Source of the DNA: Asterochloris sp. CNOR1
Taxonomy: Eukaryota > Chlorophyta > Trebouxiophyceae > Trebouxiales > Trebouxiaceae
Direction: 5' to 3'
DNA length: 64,000 nt
Assembly: GCA_963969365.1 (NCBI GenBank)
Contig: OZ017760.1
Coordinates: 1,240,001 to 1,304,000, forward strand
The notes under the pieces were generated by a model. The model saw nothing but the letters and a program-made list of their open reading frames with translations, was not told where the DNA came from and did not search any database. Positions within the stretch are counted from its first letter, which is position 1. Each line of letters opens with the position of its first letter. Shown one piece after another: positions 1 through 64,000 of the stretch. The translations under genes were made by a program, and so were the position numbers.

Positions 1-3000
1 CTGCTGAGCGCCAGCAGGTGGGGCTGCTCGATGGCAGAGCTGTAGCGGCTCAGGCTGCTCTGGTCCCGCAAAAGGGCCAGGGCATGGGCAGACCTGTACA
101 AGCAATGGCACGCTTCTGCTGCTGAGCCATGCAGCCAGGGCAGCTTTGCTCCAGCGTGCCCACACACGCAGTCAAGCCGTACATGGCAGGCCTGCCTGTG
201 AGACGTGAGTGAAGCCCACACGCTTCCTGGATGCCGATGTGGACCACCTTGCACACAGGCAGTCTTGCGGGGCTGCAGTGGCACAGGCCGCTCTGCACAC
301 ACAGACAGCCAGCCAGGGGGCAGACCTAAGCGTTGCGGGCCACCCAGGGGGGTCGCCATGCAGCAAACCCCCCCTCCCCCTTGCTGGACAGGCTGCCAAC
401 CACTCACCAACACAAACCTTGCATGCTTGTACCAAGACAGCACCTAAACTGTGGTCAGGCCTGTAAGGGACGTCGGCCCCACCACTGCAGCCAGTCCGTA
501 TCCACAGACAGCGGCACGCCCAGCCTCACCTGTACAGCGTCTGTGCGGCATCAGAGTCCCAGCTGGCCTGCCCTGCCAGCTGGGAGCCTGGCGCCCCCTC
601 TCCCCGCTGCAAGGTGTCCACCTGCTGGCTGCCTGTGGGGTGCAGCGACTTCATGGCAGGGCCGGCAGTAGCAGGTGACGACGAGCCATCCTCTGGGCTT
701 GGCTGCTGGGCTACCATGCTGCTGGCTGGTGGCAGAGATCCAGGCGCCTGAGACGCACCCCTGAGCATGCTGCTTGCGGTGCTCAACGCGAGGCGCACGC
801 TGCTGCCGACTGTGCGCATGAAGTCTGCCACTCCCCTGCAGATGAGGCTGTGCAGCTTCCAACGGCAGTGATGTGAAGATGACAGGCAGTGGAATTGCTG
901 CTGTGCAACGGCGCAGTGGAGTGTCCGCATTGGCATCGGTCTCTCAGGCAGTGCAGTGGTGACGCTGCTGTGCAGAGTGAGTGGCCAGTTGCTTGTAGGC
1001 TCCATGGCAGCAGTACTAGAGCCAAGCTCCGCTTGTCCAGTCATTAGCAGAACAGCGTGGCATGCAAGGCAGCGTCTGAAGGCCAAGCAGCCCAGCAGAC
1101 AGATGCTGTGCAGCTGCAGACTCCAGCACAATGACGCAGCTTATGTGCTCAATCATCTCGCACCCATTCTGGAATGGATGATCCCCAGCATGAGCAGGGC
1201 TAGGGCGTGTTAGCCTCCTCTTAGCTGCCTCTGCCTGCGGTCCATCAGAGTGGGCCTGGGCCCCCAGCAGCTGCTGACTGGCCCCCCTCAACACCCCGCT
1301 GCCCCCCGGCGGCTGCCTGGCCAGGCTGAGAGGCTTGACCTGCATGTCCAGCATAGGGGCTGCCACATGACCTGATGCTGGGTGCTGGCCGCCCTCCACA
1401 CACTGCAGGGCCTGGGCCCCAGGCTGCCCATTCCCCTGCTGCGTGGCCATTGAGGGCAGGTCCACAGGTGCAGCCCAGTGCTGCCAGGCGTCCAGCAGGT
1501 AGTCTGCTGATGCAGACCCCTGCTGCTGCCCAGCCAGTGCCTGCTGGGCCGCGCCCAGCTCCCGCAGACGCTGGCTCAGGCGCCGACTGTAGCGCTGCAG
1601 GCGCGCCTGGCTGGCGGCTCGGAGCAACTCTCGCGCGGGCTGAGCACCTCCCGCAGGCTGGGCACCTGCCTCTGGCTCGGCCTCAGCCGCCAAAGGCACA
1701 GCTCCCGCCGCCTGCCACAGTGCCAGGCCACTCAGCCTGCTCTGCAGACGGGTCAGCGGCACCAGAGACATCGCCCCTACCAGCGGCGGCAGCTCAGCGC
1801 CGTCAGGGTCTCCCTGGGCAGTCTCCGTAGGGCTGCCCATGTCTGCATCCCAGAGCTGATCTTGGACAGGTGGCGCCTGCCCAGCATCATTGGCTGCGCC
1901 TGCCTCTGCTGGCAGCAGCTGCAGGTGCACCTCTGCAGACTCAGATTCCCAGGTAGGGTTGTCCAGCAGGTGGTGCCCTGGTTCCCCTGGCATGTGCCAC
2001 TGACTGCCAGTGTCCCCAGCAGCCCCCCGCGCAGGGATGCGCCACGTCAGGCTGCCGCCGTCACCAGAATCCCTTGGGCTGCCAGTCGTGTGCCACTGAC
2101 TGGCAGGGCTGCCAGCAAGTCCTGGGCCGGCAGGCTGAGCCCCCTGAGCCTCTGGCTGGTCCCGAGTGTAGCGCTGCCGCAGAGGGAAGCTGTTCTGCCT
2201 GCTTGGTGGGGCCAGCTTGAGCATGAGCTGCTCGGCCTGCGTATTGCCACGATATTAAGCATCGGCTGCAGTAAGCCACAGTCACGCTGGTCGCAAGCAG
2301 CAGAGGCGCCAGGGAGCTGCAGAGAAGCCATGCTGCCACACTTGAGGAACAACTTTGAGTGGAAACAAGAAAGGGAAGAGGCAAAAAAAGGCTTGTCCAT
2401 TCTACCTGCATTGAGACTGTGTGCCGCAGCTTGAGGGTCTTCCAGCCCCCCGCCAGCCGCAGCAGGTAGGCTGCCCCGCTGCCCAGCTTCTGCGCAACTG
2501 AGCTGCTGTGTGATTTAAAGGCGGCCCACTTAGGGTCGGCAGGTGGGAAGAAACCCTGTTCCTCCAAGGCACGTAGGACTTCCCGGATCTCATGCATGCC
2601 AATGGCACCCACCTGCAATGCCACGCAGCCTGAGTGGTCACAGCCATGTGTCAGCAGGACTCGCAGATGTCGTGCATGCTGAGGTTTATTGCTTGCAGGC
2701 GCCAACTTCTGGCTGGCTGGCATCATCAGTGCGAACTGAGGGCATCAGCTTGGTCCTGCCTAGCAACAAGATATTTGACGGCAGCATCACAGGCAGCAGA
2801 GGCAACTCTCAGCAAGGTTCTCCCTGAACATCCAAAAAAAATCAGATCCTGAAATGTGTGGGGCACCAACGCAAGGATTTGCTGACCACCCAGGGAAAGG
2901 GCAATATCCTCAGCAGGGTACTGGACAGAGTGCTTCACCTGCTCATCATGGCTTTCCAGAAGACGGGAGGACAGAGACTTGTGTGGAGGCGGTGGCGCTG

Positions 3001-3354
3001 GTTTAGGGGAGCCTGTAGGCAGCACATGGAGTCGGCAAGGGCTGTATGAAGCAGGCTCATGGCATACCGCACAAGCTATGGCAACCACCCCAGCTGATCA
3101 GGGCACGTGGGTGCTGCCCTGCCTGCCAAGGTCATGGCTAAATGACACGGGCAACCAGAGGGTGCAACCTCTGCAGTGCTTTGAAAAAGCTCACCTGCAA
3201 CAGCTGCAATCCTATGCATCAAATGCCTCGTGCTGCTGCTGCGGTCGGCCAGCACCTGGTGCTGCTCTGCCAAGATGGCAGCCAGCAGGGGCCAGGGTTT
3301 ATCAGCCAGAGCTGCCACAACAGCCTCATGCACAAATTGACTGTGAATGATGGC
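1..3354 (-). CDS. Polycystin-like gene: cytosolic C-terminal exons (EF-hand-like segment, coiled coil, disordered tail)
   Basis: Exons read at 3195-3354, perhaps about 2750-3029, then 2406-2612, 1164-2236, 530-837 and 1-62 (cut by the window edge). They follow the last pore helix. The 2406-2612 exon (69 codons) contains GMHEIREVLRALEEQGFF, which resembles an EF-hand helix entry but shows no complete calcium loop, so calcium binding is not claimed. The large 1164-2236 exon is Gln/Ala/Pro-rich and holds a likely coiled coil around QARLQRYSRRLSQRLRELGA. PKD2 also has an EF-hand followed by a coiled coil in this position, and the coiled coil there drives oligomerisation. The 530-837 exon is Ser/Pro-rich. 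Donors GTGAGC, GTAGAA, GTGCGA and GTGAGG and TGCAG/CGCAG acceptors support the cuts. The 2750-3029 exon is the least certain. Confidence 0.6.
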
Positions 3355-6300
3355 CTGCAGAGGCCAAGAAGCACATATCTAGGTTGGCACAATCACAGCG
3401 GTTTGCAAGACTGGCTGTGGATGCTGGCCTGCCCTGTTGCTGAGCACACGTTAGGCCCCAATTCATCACAGCTGATCCTTCTTTGCAGAGTTGCTCATGG
3501 AGTTGCATGTCCAGCATGTAGCCAGATGCCGTAAGCTCCACTTCCTGCTGTCACAAGGCAGATGCGCAGCAGAACTAAACCCAGATGAAGTTGCGCTCAC
3601 CAGCATGAAGTTGAAGATGGCTGTCAGCAGCAGGGGGATGACTATGGCAAAGAGAATGACAGACAGCTGCTCTGCCAGGTTTAACATAGGGTCCTGTCCC
3701 AACGTGGCCTGGACTGGGGGCATCCGGAAAGCCAGCGTCTCTGCCCAAGCTTGCATGGAAGCTGCACCAGGAAGGCAGCAGGGGTCAGCAGCCTGCAGGT
3801 GTTGAGCAGCAAGCCATGCAGCAGTCACTGTGGCTGTGCAGACTGCCAGCGCTTCAGTGCAGGCTGATAAGCGGCACAGCGAGTGTAAGCAGCCTGCAGA
3901 AGTTACACAAGCAGGCAACAAGGCTGCATTTCAGCTCAGGCTGTCAGGGACGCTGCAGCAGCAACACAGCAGCAAGTGACTTCATTGAGGGTGTAGCAGG
4001 CAGACAGCCAGTGTTGGCAGCCTACAGCAGGCCCTGATAGCTGGCCCAGGGGCAGGGTGCAGGCGGCTGAGCCCATCTCTGCTAGAGGCTGCACAATGCA
4101 GCGCGGCTTCAAAGTGAGGTGATCTGAGAGTGCAGACATGCAGACGCTCACAACAGCCTGTGCTGCTCAGAGCAGGTCGTGAAAACGCCCCTGACTGCCA
4201 AGATACCTCCCTGGTGGAGTCCGAACCACTTGCAGAGGACTGACATAATGCACCTGACAGGGTGGCAAAGAAGTTGATCAGCTCTCCCAGGGCGGCTGTG
4301 GCAGCGAGGGCCACAGTGACCAAGATCAGGAAGATGATAAGGAAGAAGTGGGCCAGGTCAGGGGTGGCCCGCACCAGTGTGCGCCTGCAGGGTAGCGACA
4401 CACATTGTTGCCTGGCAGTGCTTGGTGTTGCAGGCATCCAGAACAGCATCAACATTCGCAGCAAAGCTGGCAGCTCCCAATGAATTTGGTATGCAGCACA
4501 CAACAGGGCACTGCATTGCAGGCAACGCTGCGGCTAAGACAGGATGTCCAGTGAGGCTCACACCTGTTTTGGCAGCATGAAGCATGGTGAACAGGGAAGC
4601 CACATCAGGGAGCCAGCAGTGTTGGCAATGCACGAGGGGCTGCGCTCACCAGGCAACCCCAGACTTGGCGTCAAATGCAAATGTTTGCATGAAGCACACG
4701 AACATGGAGACAAGCGCGATGCCCTGGAGGGACGTATAGGCGGTCTGCAGCCAAGGAGACGTCTGGTGAGCTGCTGAACGACTCAGCACTTGCATTGGCA
4801 ACTACAACAATGCGGGCTGGAGAGTTGGTTGTGAAGCTGCTGGGAGCTTGTGTAAAACCAGGGTCTCAAAGGCCCTGCAAACAAAGCTGGGCAGCAACAC
4901 AAAGTAGCTGAAGCGGACGCACAGGTGTGCCAAAGCTGCAAATGGATTTGCTGGACCCATCGCTGACCTATAGGTTGAGCGCTTGACTCACCCTGAGCAG
5001 CACCTGCCGCTGGATGCCTAGCAGGGCCTTGGCAAATTGCGTCAGCCCAGAATTGTCGTCACGCAGCGCCCAGGCTGGCACAGCAGCGGAGGCATTGGCA
5101 GCAGACCCATTGGCAAGGGCTGGCAGCTTGCTGGGCAGCAGGAAGCGCGCAGGGGCGTTCTCCTCATCATTGTACAGTGCAAGGGCTGGCGCCACCTGCA
5201 GCCCATCGCCATTTGTCGGCTACATGGTAGACAAGGCTGAGCCCTCAGACTGCAGTCTTTCAGGCATGATTTGAAGTTGCGAGGGAAGGCTTCACGTTTT
5301 GTCAGGTGCAAGGGCCTTGTTCACATCCTCGTGAGCTGTCTGCAAATCCAAAGGCGCTTCTGACATGCATGTGTGCAGGAATAGCCAGCACCGGCTGTCA
5401 TCTGCCCAGCACAAGGCAAAGCCAAGACACACCTCTATTGGTCATTGTTGACTGCCAGAAGCAGAGGAGATGGTGGACAGGACTACAGTACAGTGTCTAT
5501 CGGGTGACTGACGCTGGAGGGACGGGCACAAAGAGCCAGAGGTTGACTGGTCCCAAGCTCAGCCAGCGGGGTTGCTCACCTGCCCAGCCTGAGCCTTGGG
5601 TGGTTGCAGCAGCACAGAGTAGGAGAGGTGCACCAGCAGGTCTGACCCACCTGCCAGCCGCGGCCCTGCGTGGTTGCAAACACCATAAGGATGGCCAGGT
5701 GCACCAGCAGCATGACCGAGATGGCTGTGAAGGTGACTGTCACTGCCATGCTGCGGGCGGGCCGGGCCCAGGTGCCGGCAATGATGCCCCAGTCGCGTGC
5801 AGTGTGAGCCACAAAGGCCAGCGCGCAGGCTGCTGCTGCAACCTGCAGAAACACCTCAGAGCCCCTGCACAGGGCAGGGAGCCACCAAGCTTGTGAGTCA
5901 AATGACATGACTACAGGCGTCAAGTACATGCATGGGACTGCATGGGGGGGTGCAGGGATCTTCAGGACGAAGCTTGGTCGGAGCCAAGGGTTTATCGGAC
6001 CAAAGTGACCTGTGTTGCAAGGCTGGGATGCTGGACTGGGATGCAAGCCTCACCCAAGGGCACGCCCAAAGTTGATGGGCATGGCGTCAATGCTGACTGA
6101 GGCATCCAGGTTGCCCGCGCCGTCACGCTGCATGTTCACTCTGACATAGCCAAACACCCGCTGGTCTGCATTGTATGTCAGCACCTGGAGCATGAGCCCT
6201 GCACAGACCAGCGCAAGGTCAGCAGCCATGCAGACGCAGCAAACTTGTATGCAAGCCTGGAGGCTGGCAGTTGCTGTCCAGCCACAGGTGAGCAGCTTGC

Positions 6301-9300
6301 AGATGCATGCACAGCACCTGCTCGCTTTGCATGCTCATCAGCAAAAGTTTGCAATTGGTACTGATTCTTGTTGTCAAAGCAGGTTAGACAGCGTCACATG
6401 TGGAGATCAAGGCCCCTGCAGGCCAGCCTGCTGACCTTCGCTGAAGTCATCCAAGAACTGTCCATTGCTCAGGAAGTTGAGTACGTCCAGGGCCCGATTC
6501 TGGCTGATAGTGCTATCAATGACTGTGGGAAAACCTGGAGCAAAGCCAGCTGGCATGGGCCTGCGGTAGAATCCATATGGGTAGCCAGTGGCTGAGACCT
6601 CCCCTGAGCCCTGCAGCAGGACACAGTGCTGCAAGCAAGCCTGCGGCACAGTCAGCTGACATGGGCACAGCACCTGCAGGGAAGCCTGGGCGCCTGTGCT
6701 TTCATTCATGCGACTTTCACCCCAGCCCACAAGGGTAGCCTCCCGCCAAAGTTGACTGGGACTCTGCACCTTGGCAAGCAGATATGCTCCTGCTGAGCTG
6801 CCTGGAGAGATCTCCCGCATGATGCCCAACCTCAGTCAGCAGCTTGGGCGCTTGAGTTGCTGGGGCCATGCAGGGAGCCGTGTCTGAGCCCAGCCTATAA
6901 GCACTGCAGGCTGTCCTTCTCATGGCCACACCTCAGAGATGTTGTAGTACTGGGACTGCAGCCCTGCCACTGCCGAATTGAACATGACGTTGAGGGGGTT
7001 GAACACAGGATCTGCTCCAAATGGGCGCTGGCCGATGGGGCACAGGTCTGCAGGCATGTCTGCTGGGCACACATCATCCTTCCCGGTGGTGTCTGAGCAA
7101 CTGCTGGCTAGGTCCACGAACTTCTGGGTGCATGGCTGGGCGCGGCGTGTCTGCAATGGGGCCAGCACACTGTCCTGTCATATGCAGTGGAGGTACATGC
7201 ATGCCTACACTTGGGTGGGCCTTCTTAGGTGCTAGCCAGGCAGTGACTAGCCAGTTTTGCAATCAACTTGAGCTAGCCACGCCAGCTCCATTTGCAGCTT
7301 TGCTTGGTATCCAGGCAGGCAGCAAAAAGGCAAGCAGACCACCTGAACTGTGCTATTGCTATCAGGCTAGCTCAATGCGCACTGGGAGACCAGGACCATA
7401 AACAACTGTTTCAAGTCCACAGCAGCATCTTTTCTTGAGCGCATGCAGACATGCATATCGATGTGAGCTTGCCCCTTCTGGTATGCACTCCAGGGCTGCA
7501 AGAATTTGATGTTGCTGCACCCCATCACTCACCATGTTGTGGCACTCACCTTAGCGAGCCATGCATGCTTGCATGCACCTCAGTCTTGCAGCTGACCTAG
7601 TCCAGCAATGGCCTGCTGATTATATGCTTGTTCCACATATGGTGGCCACCCACCCTGTTGCCATGGCAGACCACTCGACGATACAAGGCAGGTCGTTCAA
7701 GGCTTCAGTGACAGTCACAAAGCAGCCCACCTGGTGCAGTAATAGCCCGCCGACCACCATGTTGGTGCCAAAGCCCACGAAGCGCCGCACAAGGGGATCC
7801 TGCTCCTTCGCTTCGGCCGACACCTGGCCCTGCTTCACTTGATAGCCATGCCAGGCACTGAAGCAGCCATCGGCCTGCCTGTCCCCAGCTGGGCAGTATC
7901 CTGTGCTAGCGTTGGCTGCAGAGCCGCTGCTACTGCCTACCAGCAACGTGCTGCTGGTGGCAGTGGTGTCAGCTGATGAAACCAGGGTTGTATCAGCAGG
8001 GTCAGCAGCTGTAGAGCTGACTGTGGCCTCTGCGCTGATATTGGAGGCGTCTGTTGTGAAGTAGAAGTGGCCAATGCCCTGCACGCAAGGGCCACAAGGC
8101 AGCATACGTATGCGGCAGCTCATGAGGGCACGCGCTTGTCAGCTGGACTCAGATGCCTCGTGTGTAGCCTCAGATCACAGCAGCCATGGATCCTGAAGCA
8201 AGGCCCTCCAGCAGCAGTATCGTGAGGGGACCGCGCAGGCAGGCATGGCTGTACGTCAGGGAGTGGCGGCATAGTACTTATGCGCCCAACTAAACCATAC
8301 TCAGAAATGGGAAAGGGCAAAGGTCCCCAAAGAATCACGCTCACATTGGGAAGCGGGCACCACACTGCAGCTCTCACAAAGCACTACTGTAAAGGAATGG
8401 CTCCAGCAGCAATGGATGGAGATCAGCTGCAGGGCCAGGGTTATACATAGAAACCCAGTCAAAACACCCACGTGCAGCCCCCTTGAGCAGCCAAGATGCC
8501 ATGCGCTGTGTTGACCAGCCCAGAGCGAGCCCAACTGCATGTAGATGAGTAAGGCACGGTGTTTGCACATGTGGGCCCCTTAGGCAGGTGAAGGTTTCGA
8601 AAAGACGCAAATCACATTTCGCACAGTCATGTTAGGCCAAACCTGCAGCCCCCTTGAGCAGTTGAGGATGCCGTAAGGGGTGTAAACCAGCTGATACAGG
8701 AACTGGGGGGAGGTGACCAGCGCGTTCTGAGCTGCCGCCGTCGAGCCTGCCTGCCCTGACACCAGCTGGTCAAAGGAGCTGCTGGAGATGGAGATCAGGT
8801 TCTGAGCAGGCGTGATGCTGAACAGGCTGAGCACCTGCAGCATGGCGGGTCCTGAAGGTGTGGGCGGACCAGAAGGTGGGCAGGGCAGGTCCAGGACAAC
8901 GCCTGACTTGAGTTGCAGCAAGGGAGATTAGTTTCATGCAGACCAGTACTGAATAGGGTCCAATCTGTTATATATCACGATGAGGGGTTCTCGGAAGGGG
9001 TGCCTGTGCCGAGTGGTGGAGCCTGTGTTGGCACAGCAGCAGTGCCTGTCCGTGGCATGCTTGTCCCCTGGCGCAGCTCAGGTTCCTTGCACTTTTCATC
9101 AATCAAGCAGTCGCGAAGAGAGCGCTGTGTGCTGTGAGGCAGCTGTAAAGCCAGCGCATGCCAAGCACAATGTCTGCTTCGCTTGCATTACAGAGTGTCC
9201 CGGCACCAGCTACATGGCAAGAGACACACGAGAGGCGCAAAATGCCCACAGCGCTAATCTGGTCTTGCCTGCAGCACTTGGCTTTGCATGGAGCTCAAGC

Positions 9301-12300
9301 CGTTCACGCCTGACTGCAACCAGGTCTGCGATCCCGACTCGACAGGGTTGGTTTGCAAGAGGTACTGCAGGCTTAGCGTGAGCTGCAGCAGTGAAGGGAG
9401 TGTTCAGTTGAGAGTTCATCTGCCTTGCATGCTGTGGGCAGTGTCAAAGCAGGTCTCACATGAGCGCCAGCAAGCAGTGCTGTTACATCCTCTTCTGTGC
9501 ATGAGTGCTTTCCGTGCAGGAGCACAGGCCCATGTGCTGCAATTGTACAGCAATGGGTTACCGTTTGCAGGCCCCCAACTGTGAGGCCACCAGCGCTTTG
9601 CAGCTGCCCAGAGACTGTGATGCCAGAGGTGATGCCATTCAGTAGGGCTGCTTCAGAGCTGACAGGAGCTGTGATGTGCCTGCACACAAGGAGCATGGGT
9701 CTGCTGAGCTAGCACCAAGTCTCCTCATCAGCACGGCAGATGCGCATGCCAAATTCCATGTCTGTCAAAGCAAGGAGGCTTTCCCAAAAGAGCATCAGTT
9801 GAACATGGTGCAGTAGCTGCCAGGATGCAGCCGCTGAAAATTGCAGAGCAGTGCGTAACAGCACAAAGTTGATAGCCTGATCAGCAATGTTGTCTCATTT
9901 GAGGCCCTGAATGAAGAGCCCTGGATGCTACATTACTTTGCCTGAGGCCCTGTCTCTGCTGTAGTACTTGTGGCATCTATCAGCAGCACATCACAGCCCG
10001 GCATAAGTGAGGCCTGCAGCATCGTGCCTGTCCCGCTCACCTGCTAGTAGAGGCTGAGAGTGAGAGCACCTGCAGTGGCGGCACGTGGCCATTGCCACTG
10101 GCTGCAGCCAGCTGGCTGTTCAGCAGCACAGCCTCGGCGCTCATTCCGCAGCCCTGCAGCTGTGTGCTGATGCTGCTGCTGGTGGAGTTCAGAGCACTCT
10201 CAATGCTGGTGGAGTTGCAAAGGGACACACTCTGAAACGCGAGAGTGATGAATGCCAGCTTCAGATTCAAAGGGCTGAGGTAGCTGAAGTCAGCGCTGCT
10301 GGCACCTGACTGCAGAAGTCTGCGTGCTGTGGACGCCCTCACATCAAGGGGGCCTGGAGACACGAGGCCAGCACTGCTGACACCAGACTGCAGCAGGCTG
10401 CGGGGTGCAGGCAGGGGCAGGCTGTCTGGGCTGCCTGCGCTCCTTCTGGAAAACCTGAGCAGGCGTGGTGGGCTGCCCACAGCCTCAGCAGCTGGCAGGG
10501 CCAAGTGGGGATTGCTGGTGGCAGCCCAGAGTTGATTGTCAGAGCCCACATTCAGCAATTGCTGCCACATGGGGCCCTGGCGGGGAGCATCCCATTCTCG
10601 CACCAAGCCACTGTCTTCCAGCTGCGCAGCTGCACATTGTCCTGCAGAAAAGGCTGCCAGCAACAGGTGCTTGCAGGCGCCTGCTGTCGCCCGCAGCCGC
10701 CTTCGGCTGCTGCTGCCTGCGCTGCTATTGCTGGTGACCTGGCTCAGTCCACCCGCAGTTACTTTGACATCAAGAGTGACCTGCAGGGGTGGGCAGCAGT
10801 CCCAGTCAATGCTGTGTAACTGATGCATCTGCCACAGAGCACCTGGGCACAAGAGTCACAAACAGTTTGTCGCATGCACTCACCTGGATGGCATAGTGAG
10901 CAGTGTCATTGCTGAGCCCCAGAGTCTCCTCAACCGTTTCTGGCAGCAGCACAGCGCTCCTGATAGCCACATCTGCCGTGCTGACTCTCGTGAAGTTGAA
11001 GCCACTGGGCACTGTGAGGTTGGCTACTGTGTTGTAAGCGGCTGCACTGGTGGACAGCCAGCTTGTGAGAGCCGCCGACACAGAGCTGATCAGGAGACGT
11101 CCCTGTGTGCTGGTGTTGAGGGTGAGGGTGTCGGCTGCTGCCTCTGCCCCCTCCCAGGTCGTGGCATTGCTGAGGAAGATGATGCTGCCTGACGTGAGTC
11201 CCTGCAGGAAGACCACGGCTGTGTGGAGGTGCAGGTGGCAACAAACAGCAGAGTGAGAGTGGAACTGCACAAACATCCAGCCAGCTTGTGGTGGCTACTG
11301 AGGAGCATCGATGCTGTCCTGTTGCAGCCCTGCAGACACGGCCATCACATTGTTGAGTGCAAGGGGCGCTGCCTCCTGAGCGCCCCTGAGGCACAGCAAA
11401 GCGAAGGGGGTTGCGCTTCACAGCAAGGTGGCTCACCTCCCTGGCTCGTGCTCTCAGAAGCACCTGTCAGCCTGGAGTGAGTTTGAGATTCACACTGCAA
11501 GCCCCCTCCACTGCTGCAGCAGCAGATCGAGGTGCTGCAACCCTCATGTACTGGCAGACTGCAGCCTCCAGTGCAACACATCGGCGAGTGGGCCATTATT
11601 CGACCTTGCTGCAGAGTGCCAGCAACTGCAGAGGCACACAGAGACTGACCAGCTCGTAAATCTGCACTTGGAGGACGATGGTCGGAGAAGTGTAGCCCTG
11701 GCTGTTGGTCACTGTCAGGTTGAAGGCGTACAGCCCAGGCAGGCAGGCGCCCAGCAGCAGGCTGGAGGCAGCGCACTCAAAGCAGTCCCCGCTGGCATCA
11801 TTAGCTGCGCAGGCTGGCAGTGACACCACCTGCAGGCACAGCAGAGGTTTCTGCTGTTGCTGATTGTGTCCCTAGGCCAGCGCACTTGCACGAATGAATG
11901 CTGGGCCCTGCATGTGCTGTGAGCATCACACTCACGGTTAGACATGTGTCACAGGCAGCTGCGCCAGGTTGATAGATTCGGCAGCTCATGCAGGCCCCAA
12001 GGAGCAGAATCTGTAGCACAGACTTGCGCTTGCAAAAAGCACCTCCGCAGCACGCCAAATTCGCCAAGCAGCGCAACCCAGGGACCCCCACAGACGATCC
12101 TTCATGCTGAAATTCTTTGCCTGCTGAAGACGGGGGCACAGGCCAGCCAGCCAGCTTACCTGGACGTTACGTGAGATGTCCCCATCTTTGGGATCAGTGG
12201 CGGTGGCCAGGCACCCCGTCTGCATGCCTGCACACCGAGCAGCAAGCTGGGGCTGCTGCAAGGTGCAAGTTGGTCAACTTGTGCATGATCAGGCATGCTG

Positions 12301-15300
12301 CTGCAGAGATCTGCTCAGCTGAAGCATATGGCCTTTCAACATGGCCCCTCAGCGATTCGACAGTGCTGGGCGATGCACCTACTTGCGTTGTTGCAGGCCA
12401 GGAAGGGCACTGCAGTGGTGCGTCCATATGGCACATAAGTAATGTTGCTGGCCCCAAACACCTGCTGTGCCTGAGTGGTGAGCTTGAGTTTGGGGATGGC
12501 AGCTGCAACTGCCAGGGCAGCCAGAGCTTTGCAGCTGACGGCAGAGCACTGACCACTGCAGTAGGACTGCCCTGCAAGTGCAGCACACCACTGTCATTGC
12601 CGCTGCCCCTAGCAAGCCATTGCCTTTGGGCAGTCAGGCACCAGCACCAGCCAAAGCATAAGCGATAGCATGAGGACGCAAGTCATTGGCTGTTGGAGAT
12701 AAGGAGCAACCTCCTCTTGCCGGTGTCTTGCTAGATGTGACAAGGCCTCGATGCCGCGCAGCATGTTTGTGCATTGGGCGACATGAGCTGCTGATTGCAT
12801 TTGGGCAGTCCAAGCTGGATACAGACAGCCTTTCTGCAATGGGAGAGCGCCCGAGACCGCGCTCACCGGTGGCACATGGGTTGACGATGGTGATGGTCCT
12901 GGCTGTGCTGGCTTTCTGTGGCGGCACAGAGCGGTCAAACACAGTGAAGTTGACTGAGTAAACGGTACCCAGAGCAGCATTGACGTTGAGCCCACACCTC
13001 GCCAGACCATAGGTGTTGAATGAGTAACCTGCAGGCTGGGAGCATGGTACCAACTTACACATGACCTGTTTGGGCTGACACCCCTGCTGAGCCAAGGATC
13101 AGATGGAAGCTCTACCTGCCCCCTGTGCCAGGTGACTGCCAGGAACACAACAACCTTGAGGGCGGCGCTGACTGCTGCTGGCAGCAAGGACACAGCAAGC
13201 AGAGGCTGCATCAGAAGTGCAGGCAGGCAGACAGCAGAGCAGTGTGCTAAGTGCTGTAGGCAGCGCAGCTGCTGGGCCCACAGCCTTGCCGAAGTCATGT
13301 CAACTCCATTAGCTCAAGACAGTACTCACCGCTGCAGGTAGCAAAGCTGGCGCAGCTGCTGGGGGCACAAGCCACAGCTGTGAAGCTGATGTTGGTGCCC
13401 AGAGCATCCGTGCCAGTCGCCCCCAGCTCGCAGGGCTGAGCGGCTGTGGGATTCACCCCGGCAGCGCATGCGGCATAGGAGGTGCCCTGCTTGAGGTTGA
13501 CGTTGGTCCCCAGAGTGGTCGAGGTGAGCAGGCTGATCTTGGGTGCTGCATAGCTGCTCGAGGTGCTGGTGCTGGCGGCGGGCACGCAAATCCCATACTG
13601 ACTGCAGGAACCTGCATGGGCAGCGAGAGGACGCCTGCACAGTCATCCAGGTGAGGGCCACCGCAGATCCCACGATGACTGCAGGAGCCTGCACGCGCTG
13701 TGGGTGCAGGAGGCTGCTGTCTACACATGGTGATGGAGTGGGCAGAAGGAACAAAGGTTCTGCTGTGCATAGCTGCTCGAGGGGCTGGTGTGAAGACATA
13801 GATCCTGTAGTGGCTGCAGGAGCCTGCACAGGCAGCATGGGGCTGTCAGTACAGCAATGGGAGTGAGCAGGGTGCTGGAGGCTAAGAGCTGCCTGAAGCG
13901 AAGGGATGCACCTCCACAACTGGCGACAGGCACCTGCGTGCGTCTGTGCAGCAAACTTGGCGGCAGAGGTGCTGAAGGTGCCAATGGTGATGAGAGGCAC
14001 ACACAACATGAGCTAGCTGCCGGTGCCCATGTACATGACCCAATGATGTCAGCTGGAGGCAGGCAGGGTGGAGATACAAAGGAGCCTGCACAGCATGCAG
14101 AAATGCAGATTGCTGCAGGTGCCTGTATGCTCAGATGTTGTCAGCACAAGCCATGAAGGTGCCGGGGCTGACTGGAGATTGCAGGCTGGAAGTGGCTGCT
14201 GTTGCATGTGCTGGGCCACAAGGGCATGTCTAGATGACACTCAACAGCAGAAGGTCAGGAGGCTGCACAGGAATCAGAGGGATAGGGCCCCTGTGGGACT
14301 GCTACAGGGGGGCACACAGCATGCAGGATCAGTGTCACGCACAGCACAGCAAGCACCTTTTTAGCCAAGGCGTGCCCTGCCTCCCGAGGTGCAAACTGAT
14401 CAGATTGCACAGCACAGGCACGCAGAGGCTGAAACTGCTGCAGTTGTAGGCAGCCACCATCAGCACAGGCGCACAGGCAGGTGACAGGCACACAGCAGCA
14501 TGTCTGAGCCTTAGCGCCACCCTCGCCTAACACCCCCGCAAAAGAGTGCAGCATGCCCTGGCCACAGGAAGCTGCCTTCACCTGAAACGTAAAGGATGGC
14601 AGGCACACAGCGCAGGGACCTTGACTCCAGAGTCCCTTTCACCTCACAAGCACAGGACGGGACAGGCAAGCACACCACGCAGGGCCTCCGCCTGGTACAG
14701 TCACCCTCACCTGAAGCACACAGCACCTCCGGGGCAGTGCAGGGGCTGATGATTGCCACAGTGCGGGTGACCGGGGTTGCTGCATTGCAGCACTTGTCCT
14801 GTGCGCTGTATGTGATGATGTATGACATCCCCGCAGGAGTGACCTGGCCGGTATTGACAGCTGCTGCTGGGTTGCCATTGTACGAGATGGCAGCCACAAG
14901 CGGGACGATGCCATCCTGAGCATCTGAGGCAAGACCGCCGGGGTCCTGCAGGGCCATGCAAGGGGCGGTCGAGGGGCAGCTGCCACATTGCTACTGACTG
15001 GCGGGTTGAGGGGCAACTGCCACATGACTACTGACCGGCAGGCCCAGCTGAGGTCACACCACCTGGTCCTGCAGTGCAGGCAGTCAGGTGCGGCGCTGGC
15101 TGCTGCTAGGAGCTGCTGCTGGGCAGTCAGAGCGTGCTGCCCTCCAGCGTGACAGTGCCACCCTGAGCGTGAAGGACACGCTGCTAGCTTCAGACTTCCG
15201 GGTGTTGTAAGGGGCAAAGTGCCAGCCATTGTGCATGCTGCTTGAGCCAAGCACACAGAGTGCTTCCAAAACGAACCGTCCAAGGCCATGCTGCCTGGGT

Positions 15301-18300
15301 GCTGCCGCGCCAGGCAGCAGGCATGTGCAGCAAGGTCATGTGAAGCATAATGGCTGATGGGCAGGCCAAGCATGTTGAGGTCGAGCCCTTGACTGAGGCC
15401 TGGACTGCACTGTGCTGGCAATTCAGTATCACACATGTCAGTAGCCAGCAGGGCAACTCTGCATGTAGCTTGGCCCTTGCGGCAGCGCTGCGGCCCGGGA
15501 ACCGCACCCTCACCCAGCCTGGCTCACCTGGAAGGTTGCTTTGTACAGAACCTGCATGCTGGAGCTGCCTGCCAGGGTGATGAGGGGTGGACTGTTGTCA
15601 CAGTTTGCCGGCCGCGCCACCCCATTGCAAATCGCTGGTGCAGTGGTTGGGGGAGCAGTGGTGGTGTGGGCAGCTGTAGTGGTGCTGGCTGCCACTGCAA
15701 TGCATCACCAGCATTTGTTCTGAGCAATGCAGAACTTCTCACTGGTCATCCACGCAAGCAGGAGGACAAGTTGGCAATTGGTCAACGGCAGTAGCACTGA
15801 GCAGCCAAAAAGCATGCTGTGAGTACAATCTTAAAGGCTCTGGCGTGTCTGAAGCACCAAGGTACGCACCTGTGGTGGTGGGGGCAGCTGTTGACGTGGT
15901 GGGAGCCACAGTGGTCCTCATGGGCGCTGCTGCAATGCAGAAGTCACATGAGTAACAGCCATCCCACCCAGGCAGAGCTGATTGCTGCAGATGTGTAGTG
16001 CAGCCAACAACAAATCCAGAGCCATCAGCTACAGCTGAGGCCTGCATCCCAGCCGATTTGCACCTACAATGTGCAGGCATCAACCATGGCTCAACAAGTA
16101 CTCATCAGACCTGAATACAGGAGTAAGCACCTGTACTGGTTGGTGGCAAAGTGGTGGGCACAGCAGTGCTCATCGAAGGCACAGCCCTTGTGGTGGGCAC
16201 AGCGGTGGTCGTTGCAGCCATGGTGGTGGTTCCTGGCAGAGGTGTTGAAGTTGGTTGTGCTGTGGTAGTGGTCGGCTGTGCCATGGTCGTGGTGGGTTTC
16301 ACAGTGCTTGTAGGTGGCTCTGATGACGTGGTTGCTGGCAGAGGTGCTGGAGTTGGCGGTGCTGTGGTGGTGGTGGGCTCTGCTGTGGTCGTGGTGGGTT
16401 CCACAATGCTTGTGGGTGGCTCTGATGAGGTGGTTGCTGGCAGAGGTGCTGGAGTTAGCGGTGCTGTGGTGGTGGGCGGCTCTGCTGTGGTCATGGTGGG
16501 TTCCACAGTGCTTGTGGACGGCTCTGGTGAGGTGACTGGCGGCTCTGCAGCGGCTGAAGAAACAGCTGTGACATCGGCAAAGATGCGGCTGCTCCAAGGC
16601 ACAGCTAGTGCCATGTTTGACACCTGGAGGCTGGGTGAAAGGTGCAGGGGCAGCTGCTGGGGCCGTCATAGTCGTGGTGGGAGGCTCATTTGTGGCGCCA
16701 TGAGGGGCTGTGGTCAACGCAGCAGTGCTGCTGTTGGGTAAGTTGTAGCAATTGGAGCAGTCATGCTTCCTCAGGAGGGTTCAGCAGTATCAGAGTCAGG
16801 AAGGGCAGTGCTGGGTTCACCCGTGCTCGTGGACAGCTCAGCAGTGCTGGTGTCAGGGACTGCAGTGGGTAGGGCGTCAGTGGCTGATTGGGTTCAGCAG
16901 TGCTGTTTTGGGGAGTCTGTCAGCAGTGCTCATGGAAGGATCGCCACTGCTGTTGTCAGGGACACTTGTGGTTGGTGCATGTGTACTGGAGGGGGGTGCA
17001 GTGCTGGTCTCAGGGATGGCCACACCTGTTGCAGGCTCAGCAGTGCTGGTGGGTGCTAGCTCAATGGATGTAGGTGCTGCTGTGCTGGTCACTGGCAGAT
17101 CCGTGGTTGCAGTGGCTGTGCTAGTGGGAGGCGCAGCAGTGCTTGTCTGACAAGCAGCGGTGCTGGTGGGTGCCAGCTCGGTGGATGTAGGTGCTGCTGT
17201 GCTGGTCACTGCCAGATCTGTGGTTGCAGGGGCTGTGCTGGTGGGAGGCCCAGCAGTGCTTGTCTGAGGAGCAGCCATGCTGGTCTGAGGCGGGGCAGTG
17301 CTGGTGTTGGGCGCCGCAGTGGCTGTGATGCGGACAACAGAACCAGGTGGGGCCTGTGCAGGGTTGGGCGTGGCAGATCGGGTCGCAGGATACTCAGCAG
17401 CAGGTGCACGACACCCCATCACACATTCTGATCACGGGCCGCGTGCATGAGGTTATATGAGGGCATGCAAGCCACTGCAACAGCTTGCTCATAGGCTGCA
17501 AACTTCATGCTTCAATGGCAGTGCAAGGCAGGATTGCAGCAAGCGGACCCAAGCGACCAGCATGCAAGCAGGTTGAGACAGGCAGCCGCCAACCTGCAGT
17601 GGTGGTTGGCGGCGGCGGCTCTGGGGAAGGAGGGCTGCAGCCAGACAAACGTTGTTGGAGTACTCGTCAAACTGAGACACAGTGCTGGCAGACCCCTGAC
17701 AGCAAGCACGCAATGCTGGCCGCAGTGCTCCAGGGCATGACATCATGCGCTGGTGATGGATCACATAGGCAGGCACCCTCAGATCAGCTTGGGGCCAGTG
17801 GCAGTGGCCTGATATCTTGCCCCCGTCGCCTGCTGCAGTGGCGGGCTGCAGCAGACAATGGGGGCAAGACATCAGGCCTCCGTTATGGGAGAGGCTGTCA
17901 GCAGTGAGGTGCGCAACACTGCAAGTGACAATAAGGCAGCAGTCGACCCAACCACGACAAGCATTTGCTCCAGAGCGGGGCTGGCCTCCTCCCACAGGCA
18001 GGTCCCTGGACTTCCTGGGGGGGCTGGTTGCAGGCCCAGGCAAGAACCCACCTTGGTGGCGGCTCTGGTGGGGGTGGACTACATCATGAAAAGCGCAAGT
18101 CAGCAGGATGCCTGTGTGGCAGAGGTCCTTGTGTGCTGGGACAAAGTGCATGCTAGGTAGTTGGCGTGATGATATGTGCAGCCACCTCAGGACTGGTGTG
18201 TTGAGGCATCAGTCCGGTTGGGAGCGGTATGGCATTGGCAGGGACAACAGGGGCAGAAGCTCCCCATGGGCGGTGCAGAGGTGGGTCTGGCAGCATGCAG

Positions 18301-21300
18301 ACATGCAGCACTGCCGGCAATGCTGCCAAGCAGGGCTTTTGAAGCTTGGCTGGATCATGTGGCCAGGCAGATTCGCCTACCTTGGAGGTTCTGGAGGAGG
18401 AGGCCTGCAGCAGGAGAGCCATCTGTCAGATGAGGTCAGCATCAGCTACACATCAAGTCCGATGGCAAGCTGACGCTGATGCATGCGCCATGGCTGCAGC
18501 AGCTCACCTTGGTGGCGGCGGCTCTGGTGGTGGCGGACTGCATGTGGACACAGCACAATGTCAATGCGAAAAGAATCCAAGGTGCTCATTGGGCAGAACA
18601 AACATAAAGCAAGCGGGGAAGGAAGAAGCTGGAGGTGCATAGCACCAGTGTGCGAAGCAGTAGTCCACAAAGCAGTGAAATGCACAGGATGTTGGAAAGA
18701 GGCGGCTGACAATATAGTGCAGCTGAATAATCTGCCAACACCAGTAAGTGCTTCAAGGCTACACTGCTCGAGTCCCATTCACCTTGGCGGCGGCGGTGGG
18801 CTCATAGGCCCGGGTGGACTTGGTGGTGGACTGCAACAACAATCAACACTCTTCACACTGTCTGCCTGGTCGAAGGCTGCTACAAATGAACTTTGATGTG
18901 GCATGACGTCCTGGACAAACAGTAGGCCCTGCTGGCTGCCACAGAGCCTTGCCAAGCACAGACTGCGCACCCTTAATGTGGTGCTGACTTGAGCTCACAG
19001 GCAGACCCAACGGCAACAGCACGAGACACTGAGCACTGCGTTTCTGAGCAGGGAAAGCAAAATGGACGCCCCACATGCACCCAGCGTCAGGCAGACCTTG
19101 GCTGCCACCAAGGCGGTGGAGGGCTTGGCGGTGGAGGGCTTGGCGGTGGTGGGCTTGGCGGTGGAGGGCTTGGCGGTGGAGGGCGTGGTGGAGGGCTTGG
19201 CGGTGGAGGGCTTGGTGGTGGAGGGTGTGGCGGTGGAGGGCTTGGTGGTGGAGGGCGTGGCGGTGGAGGGCTGTAGGCCAAACCAGAGGAAGGTGTCAAG
19301 CGGCGCCACAACTGCACTGAAAGCGCTGTACAATACACAATAGCATGTTCACCCCAGCAGGCACAACACTGGAACATGACCAGCACATTGCAGCAGACAA
19401 ACTGCGTGCAACACCATCAGGCATGGCACACCTGGGCGGTGGTGGATTTGGCGGTGGAGGCCTGCAGGCACCAAGATGTGATTGAGCTGACAAGGCCCCC
19501 CCAAAAAAGGACAGCATCACAGGGTTTGCTTGGGCATTGCACAGAGGTGCTGAGCCGCACCCAAGAGACCTCGGTGGGGGTGAAATTGCTTGTGCAGGCA
19601 GTATGGCTTGCAGGTGAGACCAGGGACCTCAGTAGAGGTAGGAGCGAGCTCTGAAAATCAGCAGAGGTACTGAGCTTGGACTAGCTTGCTGCAGCAGTGC
19701 AGAAGTTGCTAACAATGACATGCCTGTCTGGTCGCTTGGTGGCTTTCTCTGCAACAACCCTTAATCATGAAGAGCAGGTCCAGAAAGGCATGGCTTGGCA
19801 TGTTGAAGCAATGCATGTACCTTGGTGGCGGCGGTGGGCTTGGAGGTGGCGGATTGGGCGGTGGACTGGGCGGCGGGGGGGGGCTGCAGGCGGCAAGGCG
19901 CACTTGAAAACCATGAGCACTTCAATGAGACGAGTCCAGTGATGCATGTGTGCCACGCCAACACCTGGCTTCTGTCCGGCTGGAGGAAAATAGTACTGTG
20001 ACCACCAGGGTGGAGGAGGGCTCGGCGGTGGCCTACAGGGCGACACTGGTTTCTGAAGACAACCATTCACTCCCCCAACATGCAACCAGAGACAGCATGT
20101 TATCCACAGGCGAATGCCTCACTGACCACATGGCCCCATCTTGGCAGCACGCCGCTGAGCAGCATACGTGTTAGATGCAGCGCGGGCTGAGCATCAGATG
20201 TAGCTGGCCGTCTTCAGCGCTGCCCAGGAGCAGAAACAGGCAAAGGCAGAGGGGCTGCTGGCCGACAACCGAGAGGCTACAGCTGCAGAGCAGACCCTGT
20301 CTGGCACATTTGTAAAGTAGGGTACTCACGAGGGGGGTGGCGGAGATGGTGGTGGAAAAGGTGGTGACGGAGGTGGCGGCGGCCTGCATTGAGGCCAGGC
20401 AGGGGGGCCTTTACCAAGCTGCCGGAAAGTAGGGCTCCCTTAGGCATGGCAGCCGGCAGCTATTTGTCATGCCGGAAAGCAGGCTGCTGCTGGGTGGTGC
20501 GGCTGGATTATAGCAGGCAGCTGCATTTTGAGCAAGGCAGCACTTGCAAGCGCTTCAGCAAATGGCAGCAGGCAGCTGCCAGGAATGCGCTGGTCTCTAG
20601 GACAGCCTCTAAAAGCTCTTTCCCTGCCCAGCGCCAGTGCCATGCAGTGCCTCTGACTACCCCTAGCAGACTCATGAATTTGCTCTGGCTGTGCAGAGGT
20701 TTCCAGGCAACGTTTCATGTGCCTTGGCAGCAAGTGACAGCTAGACGACTGCTGATGAGTTGGAGTGCACTCAGGCAATGAAGAGACAGCACTCACGAGG
20801 GAGGTGGGGGTGGCGGTGGCAAACTGCAAGACAAAGGCTGTCTGTTAGTGGGCGAAGCAGTGAACTGCAACTGCGCTTGCAGCAGGCTGGCCATGACAAA
20901 CTGTGGCCTGATAAGTCCCCACAGGTGCAACTCCAAAACAGACAGGGCAGAGAGCACAGCACATGACCATGGCTGGGCAACTGGCCAGAGATGGACTTGC
21001 TTCTGCTGCACATGCATCAACCCTTACCTGGCATACAGGTTGCTCTGTAGGGGACCAGGAATCCTGCTGAAGTTTGGGCCAGACTGCAAGCAAAAAGTGC
21101 ACTTGGTGTTGCTTGCCTTCTGACTGGCACGGGTTGGTGCTGATCGGCAGCTCCTCGGGAGAAACATCATGCATTATGGGAGCACTTCTTCAGTGCACCA
21201 TGCATCGTGGCAGCAGAACGAGTCCGAGGCCTGTGTGAAAGCCCATTACATAGAGACAGCACTGCCCAGGGGTGTCAGTCAGTAGCAGCTGCTCCATTAA

Positions 21301-23432
21301 TGGCGCTCTCGGCTCAAGGCAGCAAAGTCCAGAAGCAGTCTCACCCAGGACGTGTTCAGGGCACCCCCGGCTGCTGAGTTGAAGTACTCAATGGTCAAAT
21401 TGTAGTAGCCGACTGCCAGGGTGATGTTGCCGTGCACGCTCGCGGCTGAATGAACTCCTGCACCATACGAGACACCAGCTGTTGCTGTTGCTGCTGACAG
21501 CATGCAGGATGCACTGAGCGCGGCCAATGTGGCAGTACAGGCTGCAGGATTGCAACTGGGGAACCTGATGCCCCCCTGCACAGCAGGGAACCATGGCATG
21601 TCGCATGGTGCTCACGACGCTTTGGTTGCGCCTCAATGGAGCATAGCAAGGGTAGTAGCACAATCTGCAAGGCTATCTCCTGGGGCACCCCAGGAGCCCC
21701 TGCACCGCAGGGTGACACTACATGGACCCTGATCAGTGCAGCCCTCCTGAGAAGCCATACATAAAGGCAAGCTCAGCAGCAACCAAAATAATAAAACGAA
21801 CACACAATCTTGCAGGGTAGGAGTCGTTTCAAGGCAGGAGCTGCAGACGTCCATGACGGAGCTTCAGCACATACTATTGCGAACAGCCAGACGGGCAGTG
21901 ACATTGTTGACAAGCCTGAGCATGTGCTGGGGGATAGCCAGCAGGGCATGCACACACGGCCAGGGTTTTGTGTCTGCATACGTGGAAACCAGCACTATTG
22001 TTGGAGAGCATAGCACCTGCTGGCATGACGCCCACAGAGCCTGCAGGCAGGGGATGCTGGCAGCCTGGCGGTCACAAACTGCAGGTCCCACAGCAAGGCA
22101 CATGGGCAACACGCTCGGCAAGTCAGACTGTGCAGGCCCAGCAGGGAGCAGCACGCTGCCCAGCCAGAGTGCCGACGCACCTCCATTTGCGCAGATGAGT
22201 TGCTGACCAACGTAGAGGTTGGAGCCATCGTCTGCATTGACACGGCTGTATATAAGGGATGCTTGCACTGACGTAACGATATACAAGCGCAATGACATCC
22301 AATGTCTGCTGTGCAGGGAATCTGCACTGGGGCAACACAGGCAAGCCAACTGCAGGATGCAGCACGCACCAGAGGTGATACCGAATATGTAAAGCCCTGC
22401 GCCCATGGTAGGGTCAATGTACAACCAGCCACTGCAGGCAGGACACTCTAGCAGTCACGCGCAGGGTGCTGGAGGCCACCAACTGGTTGCACCAGGCTTT
22501 GTGCCTGCGTCTGGTCTGCCATGCATTCTGCCTCTGCATCATGCTGCCAATAAAAGCTCACAGATCTGCGGTGCCAGGCTCTGTGGCAGGACTTGCCAGC
22601 ATGCCTGATGCCCGCCAAGGCTGGGCGCAACGTAAAGGGCAGGGCTTTGTGGTCGGCAAGCTGCACCGTGCTCACTGCCCACCAGTGGCCTAGCACACTG
22701 CGCTCAGCCAGGCTGCGGGCCATGCTTGCAGCATGCCAATGGAAGACACTGGATGGGGCAAACATAACCCACCTGATAAGCGCTCCGAAGTAGGTGAGAT
22801 TTAGGTTATTCGACCAGACCCCAGGGAACCCGGGTGTGGACAGGTCTGGTATGTTGTAGGTCAGCATGGGGTGCAGGGCTGAGTAGTTGGACTGAAACTG
22901 AGACAGCTGGTAGTTGGCATCCCCCGTCTTGTTGTAGAGTTTCTCCAGGAAGCCATTGGTGTCTGCAGGCAGGCCGACACTGAGGTCACGGAGAGGTAAC
23001 AATGCTGAGACCACTTTGCTGTAAACCACCGATAAAAGCAGCACTGAGCGCTCAGCAACGCTGCGCTGTCCAGCAAGGCAGCCAGGTGAGGGGACAGTCC
23101 AGGTGAGGTGGCTGTTCCAGTGAGGTCACAGCTCAACATGAAAGCGGTGCCAAGAAGCATCTTGTTGGGAGGCACATTAGAAGCGCATCCAACAGCCTGG
23201 TGGGAGCGACCCACTTGTTGCAGCTGCAAAGCATCAGGCAGCAGGACTGCAGGCCTGCACGGCTGAGGACGCACAGCCCAACCTGCAACAGGGTAGGTTG
23301 CTTGCCGCTGATGGCACTGGATCTTATGACCAGAGTACTTGAGCCAGGTCTTGTGCAGTGCACAACAGGCGGCTCTGTTCAAGACACTCACCAGTCCACT
23401 GCCCCTTGCGATTGGGTGTTAGACCAGGCAGC
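1..23432 (-). CDS. Polycystin-like (TRPP/PKD2) channel with PA14, proline-rich, mucin-like and Ig-like ectodomain (gene model, 3' end outside window)
   Basis: A multi-exon minus-strand gene predicted to encode a giant plasma- or ciliary-membrane cation channel with a cell-wall-type ectodomain. Modules from N to C terminus are PA14 (about 22.96-21.03 kb), Pro-rich mini-exons (20.8-18.05), Thr/Pro stalk (17.4-15.9), Ig-like repeats (15.7-11.65), a linker with RRLLQ motifs (11.2-9.5), the polycystin TOP domain (8.9-6.05), membrane helices (5.86-3.6) and a cytosolic tail (3.35 kb to base 1). All lie on one strand with no opposite gene between them. Phase is continuous across the last PA14 exon (ends phase 2) and every Pro-rich exon (2-2), which supports one transcript there. 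Phase across the Thr/Pro to Ig junctions was not closed, so two adjacent genes remain possible. Polycystins conduct Ca2+ and other cations; that role here is inferred from family membership. The start codon is not fixed. Confidence 0.62.
3601..5864 (-). CDS. Polycystin-like gene: transmembrane helices and pore
   Basis: Five exons encode strongly hydrophobic helices in polycystin order. Exon 5651-5864 carries two helices (FLQVAAAACALAFVAHTARD and VTFTAISVMLLVHLAILMVF, matching S2-S3). Exon 4992-5195 encodes a polar loop ending DDNSGLTQFAKALLGIQRQ. Exon 4650-4744 has GIALVSMFVCFMQTFAF (S4-like). Exon 4207-4384 has LAHFFLIIFLILVTVALAAT (S5), followed by the pore-side stretch ALGELINFFATL. Exon 3601-3761 has LSVILFAIVIPLLLTAIFNF (S6). 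All have GTGAG- or GTATC-type donors and CAG acceptors. A further small exon may sit between 4.4 and 4.64 kb. The S4-type helix lacks an obvious row of basic residues, which agrees with weak voltage sensitivity in this family. The exact pore filter could not be assigned. Confidence 0.68.
6054..8906 (-). CDS. Polycystin-like gene: extracellular TOP (polycystin) domain
   Basis: Exons at about 8633-8906, 7731-8078, 6932-7150, 6436-6610 and 6054-6184. The most diagnostic stretch is VRRFVGFGTNMVVGGLLLHQ joined to TRRAQPCTQKF. It matches the polycystin pattern of a hydrophobic 'G..RLRQ' segment followed by a conserved Cys. Downstream are a second conserved Cys block (DLASSCSDTTGKDDVC), a YPYGFYR segment, TVIDSTISQNRALDVLNFLS and VLTYNADQRVFGYVRVNM. 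The last of these corresponds to the terminal TOP strand before S2. In PKD2 this domain caps the tetramer and gates the pore. Ser/Thr-rich inserts and several N-x-S/T sites suggest glycosylation. No hydrophobic S1 helix is evident just upstream. Confidence 0.68.
8465..8700 (-). repeat. Intronic partial copy of a TOP-domain exon edge
   Basis: On the plus strand, CCCCCTTGAGCAG followed by a GATGCC block occurs at 8478-8503 and again at 8649-8674. The second lies inside the exon encoding LNCSRGLQVWPN. The first lies in the next intron downstream in transcription, about 170 bp away. Flanking bases are also similar (GTGTTGACCAGC against GTGTAAACCAGC). This fits a decayed tandem duplication of the exon's 3' part. 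Confidence 0.6.
9562..11201 (-). CDS. Polycystin-like gene: stalk exons with RRLLQ motifs
   Basis: Exons read at 10884-11201, 10041-10780 and 9562-9668. They encode Ser/Thr/Asn-rich sequence with many N-x-S/T sites and two dibasic LLQ-type motifs (PRSLLQSG, ARRLLQSG). RRLLQ-type motifs are frequent in chlorophyte secreted and surface proteins. The 10041-10780 exon opens VTLDVKVTAGGLSQVTSNSS, a beta-strand-like pattern, and includes SSRRRLRATAG, a possible processing site. No Pfam domain is recognised by eye. The position before the TOP domain is where PKD1 relatives carry REJ/GAIN-like regions, but I see no GPS cleavage motif. Donors are GTGAGC, GTGAGTGC and GTAACC; acceptors are CTGCAG and ATCACAG. 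Confidence 0.55.
11650..15694 (-). CDS. Polycystin-like gene: tandem Ig-like (DUF5011/HYR-type) repeats
   Basis: A series of related beta-sandwich repeats, each split by introns. Exons were read at 15528-15694, 14711 to about 14960, 13330-13545, 12867-13028, about 12384-12520 with 12160-12227, and 11650-11829. Typical pieces are SPPLITLAG (opening strand), KQGTSYAAC...QPCELGATGTDALG, ATDPKDGDISRNV, AGMSYIITYSAQDKCCNAAT and the closing TRTVAIISPC / ARTITIVNPC. This 'P.I.L.G ... G..Y...GC.A.D..DG.IS ... Y..TD..N....RTV.I..PC' pattern is that of bacterial-type Ig/HYR domains used in surface adhesion proteins. Paired Cys residues probably form disulphides. At least three, probably four, repeats are present. 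Confidence 0.6.
13547..13850 (-). repeat. Degenerate repeats in an Ig-region intron
   Basis: The block GCATAGCTGCTCGAGG..GCTGGTG followed by CTGCAGGA.CCTGCA.GGCAGC occurs at about 13547-13630 and again at about 13766-13840, offset by about 219 bp. A third partial unit (GACTGCAGGAGCCTGCACGC) lies near 13677. The first copy abuts the 13330-13545 exon acceptor, so these are copies of that exon's 5' flank. Confidence 0.6.
14572..14730 (-). repeat. Three tandem units around an Ig-exon donor site
   Basis: Units beginning CCTTCACCTGAAACG (about 14572), CCTTTCACCTCACAAGCACA (about 14636) and ACCCTCACCTGAAGCACA (about 14703) are spaced 64-67 bp apart. They share a following GCACACAGCGCAGGG-like segment. 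The 14703 unit includes the real donor of the exon starting at 14711. The others are decayed copies of the exon end plus donor inside the intron. Confidence 0.5.
15870..17405 (-). CDS. Polycystin-like gene: Thr/Pro-rich mucin-like stalk
   Basis: Low-complexity exons at about 16765-17405, 16632-16740, 16131-16554 and 15870-15932 encode almost only Thr, Pro, Ser, Ala and Glu (for example EPTTTTAEPTTTTAPPTPAP). Such sequence is usually heavily O-glycosylated and forms a rigid extracellular rod. It is built from internal repeats of 34 residues (102 bp, around 16.3-16.5 kb) and 39 residues (117 bp, around 17.04-17.28 kb). Exon ends show GGTGCTTAC and GGTGCGTAC donors. Frame continuity around 16.76-16.93 kb is not clean, so another small intron or a length change in the repeat is likely there. 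The antisense strand also reads open, which is a trivial result of the repeat composition. Confidence 0.55.
16215..17285 (-). repeat. Coding minisatellites in the Thr/Pro stalk
   Basis: A 102-bp unit (34 residues, SSEPPTS.VEPTTT and following) occurs about three times between 16.22 and 16.52 kb. A 117-bp unit (39 residues) occurs at 17045 and 17162. Both are whole numbers of codons, so copy-number change keeps the reading frame. They probably vary in length between strains. Confidence 0.7.
18052..20823 (-). CDS. Polycystin-like gene: array of ten symmetric Pro-rich mini-exons (pherophorin-like hinge)
   Basis: Ten short exons encode SPPPP/PPPPEPPP-type sequence: 20797-20823, 20330-20383, 20006-20032, 19821-19883, 19432-19461, 19109-19270, 18783-18830, 18508-18537, 18381-18404 and 18052-18078. 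Their lengths are 27, 54, 27, 63, 30, 162, 30, 48, 30... in order 27, 54, 27, 63, 30, 162, 48, 30, 24 and 27 nt, all multiples of three. Every one starts with the last base of a codon and ends with the first two (phase 2-2). Each is preceded by TGCAG or TGTAG and followed by a GT donor, usually GTGAG. Together they give about 164 residues. Hydroxyproline-rich hinges of this type link domains in volvocine and chlorophyte wall proteins. A related exon near 17591-17631 (PPSPEPPPPTTTA) bridges to the Thr/Pro stalk. Confidence 0.68.
21028..22962 (-). CDS. Polycystin-like gene: PA14-type carbohydrate-binding domain
   Basis: Exons at 22773-22962, 22370-22431, 22181-22245, 21345-21575 and 21028-21083 together spell a PA14 fold. 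It begins with VWSNNLNLTYFGALIR, continues with GWLYIDPTMGAGLYIFGI and the signature VNADDGSNLYVGQQLI, then GNITLAVGYYNLTIEYFNSA, and closes with LNTSWSGPNFSRIPGPLQSN. The Asp-Asp pair of the calcium- and sugar-binding loop is present. PA14 domains bind glycans in adhesins and glycosidases, so wall or partner-cell glycan binding is a reasonable inference. The 21345-21575 and 21028-21083 exons join in phase 0, and the latter ends in phase 2, matching the Pro-rich array. Phase between 22181-22245 and 21345-21575 does not close, so a small exon in 21.6-22.18 kb is probably missing. Confidence 0.66.
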
Positions 23433-24271
23433 CTGATTCTGTGGTGCCCGCATCAGGGGTGCTCTCACCAAGCACTTCCCAACCACGTACCCCGGCAGTG
23501 CATATTGCTTCCACACCTGCTTTTGCTGCAAGCAGCTGCTGACAGAAGAAAGGGAAGGTCAAGCAGCATGCAGGTGACAGCAACGACTCAAAGTTGGCGG
23601 CCGCTGCCACCACTGCCCGTGGCTTGACGGCCTAGGGGCATGGCAGCAGGGGCTTGCGGTCGCCAGCATGCTGCAAGCAGTGGCTCACATTGGCTTGGCG
23701 GTGGTGGCGGCGGCGGCGGTGCCTTCACTGCCCTCAAAGTCCCAACCAGGACTCCACAGGCACACGCCAGCTGCCACGCTCCCAGCGGGCCCCTGGCCAA
23801 CTTCCTGCAACACAGCTGCGTAGGCTTGCCTTGCTGCACGCTAGCCACACAGGCCTTGCGACCTCAAGTTACAGATCAGGCTGTTGAGGGCGCTTGACGG
23901 TAGCAGCGCTTCAAGCGTGCCCCTGGATCTCCCTGCAGTACGGGCATCGGTTTTACTGAGTGTTCACGCCTCCAGGTGCCAGACTGGGCTACTCCCTTAG
24001 CCGACTTTGCAATATTGACCAAGCAGGCCGTCGGCCATTCTGGAGCGACATGGGTGCCACCTTGGCTTGTCTCTTGCACTACAGCTGGAACTTTGCCTGG
24101 CCCGCGGCCACTTCCCTGCAGTGCAAAGGTGCAGGCTGGCTTGACTTGTGTTGAAATCTGGCTAGTCCCTGGCCCTCTCTCTGCAGGAATGGTCTGCAGC
24201 TCAGAAATGCCCCCGAGTGCCCAGAGTAAGAGCCGGCTATAGTGCCTCTGGCCTGTGGCGCCTTTCACCAT
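23392..24271 (-). other. Possible 5' exons and start region of the polycystin-like gene
   Basis: Fragments that could be the N-terminal end of the gene. A 41-nt exon at 23392-23432 (LPGLTPNRKGQWT) has a GTGAGTG donor. A stretch near 23700-23740 encodes nine prolines in a row before a GTGAGCC. An ATG at 24269-24271 is followed by MVKGATGQRHYSRLLLWALG, a weak signal-peptide-like sequence. None is joined with proven phase. The rest of 23.0-24.9 kb shows no convincing coding sequence and probably contains the promoter and 5' UTR between this gene and the upstream ubiquitin hydrolase. Confidence 0.3.
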
Positions 24272-24946
24272 CCTCCCTGCAACATGGGTACAGGGTTATC
24301 TCCTGCAGTTGTGCTGATGCATGGGCATGTACAATATCCCCAGCTTGCTCTGCTGCGTGATGCCTTGGCCACACCTAGTGCCAAATTGTTGCGATGCGTC
24401 ATCTGCCAATGGAATTTGCAAGGCCTGCCATGCACGTAGCACATGTAAGCAAAAGCCACCCCACAACCCTGCCAGGGACAAGATGGAGGCTAGCTGCTTA
24501 CATTCACATTTGCTGCTGATGTGTCCTGTGTGATTTTGCTGGAGCACTTTACACCCTTGATACTCACCAGATCATTGGGCATGCAGTACATCACTGCTCT
24601 GGATTGGCAGCTGTGTGTTTGCTCCACATCGTGCTCCAGGCATATCACATACGATGCCGATATCACATCTGCCTGCTGGGGGCCCATCCATCACTGGATA
24701 GGTGACCTATCCTCTCGCATTTGCAGGACTGCTGAGCCGTAATGGGGGTCAACCATGGGTTGCTCGCCTCATTCAGAATCCTCTGCGTCTGTCTTCACGC
24801 ATGCGCCGTCAGCTGTTGTTAAGTACTGGAAGCGTCCTGACTAAGAAGGGCAGGGGGTTCGTGCCAATGGTGGCAGCTTGTGATGTCATGCATGTGGGGA
24901 AGCACTAGCACTTTGAGGTCAGCTTGTGGGCATGCATGGCCAAGGC

Positions 24947-27900
24947 TCAAGGTGAGTCTTTGTCTGTCAGCTGGTAAAACAACAGATAGACTTTCTCGCC
25001 AATCACTGATCTAAAGTTTACTCGCGACACTTTGTCGTCGTCAAAGCGCAGCCAGTCGCCCCCAGGCTGTCTGACATCTGCTGTGTAGTGGCCTGAGCCA
25101 GGCTGAGACCCATGGTGAGTCACCGTAGCCAGCAGACGATAGGAGGCTTCACGGGGACGGCACTCAGCAGCTAGATGGGTGGAGTTCAGCCTGCAGCGCA
25201 GCATGGCCCGAGCGGGCTCAGCAAAGTCTGTCGAGTGAGCGTCTACACAGTGCCTCTCTATATTCACCTCGCAGCTGCAGCCGGCCATCAGAGGCTTTGA
25301 GGGGGCAGCGCAGTGTGGTGGGGCCAGGCTCAGCACAGTCCAGCCTGCAGGTGTGCCCAAGGGACTGGGTGGTGTCACCTGCAGCAGGCTCACACTGCCG
25401 CTGCACAGACCTCCCCTTGGGACTGCCTCACCCAAGATGTGCCTGAGCTGCAGCCACCCACAAAAAGCCTGTATGTGCCCATCAGCAACTGTAACAATCA
25501 AAGAAAAATTAGAGGGGTCACCAGCTGATGCGTCATGCACACCGCAGTGGCGTACCAACCAGGACCATGTTTGGCACCACCTTCCTTGCAGAAGGCGGCC
25601 TGAGTACACCTCCAAGCCACAGATGCATCTGTCATGCTGCAAACAGTTCTGATGCACCTGTGACGCGACATGGCAGGTCTCAATGCTCACCTGAGTTCCT
25701 CATCAAAACGGACAAAGGGATTGAGTTTGTAGGTCCCCCGCTGGCCGTAGTCGAAGCGAGCCAGGTGGAGCACCAGGATACGAGGTAGGCGCAGCAGCCT
25801 TGCCTCCTTCCGCGCCACCACAGGTCGGCCAGCATCGTCCTTGAAATCTGCGGCAGGTGCAGAACAGGGTTGGCCAGGGCCAGCACCAGAGGGTAAAGCC
25901 AGGCGTGCTGACCTACCAAGATCAACCTAAAGGGCAGGGCAATCTGGCTGACAGGAAGTTGTGGGCAATCTTTCAGGCTCTGCAGGTACAGAGGCAAGCA
26001 CAGTCAGCTCGGGAGAGCCCAGGCCTGTCAGAACCTTGAACGCACAACACCAGCCTCTGCAGCAGCAGCGGTGGTGAAAGGTCCATGTTGAAGTCAGTAC
26101 CTGTCTGACCCTCTGGAGCACAGGGATGTGACCAGCACAGCAGCTTCAGCAATACCCCAAAAGCAGTGCACACATGGACGTGATCCAAGCTGTCAGCTCC
26201 TTGGGGCACAAGTTGTCCAGCGCAGCACATGCCTCTGCACAGGGCTTCACTAGGGCTCCATGCTCTCTGTGAGTGGCTCCACCTGTCAACTCCTCTGGGG
26301 CACAGAATCTGTTCAGCGCCTGGTCCACCGCGTTGACGGCCCCGTCCACCAGGTTGAGGTGCAGCAGGTTAAAGTACTGCACGCTGACAGAGGGCTTGGC
26401 GCCGGCATACTTCACGCTGCTCTGCACTGCGCCGCCAAAGATTTGCCCTGTCACCGTGTTGCCCCCCTGCACCAGGGAATGGGCCAAGTGTAGTCATCGA
26501 GCAGCTGTGCAAGACGCTGCTGCAGATCACCTAACCTCCTCAGAGATAAGGTCAGCAGGTTCCCGGCAGAGCCCCAGGAACTTCAAGGAGGGGCACTGCA
26601 GGAGTGAGTTCCTGAATCACACGATGATCATAACAAAGGTGTCTGGTTGCCCCAGCGTTTCGCACACTGAGGCAGTGTATGCAGATGTGGATCCTGACGA
26701 CGCTCACGTCGTGCAGCTCAAGAAACATGGGGCTGAGCACACTGTGTGATGCCATCTGCAGGGGACTGCAGCAACCAGGCCGCCTGACCTTGACAGCAGC
26801 AACAGAGTGAGCAGCGTCAAGACCATGCGCCTTGCCTGCATTGACTCCTGGCCACGTGTGTGTGTGGTCTTCCCCTTCTTGGAGACCTGCTCCCAGGACT
26901 CGTCAAAAGCTGCGCCCTGGGCCATATCTGCACAGCAAGGGGACTGAGCATGCTCAGATTTGAGGCCCTGGTTCTGGCGGTGCACGTGCAGAGACTGAGC
27001 ATGGTTCTTTACATCAGCTGCCCGCCAGTCTCGCACAGAAAGCCAAATGAGGACGTACCTGGCTGCACATGGCAGGAGTCTAGCTCCTGCGAAGGCTGCC
27101 AGGCAAAACCCTTGCAGTGGCAAAGCAGCTGCTGAAGGCCGGGTGTCCACAGTCCCCTGTGGCTCGCAAGGCCAGCAGCAGTCACCAACAAAGCAACATG
27201 CAGTCTGCTCATCCCGCAACGTGCTGAACAACATCCTCAGCCGCAGCCACTGACCAGGCCTCCACACAGGCACCCTTACCCTCGGCAGTACCAGTGCAGC
27301 TGGATTGGCAGCATGTGCACGAGGCACTGTCAGGCAGGGTCACCTTGCTGCACATCATACATCTCGCGCAGCTGCAGCAGCTCCTGGTGAGCATTGTCCA
27401 GCACCCAGTTCAGGAACTCCTGGGCGTCCTCCTGCTGCCGCTGCAGGCCCTTGGGTTTCCCGGCAGCCAGCATCTGCAGTGCAACATGTCATCACAGGTC
27501 TGGCTGGTAGACCTGCTGACACTGCAGGCTGGTGTTGCTATCAGCATTAGCACTGCAAATGTGTTTACAATGCTCTCAGCACAGAACAGCTCATGCACCT
27601 GATGCTGGTGCAGGCCTGGGGCAGCATTTGCAGTCAATGCCCCACAACAATGCAGCTGGTAGCACTTCTGCCACTGCAGCCCCTTGCTCTCTTCCCAGTT
27701 GTCAACTGTTCTAACAACACCAGTGCAGGTGGCAGGATGTGCTGGTGCTGGGAGCAGCCAGCACCTGCACTGTGCAGCAGCGCCATGACAGCAGCGCACA
27801 GCATGAGCACCGACAGGTTGCAGCACTCGTAGGGGTATGGCGGTGCGGTCATCGATGCAGGATGTGCAGACAATGCCAGCAAGGGCTCCATGCAAGATGT

Positions 27901-30900
27901 AGAGGTTCCTGAGCCGGGGACATATTTAGTGTAGACATGCTGCTGATGCCCATGCAGGCTTGACACCATTGACATGTCAACATCTGGCAGCCTAGGGTGG
28001 AAGACAGATCTCCTACAGAAGAGCAAAGCAAGGCCATGGGCATCTAGCCAGATGACATCCAGCTGCCAGAGCCTGAGGGAGCCATGCTGGGCAACCCTTT
28101 TCTTGCCAGGTGAAGGCAGCGCACATGTCACTATCATCATGACAGGCTCTCCAGGCTCACCATGTGCAGTGGCCACTATGTGGTCACACCCACCCTGCTG
28201 GACTGGAACAATGTCTGCTGCACTCGTGAGCTGACAGTGTCACAGTGGTAATGGGTCCCATGTTGGGCTCACAAATTGCATCCTCGCTGCGCTTACTGCC
28301 TGTCTGCCTGGCAGGCAGTAGTATTCACCTGAGCCATGCTGGGCTTGACGCCTGCCTCATTGCCAGGCCTGGACGGCGCCGCATTGTTCGGGTTGAACTT
28401 GTTGAGCAGGCCAAAAAACATATCTGGCCACAGCGGCTGTCCACCAAGCTGCAGCGCTGGCAGCTGCTGAGCCTGCAGGACAGCAGGGAGCAGCATTGAG
28501 CTGCAAGACCTGACCAGGTATGCCAGGCAGCAGGGCATGTCTGCCCAGCTGCAGCACATGCAAAATCCCAGCAATGTTGCTGGTATGCACTGTGGCTGAA
28601 AATGAGTGAAGCCAATGCTCCGACACATCCGTAGACCACTGAGACATCCTGAGCAAGGCTACAGGTGCCGCTTTATCATTGTTACATTGTGCCACATCCA
28701 GCAAGCATGTCGTGACTGATTATGCCACAGAGGGGCATGCTGGCAAACTGAAGGCATGCTTTGACTGGCATCGAGGTCAGCAGCAGGGGCAGCAGCGGCC
28801 GGCTGGAGGGGCTTAGCCAGCACAGCAGCCTTTTCTGCCTGAAAAGATCACTCGAAAACCCCTCTACCTGCTGGGAAAGCTCACAAGGTACACAGAACAC
28901 TATGTCTGTAGCTGGGTGATGGGCTCAGCAGCAGCAGCTCAGCAGGCATCCCAACAGGTGCAAACCATCGTCAGGCTTGCCTTGGGCTTAGCAGCTGGCT
29001 CAGCAGCAGCCGGCTTTGGCAGCTCAGCCGGCGCAGCAGGCTTGGCTGCCCTTCGCTGCTTGCCGGTGGGCACATCATTCCAGTCACTGATCTGTGCGGC
29101 GGCCTGCAGCTTGGCTGCCTTCTTCTTCTTGGGCTTGGCTGCAGGCTGAGCCTCAGCTGCCGCTGCCACGGGCTGGCCCTTGTCCTCAGAGGTGCTTGCC
29201 CCAGCTCCAGCTCCTGTGGACTGTGCCTCAGGCATGTCAGCGGCAGCCTCAGCTGCCATCTCCTGCGGCTGTGCTGCCTGGCCCTCTGCCTCGGCCCGAG
29301 GCTTGCTGCTGCCCACCCCAGCATCTGAGCCGGCGTCTGCCTCGTCTTTGAGGCCAGCAAAGGCACCTGGACGGGCACCAGCAATGTCTGCAGAAAACTT
29401 CCTGCAAGCATCTAGTAGCCCTCCAAGGGGAGGTGCTGCCACCTACCTTGAGGGTCGTTGGTGTGGCCCTCTGCAAGGTCAGCTATCAGGCACCGACTAG
29501 ATGCTCAGGCAGACCCAGCCCATATCCCGCCTGAAGGGAAGCCAGTCGTAGCAAGCATGCTGTTGTTGCATATAAGCCGCCAAGCCGTTGTTGGTGTTGC
29601 ATCTTGCACCTCAAGCATTCGCAGGCATGCTGTCAGAAACGTAGACGTCGCACTCCTCTCTGCAGTGGCACCAGCAGGGGCATCATCTGAGCCCAGGCCA
29701 GTTCCTACTGACAGTCTGAAGCAGCAGCCGACACCAGTGTGCGTGCAGGGCCCCTACCTCTGGGTGGCACAGGCATGCTGTCGGCTGGTGCAGCCCCCTC
29801 TGCAGGAGCAGCAGCAGGGTTGCCAGCCTTATTCAGGCTGGCGGTGCTGCTGCTCCTGCTGGGCGGGGGGGCCACCCCTTCAGCTGGCTGCATGTCCACT
29901 GCGAGGCGTGCGAAGGCAGCCAGTGTGGGCAGGTGGGTTTCTGGCAGGGCTGGGGCAGCATGGCGGAGCTGCTCGAGGAAACTGCAGAACGTGTCAGCTG
30001 CCATGAGCGCCTGCAAAACACAACACATGGTGGCCGTGCTATCTTTGCCACAAGACCCAGCTCCGCTTGTGCCGCAGGTCAGTGGCTCAACACTGGGGCT
30101 TTTGTTGCTGGGTGGCATTGTAAAACGCTGGCTCCAGGAAGGCAGCGACCACGTCAGCTGCCGTGAGTGCCTGCGCCACACAGTAGTGCCTCTCTATTAT
30201 CACTGCCCCTGCTGGCTACACACACCTCTATGTAATGTGAAGAAACACCACATTGCTGAGGATGTTGGGACACCTCATGCAGCAGGGGCAGGCAGACACT
30301 GTTCAGTCAGATGACTGAGGCCATCAGGAGCTGCTTGGTAAGCTATTGGGGGACACGCCTGACGAGACCGACCACTTTGTTCGCTATGACTACCCACCTG
30401 AAGGGTAGCATTCATGAAGCACAGGTTCCCGCTGTTCTGCAGACCACGTGGCAGGAGACGACCCACGTGCTGTCCCTCAGCACCCCCCGCTCGCTGCTGC
30501 AGCCCAATAAGCGTGTGGCTGCACACCTCCAGCAGCGACCCCCTGGTTTCAGTGGGCAGCTGCTGCAGCAACAGCTTTGGGCCCGTAGACCGCTCAGGCG
30601 CTTTGGGCTTTGCAGGTTCTGTCACTTGGGGCCTGGGCGCTGCCTGCTTGGCCGGGGCTGCCTGCTTGGCTGGTGCCCTGGGCTTGGCGGCCTCTGGCTT
30701 GGCAGCCTCTAGTGCTGCAGGCTTGCCAGCGACCTGCCAAGGCACCTGCTTGGCAGGCTCCGACTTGGCAGGCTCTGGGGCTGCAGGCCGCGGCACCGGA
30801 GCTGCATCTTCAGCAGGCACTGCTGGCAAAGGGGCTTCCACCACATGGCCTGCTGCCAACGCTGGGCTAAGTGGCCCAGTGGAGGTCTGCTTTGACTCAT

Positions 30901-30903
30901 CGT
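24947..30903 (-). CDS. USP10-type hydrolase: catalytic half (exons from Cys box to stop)
   Basis: Exons read at 30398-30903, 29758-30010, about 28960-29401, 28329-28472, 27344-27473, about 26.86-26.95 kb, 26283-26466, 25691-25847 and 24947 to about 25193. The 28960-29401 exon is a low-complexity Ala/Pro/Lys/Glu insert (includes AAKPKKKKAAKLQAAAQISD) placed inside the catalytic domain, between the Cys box and the QEDA motif. The same position is flexible in animal USP10. The 28329-28472 exon (WPDMFFGLLNKFNPNNAAPS) fits the segment before QEDA. Before the Cys box, exon 30398-30903 has a run of PA(K)-type repeats (EAAKPRAPAKQAAPAKQAAP), probably a disordered linker. Donor and acceptor signals are clean for most of these exons. 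Confidence 0.78.
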
Positions 30904-33900
30904 CTGCAGCACAGGCAAACACAAGCTTCAGCAGATGGGGGAGGACCTTCCACTGCAGGAGAAGGCAACAGCATCAGCCGCATGCACATTGCAACTGGCA
31001 GCTGGCTGCACTTCCTGAGCACTGCAATCAATCCATCAAGCAGGGTGAGATGCTGCAGCTCCCAGTCCACTGCACTGCCGCCCCAGGCTGTGCCATATGG
31101 CGGCATGTGGGGCAGTCACCTGCAGGCCCTGGCTCTCCAGCCTCCTTCACTGCTGAAGTTGCTGAAGGCGTGGCAGCTGCAGCAGCATGCATGCTGCTGG
31201 GCGCGGGGCCGCTGGGCTTGCCACCGGGAGCAGCACCCAGCGCTATTGTGGAGGGTGACTCCATGTTGGGCACCCTCTCGCTGGCAGCCCTGATCTCAGC
31301 AGAGCGCGCTGCGTCCTCAGCCTGCCCAGCAGCCGCAGTGCCAGCACCAGCCTGCCCTGCAGGTGCACTGGCAGTGCTGCCAGCACCAGTCTGCCCTGCC
31401 AGTGTGTTGACATTGCCCTGGCCTGAGGCCAGCTGGCCGTCAAACACCTGCTGGGCCGGCACCTTGCGGGCTGGCGCTGCCTCCTGGACGGAGGCAGGTG
31501 CAGATGACTGCCCTGGAGCCCGCTCTGCCTGCTGCTGCGGCACCACCTGGGTGGGAGCCTCCACCTCCTTCTGCCTCTGCCCCTGTGCCTGGGATGTCCC
31601 TGCAGCACACAGCATGCTTGCTGCTGAGACTGCACAAGGAACGCCTTATGACTTGCAGTGGCCCAACCTGACGTCCTCGCCACTGCCGTGCAGTGCCCCT
31701 CAGCTTCTCAACAACCTGTGTCAGATGGAGAGGCACCCAGTAGAATGCATCAGCAGTTGGTCGCCGCCCAGCTGTGGCCACAGCCTGCAGCAGCATGCCC
31801 CTGACAGCATGAGGTACACCGCCTTTACATGTCAAGAGGGAACCTACCTGAGTGGCTGCGGCTGGCTGAATGCTGCCTTGATCCCGTGCCTGGCCGAGCG
31901 GCAGGCAGGTGGCTCCTGCTCTGCCTGCCAGCCGCTGTCTGAGGCTTTCCCCCAGCAGGCTTCGAGCCGCCAGTGGTCGGAACTATCACTACCTGTAACA
32001 TCAGGGAACCTCTTACTCCCAACCTTAGGCAGGTCCAGCAGTCAGTATTGTGCAGGCGGCACACAGCATACTACTAGGACTGCAGCTCTGATGGCAGCGG
32101 GGCACATGTTGCAGGCAGCGGCATGCAGTATGTGTCTTTGCGAGCCCCACACCTAGAGCGTCACACAGCACACAGTGTCAGCTCTCCAGAGGCACCATGT
32201 AACACAACCGACGCATCACTGAACGCCAGGAAACACCAGGTGCACACAGTGCATGGCCCCCTGGGCTTCTGAGCCTTGTACATTCCTCATCTGCAGCCCT
32301 GCTCTAACCTTTTGGCCAGCAGATGTGGTTGCACGACCATTCCGCTGCGTCTGCTTGCCTGTGGTCTGCATGCCTGCCGGAGTGGGAGGCGTGGCTGGAC
32401 CAGACACCGAGATGGGGCTGGGTGTAGCAGGCCCGAGCTTGAGCTTAGGAGGCTGTGCTGGCCCCGAGTTCTGCAGCCGCTGAGCCCAGGAGACAGGCCC
32501 AGCAGGCGCGGCTGCAGGCTGCAAGACGGCAGGGCTCTCTGCCTCAGCCTGCTGAGATGACTTTGAGCCCCCTACCTGAGGCTGCTCAGAGGACAGGGGC
32601 TTCCCTGGCGGGTGCTGGCCGGACTCAGCCGCTCTCTGCTTGTGCTGCTGCTGAGGGCTCCAAGCAGAGGTCTTGGGGGCCTCAGTGGCACCTTCTGACT
32701 GCTGCCAATGAGAGGCTGGCGCTGAGCCAGCAGCCCACGCTGATGGGACATGCTGCTCCTCCAAGGTTTGGCGATGAGCAACTGGAGCCTCTCCTTGCAT
32801 CCCCAGCATGCGCAGCTGCTGAAGCTGAAGGTCTTCAGACGTCGTTCCCTCTGGCACAGCCAGCTCATGCATTATGGGCGTCAGCCACTTTTGTGGCCCC
32901 CCCGCCTGCTTGGCAGTGTTGCGCCCAATTGGTGCCTGTCCAAACAGGTTCTTAGGCGGCGCTAGTGCCTCCAGCTCGGCAGCAGGCTGCTGGACCATGT
33001 CCGGGTCAGCCTGGGCAGCAGCACTGACACTCAGGTCTGCATGCTGCTGGGGCAGACTGTGCTGCTGCTGCAGCAGGGCCTCATCGCTGCTCAGAGACGG
33101 CCAGGAGGCTTCTGCTGCGCTCTGCTGTGCGCTGAAGGTGGCACCGCCAGCAGCAGACGTCTCCATCTCGGTGCCTGGCTGCTGCAAGGTGGGGTTTGCC
33201 TTCAGTGGCTTCGTCCTGCCCTTCGCTGAAGCTGGCCGCCCTGGCTCAGCCTGCCCTGAGACAGGCTCCCATCCCTGCAGTTCTGCAGCAGTGGGCTGCT
33301 GCCCAGCAGGGCGTCCTGGCTCTGCCTGCCCCGCAGCAGACTCCTGGCCCTGGCAGCCTGCAGCAGCAGTAGCAACCGGCTCCTGCTGGGCCCGCTGCCC
33401 TGCCACAGCAAGGTGGCGATTGAGCTCATCATTCTGATTCTGAGGCACCACGTTCCCCCAATGAGGCCCAGCTCCTGCTGCTGACTCATGCCCCTGTTGC
33501 GGGCCTGGGCCAGCAGAAGCTTCTGCTGAGTCCTGGGTGCTGCCACACTGGGCGTGGGCATCAGGCCCAGTGCGGTGCCCAGCCTGAGCTGTCCCCTGCT
33601 CGAAGCTGGCCACGTGGACGGCTGCGGCTTCTGCTGGGATGGCTGGCTCCCGCTGGGGGCTGGAGGCCAGACTGACTCCCACATTACCCTGTGCAAACAC
33701 CACAGTGTTGGCTGCTGCTGCCAGCGGCTGTGAGGTTGAGATCCACGCTTGGCATGCCCGGCACACATCACGCTGCCTGCCTTGAATGCTCACAGGCACA
33801 AGCTACAGCTGCATGCACGCAGCACCAGACATGCTGGCCAGCCTCCAGCCTGCACAGGCAGCAGTTGAGCAGCCAGGTGTTGGCGTCTAGGTGGCAGCGG

Positions 33901-36127
33901 CTGTGGAGACATTAGCACCCTGCATCCTCAAGCAGCTGCCCTCAGAGGGCCAGCTGCTCCTCACCGGTGGCGGCCAGCCTGTCTCCTTCAGCTGGGACAG
34001 CAGCTCCATAGAGGGGGCCCTGTCTCCAACCCCAAACGCAGTCCTCTGCTGACCCTGAGCGCTGACCAGGAGGGGTTGGCTGGGCTGAGGAGGCAGCATG
34101 CGTTCACGACCCTGCAGGGAGAGGCACCACTTGCTTGAGCGAAACTTAAACCCTTGTCGGGAGCCATGCGCTGCTTCTGATGCGTACCAGCCAGGCTAGA
34201 TGATGCAACATGCTGGCCCCAGCCTGGCAGCTCGTGGCCACAGGACACCAAGCTGGGCCAAACAAGTCGTTAGATTTGGTGTCTGGACCCTTGCCTCCTC
34301 CAAAACAGCAGCTAAGAACGCTGCCTGTTCCCCTCAAGCACCAAGAACGTCCTGGGAGATGCACGCCTTCTGGCCCTCTCTTGTTGTTGTGCCCCAGTCA
34401 GTCGTGAGCATCACTTGCCTGGAAGCGCCCTCTGCTGCCATGCCGGCCCCTGCTCCCGTCTTGCCCACCAAAGTGGCCATGGCCCCGACCCCTGTGGTTG
34501 TCAAAGCCTGGCAGCAGGTACTGCTCGCCAGAGGGCTGCTGGACCCCCATGGAGGCGGGAGGCAGCATGGGGGTGCCACCCTGCTGCGCCATTTGCTGCT
34601 GATGCACAACATAAAGCTGCTGGAGGACATTCGGGGGCAGAGGCTGTAACCCCTGCACCATGAGCGTGACAGTCAGCGCAGCACCAGCTTGCACTGTCCC
34701 TGCACTGCAGGCGCAATCAACTCTTGCAGCAAAGGACGGCGCTGTCCCTGCACTGCCCATGCAGTCTGCACTGCCTAGGCAGGCAGCCACTTGTGTGCCT
34801 CAGAATGAGTGTGGTAGTATGTATGATGCAGCTGCAGGAACTTCGGAGGAAAAGCAGCTCAAAAGGGGCACTCTTTACCATCCTGCAGACCCCCACATGC
34901 CCACCAAGACAGGCCGCTTTACACTCGGCCTGTAATGTGTTTTGCACCTGTGAAGTGACTATCCCAACATCCCGCATTGGCAGCAGCAGCCCTCCGCACG
35001 AACTAATGATCACACATGACCGCCAACGTCCAAAGATGGTCACAGTGCACCTGTTGGTTGTAGCAGTATGGATTGTATGGTGCGAAGCTCTGCAGGGCCG
35101 GGCAGTCTGCCCACTGCTCCGCCAAATTGCTCTGGGCACCGTTGAAAGTGTTCATGGTGCCCATGAACTCAGTCTGTCGCCAGTCCATTGCTTGGCCTGC
35201 AGACATCCACCTGTAAGGCTGCGGAGACTTGCAGGCTCTGCACATTTGGGTGGTGGGACTTCACCTGCAATTTGTCTGTGTCCTGCGCACAGTTGGCTAC
35301 ATGCTTGCCTGCAGCATGCACGGCAGTGGCCTGCCAATGTGCCCATGGCCGCCTGCACACAGACACTTGCAGGCTCAACCTGAGCTGTGCCTGCAAGTGT
35401 CTGTGGGGGGATGGCTGTGAACGTCCTGGTGCCTGCAATGTCAGCTGTCTGCCTGCATGCTGTGTGCAGGGCTGTTGCACAAGGGCCCAGAGATGTGGCG
35501 GCAATGCAGCACCCCATCAGGTCCAATCCAGAGAAAGGCTCAGACCACAAGGCCTTCCAGCCTGCAGCATACTTGATCAGCAGGAACTGAGCAGCAGCAC
35601 CACAGGAAAAGGCAGGGCCCCTCCCGACACGACCCTCGGTCACTTCCATGGTGATGCTGGCAGAACCCTTCACCAGGCGCTCATTACCCCATGAGCCCAT
35701 CATTGAAGAAGAGCAAGCTCTGCAGACACTCACCTTGCCTGCCATTGCTGCCAAAAGCGCCCTCGCCGCCCTGTCCCTGCCACTGGTGCCCACCGTGCTC
35801 CGGGGTCTGCCACCCCGCAGCCTGATGCTGCTGCTGCTGGTGCTGCTGCTGCCAGAAGGCCTGCACCTGGTGGGGGTCCGGCCGCTGCTGCTGCCACCCC
35901 TGCCCATTGGGTTGCTGGCCCTGCCTGGCCCACTGTGGCTGGGTCCACTGCTGTTGCCTGCCACGCCCACCCTGCAACCTAAAGGGCTGCTGCTGCTGCT
36001 GCTGGCCTGGCAGCGGCGAGGTGCCCTGCTGCTGGTGCTGGCCTGGCAGCGGCAGAGGCGAGGTGCCCTGCCAATACGCTGGGGCTGACATGGTGTGAGG
36101 GTGGCTCCCAGCCGCTATGGGCGTCGC
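24947..36127 (-). CDS. USP10-type ubiquitin carboxyl-terminal hydrolase
   Basis: A multi-exon gene of roughly 1,600 residues encoding a cysteine deubiquitinase. The Cys box PRGLQNSGNLCFMNATLQ lies in exon 30398-30903. It is followed by SFLEQLRHAAPALPE (29758-30010), QQEDAQEFLNWVLDNAHQ (27344-27473), SWEQVSKKGKTTHT (about 26.9 kb), GQIFGGAVQSSVKYAG (26283-26466) and RILVLHLARFDY (25691-25847). The terminal exon (stop at 24947-24949) has the His box ATVTHHGSQPGSGHYTADV, the Asp region WLRFDDDKVSRVN and the ending YLLFYQL. Order and wording match USP10 (for example QEDAEEYLGFIL, EQVGPRNKT, GIFGG). The catalytic Cys, His and Asp are all visible. USP10 relatives act in cytoplasm and RNP granules with G3BP-like partners; whether that holds here is unknown. 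A few short exons between 25.85 and 26.28 kb are not resolved. Confidence 0.85.
29965..30185 (-). repeat. Duplicate of a USP10 exon 5' edge with its acceptor site
   Basis: The exon edge at 29969-30022 and the intronic segment at about 30128-30182 align over about 50 bp with roughly 75 percent identity by eye. Both include GTCAGCTGCC.TGAG.GCCTGC. On the minus strand the real copy encodes ALMAADTFCSFLEQLR after TTTTGCAG, and the upstream copy would encode ALTAADVVAAFLEPAF after GGCGCAG. The second copy keeps a usable acceptor but the donor side is gone. Confidence 0.7.
31130..36127 (-). CDS. USP10-type hydrolase: long Gln/Pro/Ala-rich N-terminal region
   Basis: Exons at 35734-36127, 35051-35210, 34415-34647, 33965-34111, 32309-33688 (1,380 nt, the largest) and 31130-31599. 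The first contains an ATG at 36089-36091 in the context CACCATGTC, encoding MSAPAYWQGTSPLPLPGQHQ and then poly-Gln. If this ATG is used, it is the start; however, the same exon opens upstream after a good acceptor (TTCTGCATGCAG), so translation could begin further 5'. The region is disordered-looking (Gln/Pro/Ala/Ser) and includes an RG/HG-rich patch (HRGRGHGHFGGQDGSRGRHG). RG-rich and Gln-rich tails often mediate RNP condensation, which would suit a USP10-like protein, but this is inference. Animal USP10 has a shorter unstructured N-terminus of about 400 residues. Confidence 0.68.
35358..35405. repeat. Perfect 17-bp inverted repeat in a USP10 intron
   Basis: CACAGACACTTGCAGGC (35358-35374) is the exact reverse complement of GCCTGCAAGTGTCTGTG (35389-35405), with a 14-nt loop. 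It lies within the intron between the 35734-36127 and 35051-35210 exons. It could be a small hairpin element or a foldback RNA; there is no protein-coding explanation. Confidence 0.8.
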
Positions 36128-36562
36128 CTGCATGCAGAAGGACAGAGCTGGCCCTTGACAGCTGTATGACAAGGAGGGGATGTCATGGTCCGATGACTGC
36201 ATGCAGGAGGAGTAAGCAGGCAGGGCTCTGAGAGCAAGATGACAAGAAAGCCCCCAAACTCATCCCAGGAGCAGGTGCACACATGTGCTACAGGCAGAAG
36301 GGGCCTCCATGGTGCTTTGCCTGCCAAGCCCTGAAGGCAGGCTGCAGCTGAGAGCACCACTCAGGACCTTCCCTGTGAACGTTCAAGGATCTTGAGGTAG
36401 TGCTGTCGCCCCCCATGCTGGTGCAGGTGCTGTGAACATCTACCCCCCAGCCTGTGCTGAACCCATTCGTTTTTTTTATTTCCCAGCAGCCTGAGCTACT
36501 GCCAACCCTGTACTGCCGCAGCTTACTGAGGACATCACTGCCTGAAACTGTGCACACCCACC

Positions 36563-38194
36563 TCAGCTTGCGCAGGCGGGGTGGCGCTAGACGTATGGTC
36601 TCCGCCATGAGCCGATGCATGTCCAGGAGAGCTGCCTCTGCTCTGCTGAGGCACAGCAGAGTCTCGTGTCTGCCCTGTCTCCCCACAATGCTGGCTGGCA
36701 GCAGGGTGCGCCCCTTGCCCAGCCTGCCCCTGCCTCAATTTGCTGGCATCAGTGGACTGGCGCCCAGAAGTGGGCTGCTGTCGATCCCACCTCTGCTGCG
36801 CCAGCGGGCCTTGCCGTGGGTGCATCTGCTCCTGCGAGCCCTCAGCAGCTGCTGCGCCCTGCAGACACATCTCCGGTCGTGACCACAAACGCCCTACTAA
36901 AGAAACCAGAGGGTGTGGGAGCAGGGTGTGAATGCACCGCTGCTGCCTGCAGCATCAGCGTGACCGTGTTTGCCTCATTGACTGCCAGCAGCTGGGCTGC
37001 TTCCTGATGCAGCATGCTCTGCCAGACGGCTCAAGCGTGACAGTACTGCCAAGTGCGAGGCACCTGCAGGTCCCTGTCTCACCTTGACTGAGCGCTGGGA
37101 ATGGCGGTGCCCTGCCTGTGAAGTTGTGTTGGTCGGCTCGTCCCAGCCATTTGCTGCCTGGGAGGGCCCAGCGCTGCCGGACGTTGAGGCCGCTGCACCG
37201 CACTGCTCCTGCACACAAAGTAGCATCTTCTGACCCCCGGCACGCCTTGCTGCAGGGCAACAGCATTTGCAGATGTGTAAGGCATCTGCATAGCAGCCCT
37301 GGAGTCAGGCAGCAGCCAGAAGGTGCTGCTGGCCATCACCTGTTTCTCAACGTCACACATGGTGTGCACAGATTGTGCTGTGATGGCTGAACAAAAATTG
37401 CCATGCTCAAAACATGCACTCTGATATTGACAGTGGGGCTGGACAGCTGCTTATGAAGGACAAATCCTTCCAATTGCTGGATGCGCAGTGGCAAATGAAG
37501 GGTGCCCTAGCGGGGCTGAAAGCAGCTCCAGGTGTGCAATTGTTCAGGACCAAGAGCATTTGGTGAGAGCCCAATACCTCTGCCTAGGGGAGTGACCATA
37601 TTCTGCCAGGATCCCATTGCTGCCTTGAATACAGAGACTGGCTCCCTGGCGCCCCTAACTTGCCTGTGAACAGCCGACCTCTGCAGTGGCCACCCCGCTC
37701 TGCTGCGTCTGCTGCTGCTGCTGCGACACGAGCTGCTCCAGGTGCCCTGCGTTGGTCCATTTGCCCTGAGGGACGCTCCTGCCGGCAGTCTGCAACAGGT
37801 AATGCTGTGCAATAAGGTTGTTGGGAGGGCTGATGAAACAGAGTGGCATTTGGGCAGCAGCACAGAGAGGAGCAAGTCTATCAAGGGCGAGTGCTGGTAG
37901 GAAGGGCAAGAAGGCTGTAAGGCTGACAGGTTCAGAAAATCTGGCAGAGCGGCGCATGCAGCAGCAGGCAGCGCAAATTTGCCAAGGAGAGGAGGCAAGT
38001 GTGGTGTGCAAAGGGCACACCTGAGGCTCAGGAGCGCCAACTGGGCCAGCGGCCTCTGGCCCCAGAGCCCCAGCTCCTGTGGGTGGGAGGCCATTTTGGT
38101 GGGCATGCAGCTCTAAGGCTGCAGTGCCGCCACGGCCGGTGGCTGAGTCAGCCTCAGAGGTGCCACGGCCAATGTGGCGCCGGCCCTCATCCTG
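36563..38194 (-). other. Candidate further 5' exons, Gln/Ser/Gly-rich (USP10-type gene or a separate upstream gene)
   Basis: Several minus-strand stretches look like exons. One lies at 36563 to about 36870 (GQAGQGAHPAASQHCGETGQ, donor GTGGGTG) and one at about 37085-37208 (AANGWDEPTNTTSQAGHRHS, donor GTGAGAC). Two more lie near 37680-37790 (VPQGKWTNAGHLEQLVSQQQ) and about 38028-38194 (LELHAHQNGLPPTGAGALGP, donor GTGTGC). All are disordered-looking and similar in composition to the next gene downstream, so they may be its first exons. No start codon or clear phase chain was established. They could also be exons of an independent small gene. Confidence 0.35.
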
Positions 38195-38199
38195 CAAGT

Positions 38200-40203
38200 G
38201 GGCGAGGCAGCATCAGCATCAACGGCGACTGCTTTGATGAACCTGCAGAACGCTCAGCAGAGGAGCCAAGTGCGGGCTGAGCAGGCCAGTAGGGCAGTCT
38301 CGACAAGCTCCGGGCTGCTGCAGAGCAGTGCCATGCACAGGGCCGCATCATTGACAGCAGGCTGCGCTCCAGGTGTCTGGGTATGCTCACCTGGCCACGC
38401 CCTCTACAAGCTTGCCTTTCGGGCACTTCCTGCAGAGCATGTGCAATTGGGTTACAGTGCGCCATGTGACAGGTGTCTGAAGCATCCCATACCAAGCAGG
38501 AAGGCTGCTGCAGCACATCTGCATCGAGGAGGCTTGGCAGCTGCCCTGCCAGGGGTTGTGATCTGAAGTGCAATGCATCCTGGGAATGGCATGGAGGCAT
38601 TCTAGGGGACCTCTGTACAGCAGTGAGGCAGGTTGCTCACTCTGCCAGAGCCGTGGCCTGACATGGTGTCGCTCATATCAATGAGCTCGACCGATCCCAC
38701 AGGCTGTCCATCTTGACAGCCGGCTACGGTCCAGTCATGGCTGAGCTCGGGGCAATGGCATCGAGAGTTTTCGATTTTCACTCAAAAGCCTACTCCTGGA
38801 CAGGTTGAGCAGTTCACCCAGGAGCCTTGGCCATCCATGCAGCCTAAACATGCAGGTTGCTGTGTCCCTGGGTCCACTGTGAGCTGTCCAAAGAGCAATA
38901 CCCCATCGAAACCAGGTTACTCTCAACAACCAGAGCATGCAGACAGGTTCTACACCAGAGGCTGGCAATTAACTTCAGGGAACAGACTCAATTCTACGAA
39001 CTTGATGAAGGGGTGCACCCAGCAGAGCGCTATGCAGCCCAGTGGCCCTGATACAATCAACCCGGATAGCAGGGACTGCAAGGGACGCTCGCTTTATGCT
39101 AAGGAAGCAAAGAAGAAACGCAAAGGTGTGTATGTGGCTGGGGGGCTTGCAAGCTGGAGTAGCTTGGGGAAAAGGGGGAACGTGAGTTATCTACCTGGAT
39201 GATCATGGCCGCAGGCAGAGCTGCAGCCTGGCTCATCAGGTCTGAAACGCATTTCAGGCCCAGGTCCAACGATAAAAAGGGTCTGCGCAAAAGCTAGCTG
39301 CTGGGTTTTGTGCAGAGATCTGGAGGGCAGGGACGCCCCCTAAAAAGTCACAAGACAGTGCCCAACACTGCCTGTGATTGAGCAAGGAGAGGAGAGACGG
39401 CTGGGAATCAAGATGGGCTGCCAATGCCTGCTAGGACTGGTGGGAATGGCCCGCCCCATCATGCGGGCAGCTGCCAAGGACTGAGTGAACCTTCTCTGAG
39501 CTGTGAAGAATGCTTCTGACTCTGTAGGCCCCCTCTGCACGGCACCTGCAAAGCAGCATGGTAGGACGCTTGCTCAGCTACTACACGCTCAGTCAAGATC
39601 ATCCTCAGCAGCACTGACAGCTGTGCCTGAGACATAACAACCCTGCATTACTACTCTACTGTTGGGCATGCTGTGCGGAGCACAGGAGCACAGGACCATC
39701 AGTACACCAGGCAGCTGCCACCTGTGAGAGCATAACATTGTGACGTTGGAGCGTCCAGGATGGCGGCAGCAGTGCGCTCTGAGGCAAGCAGCTTCAGGCT
39801 GCAATGCAGCAGGCAAGGCCTTGTTGTGTACGCAGCAAAATCCCCTCACCTGCATGCTGGGGGGGTGCAGTGTAGGTCTAAGTGTGCACTGCCCCTGCCT
39901 GCTGCAGTCTCTGCATGCTTTGGGAACCCTGGCTTGCTCTGGAGCACCCTGAGCTGCCTGTCATCGGATTGGTGCCTCTGATCGGAGCAGAACTGGTCTC
40001 CCGCCAGTGCGAGGCGATCTGAGACCTGCTGATGGGAATGTCTGAGCGTTCTACATCGTAACACAGAGTGACTGTAGAGTGAGATATTGTGCCTGAGTCC
40101 AACAAGGTTTTGGCCAGGGTTGGAATTAAGGTGACAAAAAAGTAAAATGATACCTACTACCACATGATTTCATCCAAGTTGAAGGCTTTGTAAGGTAGCG
40201 AAA
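38200..40203. other. Mostly non-coding spacer
   Basis: Between the candidate 5' exons of the ubiquitin hydrolase and the 3' end of the helicase gene I see no supported gene. A plus-strand reading frame at 38837-39202 is open for 121 codons but has no recognisable domain and no paired splice signals. The stretch at 40.0-40.2 kb is relatively A/T-rich (for example CAAAAAAGTAAAATGATA) and probably contains the helicase 3' UTR. No algal TGTAA polyadenylation signal was identified with confidence. Confidence 0.4.
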
Positions 40204-43200
40204 TCAAGGGGAGGGTTCGCTCAATGCATTCATTTCAGTATCCAACTCATCACCCTTGGACAGCAGCTCGTCTGTGTCATACTCAGCGCCATGCCGCTGC
40301 ACCCATTCCAGCCATTGGGCCCACTTGGCATCACTTCGCAGGGCATGGCGGTTGCCCACCACAATCAGCCCCCTGCAGAGCAGCAATTCAATATTGATGC
40401 ATGCCAGGCCTGTTCCGACAGATGCATGTTGTATGTGTTACCAGTGCAGTGACCCTACCTGCGTGCTCGTGAGAGAGCCACGTTCATGCGGCGGGGGTCT
40501 GACACGAATCCCAGCTTGTTGGAGCGCACTGCTGAGAATATCACGACATCTGCCTCTCGCCCCTGCATGTCAACACTGCTATGAGTGAGGCTTCCAGGGC
40601 AGCCAGGTCACAGCAGTTTCCACGAGTTTCCATGGAAGCAGAGCAGATGTTCCAAGGGTGACAAATATTGCATTGGGGCACCGCCATGTGTCCTTGCATT
40701 ATGTATCACAACATGGCTCCCTCAATGGCTGCTGGGACACTGCATTATAAAACAGCAGGCTGCTGCCTCATACATGCCATAGCTGAGATTGGGCCATGCA
40801 GCCTGGCCAGACTGATGCTCTTCAGTTTCATTTGTATGAAGCAGCCACCGTGAGGTGGACTTTGGAGTGCATGCATGCAGTGCAGCTCTGCCAGAGCCCT
40901 CATGCGCAAGCCCTCAGTGCTGGACTCACAGCACCTCGAAGCAGACTTCCACAGTGGTTTGGCCACTGGCCCAAGCCTCGACGTAAACATGAAGGCAACC
41001 ACCTCCACTCATCAGTTGCTGCGCTGCACAATTTTTCCGCTTAGGTCAAGGTCAGTCCCGTATCAGCCACACTGCAGCACCCATCTTTACCAGGACTGCA
41101 GCCAGCAAAACACAGTATCTCTGCCCAAGGGTTTACCTGGAACCCGTCAATGCTGGACACAACAAGTTCCACTGAGGGGTTGCCCCTAAACAGAAAATTC
41201 CTGCTGGCCAGCTCCGTCTCGAGCTGCCGCACCTGCCCTTTGTAGGGCGTCAGCAGGGCTGCACTTTGCACATCGCCACCGGCCAGCAGCAGATTAAGGG
41301 CCCTGCATGCAAACCATGCAGGCATGAGTATTGGGATGTGGGTGGAAGTGGTGAAAATTGCGAGGGCATCAGTGGGGCTGCACTCTGCATCTGCCACCAG
41401 TGAGCAGCATTGAGAGCTCTGAATGCATCTATGGATGCACGGGTACTAAGAGCATGCTTGGGCAGTGTAGGGCATCAGCAGGGCTGCACTCTGCACTCCA
41501 CCTATCAGCATGCAGAGCCCTGCAAATGCATGCGCACATAGCAGATGAGTGCTCAGCTTGTGCTGTGCCTCTGGTGCGGCACCTTCACCCCTATAGACAA
41601 GTAAGCGTGGAACTCGACAGGCCGCCATGCTTGTCAGCAGTGCTGTGTTGGCTGTTGGCCTGACGGCCGTCACTGCATACATTGGCACTAAATAGCATCA
41701 TTCTCAAACCAAGTCGACGTAGTGCTGCAGCGGCCAAGGGAGGCACTTTGGGTGCTGCGGCCCCTCTGATGCACGCATGCACCCCATGTCTTGCACCACA
41801 TATACTGCACCAAGGGCGTATGCTGAATAATGCACCAATCTGCACCTGCATGCACTGCACATAAACATAAAGGCCCAGCATGCTCCACTGTCAGGCACTG
41901 TACCCGTCTGTAGGCACTACAGCCAGTTGCCATCATATGCCGACAGAGACAGCTCCATGCATGCGACGTTGAACCCCCCTCACCTGACAGCAAAGAAGGC
42001 TTCGTCCACATTCTTATACGACTTGGCAGGAGCTCTGTGCGACACCTGACCCACTCTGGACGAGTGGTTCTTCCCAGATGAGGCGGCCACACTCTCATAC
42101 CCTTCATCCACGGGCACAAAGGCCACAGGGCAGTCAGGGTTGGGCCAGTCCAGGCCGACTGGGGCAGGGCGGTCCTCCGCAGCAATGCCTGCAGGCACAC
42201 AAAGCTGGCCTTAAGGCCACTCACGCCCTCAGAGGGTGCGTGTTGGGTGCAGAGGCATGGCATAGTTGCAGCAGCCTGCAGACATGCCAGCTGCTTGCAC
42301 CACATGAGAAACATCTCCAGAGGCTGGCTGTTGCTTGCTGCAACAGCGCAAGAGCCGCTCCCTTGCTTGCTGGCCTGGTCAGAGCAGGGGAGGAAGGGCA
42401 TGGGCATGACTGTTCAGGTTGCACAAAAGCACTGTTCTCTGAATACCATGCCTCTGCTGCTGCTGTGCCTACAGCGCGCTGTTGAATTGGAAAGGAACAG
42501 GAAGGGCTTGCGCAGCATTCCTGGCTTACAGCCACAACCACTACCTCAACTGGTTCCAGACCCACCCAGAACAAGGCCACCTACTACACACCACACACCC
42601 CTGGCTCACCGTCCTTGACCTGCCCACCATAGAAAGCGGTGCTAGGGAAGTTTGCGATGTAGGGGTGCATGCGATACTGCATGTCCAGCAGCTTCTGGTC
42701 CACTCCTCCTTGCAGGATGTTGTCAAAGAGGGTGTGGGTCAGGCCCCGGGACGCTGCACGCTGGGATGTGACTGTGGGCGGCAACTGGTTGGGATCCCCG
42801 GCCAGCACAAAGGTCTCAGCGCCCAACACCTGTACACGACAAGACATCTGCTTTGTGGGCGGCAGCTGGCTAAGAACTGTTTTGGCAAGACAAAGCAAAG
42901 CCTGAGCGCTCAGCGCCTGAACAAAATCTGTCTTCAGCTGCTTTAGGCTGCCTGCTGGGACGCGACTATGGGTGGCAGCTTATTGGGCACCTGCCAGAGG
43001 TAAGGTATGAGCACTTGTTCTGGTACACAGACAACACCACCTGCTCTGGCTGACCGTACAGAGGTGAGCACCCACCGCCTGCACTCCAGGGCAGAGCCGC
43101 TGAATTGAGTTGCCCTGATGGAGTAGCCATTGGAATAGGTAGTTGCGTCATGCCCTTGGCCATGAGATTGATTCACAGGTTTTGCTGCGCAGTGTACTGG

Positions 43201-46200
43201 TGCACATGCAGGCAGTCAAGGTGGCCACTGGCTCCCAGAAACAGTCTAGCCACAAACACTGTTGTGTTGTGAAACTCTTTTAGATGTGAGTGGCGCAGTG
43301 TGCAGCATGCATGCTGCCCCCCAGACAACGCCAGGCACAGGCCCCGCTCTGCTGCCACCAGTCCCGCGGCAGGAGCACTTCCAGGTTCCCATGCCATCAG
43401 GAACGCAGAAGCTGTGCTGGCTCACTCTGACACCACTCAGCAGGCTGCATCAGGCACATCTGGACGAGCCGTCTGTGTGCGCAAGCAGATCTGAGGTGTT
43501 TTGAGGCGCAGGCCGCACTTCAGTGGCAGGACAATCCACCACTAAGGGCATGCTTGTGAGAGCACCGTGTACAGGCACAACCTGTCTGTCAGCACAGATC
43601 TACTGGCCAAACAAGTGGTTTTATGTAGCCAGGGAGAAATGTCTAGAGAAAACCTGCCCCTGCTGTCAGAACGCACTCACTAGGAAGAGAATGGTAAAAG
43701 GCAGGGTGCAACATCATGCATGTCTTGCTGCAGCGCCACGACATGCAAACACCACTCTGCCCCTGCTGTGAAAGTGCACTCACCATTGGAATGATGGTGG
43801 ATGGCAAGGTGGCCTGGGTGGCCTCATCAACAACCACCACCTTAAACTGCCTAGTCTTGACAGGTTGTTTCTGCCTCCCAGCCCCCGTACTGCTGGGGTC
43901 CGTGAAGACTAGGTCCCCTACTGACGAGCAGGTGCCTGCAACAACCTGCAGAACCAACATATGGGGCAGTCAGGGGACTGCTGAAGTCGTGGGGCTGCGG
44001 CTCTGCCTCACTCAGCAAGGTGTTTCCTGCCCCTCCAGAGTCCCCTTAGCAAAAATCGGCTCAGCTGTGACGTGCTTCTCCAGGCACAGCTTACTATGCC
44101 GCTTGACTCGGAAACAAGCCCCAGCTAAACAGCGCGTGCTCCTCAGGAGCCCTCTTCTGAACCTGTTCCAATTGCCGCTTTGCCCCAACCTGAAACTGCC
44201 AAGCTTTCTCCTGACCATGAAGCACTACACGATGCTGAGGGAGGCCTCGCTCACGATTAGCACAGTCTCCATTGCGACATGACTGGGCCCCCAGAGCAAG
44301 CTCAGAACCTGACATGCAAGCTCCTGACCACCACAATCCACAGCTGCACTGCAGCGCACCCCTGCCACATGCAACCAAACTGGCCTCCATGATGACTTGT
44401 GCCGCTTTGCTGAGCAGGATCAGTGCCCACAAAGCATCCTCCTCGGCCTCTGCAACTCCAAAGCAAGATTGCCACACACCTCTGCCTGATCCAGGATTTT
44501 CTGGGCAGCCTGTTTGATGACATCCGTCGCCTGCCGGCGCAGTTGTCCGGCCTCAAACTTGAGACTCTGCATCTTCTTCTGCTGTGCCTCCCTGTACTGT
44601 GCCTGCTCATCTGGCTTTATTGTCCTGTTCAAGTCATTGATCCTCTGGATCAGCTCCCGGGCACCCTGCATGCGCACTTGGAGGTGATTGTGCAAGAGAC
44701 ACCACAGCTTGCAGGGGAAGGGGGTTGCAGGTCATCTGCGCAGGCTGTGATGTTCTGAAGCTGGCAAACGCACTGTAAGCAGCAGAAGGAGGCTGTGAAA
44801 CGCGGCAGGTGGCCAGCAAGAGCTGAAAGCTCTGGGCCTCCTCCAATGCGTGCTCCATGCAAAGGCGACGCTCTGCAGCACACTGTGGTGCTGTGGCTGC
44901 CTCACTGCATGATGTGCAGGCAGGCAAGGTGCGGTGACCAGCGCTCAGCTTTGACATGGTACTACGCTGCTGTGGTCCTGCCTTGCCTCTCTCAGTGCAT
45001 CAGGCATTTACACAACGAACCTTAGCACACAGAGGGGAGTGCAAGAGATGCAAGAGGGTTGAGGCTGCCATCTACCTGCTCGTCCTGCCTTGCTGCTTTG
45101 GTCTTGGCCTCCTTTTTCAGGCGTTTGACCTCAGCTCGCTTATTGTAGTCATCCTTCTCCAGCTCGCTAAGCTCTTCAAAGGGAGTCTCCACTTTCAGCG
45201 AGGACTCCTGCCTGTAAGCAGAAGGGCAAAGCATTGAAGTGAAAGCGTCTGTCTTCAGCAGCAGCTCGGCACGGGGGCTGAAAAGCATGCAAGCTAGCTC
45301 ATGTCCTGCAGCATCCACAGCACAAACAGCATGGACATGATGGGCTGCTGATGAGAAGGCACAGTCACTTGCAGGAGGCAGGGTGCCAATGCAGGACTGG
45401 AAGTCACAGCATGCTTGGCTCTGTTGATGCCCTCAGTTTGCTGTACAGGGATCTGCTGCCCGGTAACATCAGGGCAGGAAGAAAGAGGGCAAGCTGGACA
45501 GGCTGGGGCAAGGGGGGACAACCTCCCCTTCACAAGGCTGACTGCACCCTTGCCGTGAGAGCCCACGGCTGGCATGCCATGCCAAGAAAGGCTGGATAGG
45601 GGTATGGAGCAGGAGCCTGGTTTTCCAGCGCACATGTTGACACTGTCTGATGCGGTCCAGCAGAGGTCTCACTTGGCATACTCCTCCATCTTCAAATTGG
45701 CCTCCTTGCGCAACCTCGCTGCCGTACCGCCAGACATCTTTTCTGCCAGAGCGTCAATGCCGCGGTCGCGAACGCTGTCCCTCATCTGCAGCAGGACCAG
45801 AACCCCTGAAGCAGTGATGCCTGAGCGCCAAAGGCCAGCAGTCAACAAGAAGGGGGCGAGAAACTGCCGATCAGCAGTCAAGGGTCTGCCTGTTCAGCGC
45901 TCATGGGTGTTTCAGAAATGGTGGTCACACTCAAATAGGCTGGATGGGTCGCCAGATCTGACCCTGGCCCCTGTCAGAGCAAACACCCCACACAACGGCC
46001 TATTGAAGCCCAGCAGGACAGCTGACACTAGGGAGCGAGGCAGACAGATCCCAGACTAGTGAATCCCCGGGTAAGGACACTGCTGGTTGCTGTGGACGGG
46101 CACCTCTGGATTGCCAGCACAGAGCCTGTCACAATCCAAGCAGCTGCTGTACTGTCTCCAACCCATCGAAAAATCTGTCCTGCTGGGTGACGGCCCCTGA

Positions 46201-49200
46201 GCAGAATGCTCGCCACACAGCATGCATCCTGAGCAAGAGATAGGCGGCCTCTGCCCCAGGCTGCAGGCATCACCCCTCCATACCAGCAGCTAGGCACAAC
46301 CGCACACTGCCAGACAGGCTTGCCTAGGCGGACCACTCTGCTGCCCTGTCCATGAATAGGGCGGCCCGTCTTGGACTGTCCAGGCCTGTACCAGCTGCGA
46401 CTGTGATCCCCCTCTTGATGAACCCCTTCACAAGGTTTTCCTGCCCATTGAGGCTTGCACCAGCCACCAGCAGCTCATCCTTTGCCTTGCCCTGGTGAAC
46501 TACCCCAGTCCCACCACACTGAAGCCCTCACATCAAGCCCTTGGATAGAGCTGCCTGCTTTGCTTTGCTCACAGCAGGCAAATAGACCCTTGCCTTACCC
46601 TGGTGGGCTGTCCCAGCCGGACCACTTGAATGCCCCTCTCCATGAGCCCTTCCACAATGTTGTCCACTGCGGCATTGGTATCTGCACAGGCCAGGGGTGC
46701 TCCCAGTGTTGCCTTGGCGACAGGCAGCTTCCTGTTAGTCAGCACCATCGCCTCCAGATAGGCCAGCAGCGTCCTTGTCTTGCCAGTGCCGGGAGGGCCC
46801 TGCAGGTAGACATGACTTGAAGATGAGGTTGGGGGTGCTGAGGCAAGGCCATCAGCTAAGCGCCTGCACAAGGGGCCCTGTGCGGGCTGACAGCTTGATG
46901 CAGGCAGACAAGCATAAGCTGGGCCAGGAGCCCTCTTGTCCTTGCAAAGACTTACATCCAGGCAATGGGTCTCAAGCGGACAACAATGTTCAGACCTGTA
47001 TGTGCAAGGCAGGGTCTACAGGCAGGCAAGATTTTTGAAGGTTAAGTGTGCATCATTTGAGTTGTGCATTGGCATGCAGCCCAATCTGGGCCTGCTGCAG
47101 GCCTGCGACACCTGCAGGACATTGTGCTGGGGTGCCCTCAAGATAACGCGTCCAGGCATTTGACAGCAACATGCAGGTGGCTGTAAGGTTTGGAGGCTGC
47201 CGCAGCAGGTGTGAGCAGCCTGCAGCGGCAAGCAGGCATCACGTGCCTAGGTGCAGGGACGGGCTGGCCCCATTCAATAGGGACAGAACTAGAGGCCAAG
47301 ATGTTGGATGCGAGCGCACATGACTTAAAGTGGAGGCTCACCTGCCACAGGGAGCACGTCTGCATCACAGCCTTGGCTACCCCGTCACGCTGGCTTCTGT
47401 TGAGGTCTGACAAGCTCGCCAGATTGGTGTTCATTTCTTGCCGCCACTGCGTGGCCCATTCCTTGTTGAGCGTGCTGCAGACAGCAGCATCCTCTACATG
47501 AGTGAGCAGAAAGAGCCGAAGGGGCGGAGCACCCAGATCTGGGGAAGGAAGGGAAAGCGCTGTGGCTGTGTCAACATCTGCAAAGCCCGCATGGGCACCT
47601 TCAGGAGTGCAACACAAGTAGCTTAGCAGATTGGCGGGCACGTGACAGGCTGCCGCTCAGGCAGCATGGGTCGAGTGTCCTGAAGCAGATGAGGTGCGTG
47701 CCTGTGGGTTGGACGACACGCCAGTACACATCAGCGCGCACCACCAGCCTCATGCCAATCATGTTGAGGCCTCACAACAGCCTGACAGCAGGGCAGCCAC
47801 AGCTCCCTCATCCTTCCAGCAAGACAGTAACAAACATAATGCTGGCAAGGCACCCAACCTGATCAGGTCAATGCCATGACCCACCAGCAACGCAGCCTCA
47901 GCCCCCATCCAGCCTCCAGCAAGGGCAAAGCAACCCCACCTCTCTTCAGCAAGGCAACCACATCACGCCTTGTCTTAGCACTGCAACTGGCTCACGGGTC
48001 AGTCCACCAGTTCGCAGTCTTGGACAGCTGTTCAGGGCTGCGTCTGCCATCGCCCTCCCCCAGCATTGTCAACAACACCCTGCGCTTCTGCAGCAAGCCA
48101 TCAGCAGTATCAGTCAGAGGCCAGGCAGCTCCCAGCAGCGGGCTTGAGCATGTAGTGCAAGCGCGAATTAATGCTGGTCTTCCCAAATTGTCAGGCTGGG
48201 CCAAGCTGAGCTCATCCCAAGAAGCCATGCCTGGGCCAGGATACGGTTTGTCATGCCATGTAAAGCTGGCAACAGGTGGCTGCATGACAGCTGGGCAGCT
48301 ACAGTTGCGACTGCAGTCACTTTGACAGCGCGCCAGCGCTGACTGTATGCACAAGAGTCTGAAAGTGCGCAAGGGGCAACGGGGGTGAGATGTCTGCCAC
48401 CCAGTGAGAATGCCTGTCGTGCAGTGCAGAGCCCTGCTCCATGTGGCACACAGGTGAGTGGCCTGCCCAGAATGAGCCAAAACTGCCGATGCCACCCGCC
48501 CTGCCAGTGCTTGCTGTGCAATGCCAGCCCTGCGGTCAGAGCTCTCTTAAAATTTCCAATGCCAAGCAGAGATGGAGCTGCCGGCCTGGCGCTCTGCAGC
48601 TGCAGGAAAAGAAAAACCTGACCTGCATGAACTGGGCGGTCACTTCATTGCGATTAAGAGCCGTCCACGCTTTCTCCCCTTGAGCAAGGAGTATCTCAAA
48701 TTGTTGCAAGGACACGACGTTCCCCCATTTCTCCAGAGCCTGCAGGACATCTAGCTTATCAGTAGCTGGCAGCGTCGGTAACACACTCAGGAAGGAATGC
48801 ACACAGGCATAGGCTTGGAGCCCACCACACAATAACAGGTGACACCTGTGCTGTGATGCAAGGCCATGCAACATCACCTTGATCTGCCGCACTGAAGTGT
48901 TGTCCACCTCAATTTTGTCAATTCTCCAGAGAAAGTCAGGGCCTGCACAAGAGCAGGACATGGCAGTCAGCCAAAGTGTAGCTTTAGGGCCTGGCATATA
49001 CATGGACGCAGGCTTGGAGCTTCATCACCAGCACATGTGCACATGCGCAGCAACCAGCCAAAGCAGTCACATCTGACGAGCAGCAAGGCAGCTTCCAAAA
49101 ACATGGGCAGCTCAGCCAAAGCAGGCGTTACTGGCAGGAGGGATACAATCCTCACCTTTCCTTGCAACTTGCGCTTGAAGTGCAACATCAAGATTCCCAG

Positions 49201-49269
49201 GGAAAGCAATAGCGATGTTTGTCCTGCTGACTTGGTATACAGTGCCCTCCAGCCGCATCTTGGACTCGT
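40204..49269 (-). CDS. UPF1-like superfamily 1B RNA/DNA helicase
   Basis: Exons read at 49156-49269, 48878-48942, 48623-48739, 47342-47493, 46599 to about 46817, 45673-45785, 45076-45211, 44480-44665, 43784-43945, 42610-42829, 41984-42188, 41137-41302, 40459-40562 and 40204-40372. Helicase motifs appear in order: Q-motif region [14 protein letters not shown], motif [13 protein letters not shown], Ia [43 protein letters not shown], then [45 protein letters not shown] and [18 protein letters not shown]. An SH3-like 1B strand set ([19 protein letters not shown]) precedes the ATPase, as in UPF1/IGHMBP2. Exons 45076-45211 and 44480-44665 encode a charged helical 1C-like stalk. The stop is at 40204. 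UPF1-like enzymes translocate 5'-3' on single-stranded nucleic acid. Which member this is (UPF1, IGHMBP2 or an organellar type) cannot be told; the UPF1 CH zinc domain was not seen. Confidence 0.86.
41241..41525 (-). repeat. Three copies of a helicase exon 5' edge (motif IV region)
   Basis: The exon edge at 41241-41302 (GTAGGGCGTCAGCAGGGCTG, coding for AALLTPYKG on the minus strand) is repeated in the upstream intron at about 41360-41428 and 41466-41522. Offsets are about 119 and 106 bp. The farthest copy still reads [15 protein letters not shown] against [16 protein letters not shown]. All copies keep a TGCA-type acceptor region, but only the first continues into open reading frame. Confidence 0.75.
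42748..43000 (-). repeat. Triplicated helicase motif III segment
   Basis: The exon segment at about 42748-42800 encoding [15 protein letters not shown] is followed in the upstream intron by decayed copies at about 42843-42895 ([11 protein letters not shown]) and 42947-43000 ([15 protein letters not shown]). The last copy aligns with the exon over about 52 bp at roughly 75-80 percent identity by eye. Only the first copy is in the coding exon, joined to [11 protein letters not shown]. Confidence 0.72.
43649..43810 (-). repeat. Duplicated helicase exon 3' edge with donor site
   Basis: The real exon end and donor at about 43757-43810 (plus strand CTGCCCCTGCTGTGAAAGTGCACTCAC... in pieces CTGCCCCTGCTGTG and GTGCACTCAC) is repeated about 103 bp downstream in transcription, at about 43654-43705, as CTGCCCCTGCTGTC and ACGCACTCAC. 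The copy keeps a GTGAGTGC donor but has lost the STIIPM coding sense. Confidence 0.65.
46040..46660 (-). repeat. Decayed tandem copies of the helicase Walker-A exon 3' half
   Basis: Downstream of the real exon (46599 to about 46817) the intron holds at least three related segments. About 46485-46545 aligns with the end of the exon (CCTTGCCCTGGTG, CCACCACACT.GAAGCCC). About 46385-46460 would read [20 protein letters not shown] against [20 protein letters not shown]. About 46300-46345 gives [10 protein letters not shown] against [10 protein letters not shown]. They are too diverged and interrupted to be used as exons. Confidence 0.65.
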
Positions 49270-49911
49270 CTTGCTACACAGTACATGGGAGAGTTTCATT
49301 CTCTGTCTACATTCTGCCGGAAAAGTCACCGCTCGTGCATATGACTCAAATTGCTCGGCATCTGCTACTGCTGCACTTGTGACTTGTATCTAGCCGTGAG
49401 CATACTATGGCAGGGTCACACTGCATTCACGCAGTGCACAGGTGCCAGGTTGCCCCACCAAACAACATGCATGGCCTGGCTGCGGGACGTATGTCTCCCC
49501 CTGAACACCCTGCACTCCCAGATCACATTCAAACACGCACCACTGGACAAAACTGCAGTTTACACAGCCTCTTGTGGCAGCCACCCCCAGGCTTGTCCCT
49601 GGTTGAGCGAGAAAATGCCCCAGCTCCAGTGGGGCCATGAGTCAAACAAGCCCAGCAGGCAAGCTTCTCACTGTCTTTGATGGTCCACACACGCTGCTAA
49701 AGAGCGCAAGCACCCCTCCAGATGAACTGTGTGAAGGTAGCAGTGGCCACTCGTAAGCGCCGACCCCAGCTTCATCCGTATCCAAGTGAAGTTACACCCT
49801 ACGTGCAGTGGGTCCTGACCCAGACAAGCTCAGCAGGCCAACAAAGCTCTCACATTCTGAGATGGTCCCCGCACACCGCCCAAGACGCACGCCTCCCGTT
49901 GCTTGAACTTG

Positions 49912-52778
49912 TGTGAGGGGAGCAGCGGCCTTTTCTGACCAGCTTCGTCCTCTTCTGAGTCAAGGACTGCCCCAGCTGCACTGGCAGGGCTGGTCCCCCT
50001 TGCCGCCGCCTGTCCCCGCGCCCACTGGGGGGCTTTTGGGGAGACAGTGAACTCCCAAATAACCTCATTGTACAGGTCGCCTGCACCCAAGGGGAGGGAC
50101 AAGGCTGCTGCATGGGAAGTGCTCAGCGAACTGAACCCCAGGGCAGCCAGCTGCCTTTATCGGCTTCAGCTCAGCAGGTCTGGCCTGCCAAACATCAGGA
50201 AGTCGCCCAACAAGATGGACTGTTGGGCAGACTGGGCTAGCACAATGAGCACCTGCATGGGACAGGCCTAGTGGAGCCACAGATCCTCCACAGCCCACGC
50301 TCCAGGTCTCTGAGTCAGGGCCATGCCTGATGCCTCATACCAAGCTGGCATCTGAGGAGGCAGGGCACGTGAAGCAGATGCATGCAGCTCTGCAGCAGGG
50401 AATTGGTCTCAACAGGTAAAGAGCAGCGGCTCACCTGCGCGTTTGGCGACAAGATGGCTCAAGATTTCCCCCTCATCACGCAAGATCTTTGGATCCATCC
50501 TGCAGCCAGGATCAATTGTTTCCAAGGACTGTCTGCAGCACATTGCAGACAGCACAGCATCACAGAGCATGGATATGAGCAAAATCATCAGGTGTAGAAC
50601 ATTGGGTAGGAATGCTGGCAAGCTGTGATTGCCCAAAGGTGTTGCTGCCCACATCCTGGCCCTGCTTGAACGGCCTTGATGGCCTGGCTGAACAGCCTGG
50701 TGCTTCACATTCGCAGCTCACACTTTCAGCCAGCAGAAAGATTCAGCCCTGCTGTAGCCAAGCAGGCCACTCCAGTATGCTTTTGACACCTCCCGGCGCG
50801 AGCGCTCACCTCTGTATGCGAGCCGTCTCAGCCTCCTGATCCTCCTTCTGTATCTGGACCAGTTCAGCAAAGCGCATCTGCAATCATCAGTGCAGTTCCT
50901 CCTTATGCTGGTCTTGCCTGTCAAGGCAAGCTGCTCCACATGCCTCCAGGCTCTCTAGGAGAGTGCTGGCAGAGCGAGAACTGGCGGAAGCTAGGTACAC
51001 ACGGTGACGAGCCACGCTAGAGAACAGCTTTGTTGGCCTCCGCCTCGCTGGCCCTGCTGGCAGTGAACAGTGCACCCAGAAAGCTGCCACACCCAGTCGC
51101 CAGACCGCTGCTCCATCACAACAGTACCTGTGGCAACCCAATCCTGGCAGTGATTCATTCAAGCAACTGCTGTAGGGACTGTCAAGAGCATCAGATGCAT
51201 AACAATACCTTGACATCATCTAGCCTGGCCTCAATGCGGTCTGCAGGATACCAGCTGGGGAAGTACCTGGCAATCAGTGCCACGGCCCTGGGATCTCTGA
51301 TGTCCCGCCTGGTCAGACCCTGCTGGGTCTCCGCATGCCGCATCTGCGCGCTCGCTGCCCCTGCGGCAGGGTTGATGCAAGACCTCAGAGAGAGTGGAGT
51401 CACACAGCAGATGTGTCCTGCAGACCTCCCTGCACGGCGGCTGCCTACACCTGCCACAACTGTGGGAGCCCCGGCCCTGCAACAGGGATCCTGCTACACT
51501 TTGCAGGAGGAGAGGCTGTCAAGCAGCAGATGTGGCATGCAAGCCTTGAAGCTGTCCCAGAGATGCCTGCACACAGCCTGAGGCCAAGGGGGCAGAGCAT
51601 AGCTGAGGGGTCACACAACACAACACACATGTGAAGCATGAGTTGCTTGGCCGGAGCGCTACACAGGAAACGCAGGCATTGCCACCTGGCTCCCACAGTG
51701 CTACAGCCAGTGCCAAGGTGCAATCGCCACCAATGCAAGATTTTGCTGCAGGGTCACTCCAAGTAGCACCAGCATGGCCTGCTTGCCCAGGACAGTTCTT
51801 GGGTCTGTGCTGCTGAGGCTCCCATTCAGCTGGATGGCAATGCAAGTGCTTCTTGAGCGCACTGCTGAAGCACCACGCAACACCAATGTGGGGTCATCCA
51901 GAAAGCAGTCTAGCACGTGGTAGGGCTGTGCAGCAGCATGAGGCACTGACGCTTGCGCTCATCGGCGTGTGCCTGCAGGAGATGGACTGCATCTGTTGTT
52001 CCAGGAGGCGGAGACTGGCGGGCATCCGCCCAAGCACCACTGGTCCTGCCTGCAGCAGGGAGCAGCACAATTATTGAGCGGATGCCGTTTGTGTCTGGAA
52101 GGTACGGACGGCATGGGTACCAGCATCACTGCCCCTCCTGCAGCATGCACAGTGCAACAGGTGGCTTGGCCCAGGGGCACATCATCTGGACAGTGCTGGC
52201 AGTACCCTAACCAGCGGGGAGGTGTCTGGGCATGACTGCCACTTGCCTGCAGCACAGCAGTTGACTCGGCTGCAGGGTGCACTCACTGGACCTCATCTGG
52301 GGCAGCGGGGAGGTGACCTGGCAGCACAGCCTCTGCCTGCAGCAGGAAGCAGCACAGCAATACTGCTGTGCTTGCATGTTTGGGGGGTGCCCTGAGACGT
52401 ACAGCCCACTCATTGCTGTCAGCGTGCATGTGTCTGAGAAAGTCAACACGATTGGCTTATGGCATGCTTTTTATACATCAGGTGTCCAAGCAGATAGTCG
52501 CACCGCACAGGCAGCGCACAAGACACTGGAGTGACAGTGGGAAACACCTGACAGTCATGAACCCAGTGGCCTACTGCCTGAAGAATGTGCACCTATTGAA
52601 GACGATCACCTTGGCCATTGTAGAGAGCACCTGCTGGCGCTGCAGCCGTGCCACTGGTGCTGCTGAAGGGCCGCTGAGCCTGTTGCTGTGCTGACAGAGC
52701 CTGTGGCTGCGCTGGCAAAGCCTGCCCAGTGCTGCCTCTGGTCTGTGCCCACCCCATCCCATTATTGGAGGCAGAAGG
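49912..52778 (-). CDS. Uncharacterised exons, N-terminal part of the helicase gene or a separate gene
   Basis: Convincing minus-strand exons with clean splice signals but no recognised domain. They lie at 52610-52778 (Ala/Gln/Ser-rich, NNGMGWAQTRGSTGQALPAQ), about 51738-51925 (HVLDCFLDDPTLVLRGASAV ... TVLGKQAMLVLLGVTLQQN) and 51209-51383 (RRDIRDPRAVALIARYFPSW). Others lie at 50810-50877 (MRFAELVQIQKEDQEAETAR), 50435-50532 (TIDPGCRMDPKILRDEGEIL) and about 49912-50081 (GDLYNEVIWEFTVSPKAPQW). Same strand, dense spacing and absence of any visible promoter gap suggest they could continue into the helicase at 49269. Phase was not closed, and the sequence could equally be a different protein. Confidence 0.45.
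52010..52365 (-). repeat. Tandem units in the uncharacterised N-terminal gene region
   Basis: Three segments share CTGCCTGCAGCAGG.AGCAGCACA or CTTGCCTGCAGCACAGCAG blocks (around 52047, 52244 and 52334). Two share GCGGGGAGGTG starts (52213 and 52306). On the minus strand each gives an acceptor followed by QAGPVVLGRMPASLRLLEQQ, QASGSHAQTPPRWLG or QAEAVLPGHLPAAPDEVQ. One or two may be real exons; the others look like decayed duplicates. Confidence 0.5.
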
Positions 52779-53104
52779 CTGCAGGCACAGTGGCGCTCTG
52801 CTTGATGCCAGCGTGGCAGGCCGGACAGCGAAGAGCATGTACTCAGCAGGAGGAGTTTGTAGGGACAGAGGCTGACGCCAGCAAGGATGGATGGGGCCTG
52901 CTTGACAGTAGCTGGCCCTACACAAAGGACAGGACACCAACGCAGCGGGGTGCATCTGCAGGCGTGCACAGAAGTGGATCTGAGACTTCAGCCAGAGTGA
53001 AGACCAGCCCGCCAGGCAGCAACTGGCTCCACAGAAAGCACAAGAGGGAGTTGCAACCGTACACAGAGATGCAGGCTTGATGCCTCAGCGTCCTGCACAA
53101 GTGT

Positions 53105-54664
53105 TCACACAACTGCTTTCAGGGCCAGTCGGCACAGGAAAGCCAGCTGGTCGTCCTCGACAGCAGCCCAGCCACACGCAGCGCAGGGCAGGAACTTAGC
53201 AGGAGCGAGCAGCAGGCGCCCCACACAAGTGTTGCTGGGACCTGAAGTTAGACAGAAGTCAGCTGGCCCTGCCATGGAGCAGCTGGCCCCACATCTGGCA
53301 CAGACGGGCACTCTCACGACTACCTCCCACACACGCAAGCCTTCCTCAGGCAACTTAAGCAGCTTCCCCGCGACTAATCTGCATGGAGCACATTCTAGCT
53401 TTAGTTGAAGACCCCACCAAGGGATGCAAGCTGGCCCCGTGCAACACACAATGCTAAGAGCAGACATGCGCCGCCAAAGTGAAGGGACCGGTAGAGCGCG
53501 CACACTGCAGAAGGCGGCCCCTCAAAAGCCGGGAAGATTGAGCGCCATACGCCACTGCACAGCACCAGCAGGCAAACCTGCCAGGTCTGGCAAACGGACA
53601 TGCCTCTGGGCACAGGCCACGCGTCATGCATGCTGGCAACCTCCGCGCCCATGAAGCAAGCTGCCTGAACATCCTCTTGCTGGCGCAACCCTCTCTCACA
53701 CTGCTCACCTGGGGAGGGTCCAACAGCTGAGCTTACTCTGTGCCCCTGAGATGGGGTTCCCACCCATAGCATCTGGCAGCTGGGCTGGCTCAACCTGGCC
53801 AGGGAAGGATCCAGTCAAGCATCACACACACGCATCAACCTCGCCCCCTATGGTGTGCTCCTCACCTGTACCGTCGGGGGGGCTGGCTGCGTGCCTACAG
53901 GCATGAGATAATCATCTTCGGCCTGCGTCGCAGCCTTGCGCGTCCTGCGGCGCGACCTCTGCTTCGCCTCCTCACGCACCCTCTGCTCCTCCTCCTGCTT
54001 CAGCTGCTTCTTCAATGCCTCGTCCATTGCCTCTGACTTGCTGTTGCTGGTGACATGCTGCCCCCGCCGGGACACTGCTCGGCCACTGCCAGGGGCACAC
54101 ACACGGCCCTGGCTGGTGTTCCGGCGCAAGCCGCCCTCGCCAGCATTTACCAGCCTGACTGGGCGGCCTGAAGTTCGCTGGCTGGCCTGTAGCTGTAGCG
54201 CTGAGCTCACGCGGCCTGGCCGTCTCCCGCCTGTACAGGACGGCTCTGCGTTACACGGGTCGGTCGCGGGTTGAAACATCCTCGGCGGCTCAGGCACCTT
54301 CTCCTGCTCAAGGTCCTCCTCGGCCCTGCGGACAGCCTCCTGCTGCTCCTGGGAGGGGTCTGCTGCGGGAGTGCCAGCCTGCTGCCACAAACGGGCAGCA
54401 GCCTCGGGCTGCTGCCGGGGGGCTGTGCTGCTGGGCTCGACCTTCGCCTGCGAAGGCCATTGCGGCACCTCACCCCGCCTCTGCTGCTCCCTGGCGAGCC
54501 GCTCTGCTGCCATCTGACGGAGCTTGCGCTGCTCTGGAGTGTCCCCAGCAGAAAAGCCTTCAGAAGGAGGTGGTGGCCTGCGGCCTGCAGCTGCCTGGGT
54601 TAATCGCTGAGCCCTGTCCGCCAGCGGGAGCAGCCACGGCATGGAAGCGCGGTTGCCTGCCATG
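53105..54664 (-). CDS. Coiled-coil / zinc-ribbon-like protein segment, unknown function
   Basis: The first exon runs from an ATG at 54662-54664 (MAGNRASMPWLLPLADRAQR; an in-frame ATG also lies at 54714) to a GTGAGG donor at about 53868. It is Gln/Glu/Arg-rich with likely coiled coil (EALKKQLKQEEEQRVREEAK, followed by a basic RSRRRTRKAA). A later exon at 53105-53378 contains a four-Cys cluster, CARCGASC and PCAACGW, spaced about 35 residues apart, which looks like a zinc ribbon. It ends either at a TGA at 53105 or at a GTGTGAA donor just before it. Exons between 53.4 and 53.87 kb are unresolved. This may be the N-terminus of the same transcription unit as the exons at 49.9-52.8 kb and the helicase. 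I do not recognise the family. Confidence 0.5.
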
Positions 54665-54719
54665 GCAGCGCCCTGGCCGGGCAGCTGCAGCAGCAGATCA
54701 CCCGCCTGCAGCATTGATG

Positions 54720-56440
54720 CTCAGGGTTGACATGGCGAAGCATGATGTGGCAAGCTGTGCTGAGCATGCTGCTGGCCTGAACCTAGCACGTGTTTGAAGG
54801 CAGCAGATGAGCAGGACATGCCTGGAAGCCATGCAGGGGGCAAGAGCTGCATATGCGAAGACAGCAGATCTTGCCTGGCGTCTGGTGGCCATCTGTCTAA
54901 GCACGTGGCCGCCAAAGGTCCTTGTGCCTGCTCCATGATTTTGTAACATACAGATGCCAGCAATCTGCCTAGGCAACACAGTTGCTGCCAAGGCCTGGCA
55001 TTGGCTCAGAGCAGCAACTTTCAGGGCAGCAGGTCTTGTCAGCAGCAGTCACAACTGGGTTAAGCCCTGGGGAAAGTCGACTTCGGCGGGGACGAAACGC
55101 TGGACTCCTGGGTAAAAACAATCTGCTTGCCTGTCACATAGGCTTCACATTGGCAACCCCCACCCTCATAGGCTTCATGCGCTTACAGAGGGCCATGGAT
55201 AATCAGCCCAGCCTCGGACGTGTGAGCACAGTCCAAAGTTGGGGGACCCAGAGAGCGCCTGATCAAGCTGACTGCCTCCTTCGTGGTCAGTGCCTGCTGA
55301 TGAGCCCCATGGTGTGGTCTGTGTGCCTTGCAGACACATGTGCAGAGCTGCCCCTTGATACCAAGGCATGATGGCCCTCCGTGTCTGTGTAGTGCATGCA
55401 GTTGCGCCTGAAATCTTGAGAGTACTTGTCGATCAATGGTTGATCAACAAAAGGAGCTGAAGCAGATTAGAGGGGCGACAAGATGATGTGAGAGGGGGCT
55501 CCAGGATGGCATGCCTTTTGCATGCCAGGGCTTGGGCGGCAGAGCCCGTCATCCACAGGTATATCCCGGAAAATTGACCCAGCCTGAGTTCATGGGAGCA
55601 GAAGAGAGACCCTGCTAATTGCATGTCTGGTTACTGTGGAAGTCCCTCGAGACCCTGACCAATGTCTGCGCCCACATATCAGAAGGCTGCAATGTCCCTG
55701 ACTGCTCTGATCATGGGGTCAGGCATCCATAGTATGCACAGCAGCGGGCCATGTGAGCTCTTGCCCACAACTTCTGAAACAAGCACACCGACAAGAGTTC
55801 TGCTCTGCCCTGTTACCCGCGCTTCCTCTCGGCTTCCAACAGGGTCTTCCTCCCACCCTTCCCCTGCAGGTCCAGCCTTTCCTGGGCAGGATGAGAGAAT
55901 GTGTGCCGGGGCCCCAGGCCTGCTGCTGCTGTGCCGTCCGGGACATGCAGCAGTGCATGGCCTTGCTGGCCATGCTTGCCCTCAGGCGTTGCAGAGCTTC
56001 AGCAATGCAAGCGAAACCCTCCTGGCCAGCAGCAGGCACACCACGCATTGCAGTGGGAGCCACCTGTCTGAGCTGGTACAGTAACACTGAGCTGGTCAAC
56101 GTGTACTACAGCACCAACACCAGCGTGTAACAGTGCCGCACAGAGCCTCCATGTCATCATCATCATCTACATCCCTGACAGCATTCTGGATGGCTGCGTG
56201 GCACTCAGCCCCGAACAATATGGACGACTCACCATTGCACTCTGGCGCTCATATGGGCTGTAGTATTGATCTCTAAAACACGTTGTTGATCATCAATGAC
56301 ACTTAATTCCGTAACTGTCAAGATCTGTGGAAAAAGCTTTTAGTCTTTCTGGACTGCACGCCAGCTCTTCGTGCTGTGCCATCTGTTGCAGCTGCAGCCA
56401 CAATGAAGGCAAGACTTCAATGTAGCTGAACCACCCTGCC
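54720..56440. other. Intergenic region with a remnant exon copy
   Basis: This 1.7-kb stretch separates the minus-strand coiled-coil gene from the plus-strand secreted-protein gene. The two are divergent, so promoters of both may lie here. The only coding-like sequence is a decayed exon copy at about 56066-56130 (listed separately). CATCATCATCATC and A/T-rich stretches at 56.15-56.35 kb are near the expected upstream region of the secreted-protein gene. No TATA box or other motif is clear enough to call. Confidence 0.35.
56066..56130 (+). pseudogene. Partial duplicate of exon 4 of the downstream secreted-protein gene
   Basis: The sequence reads YSNTELVNVYYSTNTSV and then a TAA stop. It is nearly identical over about 15 residues to SNTVNVYYSTNTSM in the gene at 57.7 kb (shared DNA includes CAACGTGTACTA.AGCACCAA). 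The copy lies about 1.65 kb upstream of the original, on the same strand, and stops soon after the match ends. It therefore looks like a broken exon fragment from a tandem duplication. A separate short paralogue with unrecognised further exons is possible but not supported. Confidence 0.6.
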
Positions 56441-58543
56441 TTGAAGAGTTACCACGGACTGACACATGTTTCAGCTGCTGTGCAGGTCCTCAGCCTGCTG
56501 ATGTGCCTTGTAGCACCTGCTGCCATCTCAGCATACTCATTCCCATCCTGTGTCAACTATGATGTCACAGCTGGCGTTTGCGGGGGCTTCATTCGCTACT
56601 ACTCCAGCATCTTGCCCACAGCAAGCCATGCATACAACTTTCAGTGAGCAGCAGAGGCCACTCCCTTGAGCTCATTGGAGTGAGCGCTTTGCCTCACAGC
56701 CTGCCGGGGTGGCTGCAGGAAGAATGCCTACAACTTCACTGATACCACCAGACTGGCAAACAATGCAGCTTCCCAGCAGGATTTGGCCATTGACCCCACC
56801 CTTCAGGTGAGCTGGCCAAATTCTGGCAGCTGCCCTGTTCTGCAGTTGTTCAACAAGGTGGCAGAAGTGAAGCAGGGTGCTCTTGGCAACCAGTGATGTT
56901 TGGCATCACAAAGATGAGCCAGCCAGCAGCCAGCGACGTGATTGTCATGGCACGGCCACAGGACAGCTGGCGGTCTGTACATGCTGTCAGTCTGCGGCAT
57001 TGCTGAGCCCTTCTTTCTTTGCCCACAGAACCGCACTGCTGCTGCCGTGCCTGCCGTCCCCAACAGCCAGCAGGTCTTCGCAGCTTACGGAGCCTATCCA
57101 CTGCTGACTGCAGCTCCAGGGCAGGTGACCCAGCGCCACCAGCTACACTGCACATGTGTTGCTTAAAGGTTGTGTGTAGCATCACGTGCCTAGCAAGTGA
57201 TTTTAGTCTGTACACGTGCCTGTGATGCTACGCATGAGCTTAATGAGAATGCTTCTTCTGCCTGGCGCCTACATTCATGCTGGATGGGCTGCTCTGTCTA
57301 CAGCACCGCGTTCGTCGGGTTGGCTTTCTGGTGTAGAATCCGCATGCAACACTCTGCAGCCAGGTGCTGGCTGGCTGCCACCTGGATGGCCTGACTGCTG
57401 AAGCATATAGCTGTTTGCTGCCCATGAAACAAGCCTCTGCCCGTTGATGCAGAACATCACAATGACATGGCCGCGCACTGCTGATCCTGATGGCACCCCG
57501 GAGGACGGTAAATGCCCTGCAGTGTACTGCTCTCTGGCCATAGCTTGGCACCTTGCGATGTGAGCAGACCGCCTGGCTCTGCAAACTCAGCCTGACACAT
57601 GCAGTTGGATCAGGCAGCAGGACAGCACTGGCTGATCTGTGCCCCTCTCGCCTGGCTGCGCCTGCTGCACAGAGACTTTGCTGCATTCTTGACCCCGCCC
57701 TGTGGTGCTTTGCAGGCAGCAACACGGTCAACGTGTACTATAGCACCAACACCAGCATGAACGCTGGGAATGCGTTCAACAGCAGCAAGGACCCCACGCT
57801 GTCAACCTTCATGCGGAATCCGGTGGCCACGCTGAGCTTCCTGGGCGACAACAACTGCACTGTGAAGGACGACAAGTATGACCTGGCGTCCCACTGCCGA
57901 GCGACCTTTGCGCTGCCAGGCAACCTCACGGATGGCAGCATCTACACCTTCCTGTGGCGCTGGTGAGCTGCTGCATTCCTGCTATATGCTGCACTAAGCA
58001 TAATGGCGGACAATGCAGCCTCACAGATGGTAGCATCTGCACCTGCTTGTGGCGCTGGGCATGCAGGCCTGATTGCTGCTTGGTGAGCTTCTGCAAGGAG
58101 CATGTTTTGGTCTCAAGAGGCTATGCCTCACAGAGGGCAGCTCCTCCTGTGGAGCCGCTGAGCAGGTCATGAGCTCTGCATGTGCATAGGCATAGCTGCA
58201 AAGACGACACTCTGCCTTTCAAAGTGTCTGTGGTAAGGGGCTTTTCGCATCGCTGAGCCGCGCTTAGCAGGCCTGCATGGTCTATTCCATGCCATAACCT
58301 ATGCTCGAGCACCAAGCATGCTCTGCCTAGAGTAATCTGTTCAGGGTTTGAGTCCTGCTGCTGCAAGCGTGCTGCAGATTTAGGCAGCCTGTTTGCAGAC
58401 AATGGTAGCAGGCTCTGTGCCTGCACTGCAGGGTCATCCTTAACAATGGTCCCCAGCCGGTGGATGGTACCCCACTTGTCCTCGTCTATAACTATGCCTT
58501 TGAGGTTGCGGTCAGCTCAGCGCTGGCTGTTGCAGCAGCGTAG
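56441..58543 (+). CDS. Secreted LPMO/chitin-binding-like beta-sandwich protein
   Basis: Exons read at about 56441-56643, 56719-56806, 57029-57124, 57716-57962 and 58432-58543 (TAG stop). The first begins with a hydrophobic signal sequence (VLSLLMCLVAPAAISA) followed by YSFPSCVNYDVTAGVCGGFI, so the protein is probably exported. The start codon is not fixed: 56441 itself is TTG, and an in-frame ATG lies within the signal segment. The later part (NVYYSTNTSMNAGNAFNSSK, VATLSFLGDNNCTV, GNLTDGSIYTFLWRW, VLVYNYAFEV) resembles the C-terminal half of copper monooxygenase and chitin-binding folds. The N-terminal His of active LPMOs is not visible, so catalysis is doubtful. Most junctions close in phase, but exon 3 to 4 does not, so a small exon is probably missed at 57.13-57.71 kb. 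Confidence 0.66.
57984..58085 (+). repeat. Intronic tandem copy of the 3' edge of exon 4
   Basis: The sequence CCTCACAGATGGTAGCATCT and the following GTGGCGCTGG repeat, with a few changes, the end of the exon at 57924-57962 (CCTCACGGATGGCAGCATCT ... GTGGCGCTGG). The copy lies about 94 bp downstream, inside the intron. It would encode LTDGSICTCLWRW against LTDGSIYTFLWRW. A GTGAGCTT sits a little further on at about 58081, echoing the original donor GTGAGCTG. The copy is not expected in the mature mRNA because the final exon joins in frame to the first copy. Confidence 0.72.
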
Positions 58544-59158
58544 TTCTGTGAATTGCCTTGTATGGCTGCTAGCATTGGCCTCTGGGCATCAAGCACGCTC
58601 TGTTGAGATCTGGACCCACCACAATCTGCCTCCATCTGGCAGCATTTGAACAATTTGATCCTGAAGGACATGTATGTCCATGCATGCTTTTTGCCCTCTT
58701 TTGGTGTCCCTTAGCCAAAGTTATATGCTATGATGTAGCCTGTTTTTTACTCAGGATGATGCCGGTGTGGACATCTGAAATCTCTGCCTTCATAAGTCAA
58801 TCAGATGTCACAAGCCCCAAGCTCATGTGAGCATGTCATGATCAGACATCTCTTGGTGCATACAGCTAAAGGGTGGCTCAACCTGGCTTTGAGTCAGGTA
58901 CCCACATATCCCAGATATAGTTCGACAACAGCAATGAGCTGCAGCACCACGAAGTCTTTGTAGGCCGTGCTTCCAGTTGGACATTGATCAGCGTGGCTAC
59001 TGACGCCCACCGCTGTTGCTGCCAAGCTGCTGTGCTGCAGGCTTATCCAGCAGCCTTCAATATGGTCCTGCCTGCAGACCTCCCACCATCTGCAGTGTGG
59101 GATCCTCTGCCCAGAACAGGCCATTCCCCTAGTATAAGTGTGCCTTGAGATGCAACGC
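58544..59158. other. Convergent intergenic region
   Basis: About 600 bp lie between the stop codons of the plus-strand secreted-protein gene and the minus-strand METTL5 gene. It should contain both 3' UTRs. No coding sequence or strong secondary structure was seen, and no polyadenylation signal could be named with confidence. Confidence 0.4.
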
Positions 59159-61913
59159 TCAGTCTTTGGGCTGGACCTCAAACCGCCACAGATCCACAGC
59201 AATGTCGCGCGTCTTTTGCCTGCAGCATCAATGGTGTCACACTAACGCCACTCACAGGTGCCAGGGCTAAAAAAGGTTGCGCTGCCGTGGGTTCAGGCCA
59301 GATGGATGCTGCAGCCATACTCAAGCATGCCCCGTTGCAGGCGAGTGGGTCTTCACAGCACCACTGCACATGGCACAGAGTGTGTGAGCCATGGCAGACA
59401 GGCGGGTGGCATAGCTGGCTTGCGCCACATTGCAGCTCAGACTGCGCATGATTCCATCAGGGTGACTCTCCTTCAAAGTTTGGAGCCCACTAGCAGACCC
59501 CGGTGCAGCTGTACCCATTAAACAGAATATTTAAACAGTAGGCAAGAGGACGCAGTGACAGAGAAGGCGATCGGCCTGCGCAATGAACAGCCGACGGGCA
59601 CATCACATGGCAGCCCTGACTGAGGCATGACTGAGGCACCCTCACTGGTCATCAGCCTGATTAGTTTGCAGGTCAAAAGCAGGCTCTGCCTCTGCACAGC
59701 CAGCATGCAAATGAGGCTGTGGCCGCAAAGCTGACTGGCAGGTCAGTTTCGGGTGCTGCCCAGTGCACAGGCGGCACACTGAGGCAGCAGCAGGAAGGAA
59801 CCTCACTTGTGGAACACGTAGCTGGCTGGCAGGTCATAGCGCAGCTCTGCCAGCACTTCTGCAGAGGCAGCCCCCAGCTGCTGGGTGGCAACCTGGTGGA
59901 TGTGCGGACGAGTAGAGCTCTTGTGCATGCTGTAGATGGCGTGGGTGGATACCTGCAGCAGCGCCCGCAATGCTGTGTGGTGCACTCTCAAGCAGGCAAG
60001 GCGCCTGCAGGACGCTAGCATTGCTGTGTGATGAGCCTGGCATATGGGTAAAGCTGCAGCAGCAGCCCACAACGCTCTGGGTGGCAAGACACCTGCAGCG
60101 GTAACATCACTCTGACTGGCAGGCTCTGTGGACTCAAGCAGCCTGGGGCAGGCCAACGACTCAGCTGAAGTCACTGCCTGACAAGTGTCTCCCCAGAACC
60201 AGCAGATTGTGCACTCTGGCACAGGGTGCAGCCAGTGAGTGGACTAGCCTGCCGGGGAAATTGCCCAGCCACGCGTGGCAGGTAGGCTGGTGGCTCCAAC
60301 AGGCCGCTCATGAAGCGCAACACAGCTGTTTGTGCGTCACCCAGACCTCCTGGGGTGCTGCCCCCTGGAAGTACCTCTGAGTGTCTGCCCCAGCGCAGGG
60401 CAGGAGCCAAGCTCGTCCAGGTGTGCCCAGCTAGAGGGCTGGCCTTGCATTGTGCAGCAGCTTGCACATCAGACGGCCTGCCATGGCAGCCAGACTGTGC
60501 ACTCATGCGGGGCTGCCCAGACAACACACCAGTCCCACCTTGAAGGCTGCCCTCAGGAACTGGATGTCAGCGCCCTTTGTCCTGGTGCCAAAGGGGGGGT
60601 TCATAATGACCACACTGGCGCTCAAGTGAGGGCTGCAGGCCTCTGCCTGCAAGAGCTGTGTCACGCTGCACTGCACAAGGTCGATCTGCAGGGCACAAAA
60701 CGACGGTGCTGAGGTGAGAGCAACTGTCCAGTTCCTGCAGCAGCTGGGTGACATTGCAGTGTGGGAGGGCACTCTGCAGGGCGTACATGCCAGTCTCGGT
60801 GCAGGGCTGCCACCAGGAGTGGTTGCTGACTTACCAGGATGCAGCTCTGCAGACCTGCACAGGCGCTTACAGGTAACAGCAGATGTACACTGCTCAGCTG
60901 CGTGGACAGGCTGCAACAAATGCCCTGAACAAGTGCAGGCGTGCAATGGCGGGGAGTGCAGAGACACTCGGTCAGATGCCCTGAACAGACACATTTCTGC
61001 TCTACTGAGCAGTTTGCAGTGGCTCAGGTAGATGTCAAGCCCCACAGAGTGCTTGAAAGACTCAAATGGGCCCAGGTGGACACCTCGCCCAGGACAATTT
61101 TTTATACCACCCCAACTCCTGGCTGTTGTCCACATCCAGCTGGGACATGCAATGTGCAATGTGTGTGCCTGAGAGTGTGCCTGAGACACATGCCTTGCAG
61201 CTACCTTCCAACAGCTAGTTTGAAAAGCTCAGCCAAACCTAGCTGTTAGAAGGTAGCTGCAAGCGCAGCAGTCAGGGTCGTCAGGGCCTGCACTGGAGCC
61301 AGCGCACCTCCAGGTTCTCAAACTCCAGGCTGTTGTCCAGAGCCAGCTCCAGGGCGTCGCTGTCAACATCCACGCCGATGACATGCCCACTGCCCAACAG
61401 GGCGGCTCCGATCGCGAGCATGCCCTGCAGCAATGCTACATGCTGAGGGAGGTGCCAAAACTGTTGCTTGTAGCCACTCCAAGCAGACAAGTGGCAGTGA
61501 TAATGCACAGCCAAGGCATGCACGCTGACTTGTTCTCAGGCCTTCAGGGCTCACCGTGCCACAGCCAAGGTCCACGACTGTCCTGCCTGTGAACTCATTA
61601 TACACACTGTCCACCTGCAGACAGATGGGCTCATGAGGACGTAGCTGGCTGTCGATCTGCTGAATCAAAGCAGATCAATGCTGCACCAGCTGACCATGTG
61701 CCTGCCTTGTCATGCATAACTCACTGTAAAGAGCAGCCTGGAGGCTATGTCAGGTCCAGTGGCATATTGCTCCAGCTCAATCTTGGGCTGCTGGAATATC
61801 TGTATGTCCTGCAGCCAAAAAGCAGCTGGGCTCACCACCACACTCACCAAGGCAAGACTTTCAGTATGATCCCAACAGACCTGCATGAGTGAATGGAGCT
61901 CTTTCAACTTCAT
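59159..61913 (-). CDS. METTL5: METTL5-type 18S rRNA N6-adenosine methyltransferase
   Basis: A complete seven-exon gene: 61881-61913, 61725-61808, 61555-61614, 61308-61424, 60539-60685, 59807-59952 and 59159-59219. All junctions close in frame and give 215 residues, close to the 209 of human METTL5. It starts MKLKELHSLMQ (human MKLKELEGYLQ). SAM-binding motif I is VVDLGCGTGMLAIGAALLGS, the acidic loop is GVDVDSDALELAL, and catalytic motif IV is the NPPF in SVVIMNPPFGTRTKG. The family tail ELRYDLPASYVFHK is followed by DIAVDLWRFEV. METTL5 with its activator TRMT112 places m6A at one site in the 18S rRNA decoding-centre helix 44, affecting translation. All key residues are intact, so an active enzyme is expected. 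The introns are about 70-750 bp. Confidence 0.95.
61194..61262. repeat. Near-perfect inverted repeat (hairpin) in a METTL5 intron
   Basis: The arm CTTGCAGCTACCTTCCAACA (continuing GCTAG) at 61194-61218 is complementary, with one mismatch in 25, to CTAGCTGTTAGAAGGTAGCT (continuing GCAAG) ending at 61262. TTT/AAA pairing extends the stem around a one-base bulge. The loop is about 13 nt. It lies in the intron between the 61308-61424 and 60539-60685 exons. It could be a small palindromic mobile-element remnant or a miRNA-like foldback; nothing else distinguishes the two. Confidence 0.8.
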
Positions 61914-63325
61914 GTCACCACCAGAGTTGGGCCTATGTCACTCTGCCAAACTGGGGACCTTTCACCGGTCCTGGTCTGCGCCACATGCAGCACTACTATG
62001 GTGGTAGTTGTAGCTTCCCCTTGGGCCCTGTAGAGTAAAAAGACAGAGATGTTGCTTCTGTCCGGCCAAGGATTCACACATCGAGAGCAGGTGAGCTTGC
62101 TTACTTCAAACCCTACAGTAGTGTTTTGGGACGGGCACTGAGTCGATTGATCTCTTGCGCTGCAGACTGCAGACTGCTGGATGCTGGACCATGGGCATGC
62201 AGTGAGGTTTTCAGGCAGCCCTTGAATGGTCACGACCTGCCTGTGTAGTCACGGGACTGCATTTGCAAGTGCAGAGCACCCCAGTCTGGCCACGTTGCAA
62301 GGCTTCAGTGGGCCTAAGAGCATGGCTGTGGATATGGCTTGGCAAGCACTGCCCATGCATCTGCTGGTGGTCACTGAAGCTGGGGCATTGGAGTAGAGAG
62401 TGCGAGTTCTGGAGGGACTCCATGACCATCCTGGTGCACCAAGCTTGAGATACTTCGGTGGGCATGGGTGCTGTCAACCCCATCAACTACTCGGTGCAGA
62501 AGCATACGGCGTTGTCTGATGAGCACAGACCACTCAAATTGTTCACTGCAGTAAGACCTGCAACAAGAGGCCTCTGCCTGTAATGCTTTCTGCCCACTCA
62601 TTGACGCATCCCATCTTGACATTGGCAATGCATTTTCCATGGGAATGAGCAACAGATTTCTATGTTACTCTGCTCATCAAGCCTCGCGTCAGGCTTGTAA
62701 AGTAACAACTGGTTTTTTGACCTTAGCACACATCAATGTTGGTTCAGGTGTTTTCTGAGGCAAGCGGCAAATGCTCATATCAAGGTGGAAACTACTGCAG
62801 CAACAAAACATGCCTTGGGTGGTCATCAACACCCAGGCAGCACCACCAAGCAAGAAAACAAGTGTCAAAGGCTACCAAGGTTCAGCAGTTCAGCAAGTCA
62901 TTGTGCAGGTGGGTGGAGTCAGTACCAAGCAAGTTCTGACAGATAGCCAATGATATTGGCAGAGGGACCATTTGTTGTTGACTGGCGAACTGAGAGGTGT
63001 AGACATAGCAGCTGGGCGCACATCCCATCTGCTCTGGCTTGCAGTATAGCACCTGCAGGCGCAGCGTGGGAGTGGCAACACAAAAGTGACGCCTGGCCAA
63101 TGAAAAAAATCCTTGCTGGCTACCCAAGCACAGCTGCTGCAAAGACAGCAGGTTGTCCAGTGCACATATGGCAGCCGGCTGACAGGTCCAGCTCTGGCTT
63201 CCCAGCGCATGGCCCTAGACACCACAGCATCTATGCTTGGCTGCTACAGCCAAGGCAGTGCAGGATGCCTCAGCACGGACTGTCCCTAGGCATTGCCCAT
63301 ACAAACAGCCCCGCTACCTGGTGCT
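61914..63325. other. Intergenic region upstream of METTL5
   Basis: This lies between the METTL5 start codon and the end of the next minus-strand gene. A minus-strand frame at 61910-62233 is open for 107 codons and includes SKLTCSRCVNPWPDRSNISV, but it has no supported splice sites and matches nothing I know. An imperfect short hairpin (TGTTAC...GTAACA) lies near 62662-62706. The METTL5 promoter should be here, but I see no clear element. Confidence 0.35.
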
Positions 63326-64000
63326 TCACTCAGCAATGGCCTGCTTGCCAGGCTCCTCTTTAGGAACCACCTCCATGTGCTCCTCGCGCACCACTCCAGC
63401 TTTGGAGCTGCCGGCACTGCTGCTGGCCTGCAAGAGACACTGGGCATCAGGGGATGCTGGCAGCAGAGGCAGGAAAGGCAGTCAGCAGTAGTACCATGTT
63501 GGCCGGCCTCACACTGCAGCAGTAGCACAGGACCGGCATCCACCCCTACTCAGGCAGATGCGAGCAGCTCTGACAGACCCCAAAGAGTGGAGATGGAGGT
63601 CAGGATGTTCTCCAGGCTGACCAGGGGCAGAACCCAGCACACAACTATGAACTCTTGAAATCAAGCACTTTTGAGCTCTGCCATGGTAAGTTTGTTGCTG
63701 GGTGGGCTGATGAACAGGCACACACATCTGGGACAGTAATCGTGCAGCTGGATACTCACTGCCAGAAGGGCAGCCTGGGTTGCACTGTGTGAGTCATTTG
63801 CAGCTGGAGCTGATGCTGCCAGCCTGGGCCAGCCAGGCTAGGAAGGTGCTGTTGGCACCCCTGCCCAATCTGTGATGTGCTGCAGACTTCAGGCACTGTG
63901 CCTGCCCACCACAGCCACAGTCCAAACCCCAGATGTCACCTTCTTGCTGGAGGTGGCCTCTGTGACCTAGACCATTTTGTACCTCAGGGCCAAAGTCCGT
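63326..64000 (-). CDS. C-terminal exons of an unidentified gene (5' part outside window)
   Basis: The last exon at 63326-63426 encodes SSSAGSSKAGVVREEHMEVV and then PKEEPGKQAIAE before a TGA stop, behind a TTGCAG acceptor. The preceding exon at 63760-63837 (78 nt, phase 0) encodes LAASAPAANDSHSATQAALL between a CCTTCCTAG acceptor and a GTGAGTA donor, and the two join in frame. A further exon edge may lie at about 63976-64000 (TDFGPE, donor GTACAA). The tail is short, acidic and disordered-looking. Too little is present to name the protein. Confidence 0.5.

Follow-up and report, generated by a model that had tools for sequence, protein, structure and literature searches.

Small tandem duplications are a documented product of break repair, and the introduction of the same paper describes them as the commonest insertions shorter than 100 bp in the human genome (PMC8355091). 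In fly regulatory DNA, decayed local duplications that lie beyond the reach of tandem-repeat finders have been inferred from an excess of self-similarity at short distances (PMC3188502). In potato, a tandem duplication that crossed a boundary made an intron (PMC4974935). Direct repeats have also been described near splice sites; these are 4–30 bp long, join both borders of one intron, and were tested against equal base frequencies (PMC11782384). The introns of Asterochloris sp. CNOR1, a green alga, hold local copies that touch on each of these systems. The kind of event is known.

The DNA analyzed (the window) is a single stretch of 64 kb, with a GC content of 54–65% per 2-kb step. In another green alga, Tetradesmus obliquus, the GC content is 57% and the mean intron length 462 bp, according to one published table (PMC5966456). 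A first self-trained splice model, which placed 474 exons in the window, was discarded, and the statistics are based on 72 exons from later models (length at least 50, coding score at least 2). The median length is 162 bp for these exons and 416 bp for the 53 introns that reliable exons flank. Ahead of the counts, six exons were marked for manual removal; five of the six had passed the length and coding filter. The doubtful exon 46392-46491 was kept in the exon map for most counts and removed only for the by-gene comparison of codon positions. According to the self-trained splice model, most genes lie on the minus strand; a single plausible gene on the plus strand is at 56.7–58.5 kb. The first-pass annotation had named four of the genes as polycystin-like, USP10-type, UPF1-like helicase, and secreted LPMO-like, and these names fared unevenly. 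The helicase has AAA_11 and AAA_12 above the Pfam cut-off, and UPF1 is its best structural relative; UPF1 structures align to one helicase exon exactly up to its edge at 46599, a segment that scores weakly when taken alone (16 bits). The matches to UCH in the USP-like gene and to PKD_channel in the polycystin-like gene fall below their cut-offs, and the gene called LPMO-like, which is on the plus strand, has no Pfam match in its main exon. A methyltransferase exon of the PrmA type is barely above its cut-off. Rfam gave no match in the window, and neither did a plasmid search of positions 1-8000. One viral scan gave six short helicase-motif loci, which were left unused, and another gave none.

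The local copies are real and far above chance. There are 33 ungapped same-strand matches with a score of at least 15 at lags of 30–320, compared to means of 0.2 and 0.5 when the dinucleotides are shuffled ten times each within blocks of 150 and 300 bases. This was the control that the first-pass annotation had asked for, and shuffled sequence fails to reproduce the matches. By lag they number 9 (30–100), 16 (100–200), 8 (200–300), 0 (300–400), and 5 (400–600). Only 2 inverted matches were seen at lags of 30–300 against the 33 direct ones, as short tandem duplication would predict. The match rate per 100 lags is 8–16 at 30–300 bp and 0.1–0.3 at 3–21 kb. When low-complexity stretches are excluded, 25 matches rather than 33 remain at lags of 30–320, whereas a distant search of equal size gives 0.5. 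After gapped extension, a score of at least 22 is reached by 30 pairs in 53.6 kb, and by 1, 1, and 0 pairs in three distant-lag searches of equal size. The low-complexity coding stretches at 1.1–2.3, 15.5–20.9, 30.5–33.8, and 35.7–36.2 kb were left out of the gapped pairs and the counts derived from them, the local-copy rates, the aligned-length pairs, the autocorrelation, and part of the shuffle work. The lag scans, shuffles, local-copy queries, aligned-length comparison, and gapped pairs were run with simple repeats and TRF arrays masked; the intron array 14967-15039 was deliberately left unmasked and counted among the local duplications. As a check of the method, which gives no eukaryote baseline, the same scan of 50 kb of E. 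coli found one match scoring at least 15 at lags of 30–320 and none in either distant search.

The 30 pairs have lags of 37–287 (median 126) and identities of 58–89% (median 65%). Judged by eye, they fall into about 23 places, or about one per 2.3 kb of this window, and the copies span 6,290 of 53,596 bases. Homology largely fills the lag: in 53% of 51 pairs the alignment extends over at least 0.8 of the lag, compared to 9% in a control assembled from 39 distant pairs, and such adjacency is absent in the other 47%. Places with three or more copies have additive spacings, such as 106 + 119 = 225 at 41.3 kb and 77 + 135 = 212 at 13.6 kb. At lags of 3–21 kb within the window there is no excess of matches of the sort that introners or transposable elements would leave, and therefore no dispersed family. 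A permissive TRF search found a slight excess over shuffles (20 arrays compared to 7–14, and 35 compared to 16–31). The repeats are decayed low-copy tandem arrays, and the recurrent short tandem duplication that had been proposed from the letters alone is well supported by the shared strand, the lags mostly below 300 bp, the contiguity, and the lack of distant copies.

The pairs are described here with their gapped scores and lie on the minus strand except where stated. In the polycystin-like gene, a tandem pair (5563..5717) lies over the 3′ edge (5651) of exon 5651-5864, with a lag of 71, a score of 33.0, and 72% identity over 87 columns; TRF reports it as period 70 × 2.1. A portion of exon 8616-8851, close to the 3′ edge, is copied in the following intron (8470..8691; lag 171; 25.5, 76%), and this pair, which is inside the exon, 25 bases from the edge, carries no splice signal. 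An exon start with its acceptor has a copy in the preceding intron at 10261..10407 (lag 78; 26.8, 72%). The start of exon 13330-13611, again with its acceptor, has more copies in the preceding intron (13488..13867; spacings 77, 135, and 212–219; 42.7, 64% over 173 columns). A weak pair (14577..14741; lag 67) straddles position 14711, the 3′ edge of exon 14711-14945. Close by, at 14964..15143, a 37-bp tandem repeat is confined to the intron and lies away from any exon edge (31.6; TRF 37 × 2.0). In the USP-like gene, the exon start and acceptor at 29949-30022 have an upstream copy at 30107-30182 (29949..30182; lag 160; 24.8, 71%), and the copy has an acceptor and an open frame.

The helicase gene holds several such places. 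The start and acceptor of exon 41137-41302 have two copies in the preceding intron (41241..41550; spacings 106, 119, and 225; main pair 44.1), and those of exon 42610-42829 are likewise copied in the preceding intron (42753..43048; lags 81 and 194; 33.3 and 24.0). The end of exon 43784-43945, together with its GTGAGTGC donor, is copied downstream (43654..43811; lag 103; 24.8, 75% over 57 columns). The end of exon 46599-46799 has copies in the following intron (46317..46720) at lags of 108 and 224 (31.2 and 26.1), with an ungapped 21-base match at lag 289. Local pairs at 52018..52428 (lags 100 and 287; 36.7 and 27.0) belong to a gene whose exon models are weak, so the exon edge there is uncertain. 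On the plus strand, the end of exon 57716-57962 has copies in the following intron (57918..58194; lags 95 and 195; 35.5 and 22.0; 86% over 44 bases ungapped). Finally, part of the methyltransferase exon 61308-61424 near its 3′ edge has a copy downstream (61114..61348; lag 207; 22.0, 89% over 28 bases). Each of the ten places named in the first-pass annotation (8.5, 13.6, 14.6, 30.1, 41.3, 42.9, 43.7, 46.4, 52.2, and 58.0 kb) thus has a same-strand local pair with a gapped score of at least 22, the weakest being that at 14.6 kb (22.8). Further places include those at 5.6, 10.3, 29.0, 49.8, and 61.2 kb. The copies were also said to carry the splice signal often. A CAG acceptor is indeed present in those at 41.3, 42.9, 30.1, and 13.6 kb, and the donor in that at 43.7 kb, but at 46.4 kb the GT of the donor has become GC.

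Several explanations could account for these copies. Composition might mimic them through shared splice motifs and CTG-rich words, and the trained acceptor consensus, CTGCAG|G, is a frequent word. However, the local shuffles and the inverted and distant controls speak against chance, which is excluded for the strong cases and has next to no probability overall. A second proposal, that of the original annotation, is a duplication process biased to exon–intron junctions, for instance one linked to splicing or transcription. Among 35 pairs scoring at least 20, 19 join an exon to an intron, compared to 9.8 expected when the exon map is rotated (P 0.003), and 20 span a boundary, compared to 14.1 (P 0.03). 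In addition, when each of 142 exon edges is compared with the intron beside it, 22 have a match at a rank of 0.02 or less, compared to 2 in reverse complement. The twofold excess of exon–intron pairs lies on top of a general duplication process. Against a junction bias, intron–intron pairs are common, at 12 of the 35 (19.1 by rotation), and strong local copies (z > 3, 50-base queries) are found for 13.6% of exon edges, 10.5% of exon interiors, and 9.7% of introns, rates that differ little between edges and interiors; on the reverse strand they are 3.4%, 1.9%, and 1.9%. Copies take up 13% of the bases in exons and 11% of those elsewhere, so the claim that they are limited to junctions does not hold. 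Also, copies of exons would look edge-bound from geometry alone, and a bias of this kind is unlikely. The idea that conserved exons keep pairs recognizable for longer predicts closer columns in exon–intron alignments; it failed its one test, a weak one as local alignments stop where identity falls, with 73.2% column identity compared to 72.3% for intron–intron columns in 14 boundary-spanning alignments.

The copies could instead be a trace of intron birth through tandem duplication of exon segments around AGGT, as had been suggested. The intron would then be the second copy, with a lag equal to its length, its start resembling that of the next exon and its end that of the previous one. At a rank of 0.02 or less, 5 of 53 introns match in their 3′ end the end of the previous exon and 3 of 53 match in their 5′ start the start of the next, with about 1 expected; one of these introns, 46492-46598, is doubtful and lies within an array. 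Yet the geometry was not found among the 53 introns. Of their 11 best border-to-border matches, 4 are artefacts that arise where short introns overlap themselves, and the 7 genuine ones all have lags that differ from the intron length (by 32–70 bp). A count of 10 of 53 with 80-base flanks is no evidence, as the flanks overlap themselves in short introns, and the count of 6 of 53 with 40-base flanks shares this fault in one 70-base intron. Moreover, the copies lie on the wrong side: at the same rank, the copy of an exon end is in the following intron in 12 of 53 cases, and that of an exon start is in the preceding one in 6 of 53. As a general cause, AGGT intron birth is unsupported and highly improbable; single old cases would be invisible. 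Scarcely more probable is that selection maintains the copies as alternative or mutually exclusive exons. Exons under selection are expected to show a strong excess of third-position changes, and a neutral copy of a conserved exon some excess. Two copies keep splice signals and an open frame, 30107-30182, which one lenient gene model splices in, and 46392-46491. However, of 47 gaps in the exon-aligned portions of 19 pairs, 41 disrupt the frame, and the mismatch rate hardly varies with codon position (0.27/0.24/0.28), so that the copies as a set keep neither the frame nor a third-position pattern and decay like non-coding DNA. By gene, the values are 0.27/0.21/0.33 (helicase), 0.29/0.27/0.28 (polycystin), and 0.22/0.19/0.24 (USP), and the lack of an excess in polycystin may reflect alignment noise or weak constraint. 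UPF1 structures leave 46392-46491 unaligned among the matches listed (2 of 19), and USP structures match slightly better without the copy at 30107-30182 than with it (23.9 compared to 22.1 bits), a difference too small to decide.

Most probably, then, the repeats are what is left, after decay, of short tandem duplications that occur across this stretch in general. The copies are local, on the same strand, largely contiguous, not dispersed, and present away from exon edges as well. Short tandem duplications would arise anywhere in the stretch, some of them giving three or more copies. Selection would remove those that spoil a coding exon, whereas those within introns, or from an intron across one exon edge, would be tolerated, since they leave the original splice site and frame intact. 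The spare copy would then drift, and a unit running over an exon edge would leave a false edge in the intron. Since the units are below 300 bp and the exons are short, exon sequence that reaches an intron must cross an exon edge, and edge copies follow from geometry. The copies beside an edge would thus be the residue of general local duplication after harmful events were purged. A possible molecular source is end joining after long staggered breaks have been filled in, which is documented to produce tandem duplications. Some observations weigh against a general process: the exon–intron excess given above, together with the failed test of its proposed cause, the presence of a pair scoring at least 22 in only 11 of the 53 introns with reliable flanks, and the small size of the third-position excess, which is slight for the helicase and almost missing from the polycystin and USP genes. 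A bolder reading is that an unusually active process of this kind (units up to about 290 bp) is a main engine of intron growth in this lineage, with about one recognizable place per 2.3 kb, a real bias to exon edges, and a steady feed of spare splice sites and pseudo-exons into introns. This is rather doubtful.

In the literature searched, mostly outside subscription journals and in part as excerpts, no survey of such a density of duplication in introns or in green algae was found. If the density were genome-wide and above that of other eukaryotes, one could observe introns lengthening, splice sites being copied, and the rate at which copies become exons. The comparison of exon edges with their flanking introns, using distant and inverted controls, is reusable in any intron-rich genome. 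The direct repeats near splice sites (PMC11782384) are, like those here, same-strand repeats at intron–exon borders; here, however, the match between the two borders of one intron, taken with 20-base flanks, has a median rank of only 0.5. The potato case (PMC4974935) shares a tandem duplication across an intron–exon boundary that takes the splice signals along, but in this window the AGGT geometry is lacking and the copies are not seen as new introns. Decayed local copies that show as self-similarity at short distances are common to the fly sequences (PMC3188502) and to this alga. The fly signal extends to about 70 bp within regulatory modules, whereas here long alignable copies lie in introns, and non-exon DNA has an excess identity of 0.2–0.3% at 20–130 bp that is smaller farther out. 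Compared to the small tandem duplications of break repair (PMC8355091), the events here are old and decayed, with lags up to 287 bp; the likeness, which is one of sequence, lies in adjacent same-strand copies of tens of base pairs.

Between 18052 and 20823 lies a run of very short predicted exons, each of 24-63 bp, which encode mutually similar pieces rich in Thr, Ala, Ser and Lys. These units recur together with their donor sites at lags (distances between same-strand copies) of 275-467 bp, and the series looks like whole-exon duplication. Because it is low-complexity, the series was excluded from most counts. At 19112-19272 there is a minisatellite with a 15-bp unit in 10.9 copies, apparently encoding a KPSTA-like repeat. 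A mucin-like coding stretch, rich in Thr, Pro and Ser, occupies 16131-17419, where it is placed at the start of the predicted polycystin-like gene model and contains tandem repeats of 102 and 117 bp.

In the USP-like gene, a pseudo-exon copy (30107-30182) has an acceptor and about 24 open codons; a lenient splice model splices it in and a stricter one leaves it out. The acceptor consensus of the trained splice model in the window is CTGCAG|G, which helps weak sites resemble exon edges more readily and may mislead inspection by eye.
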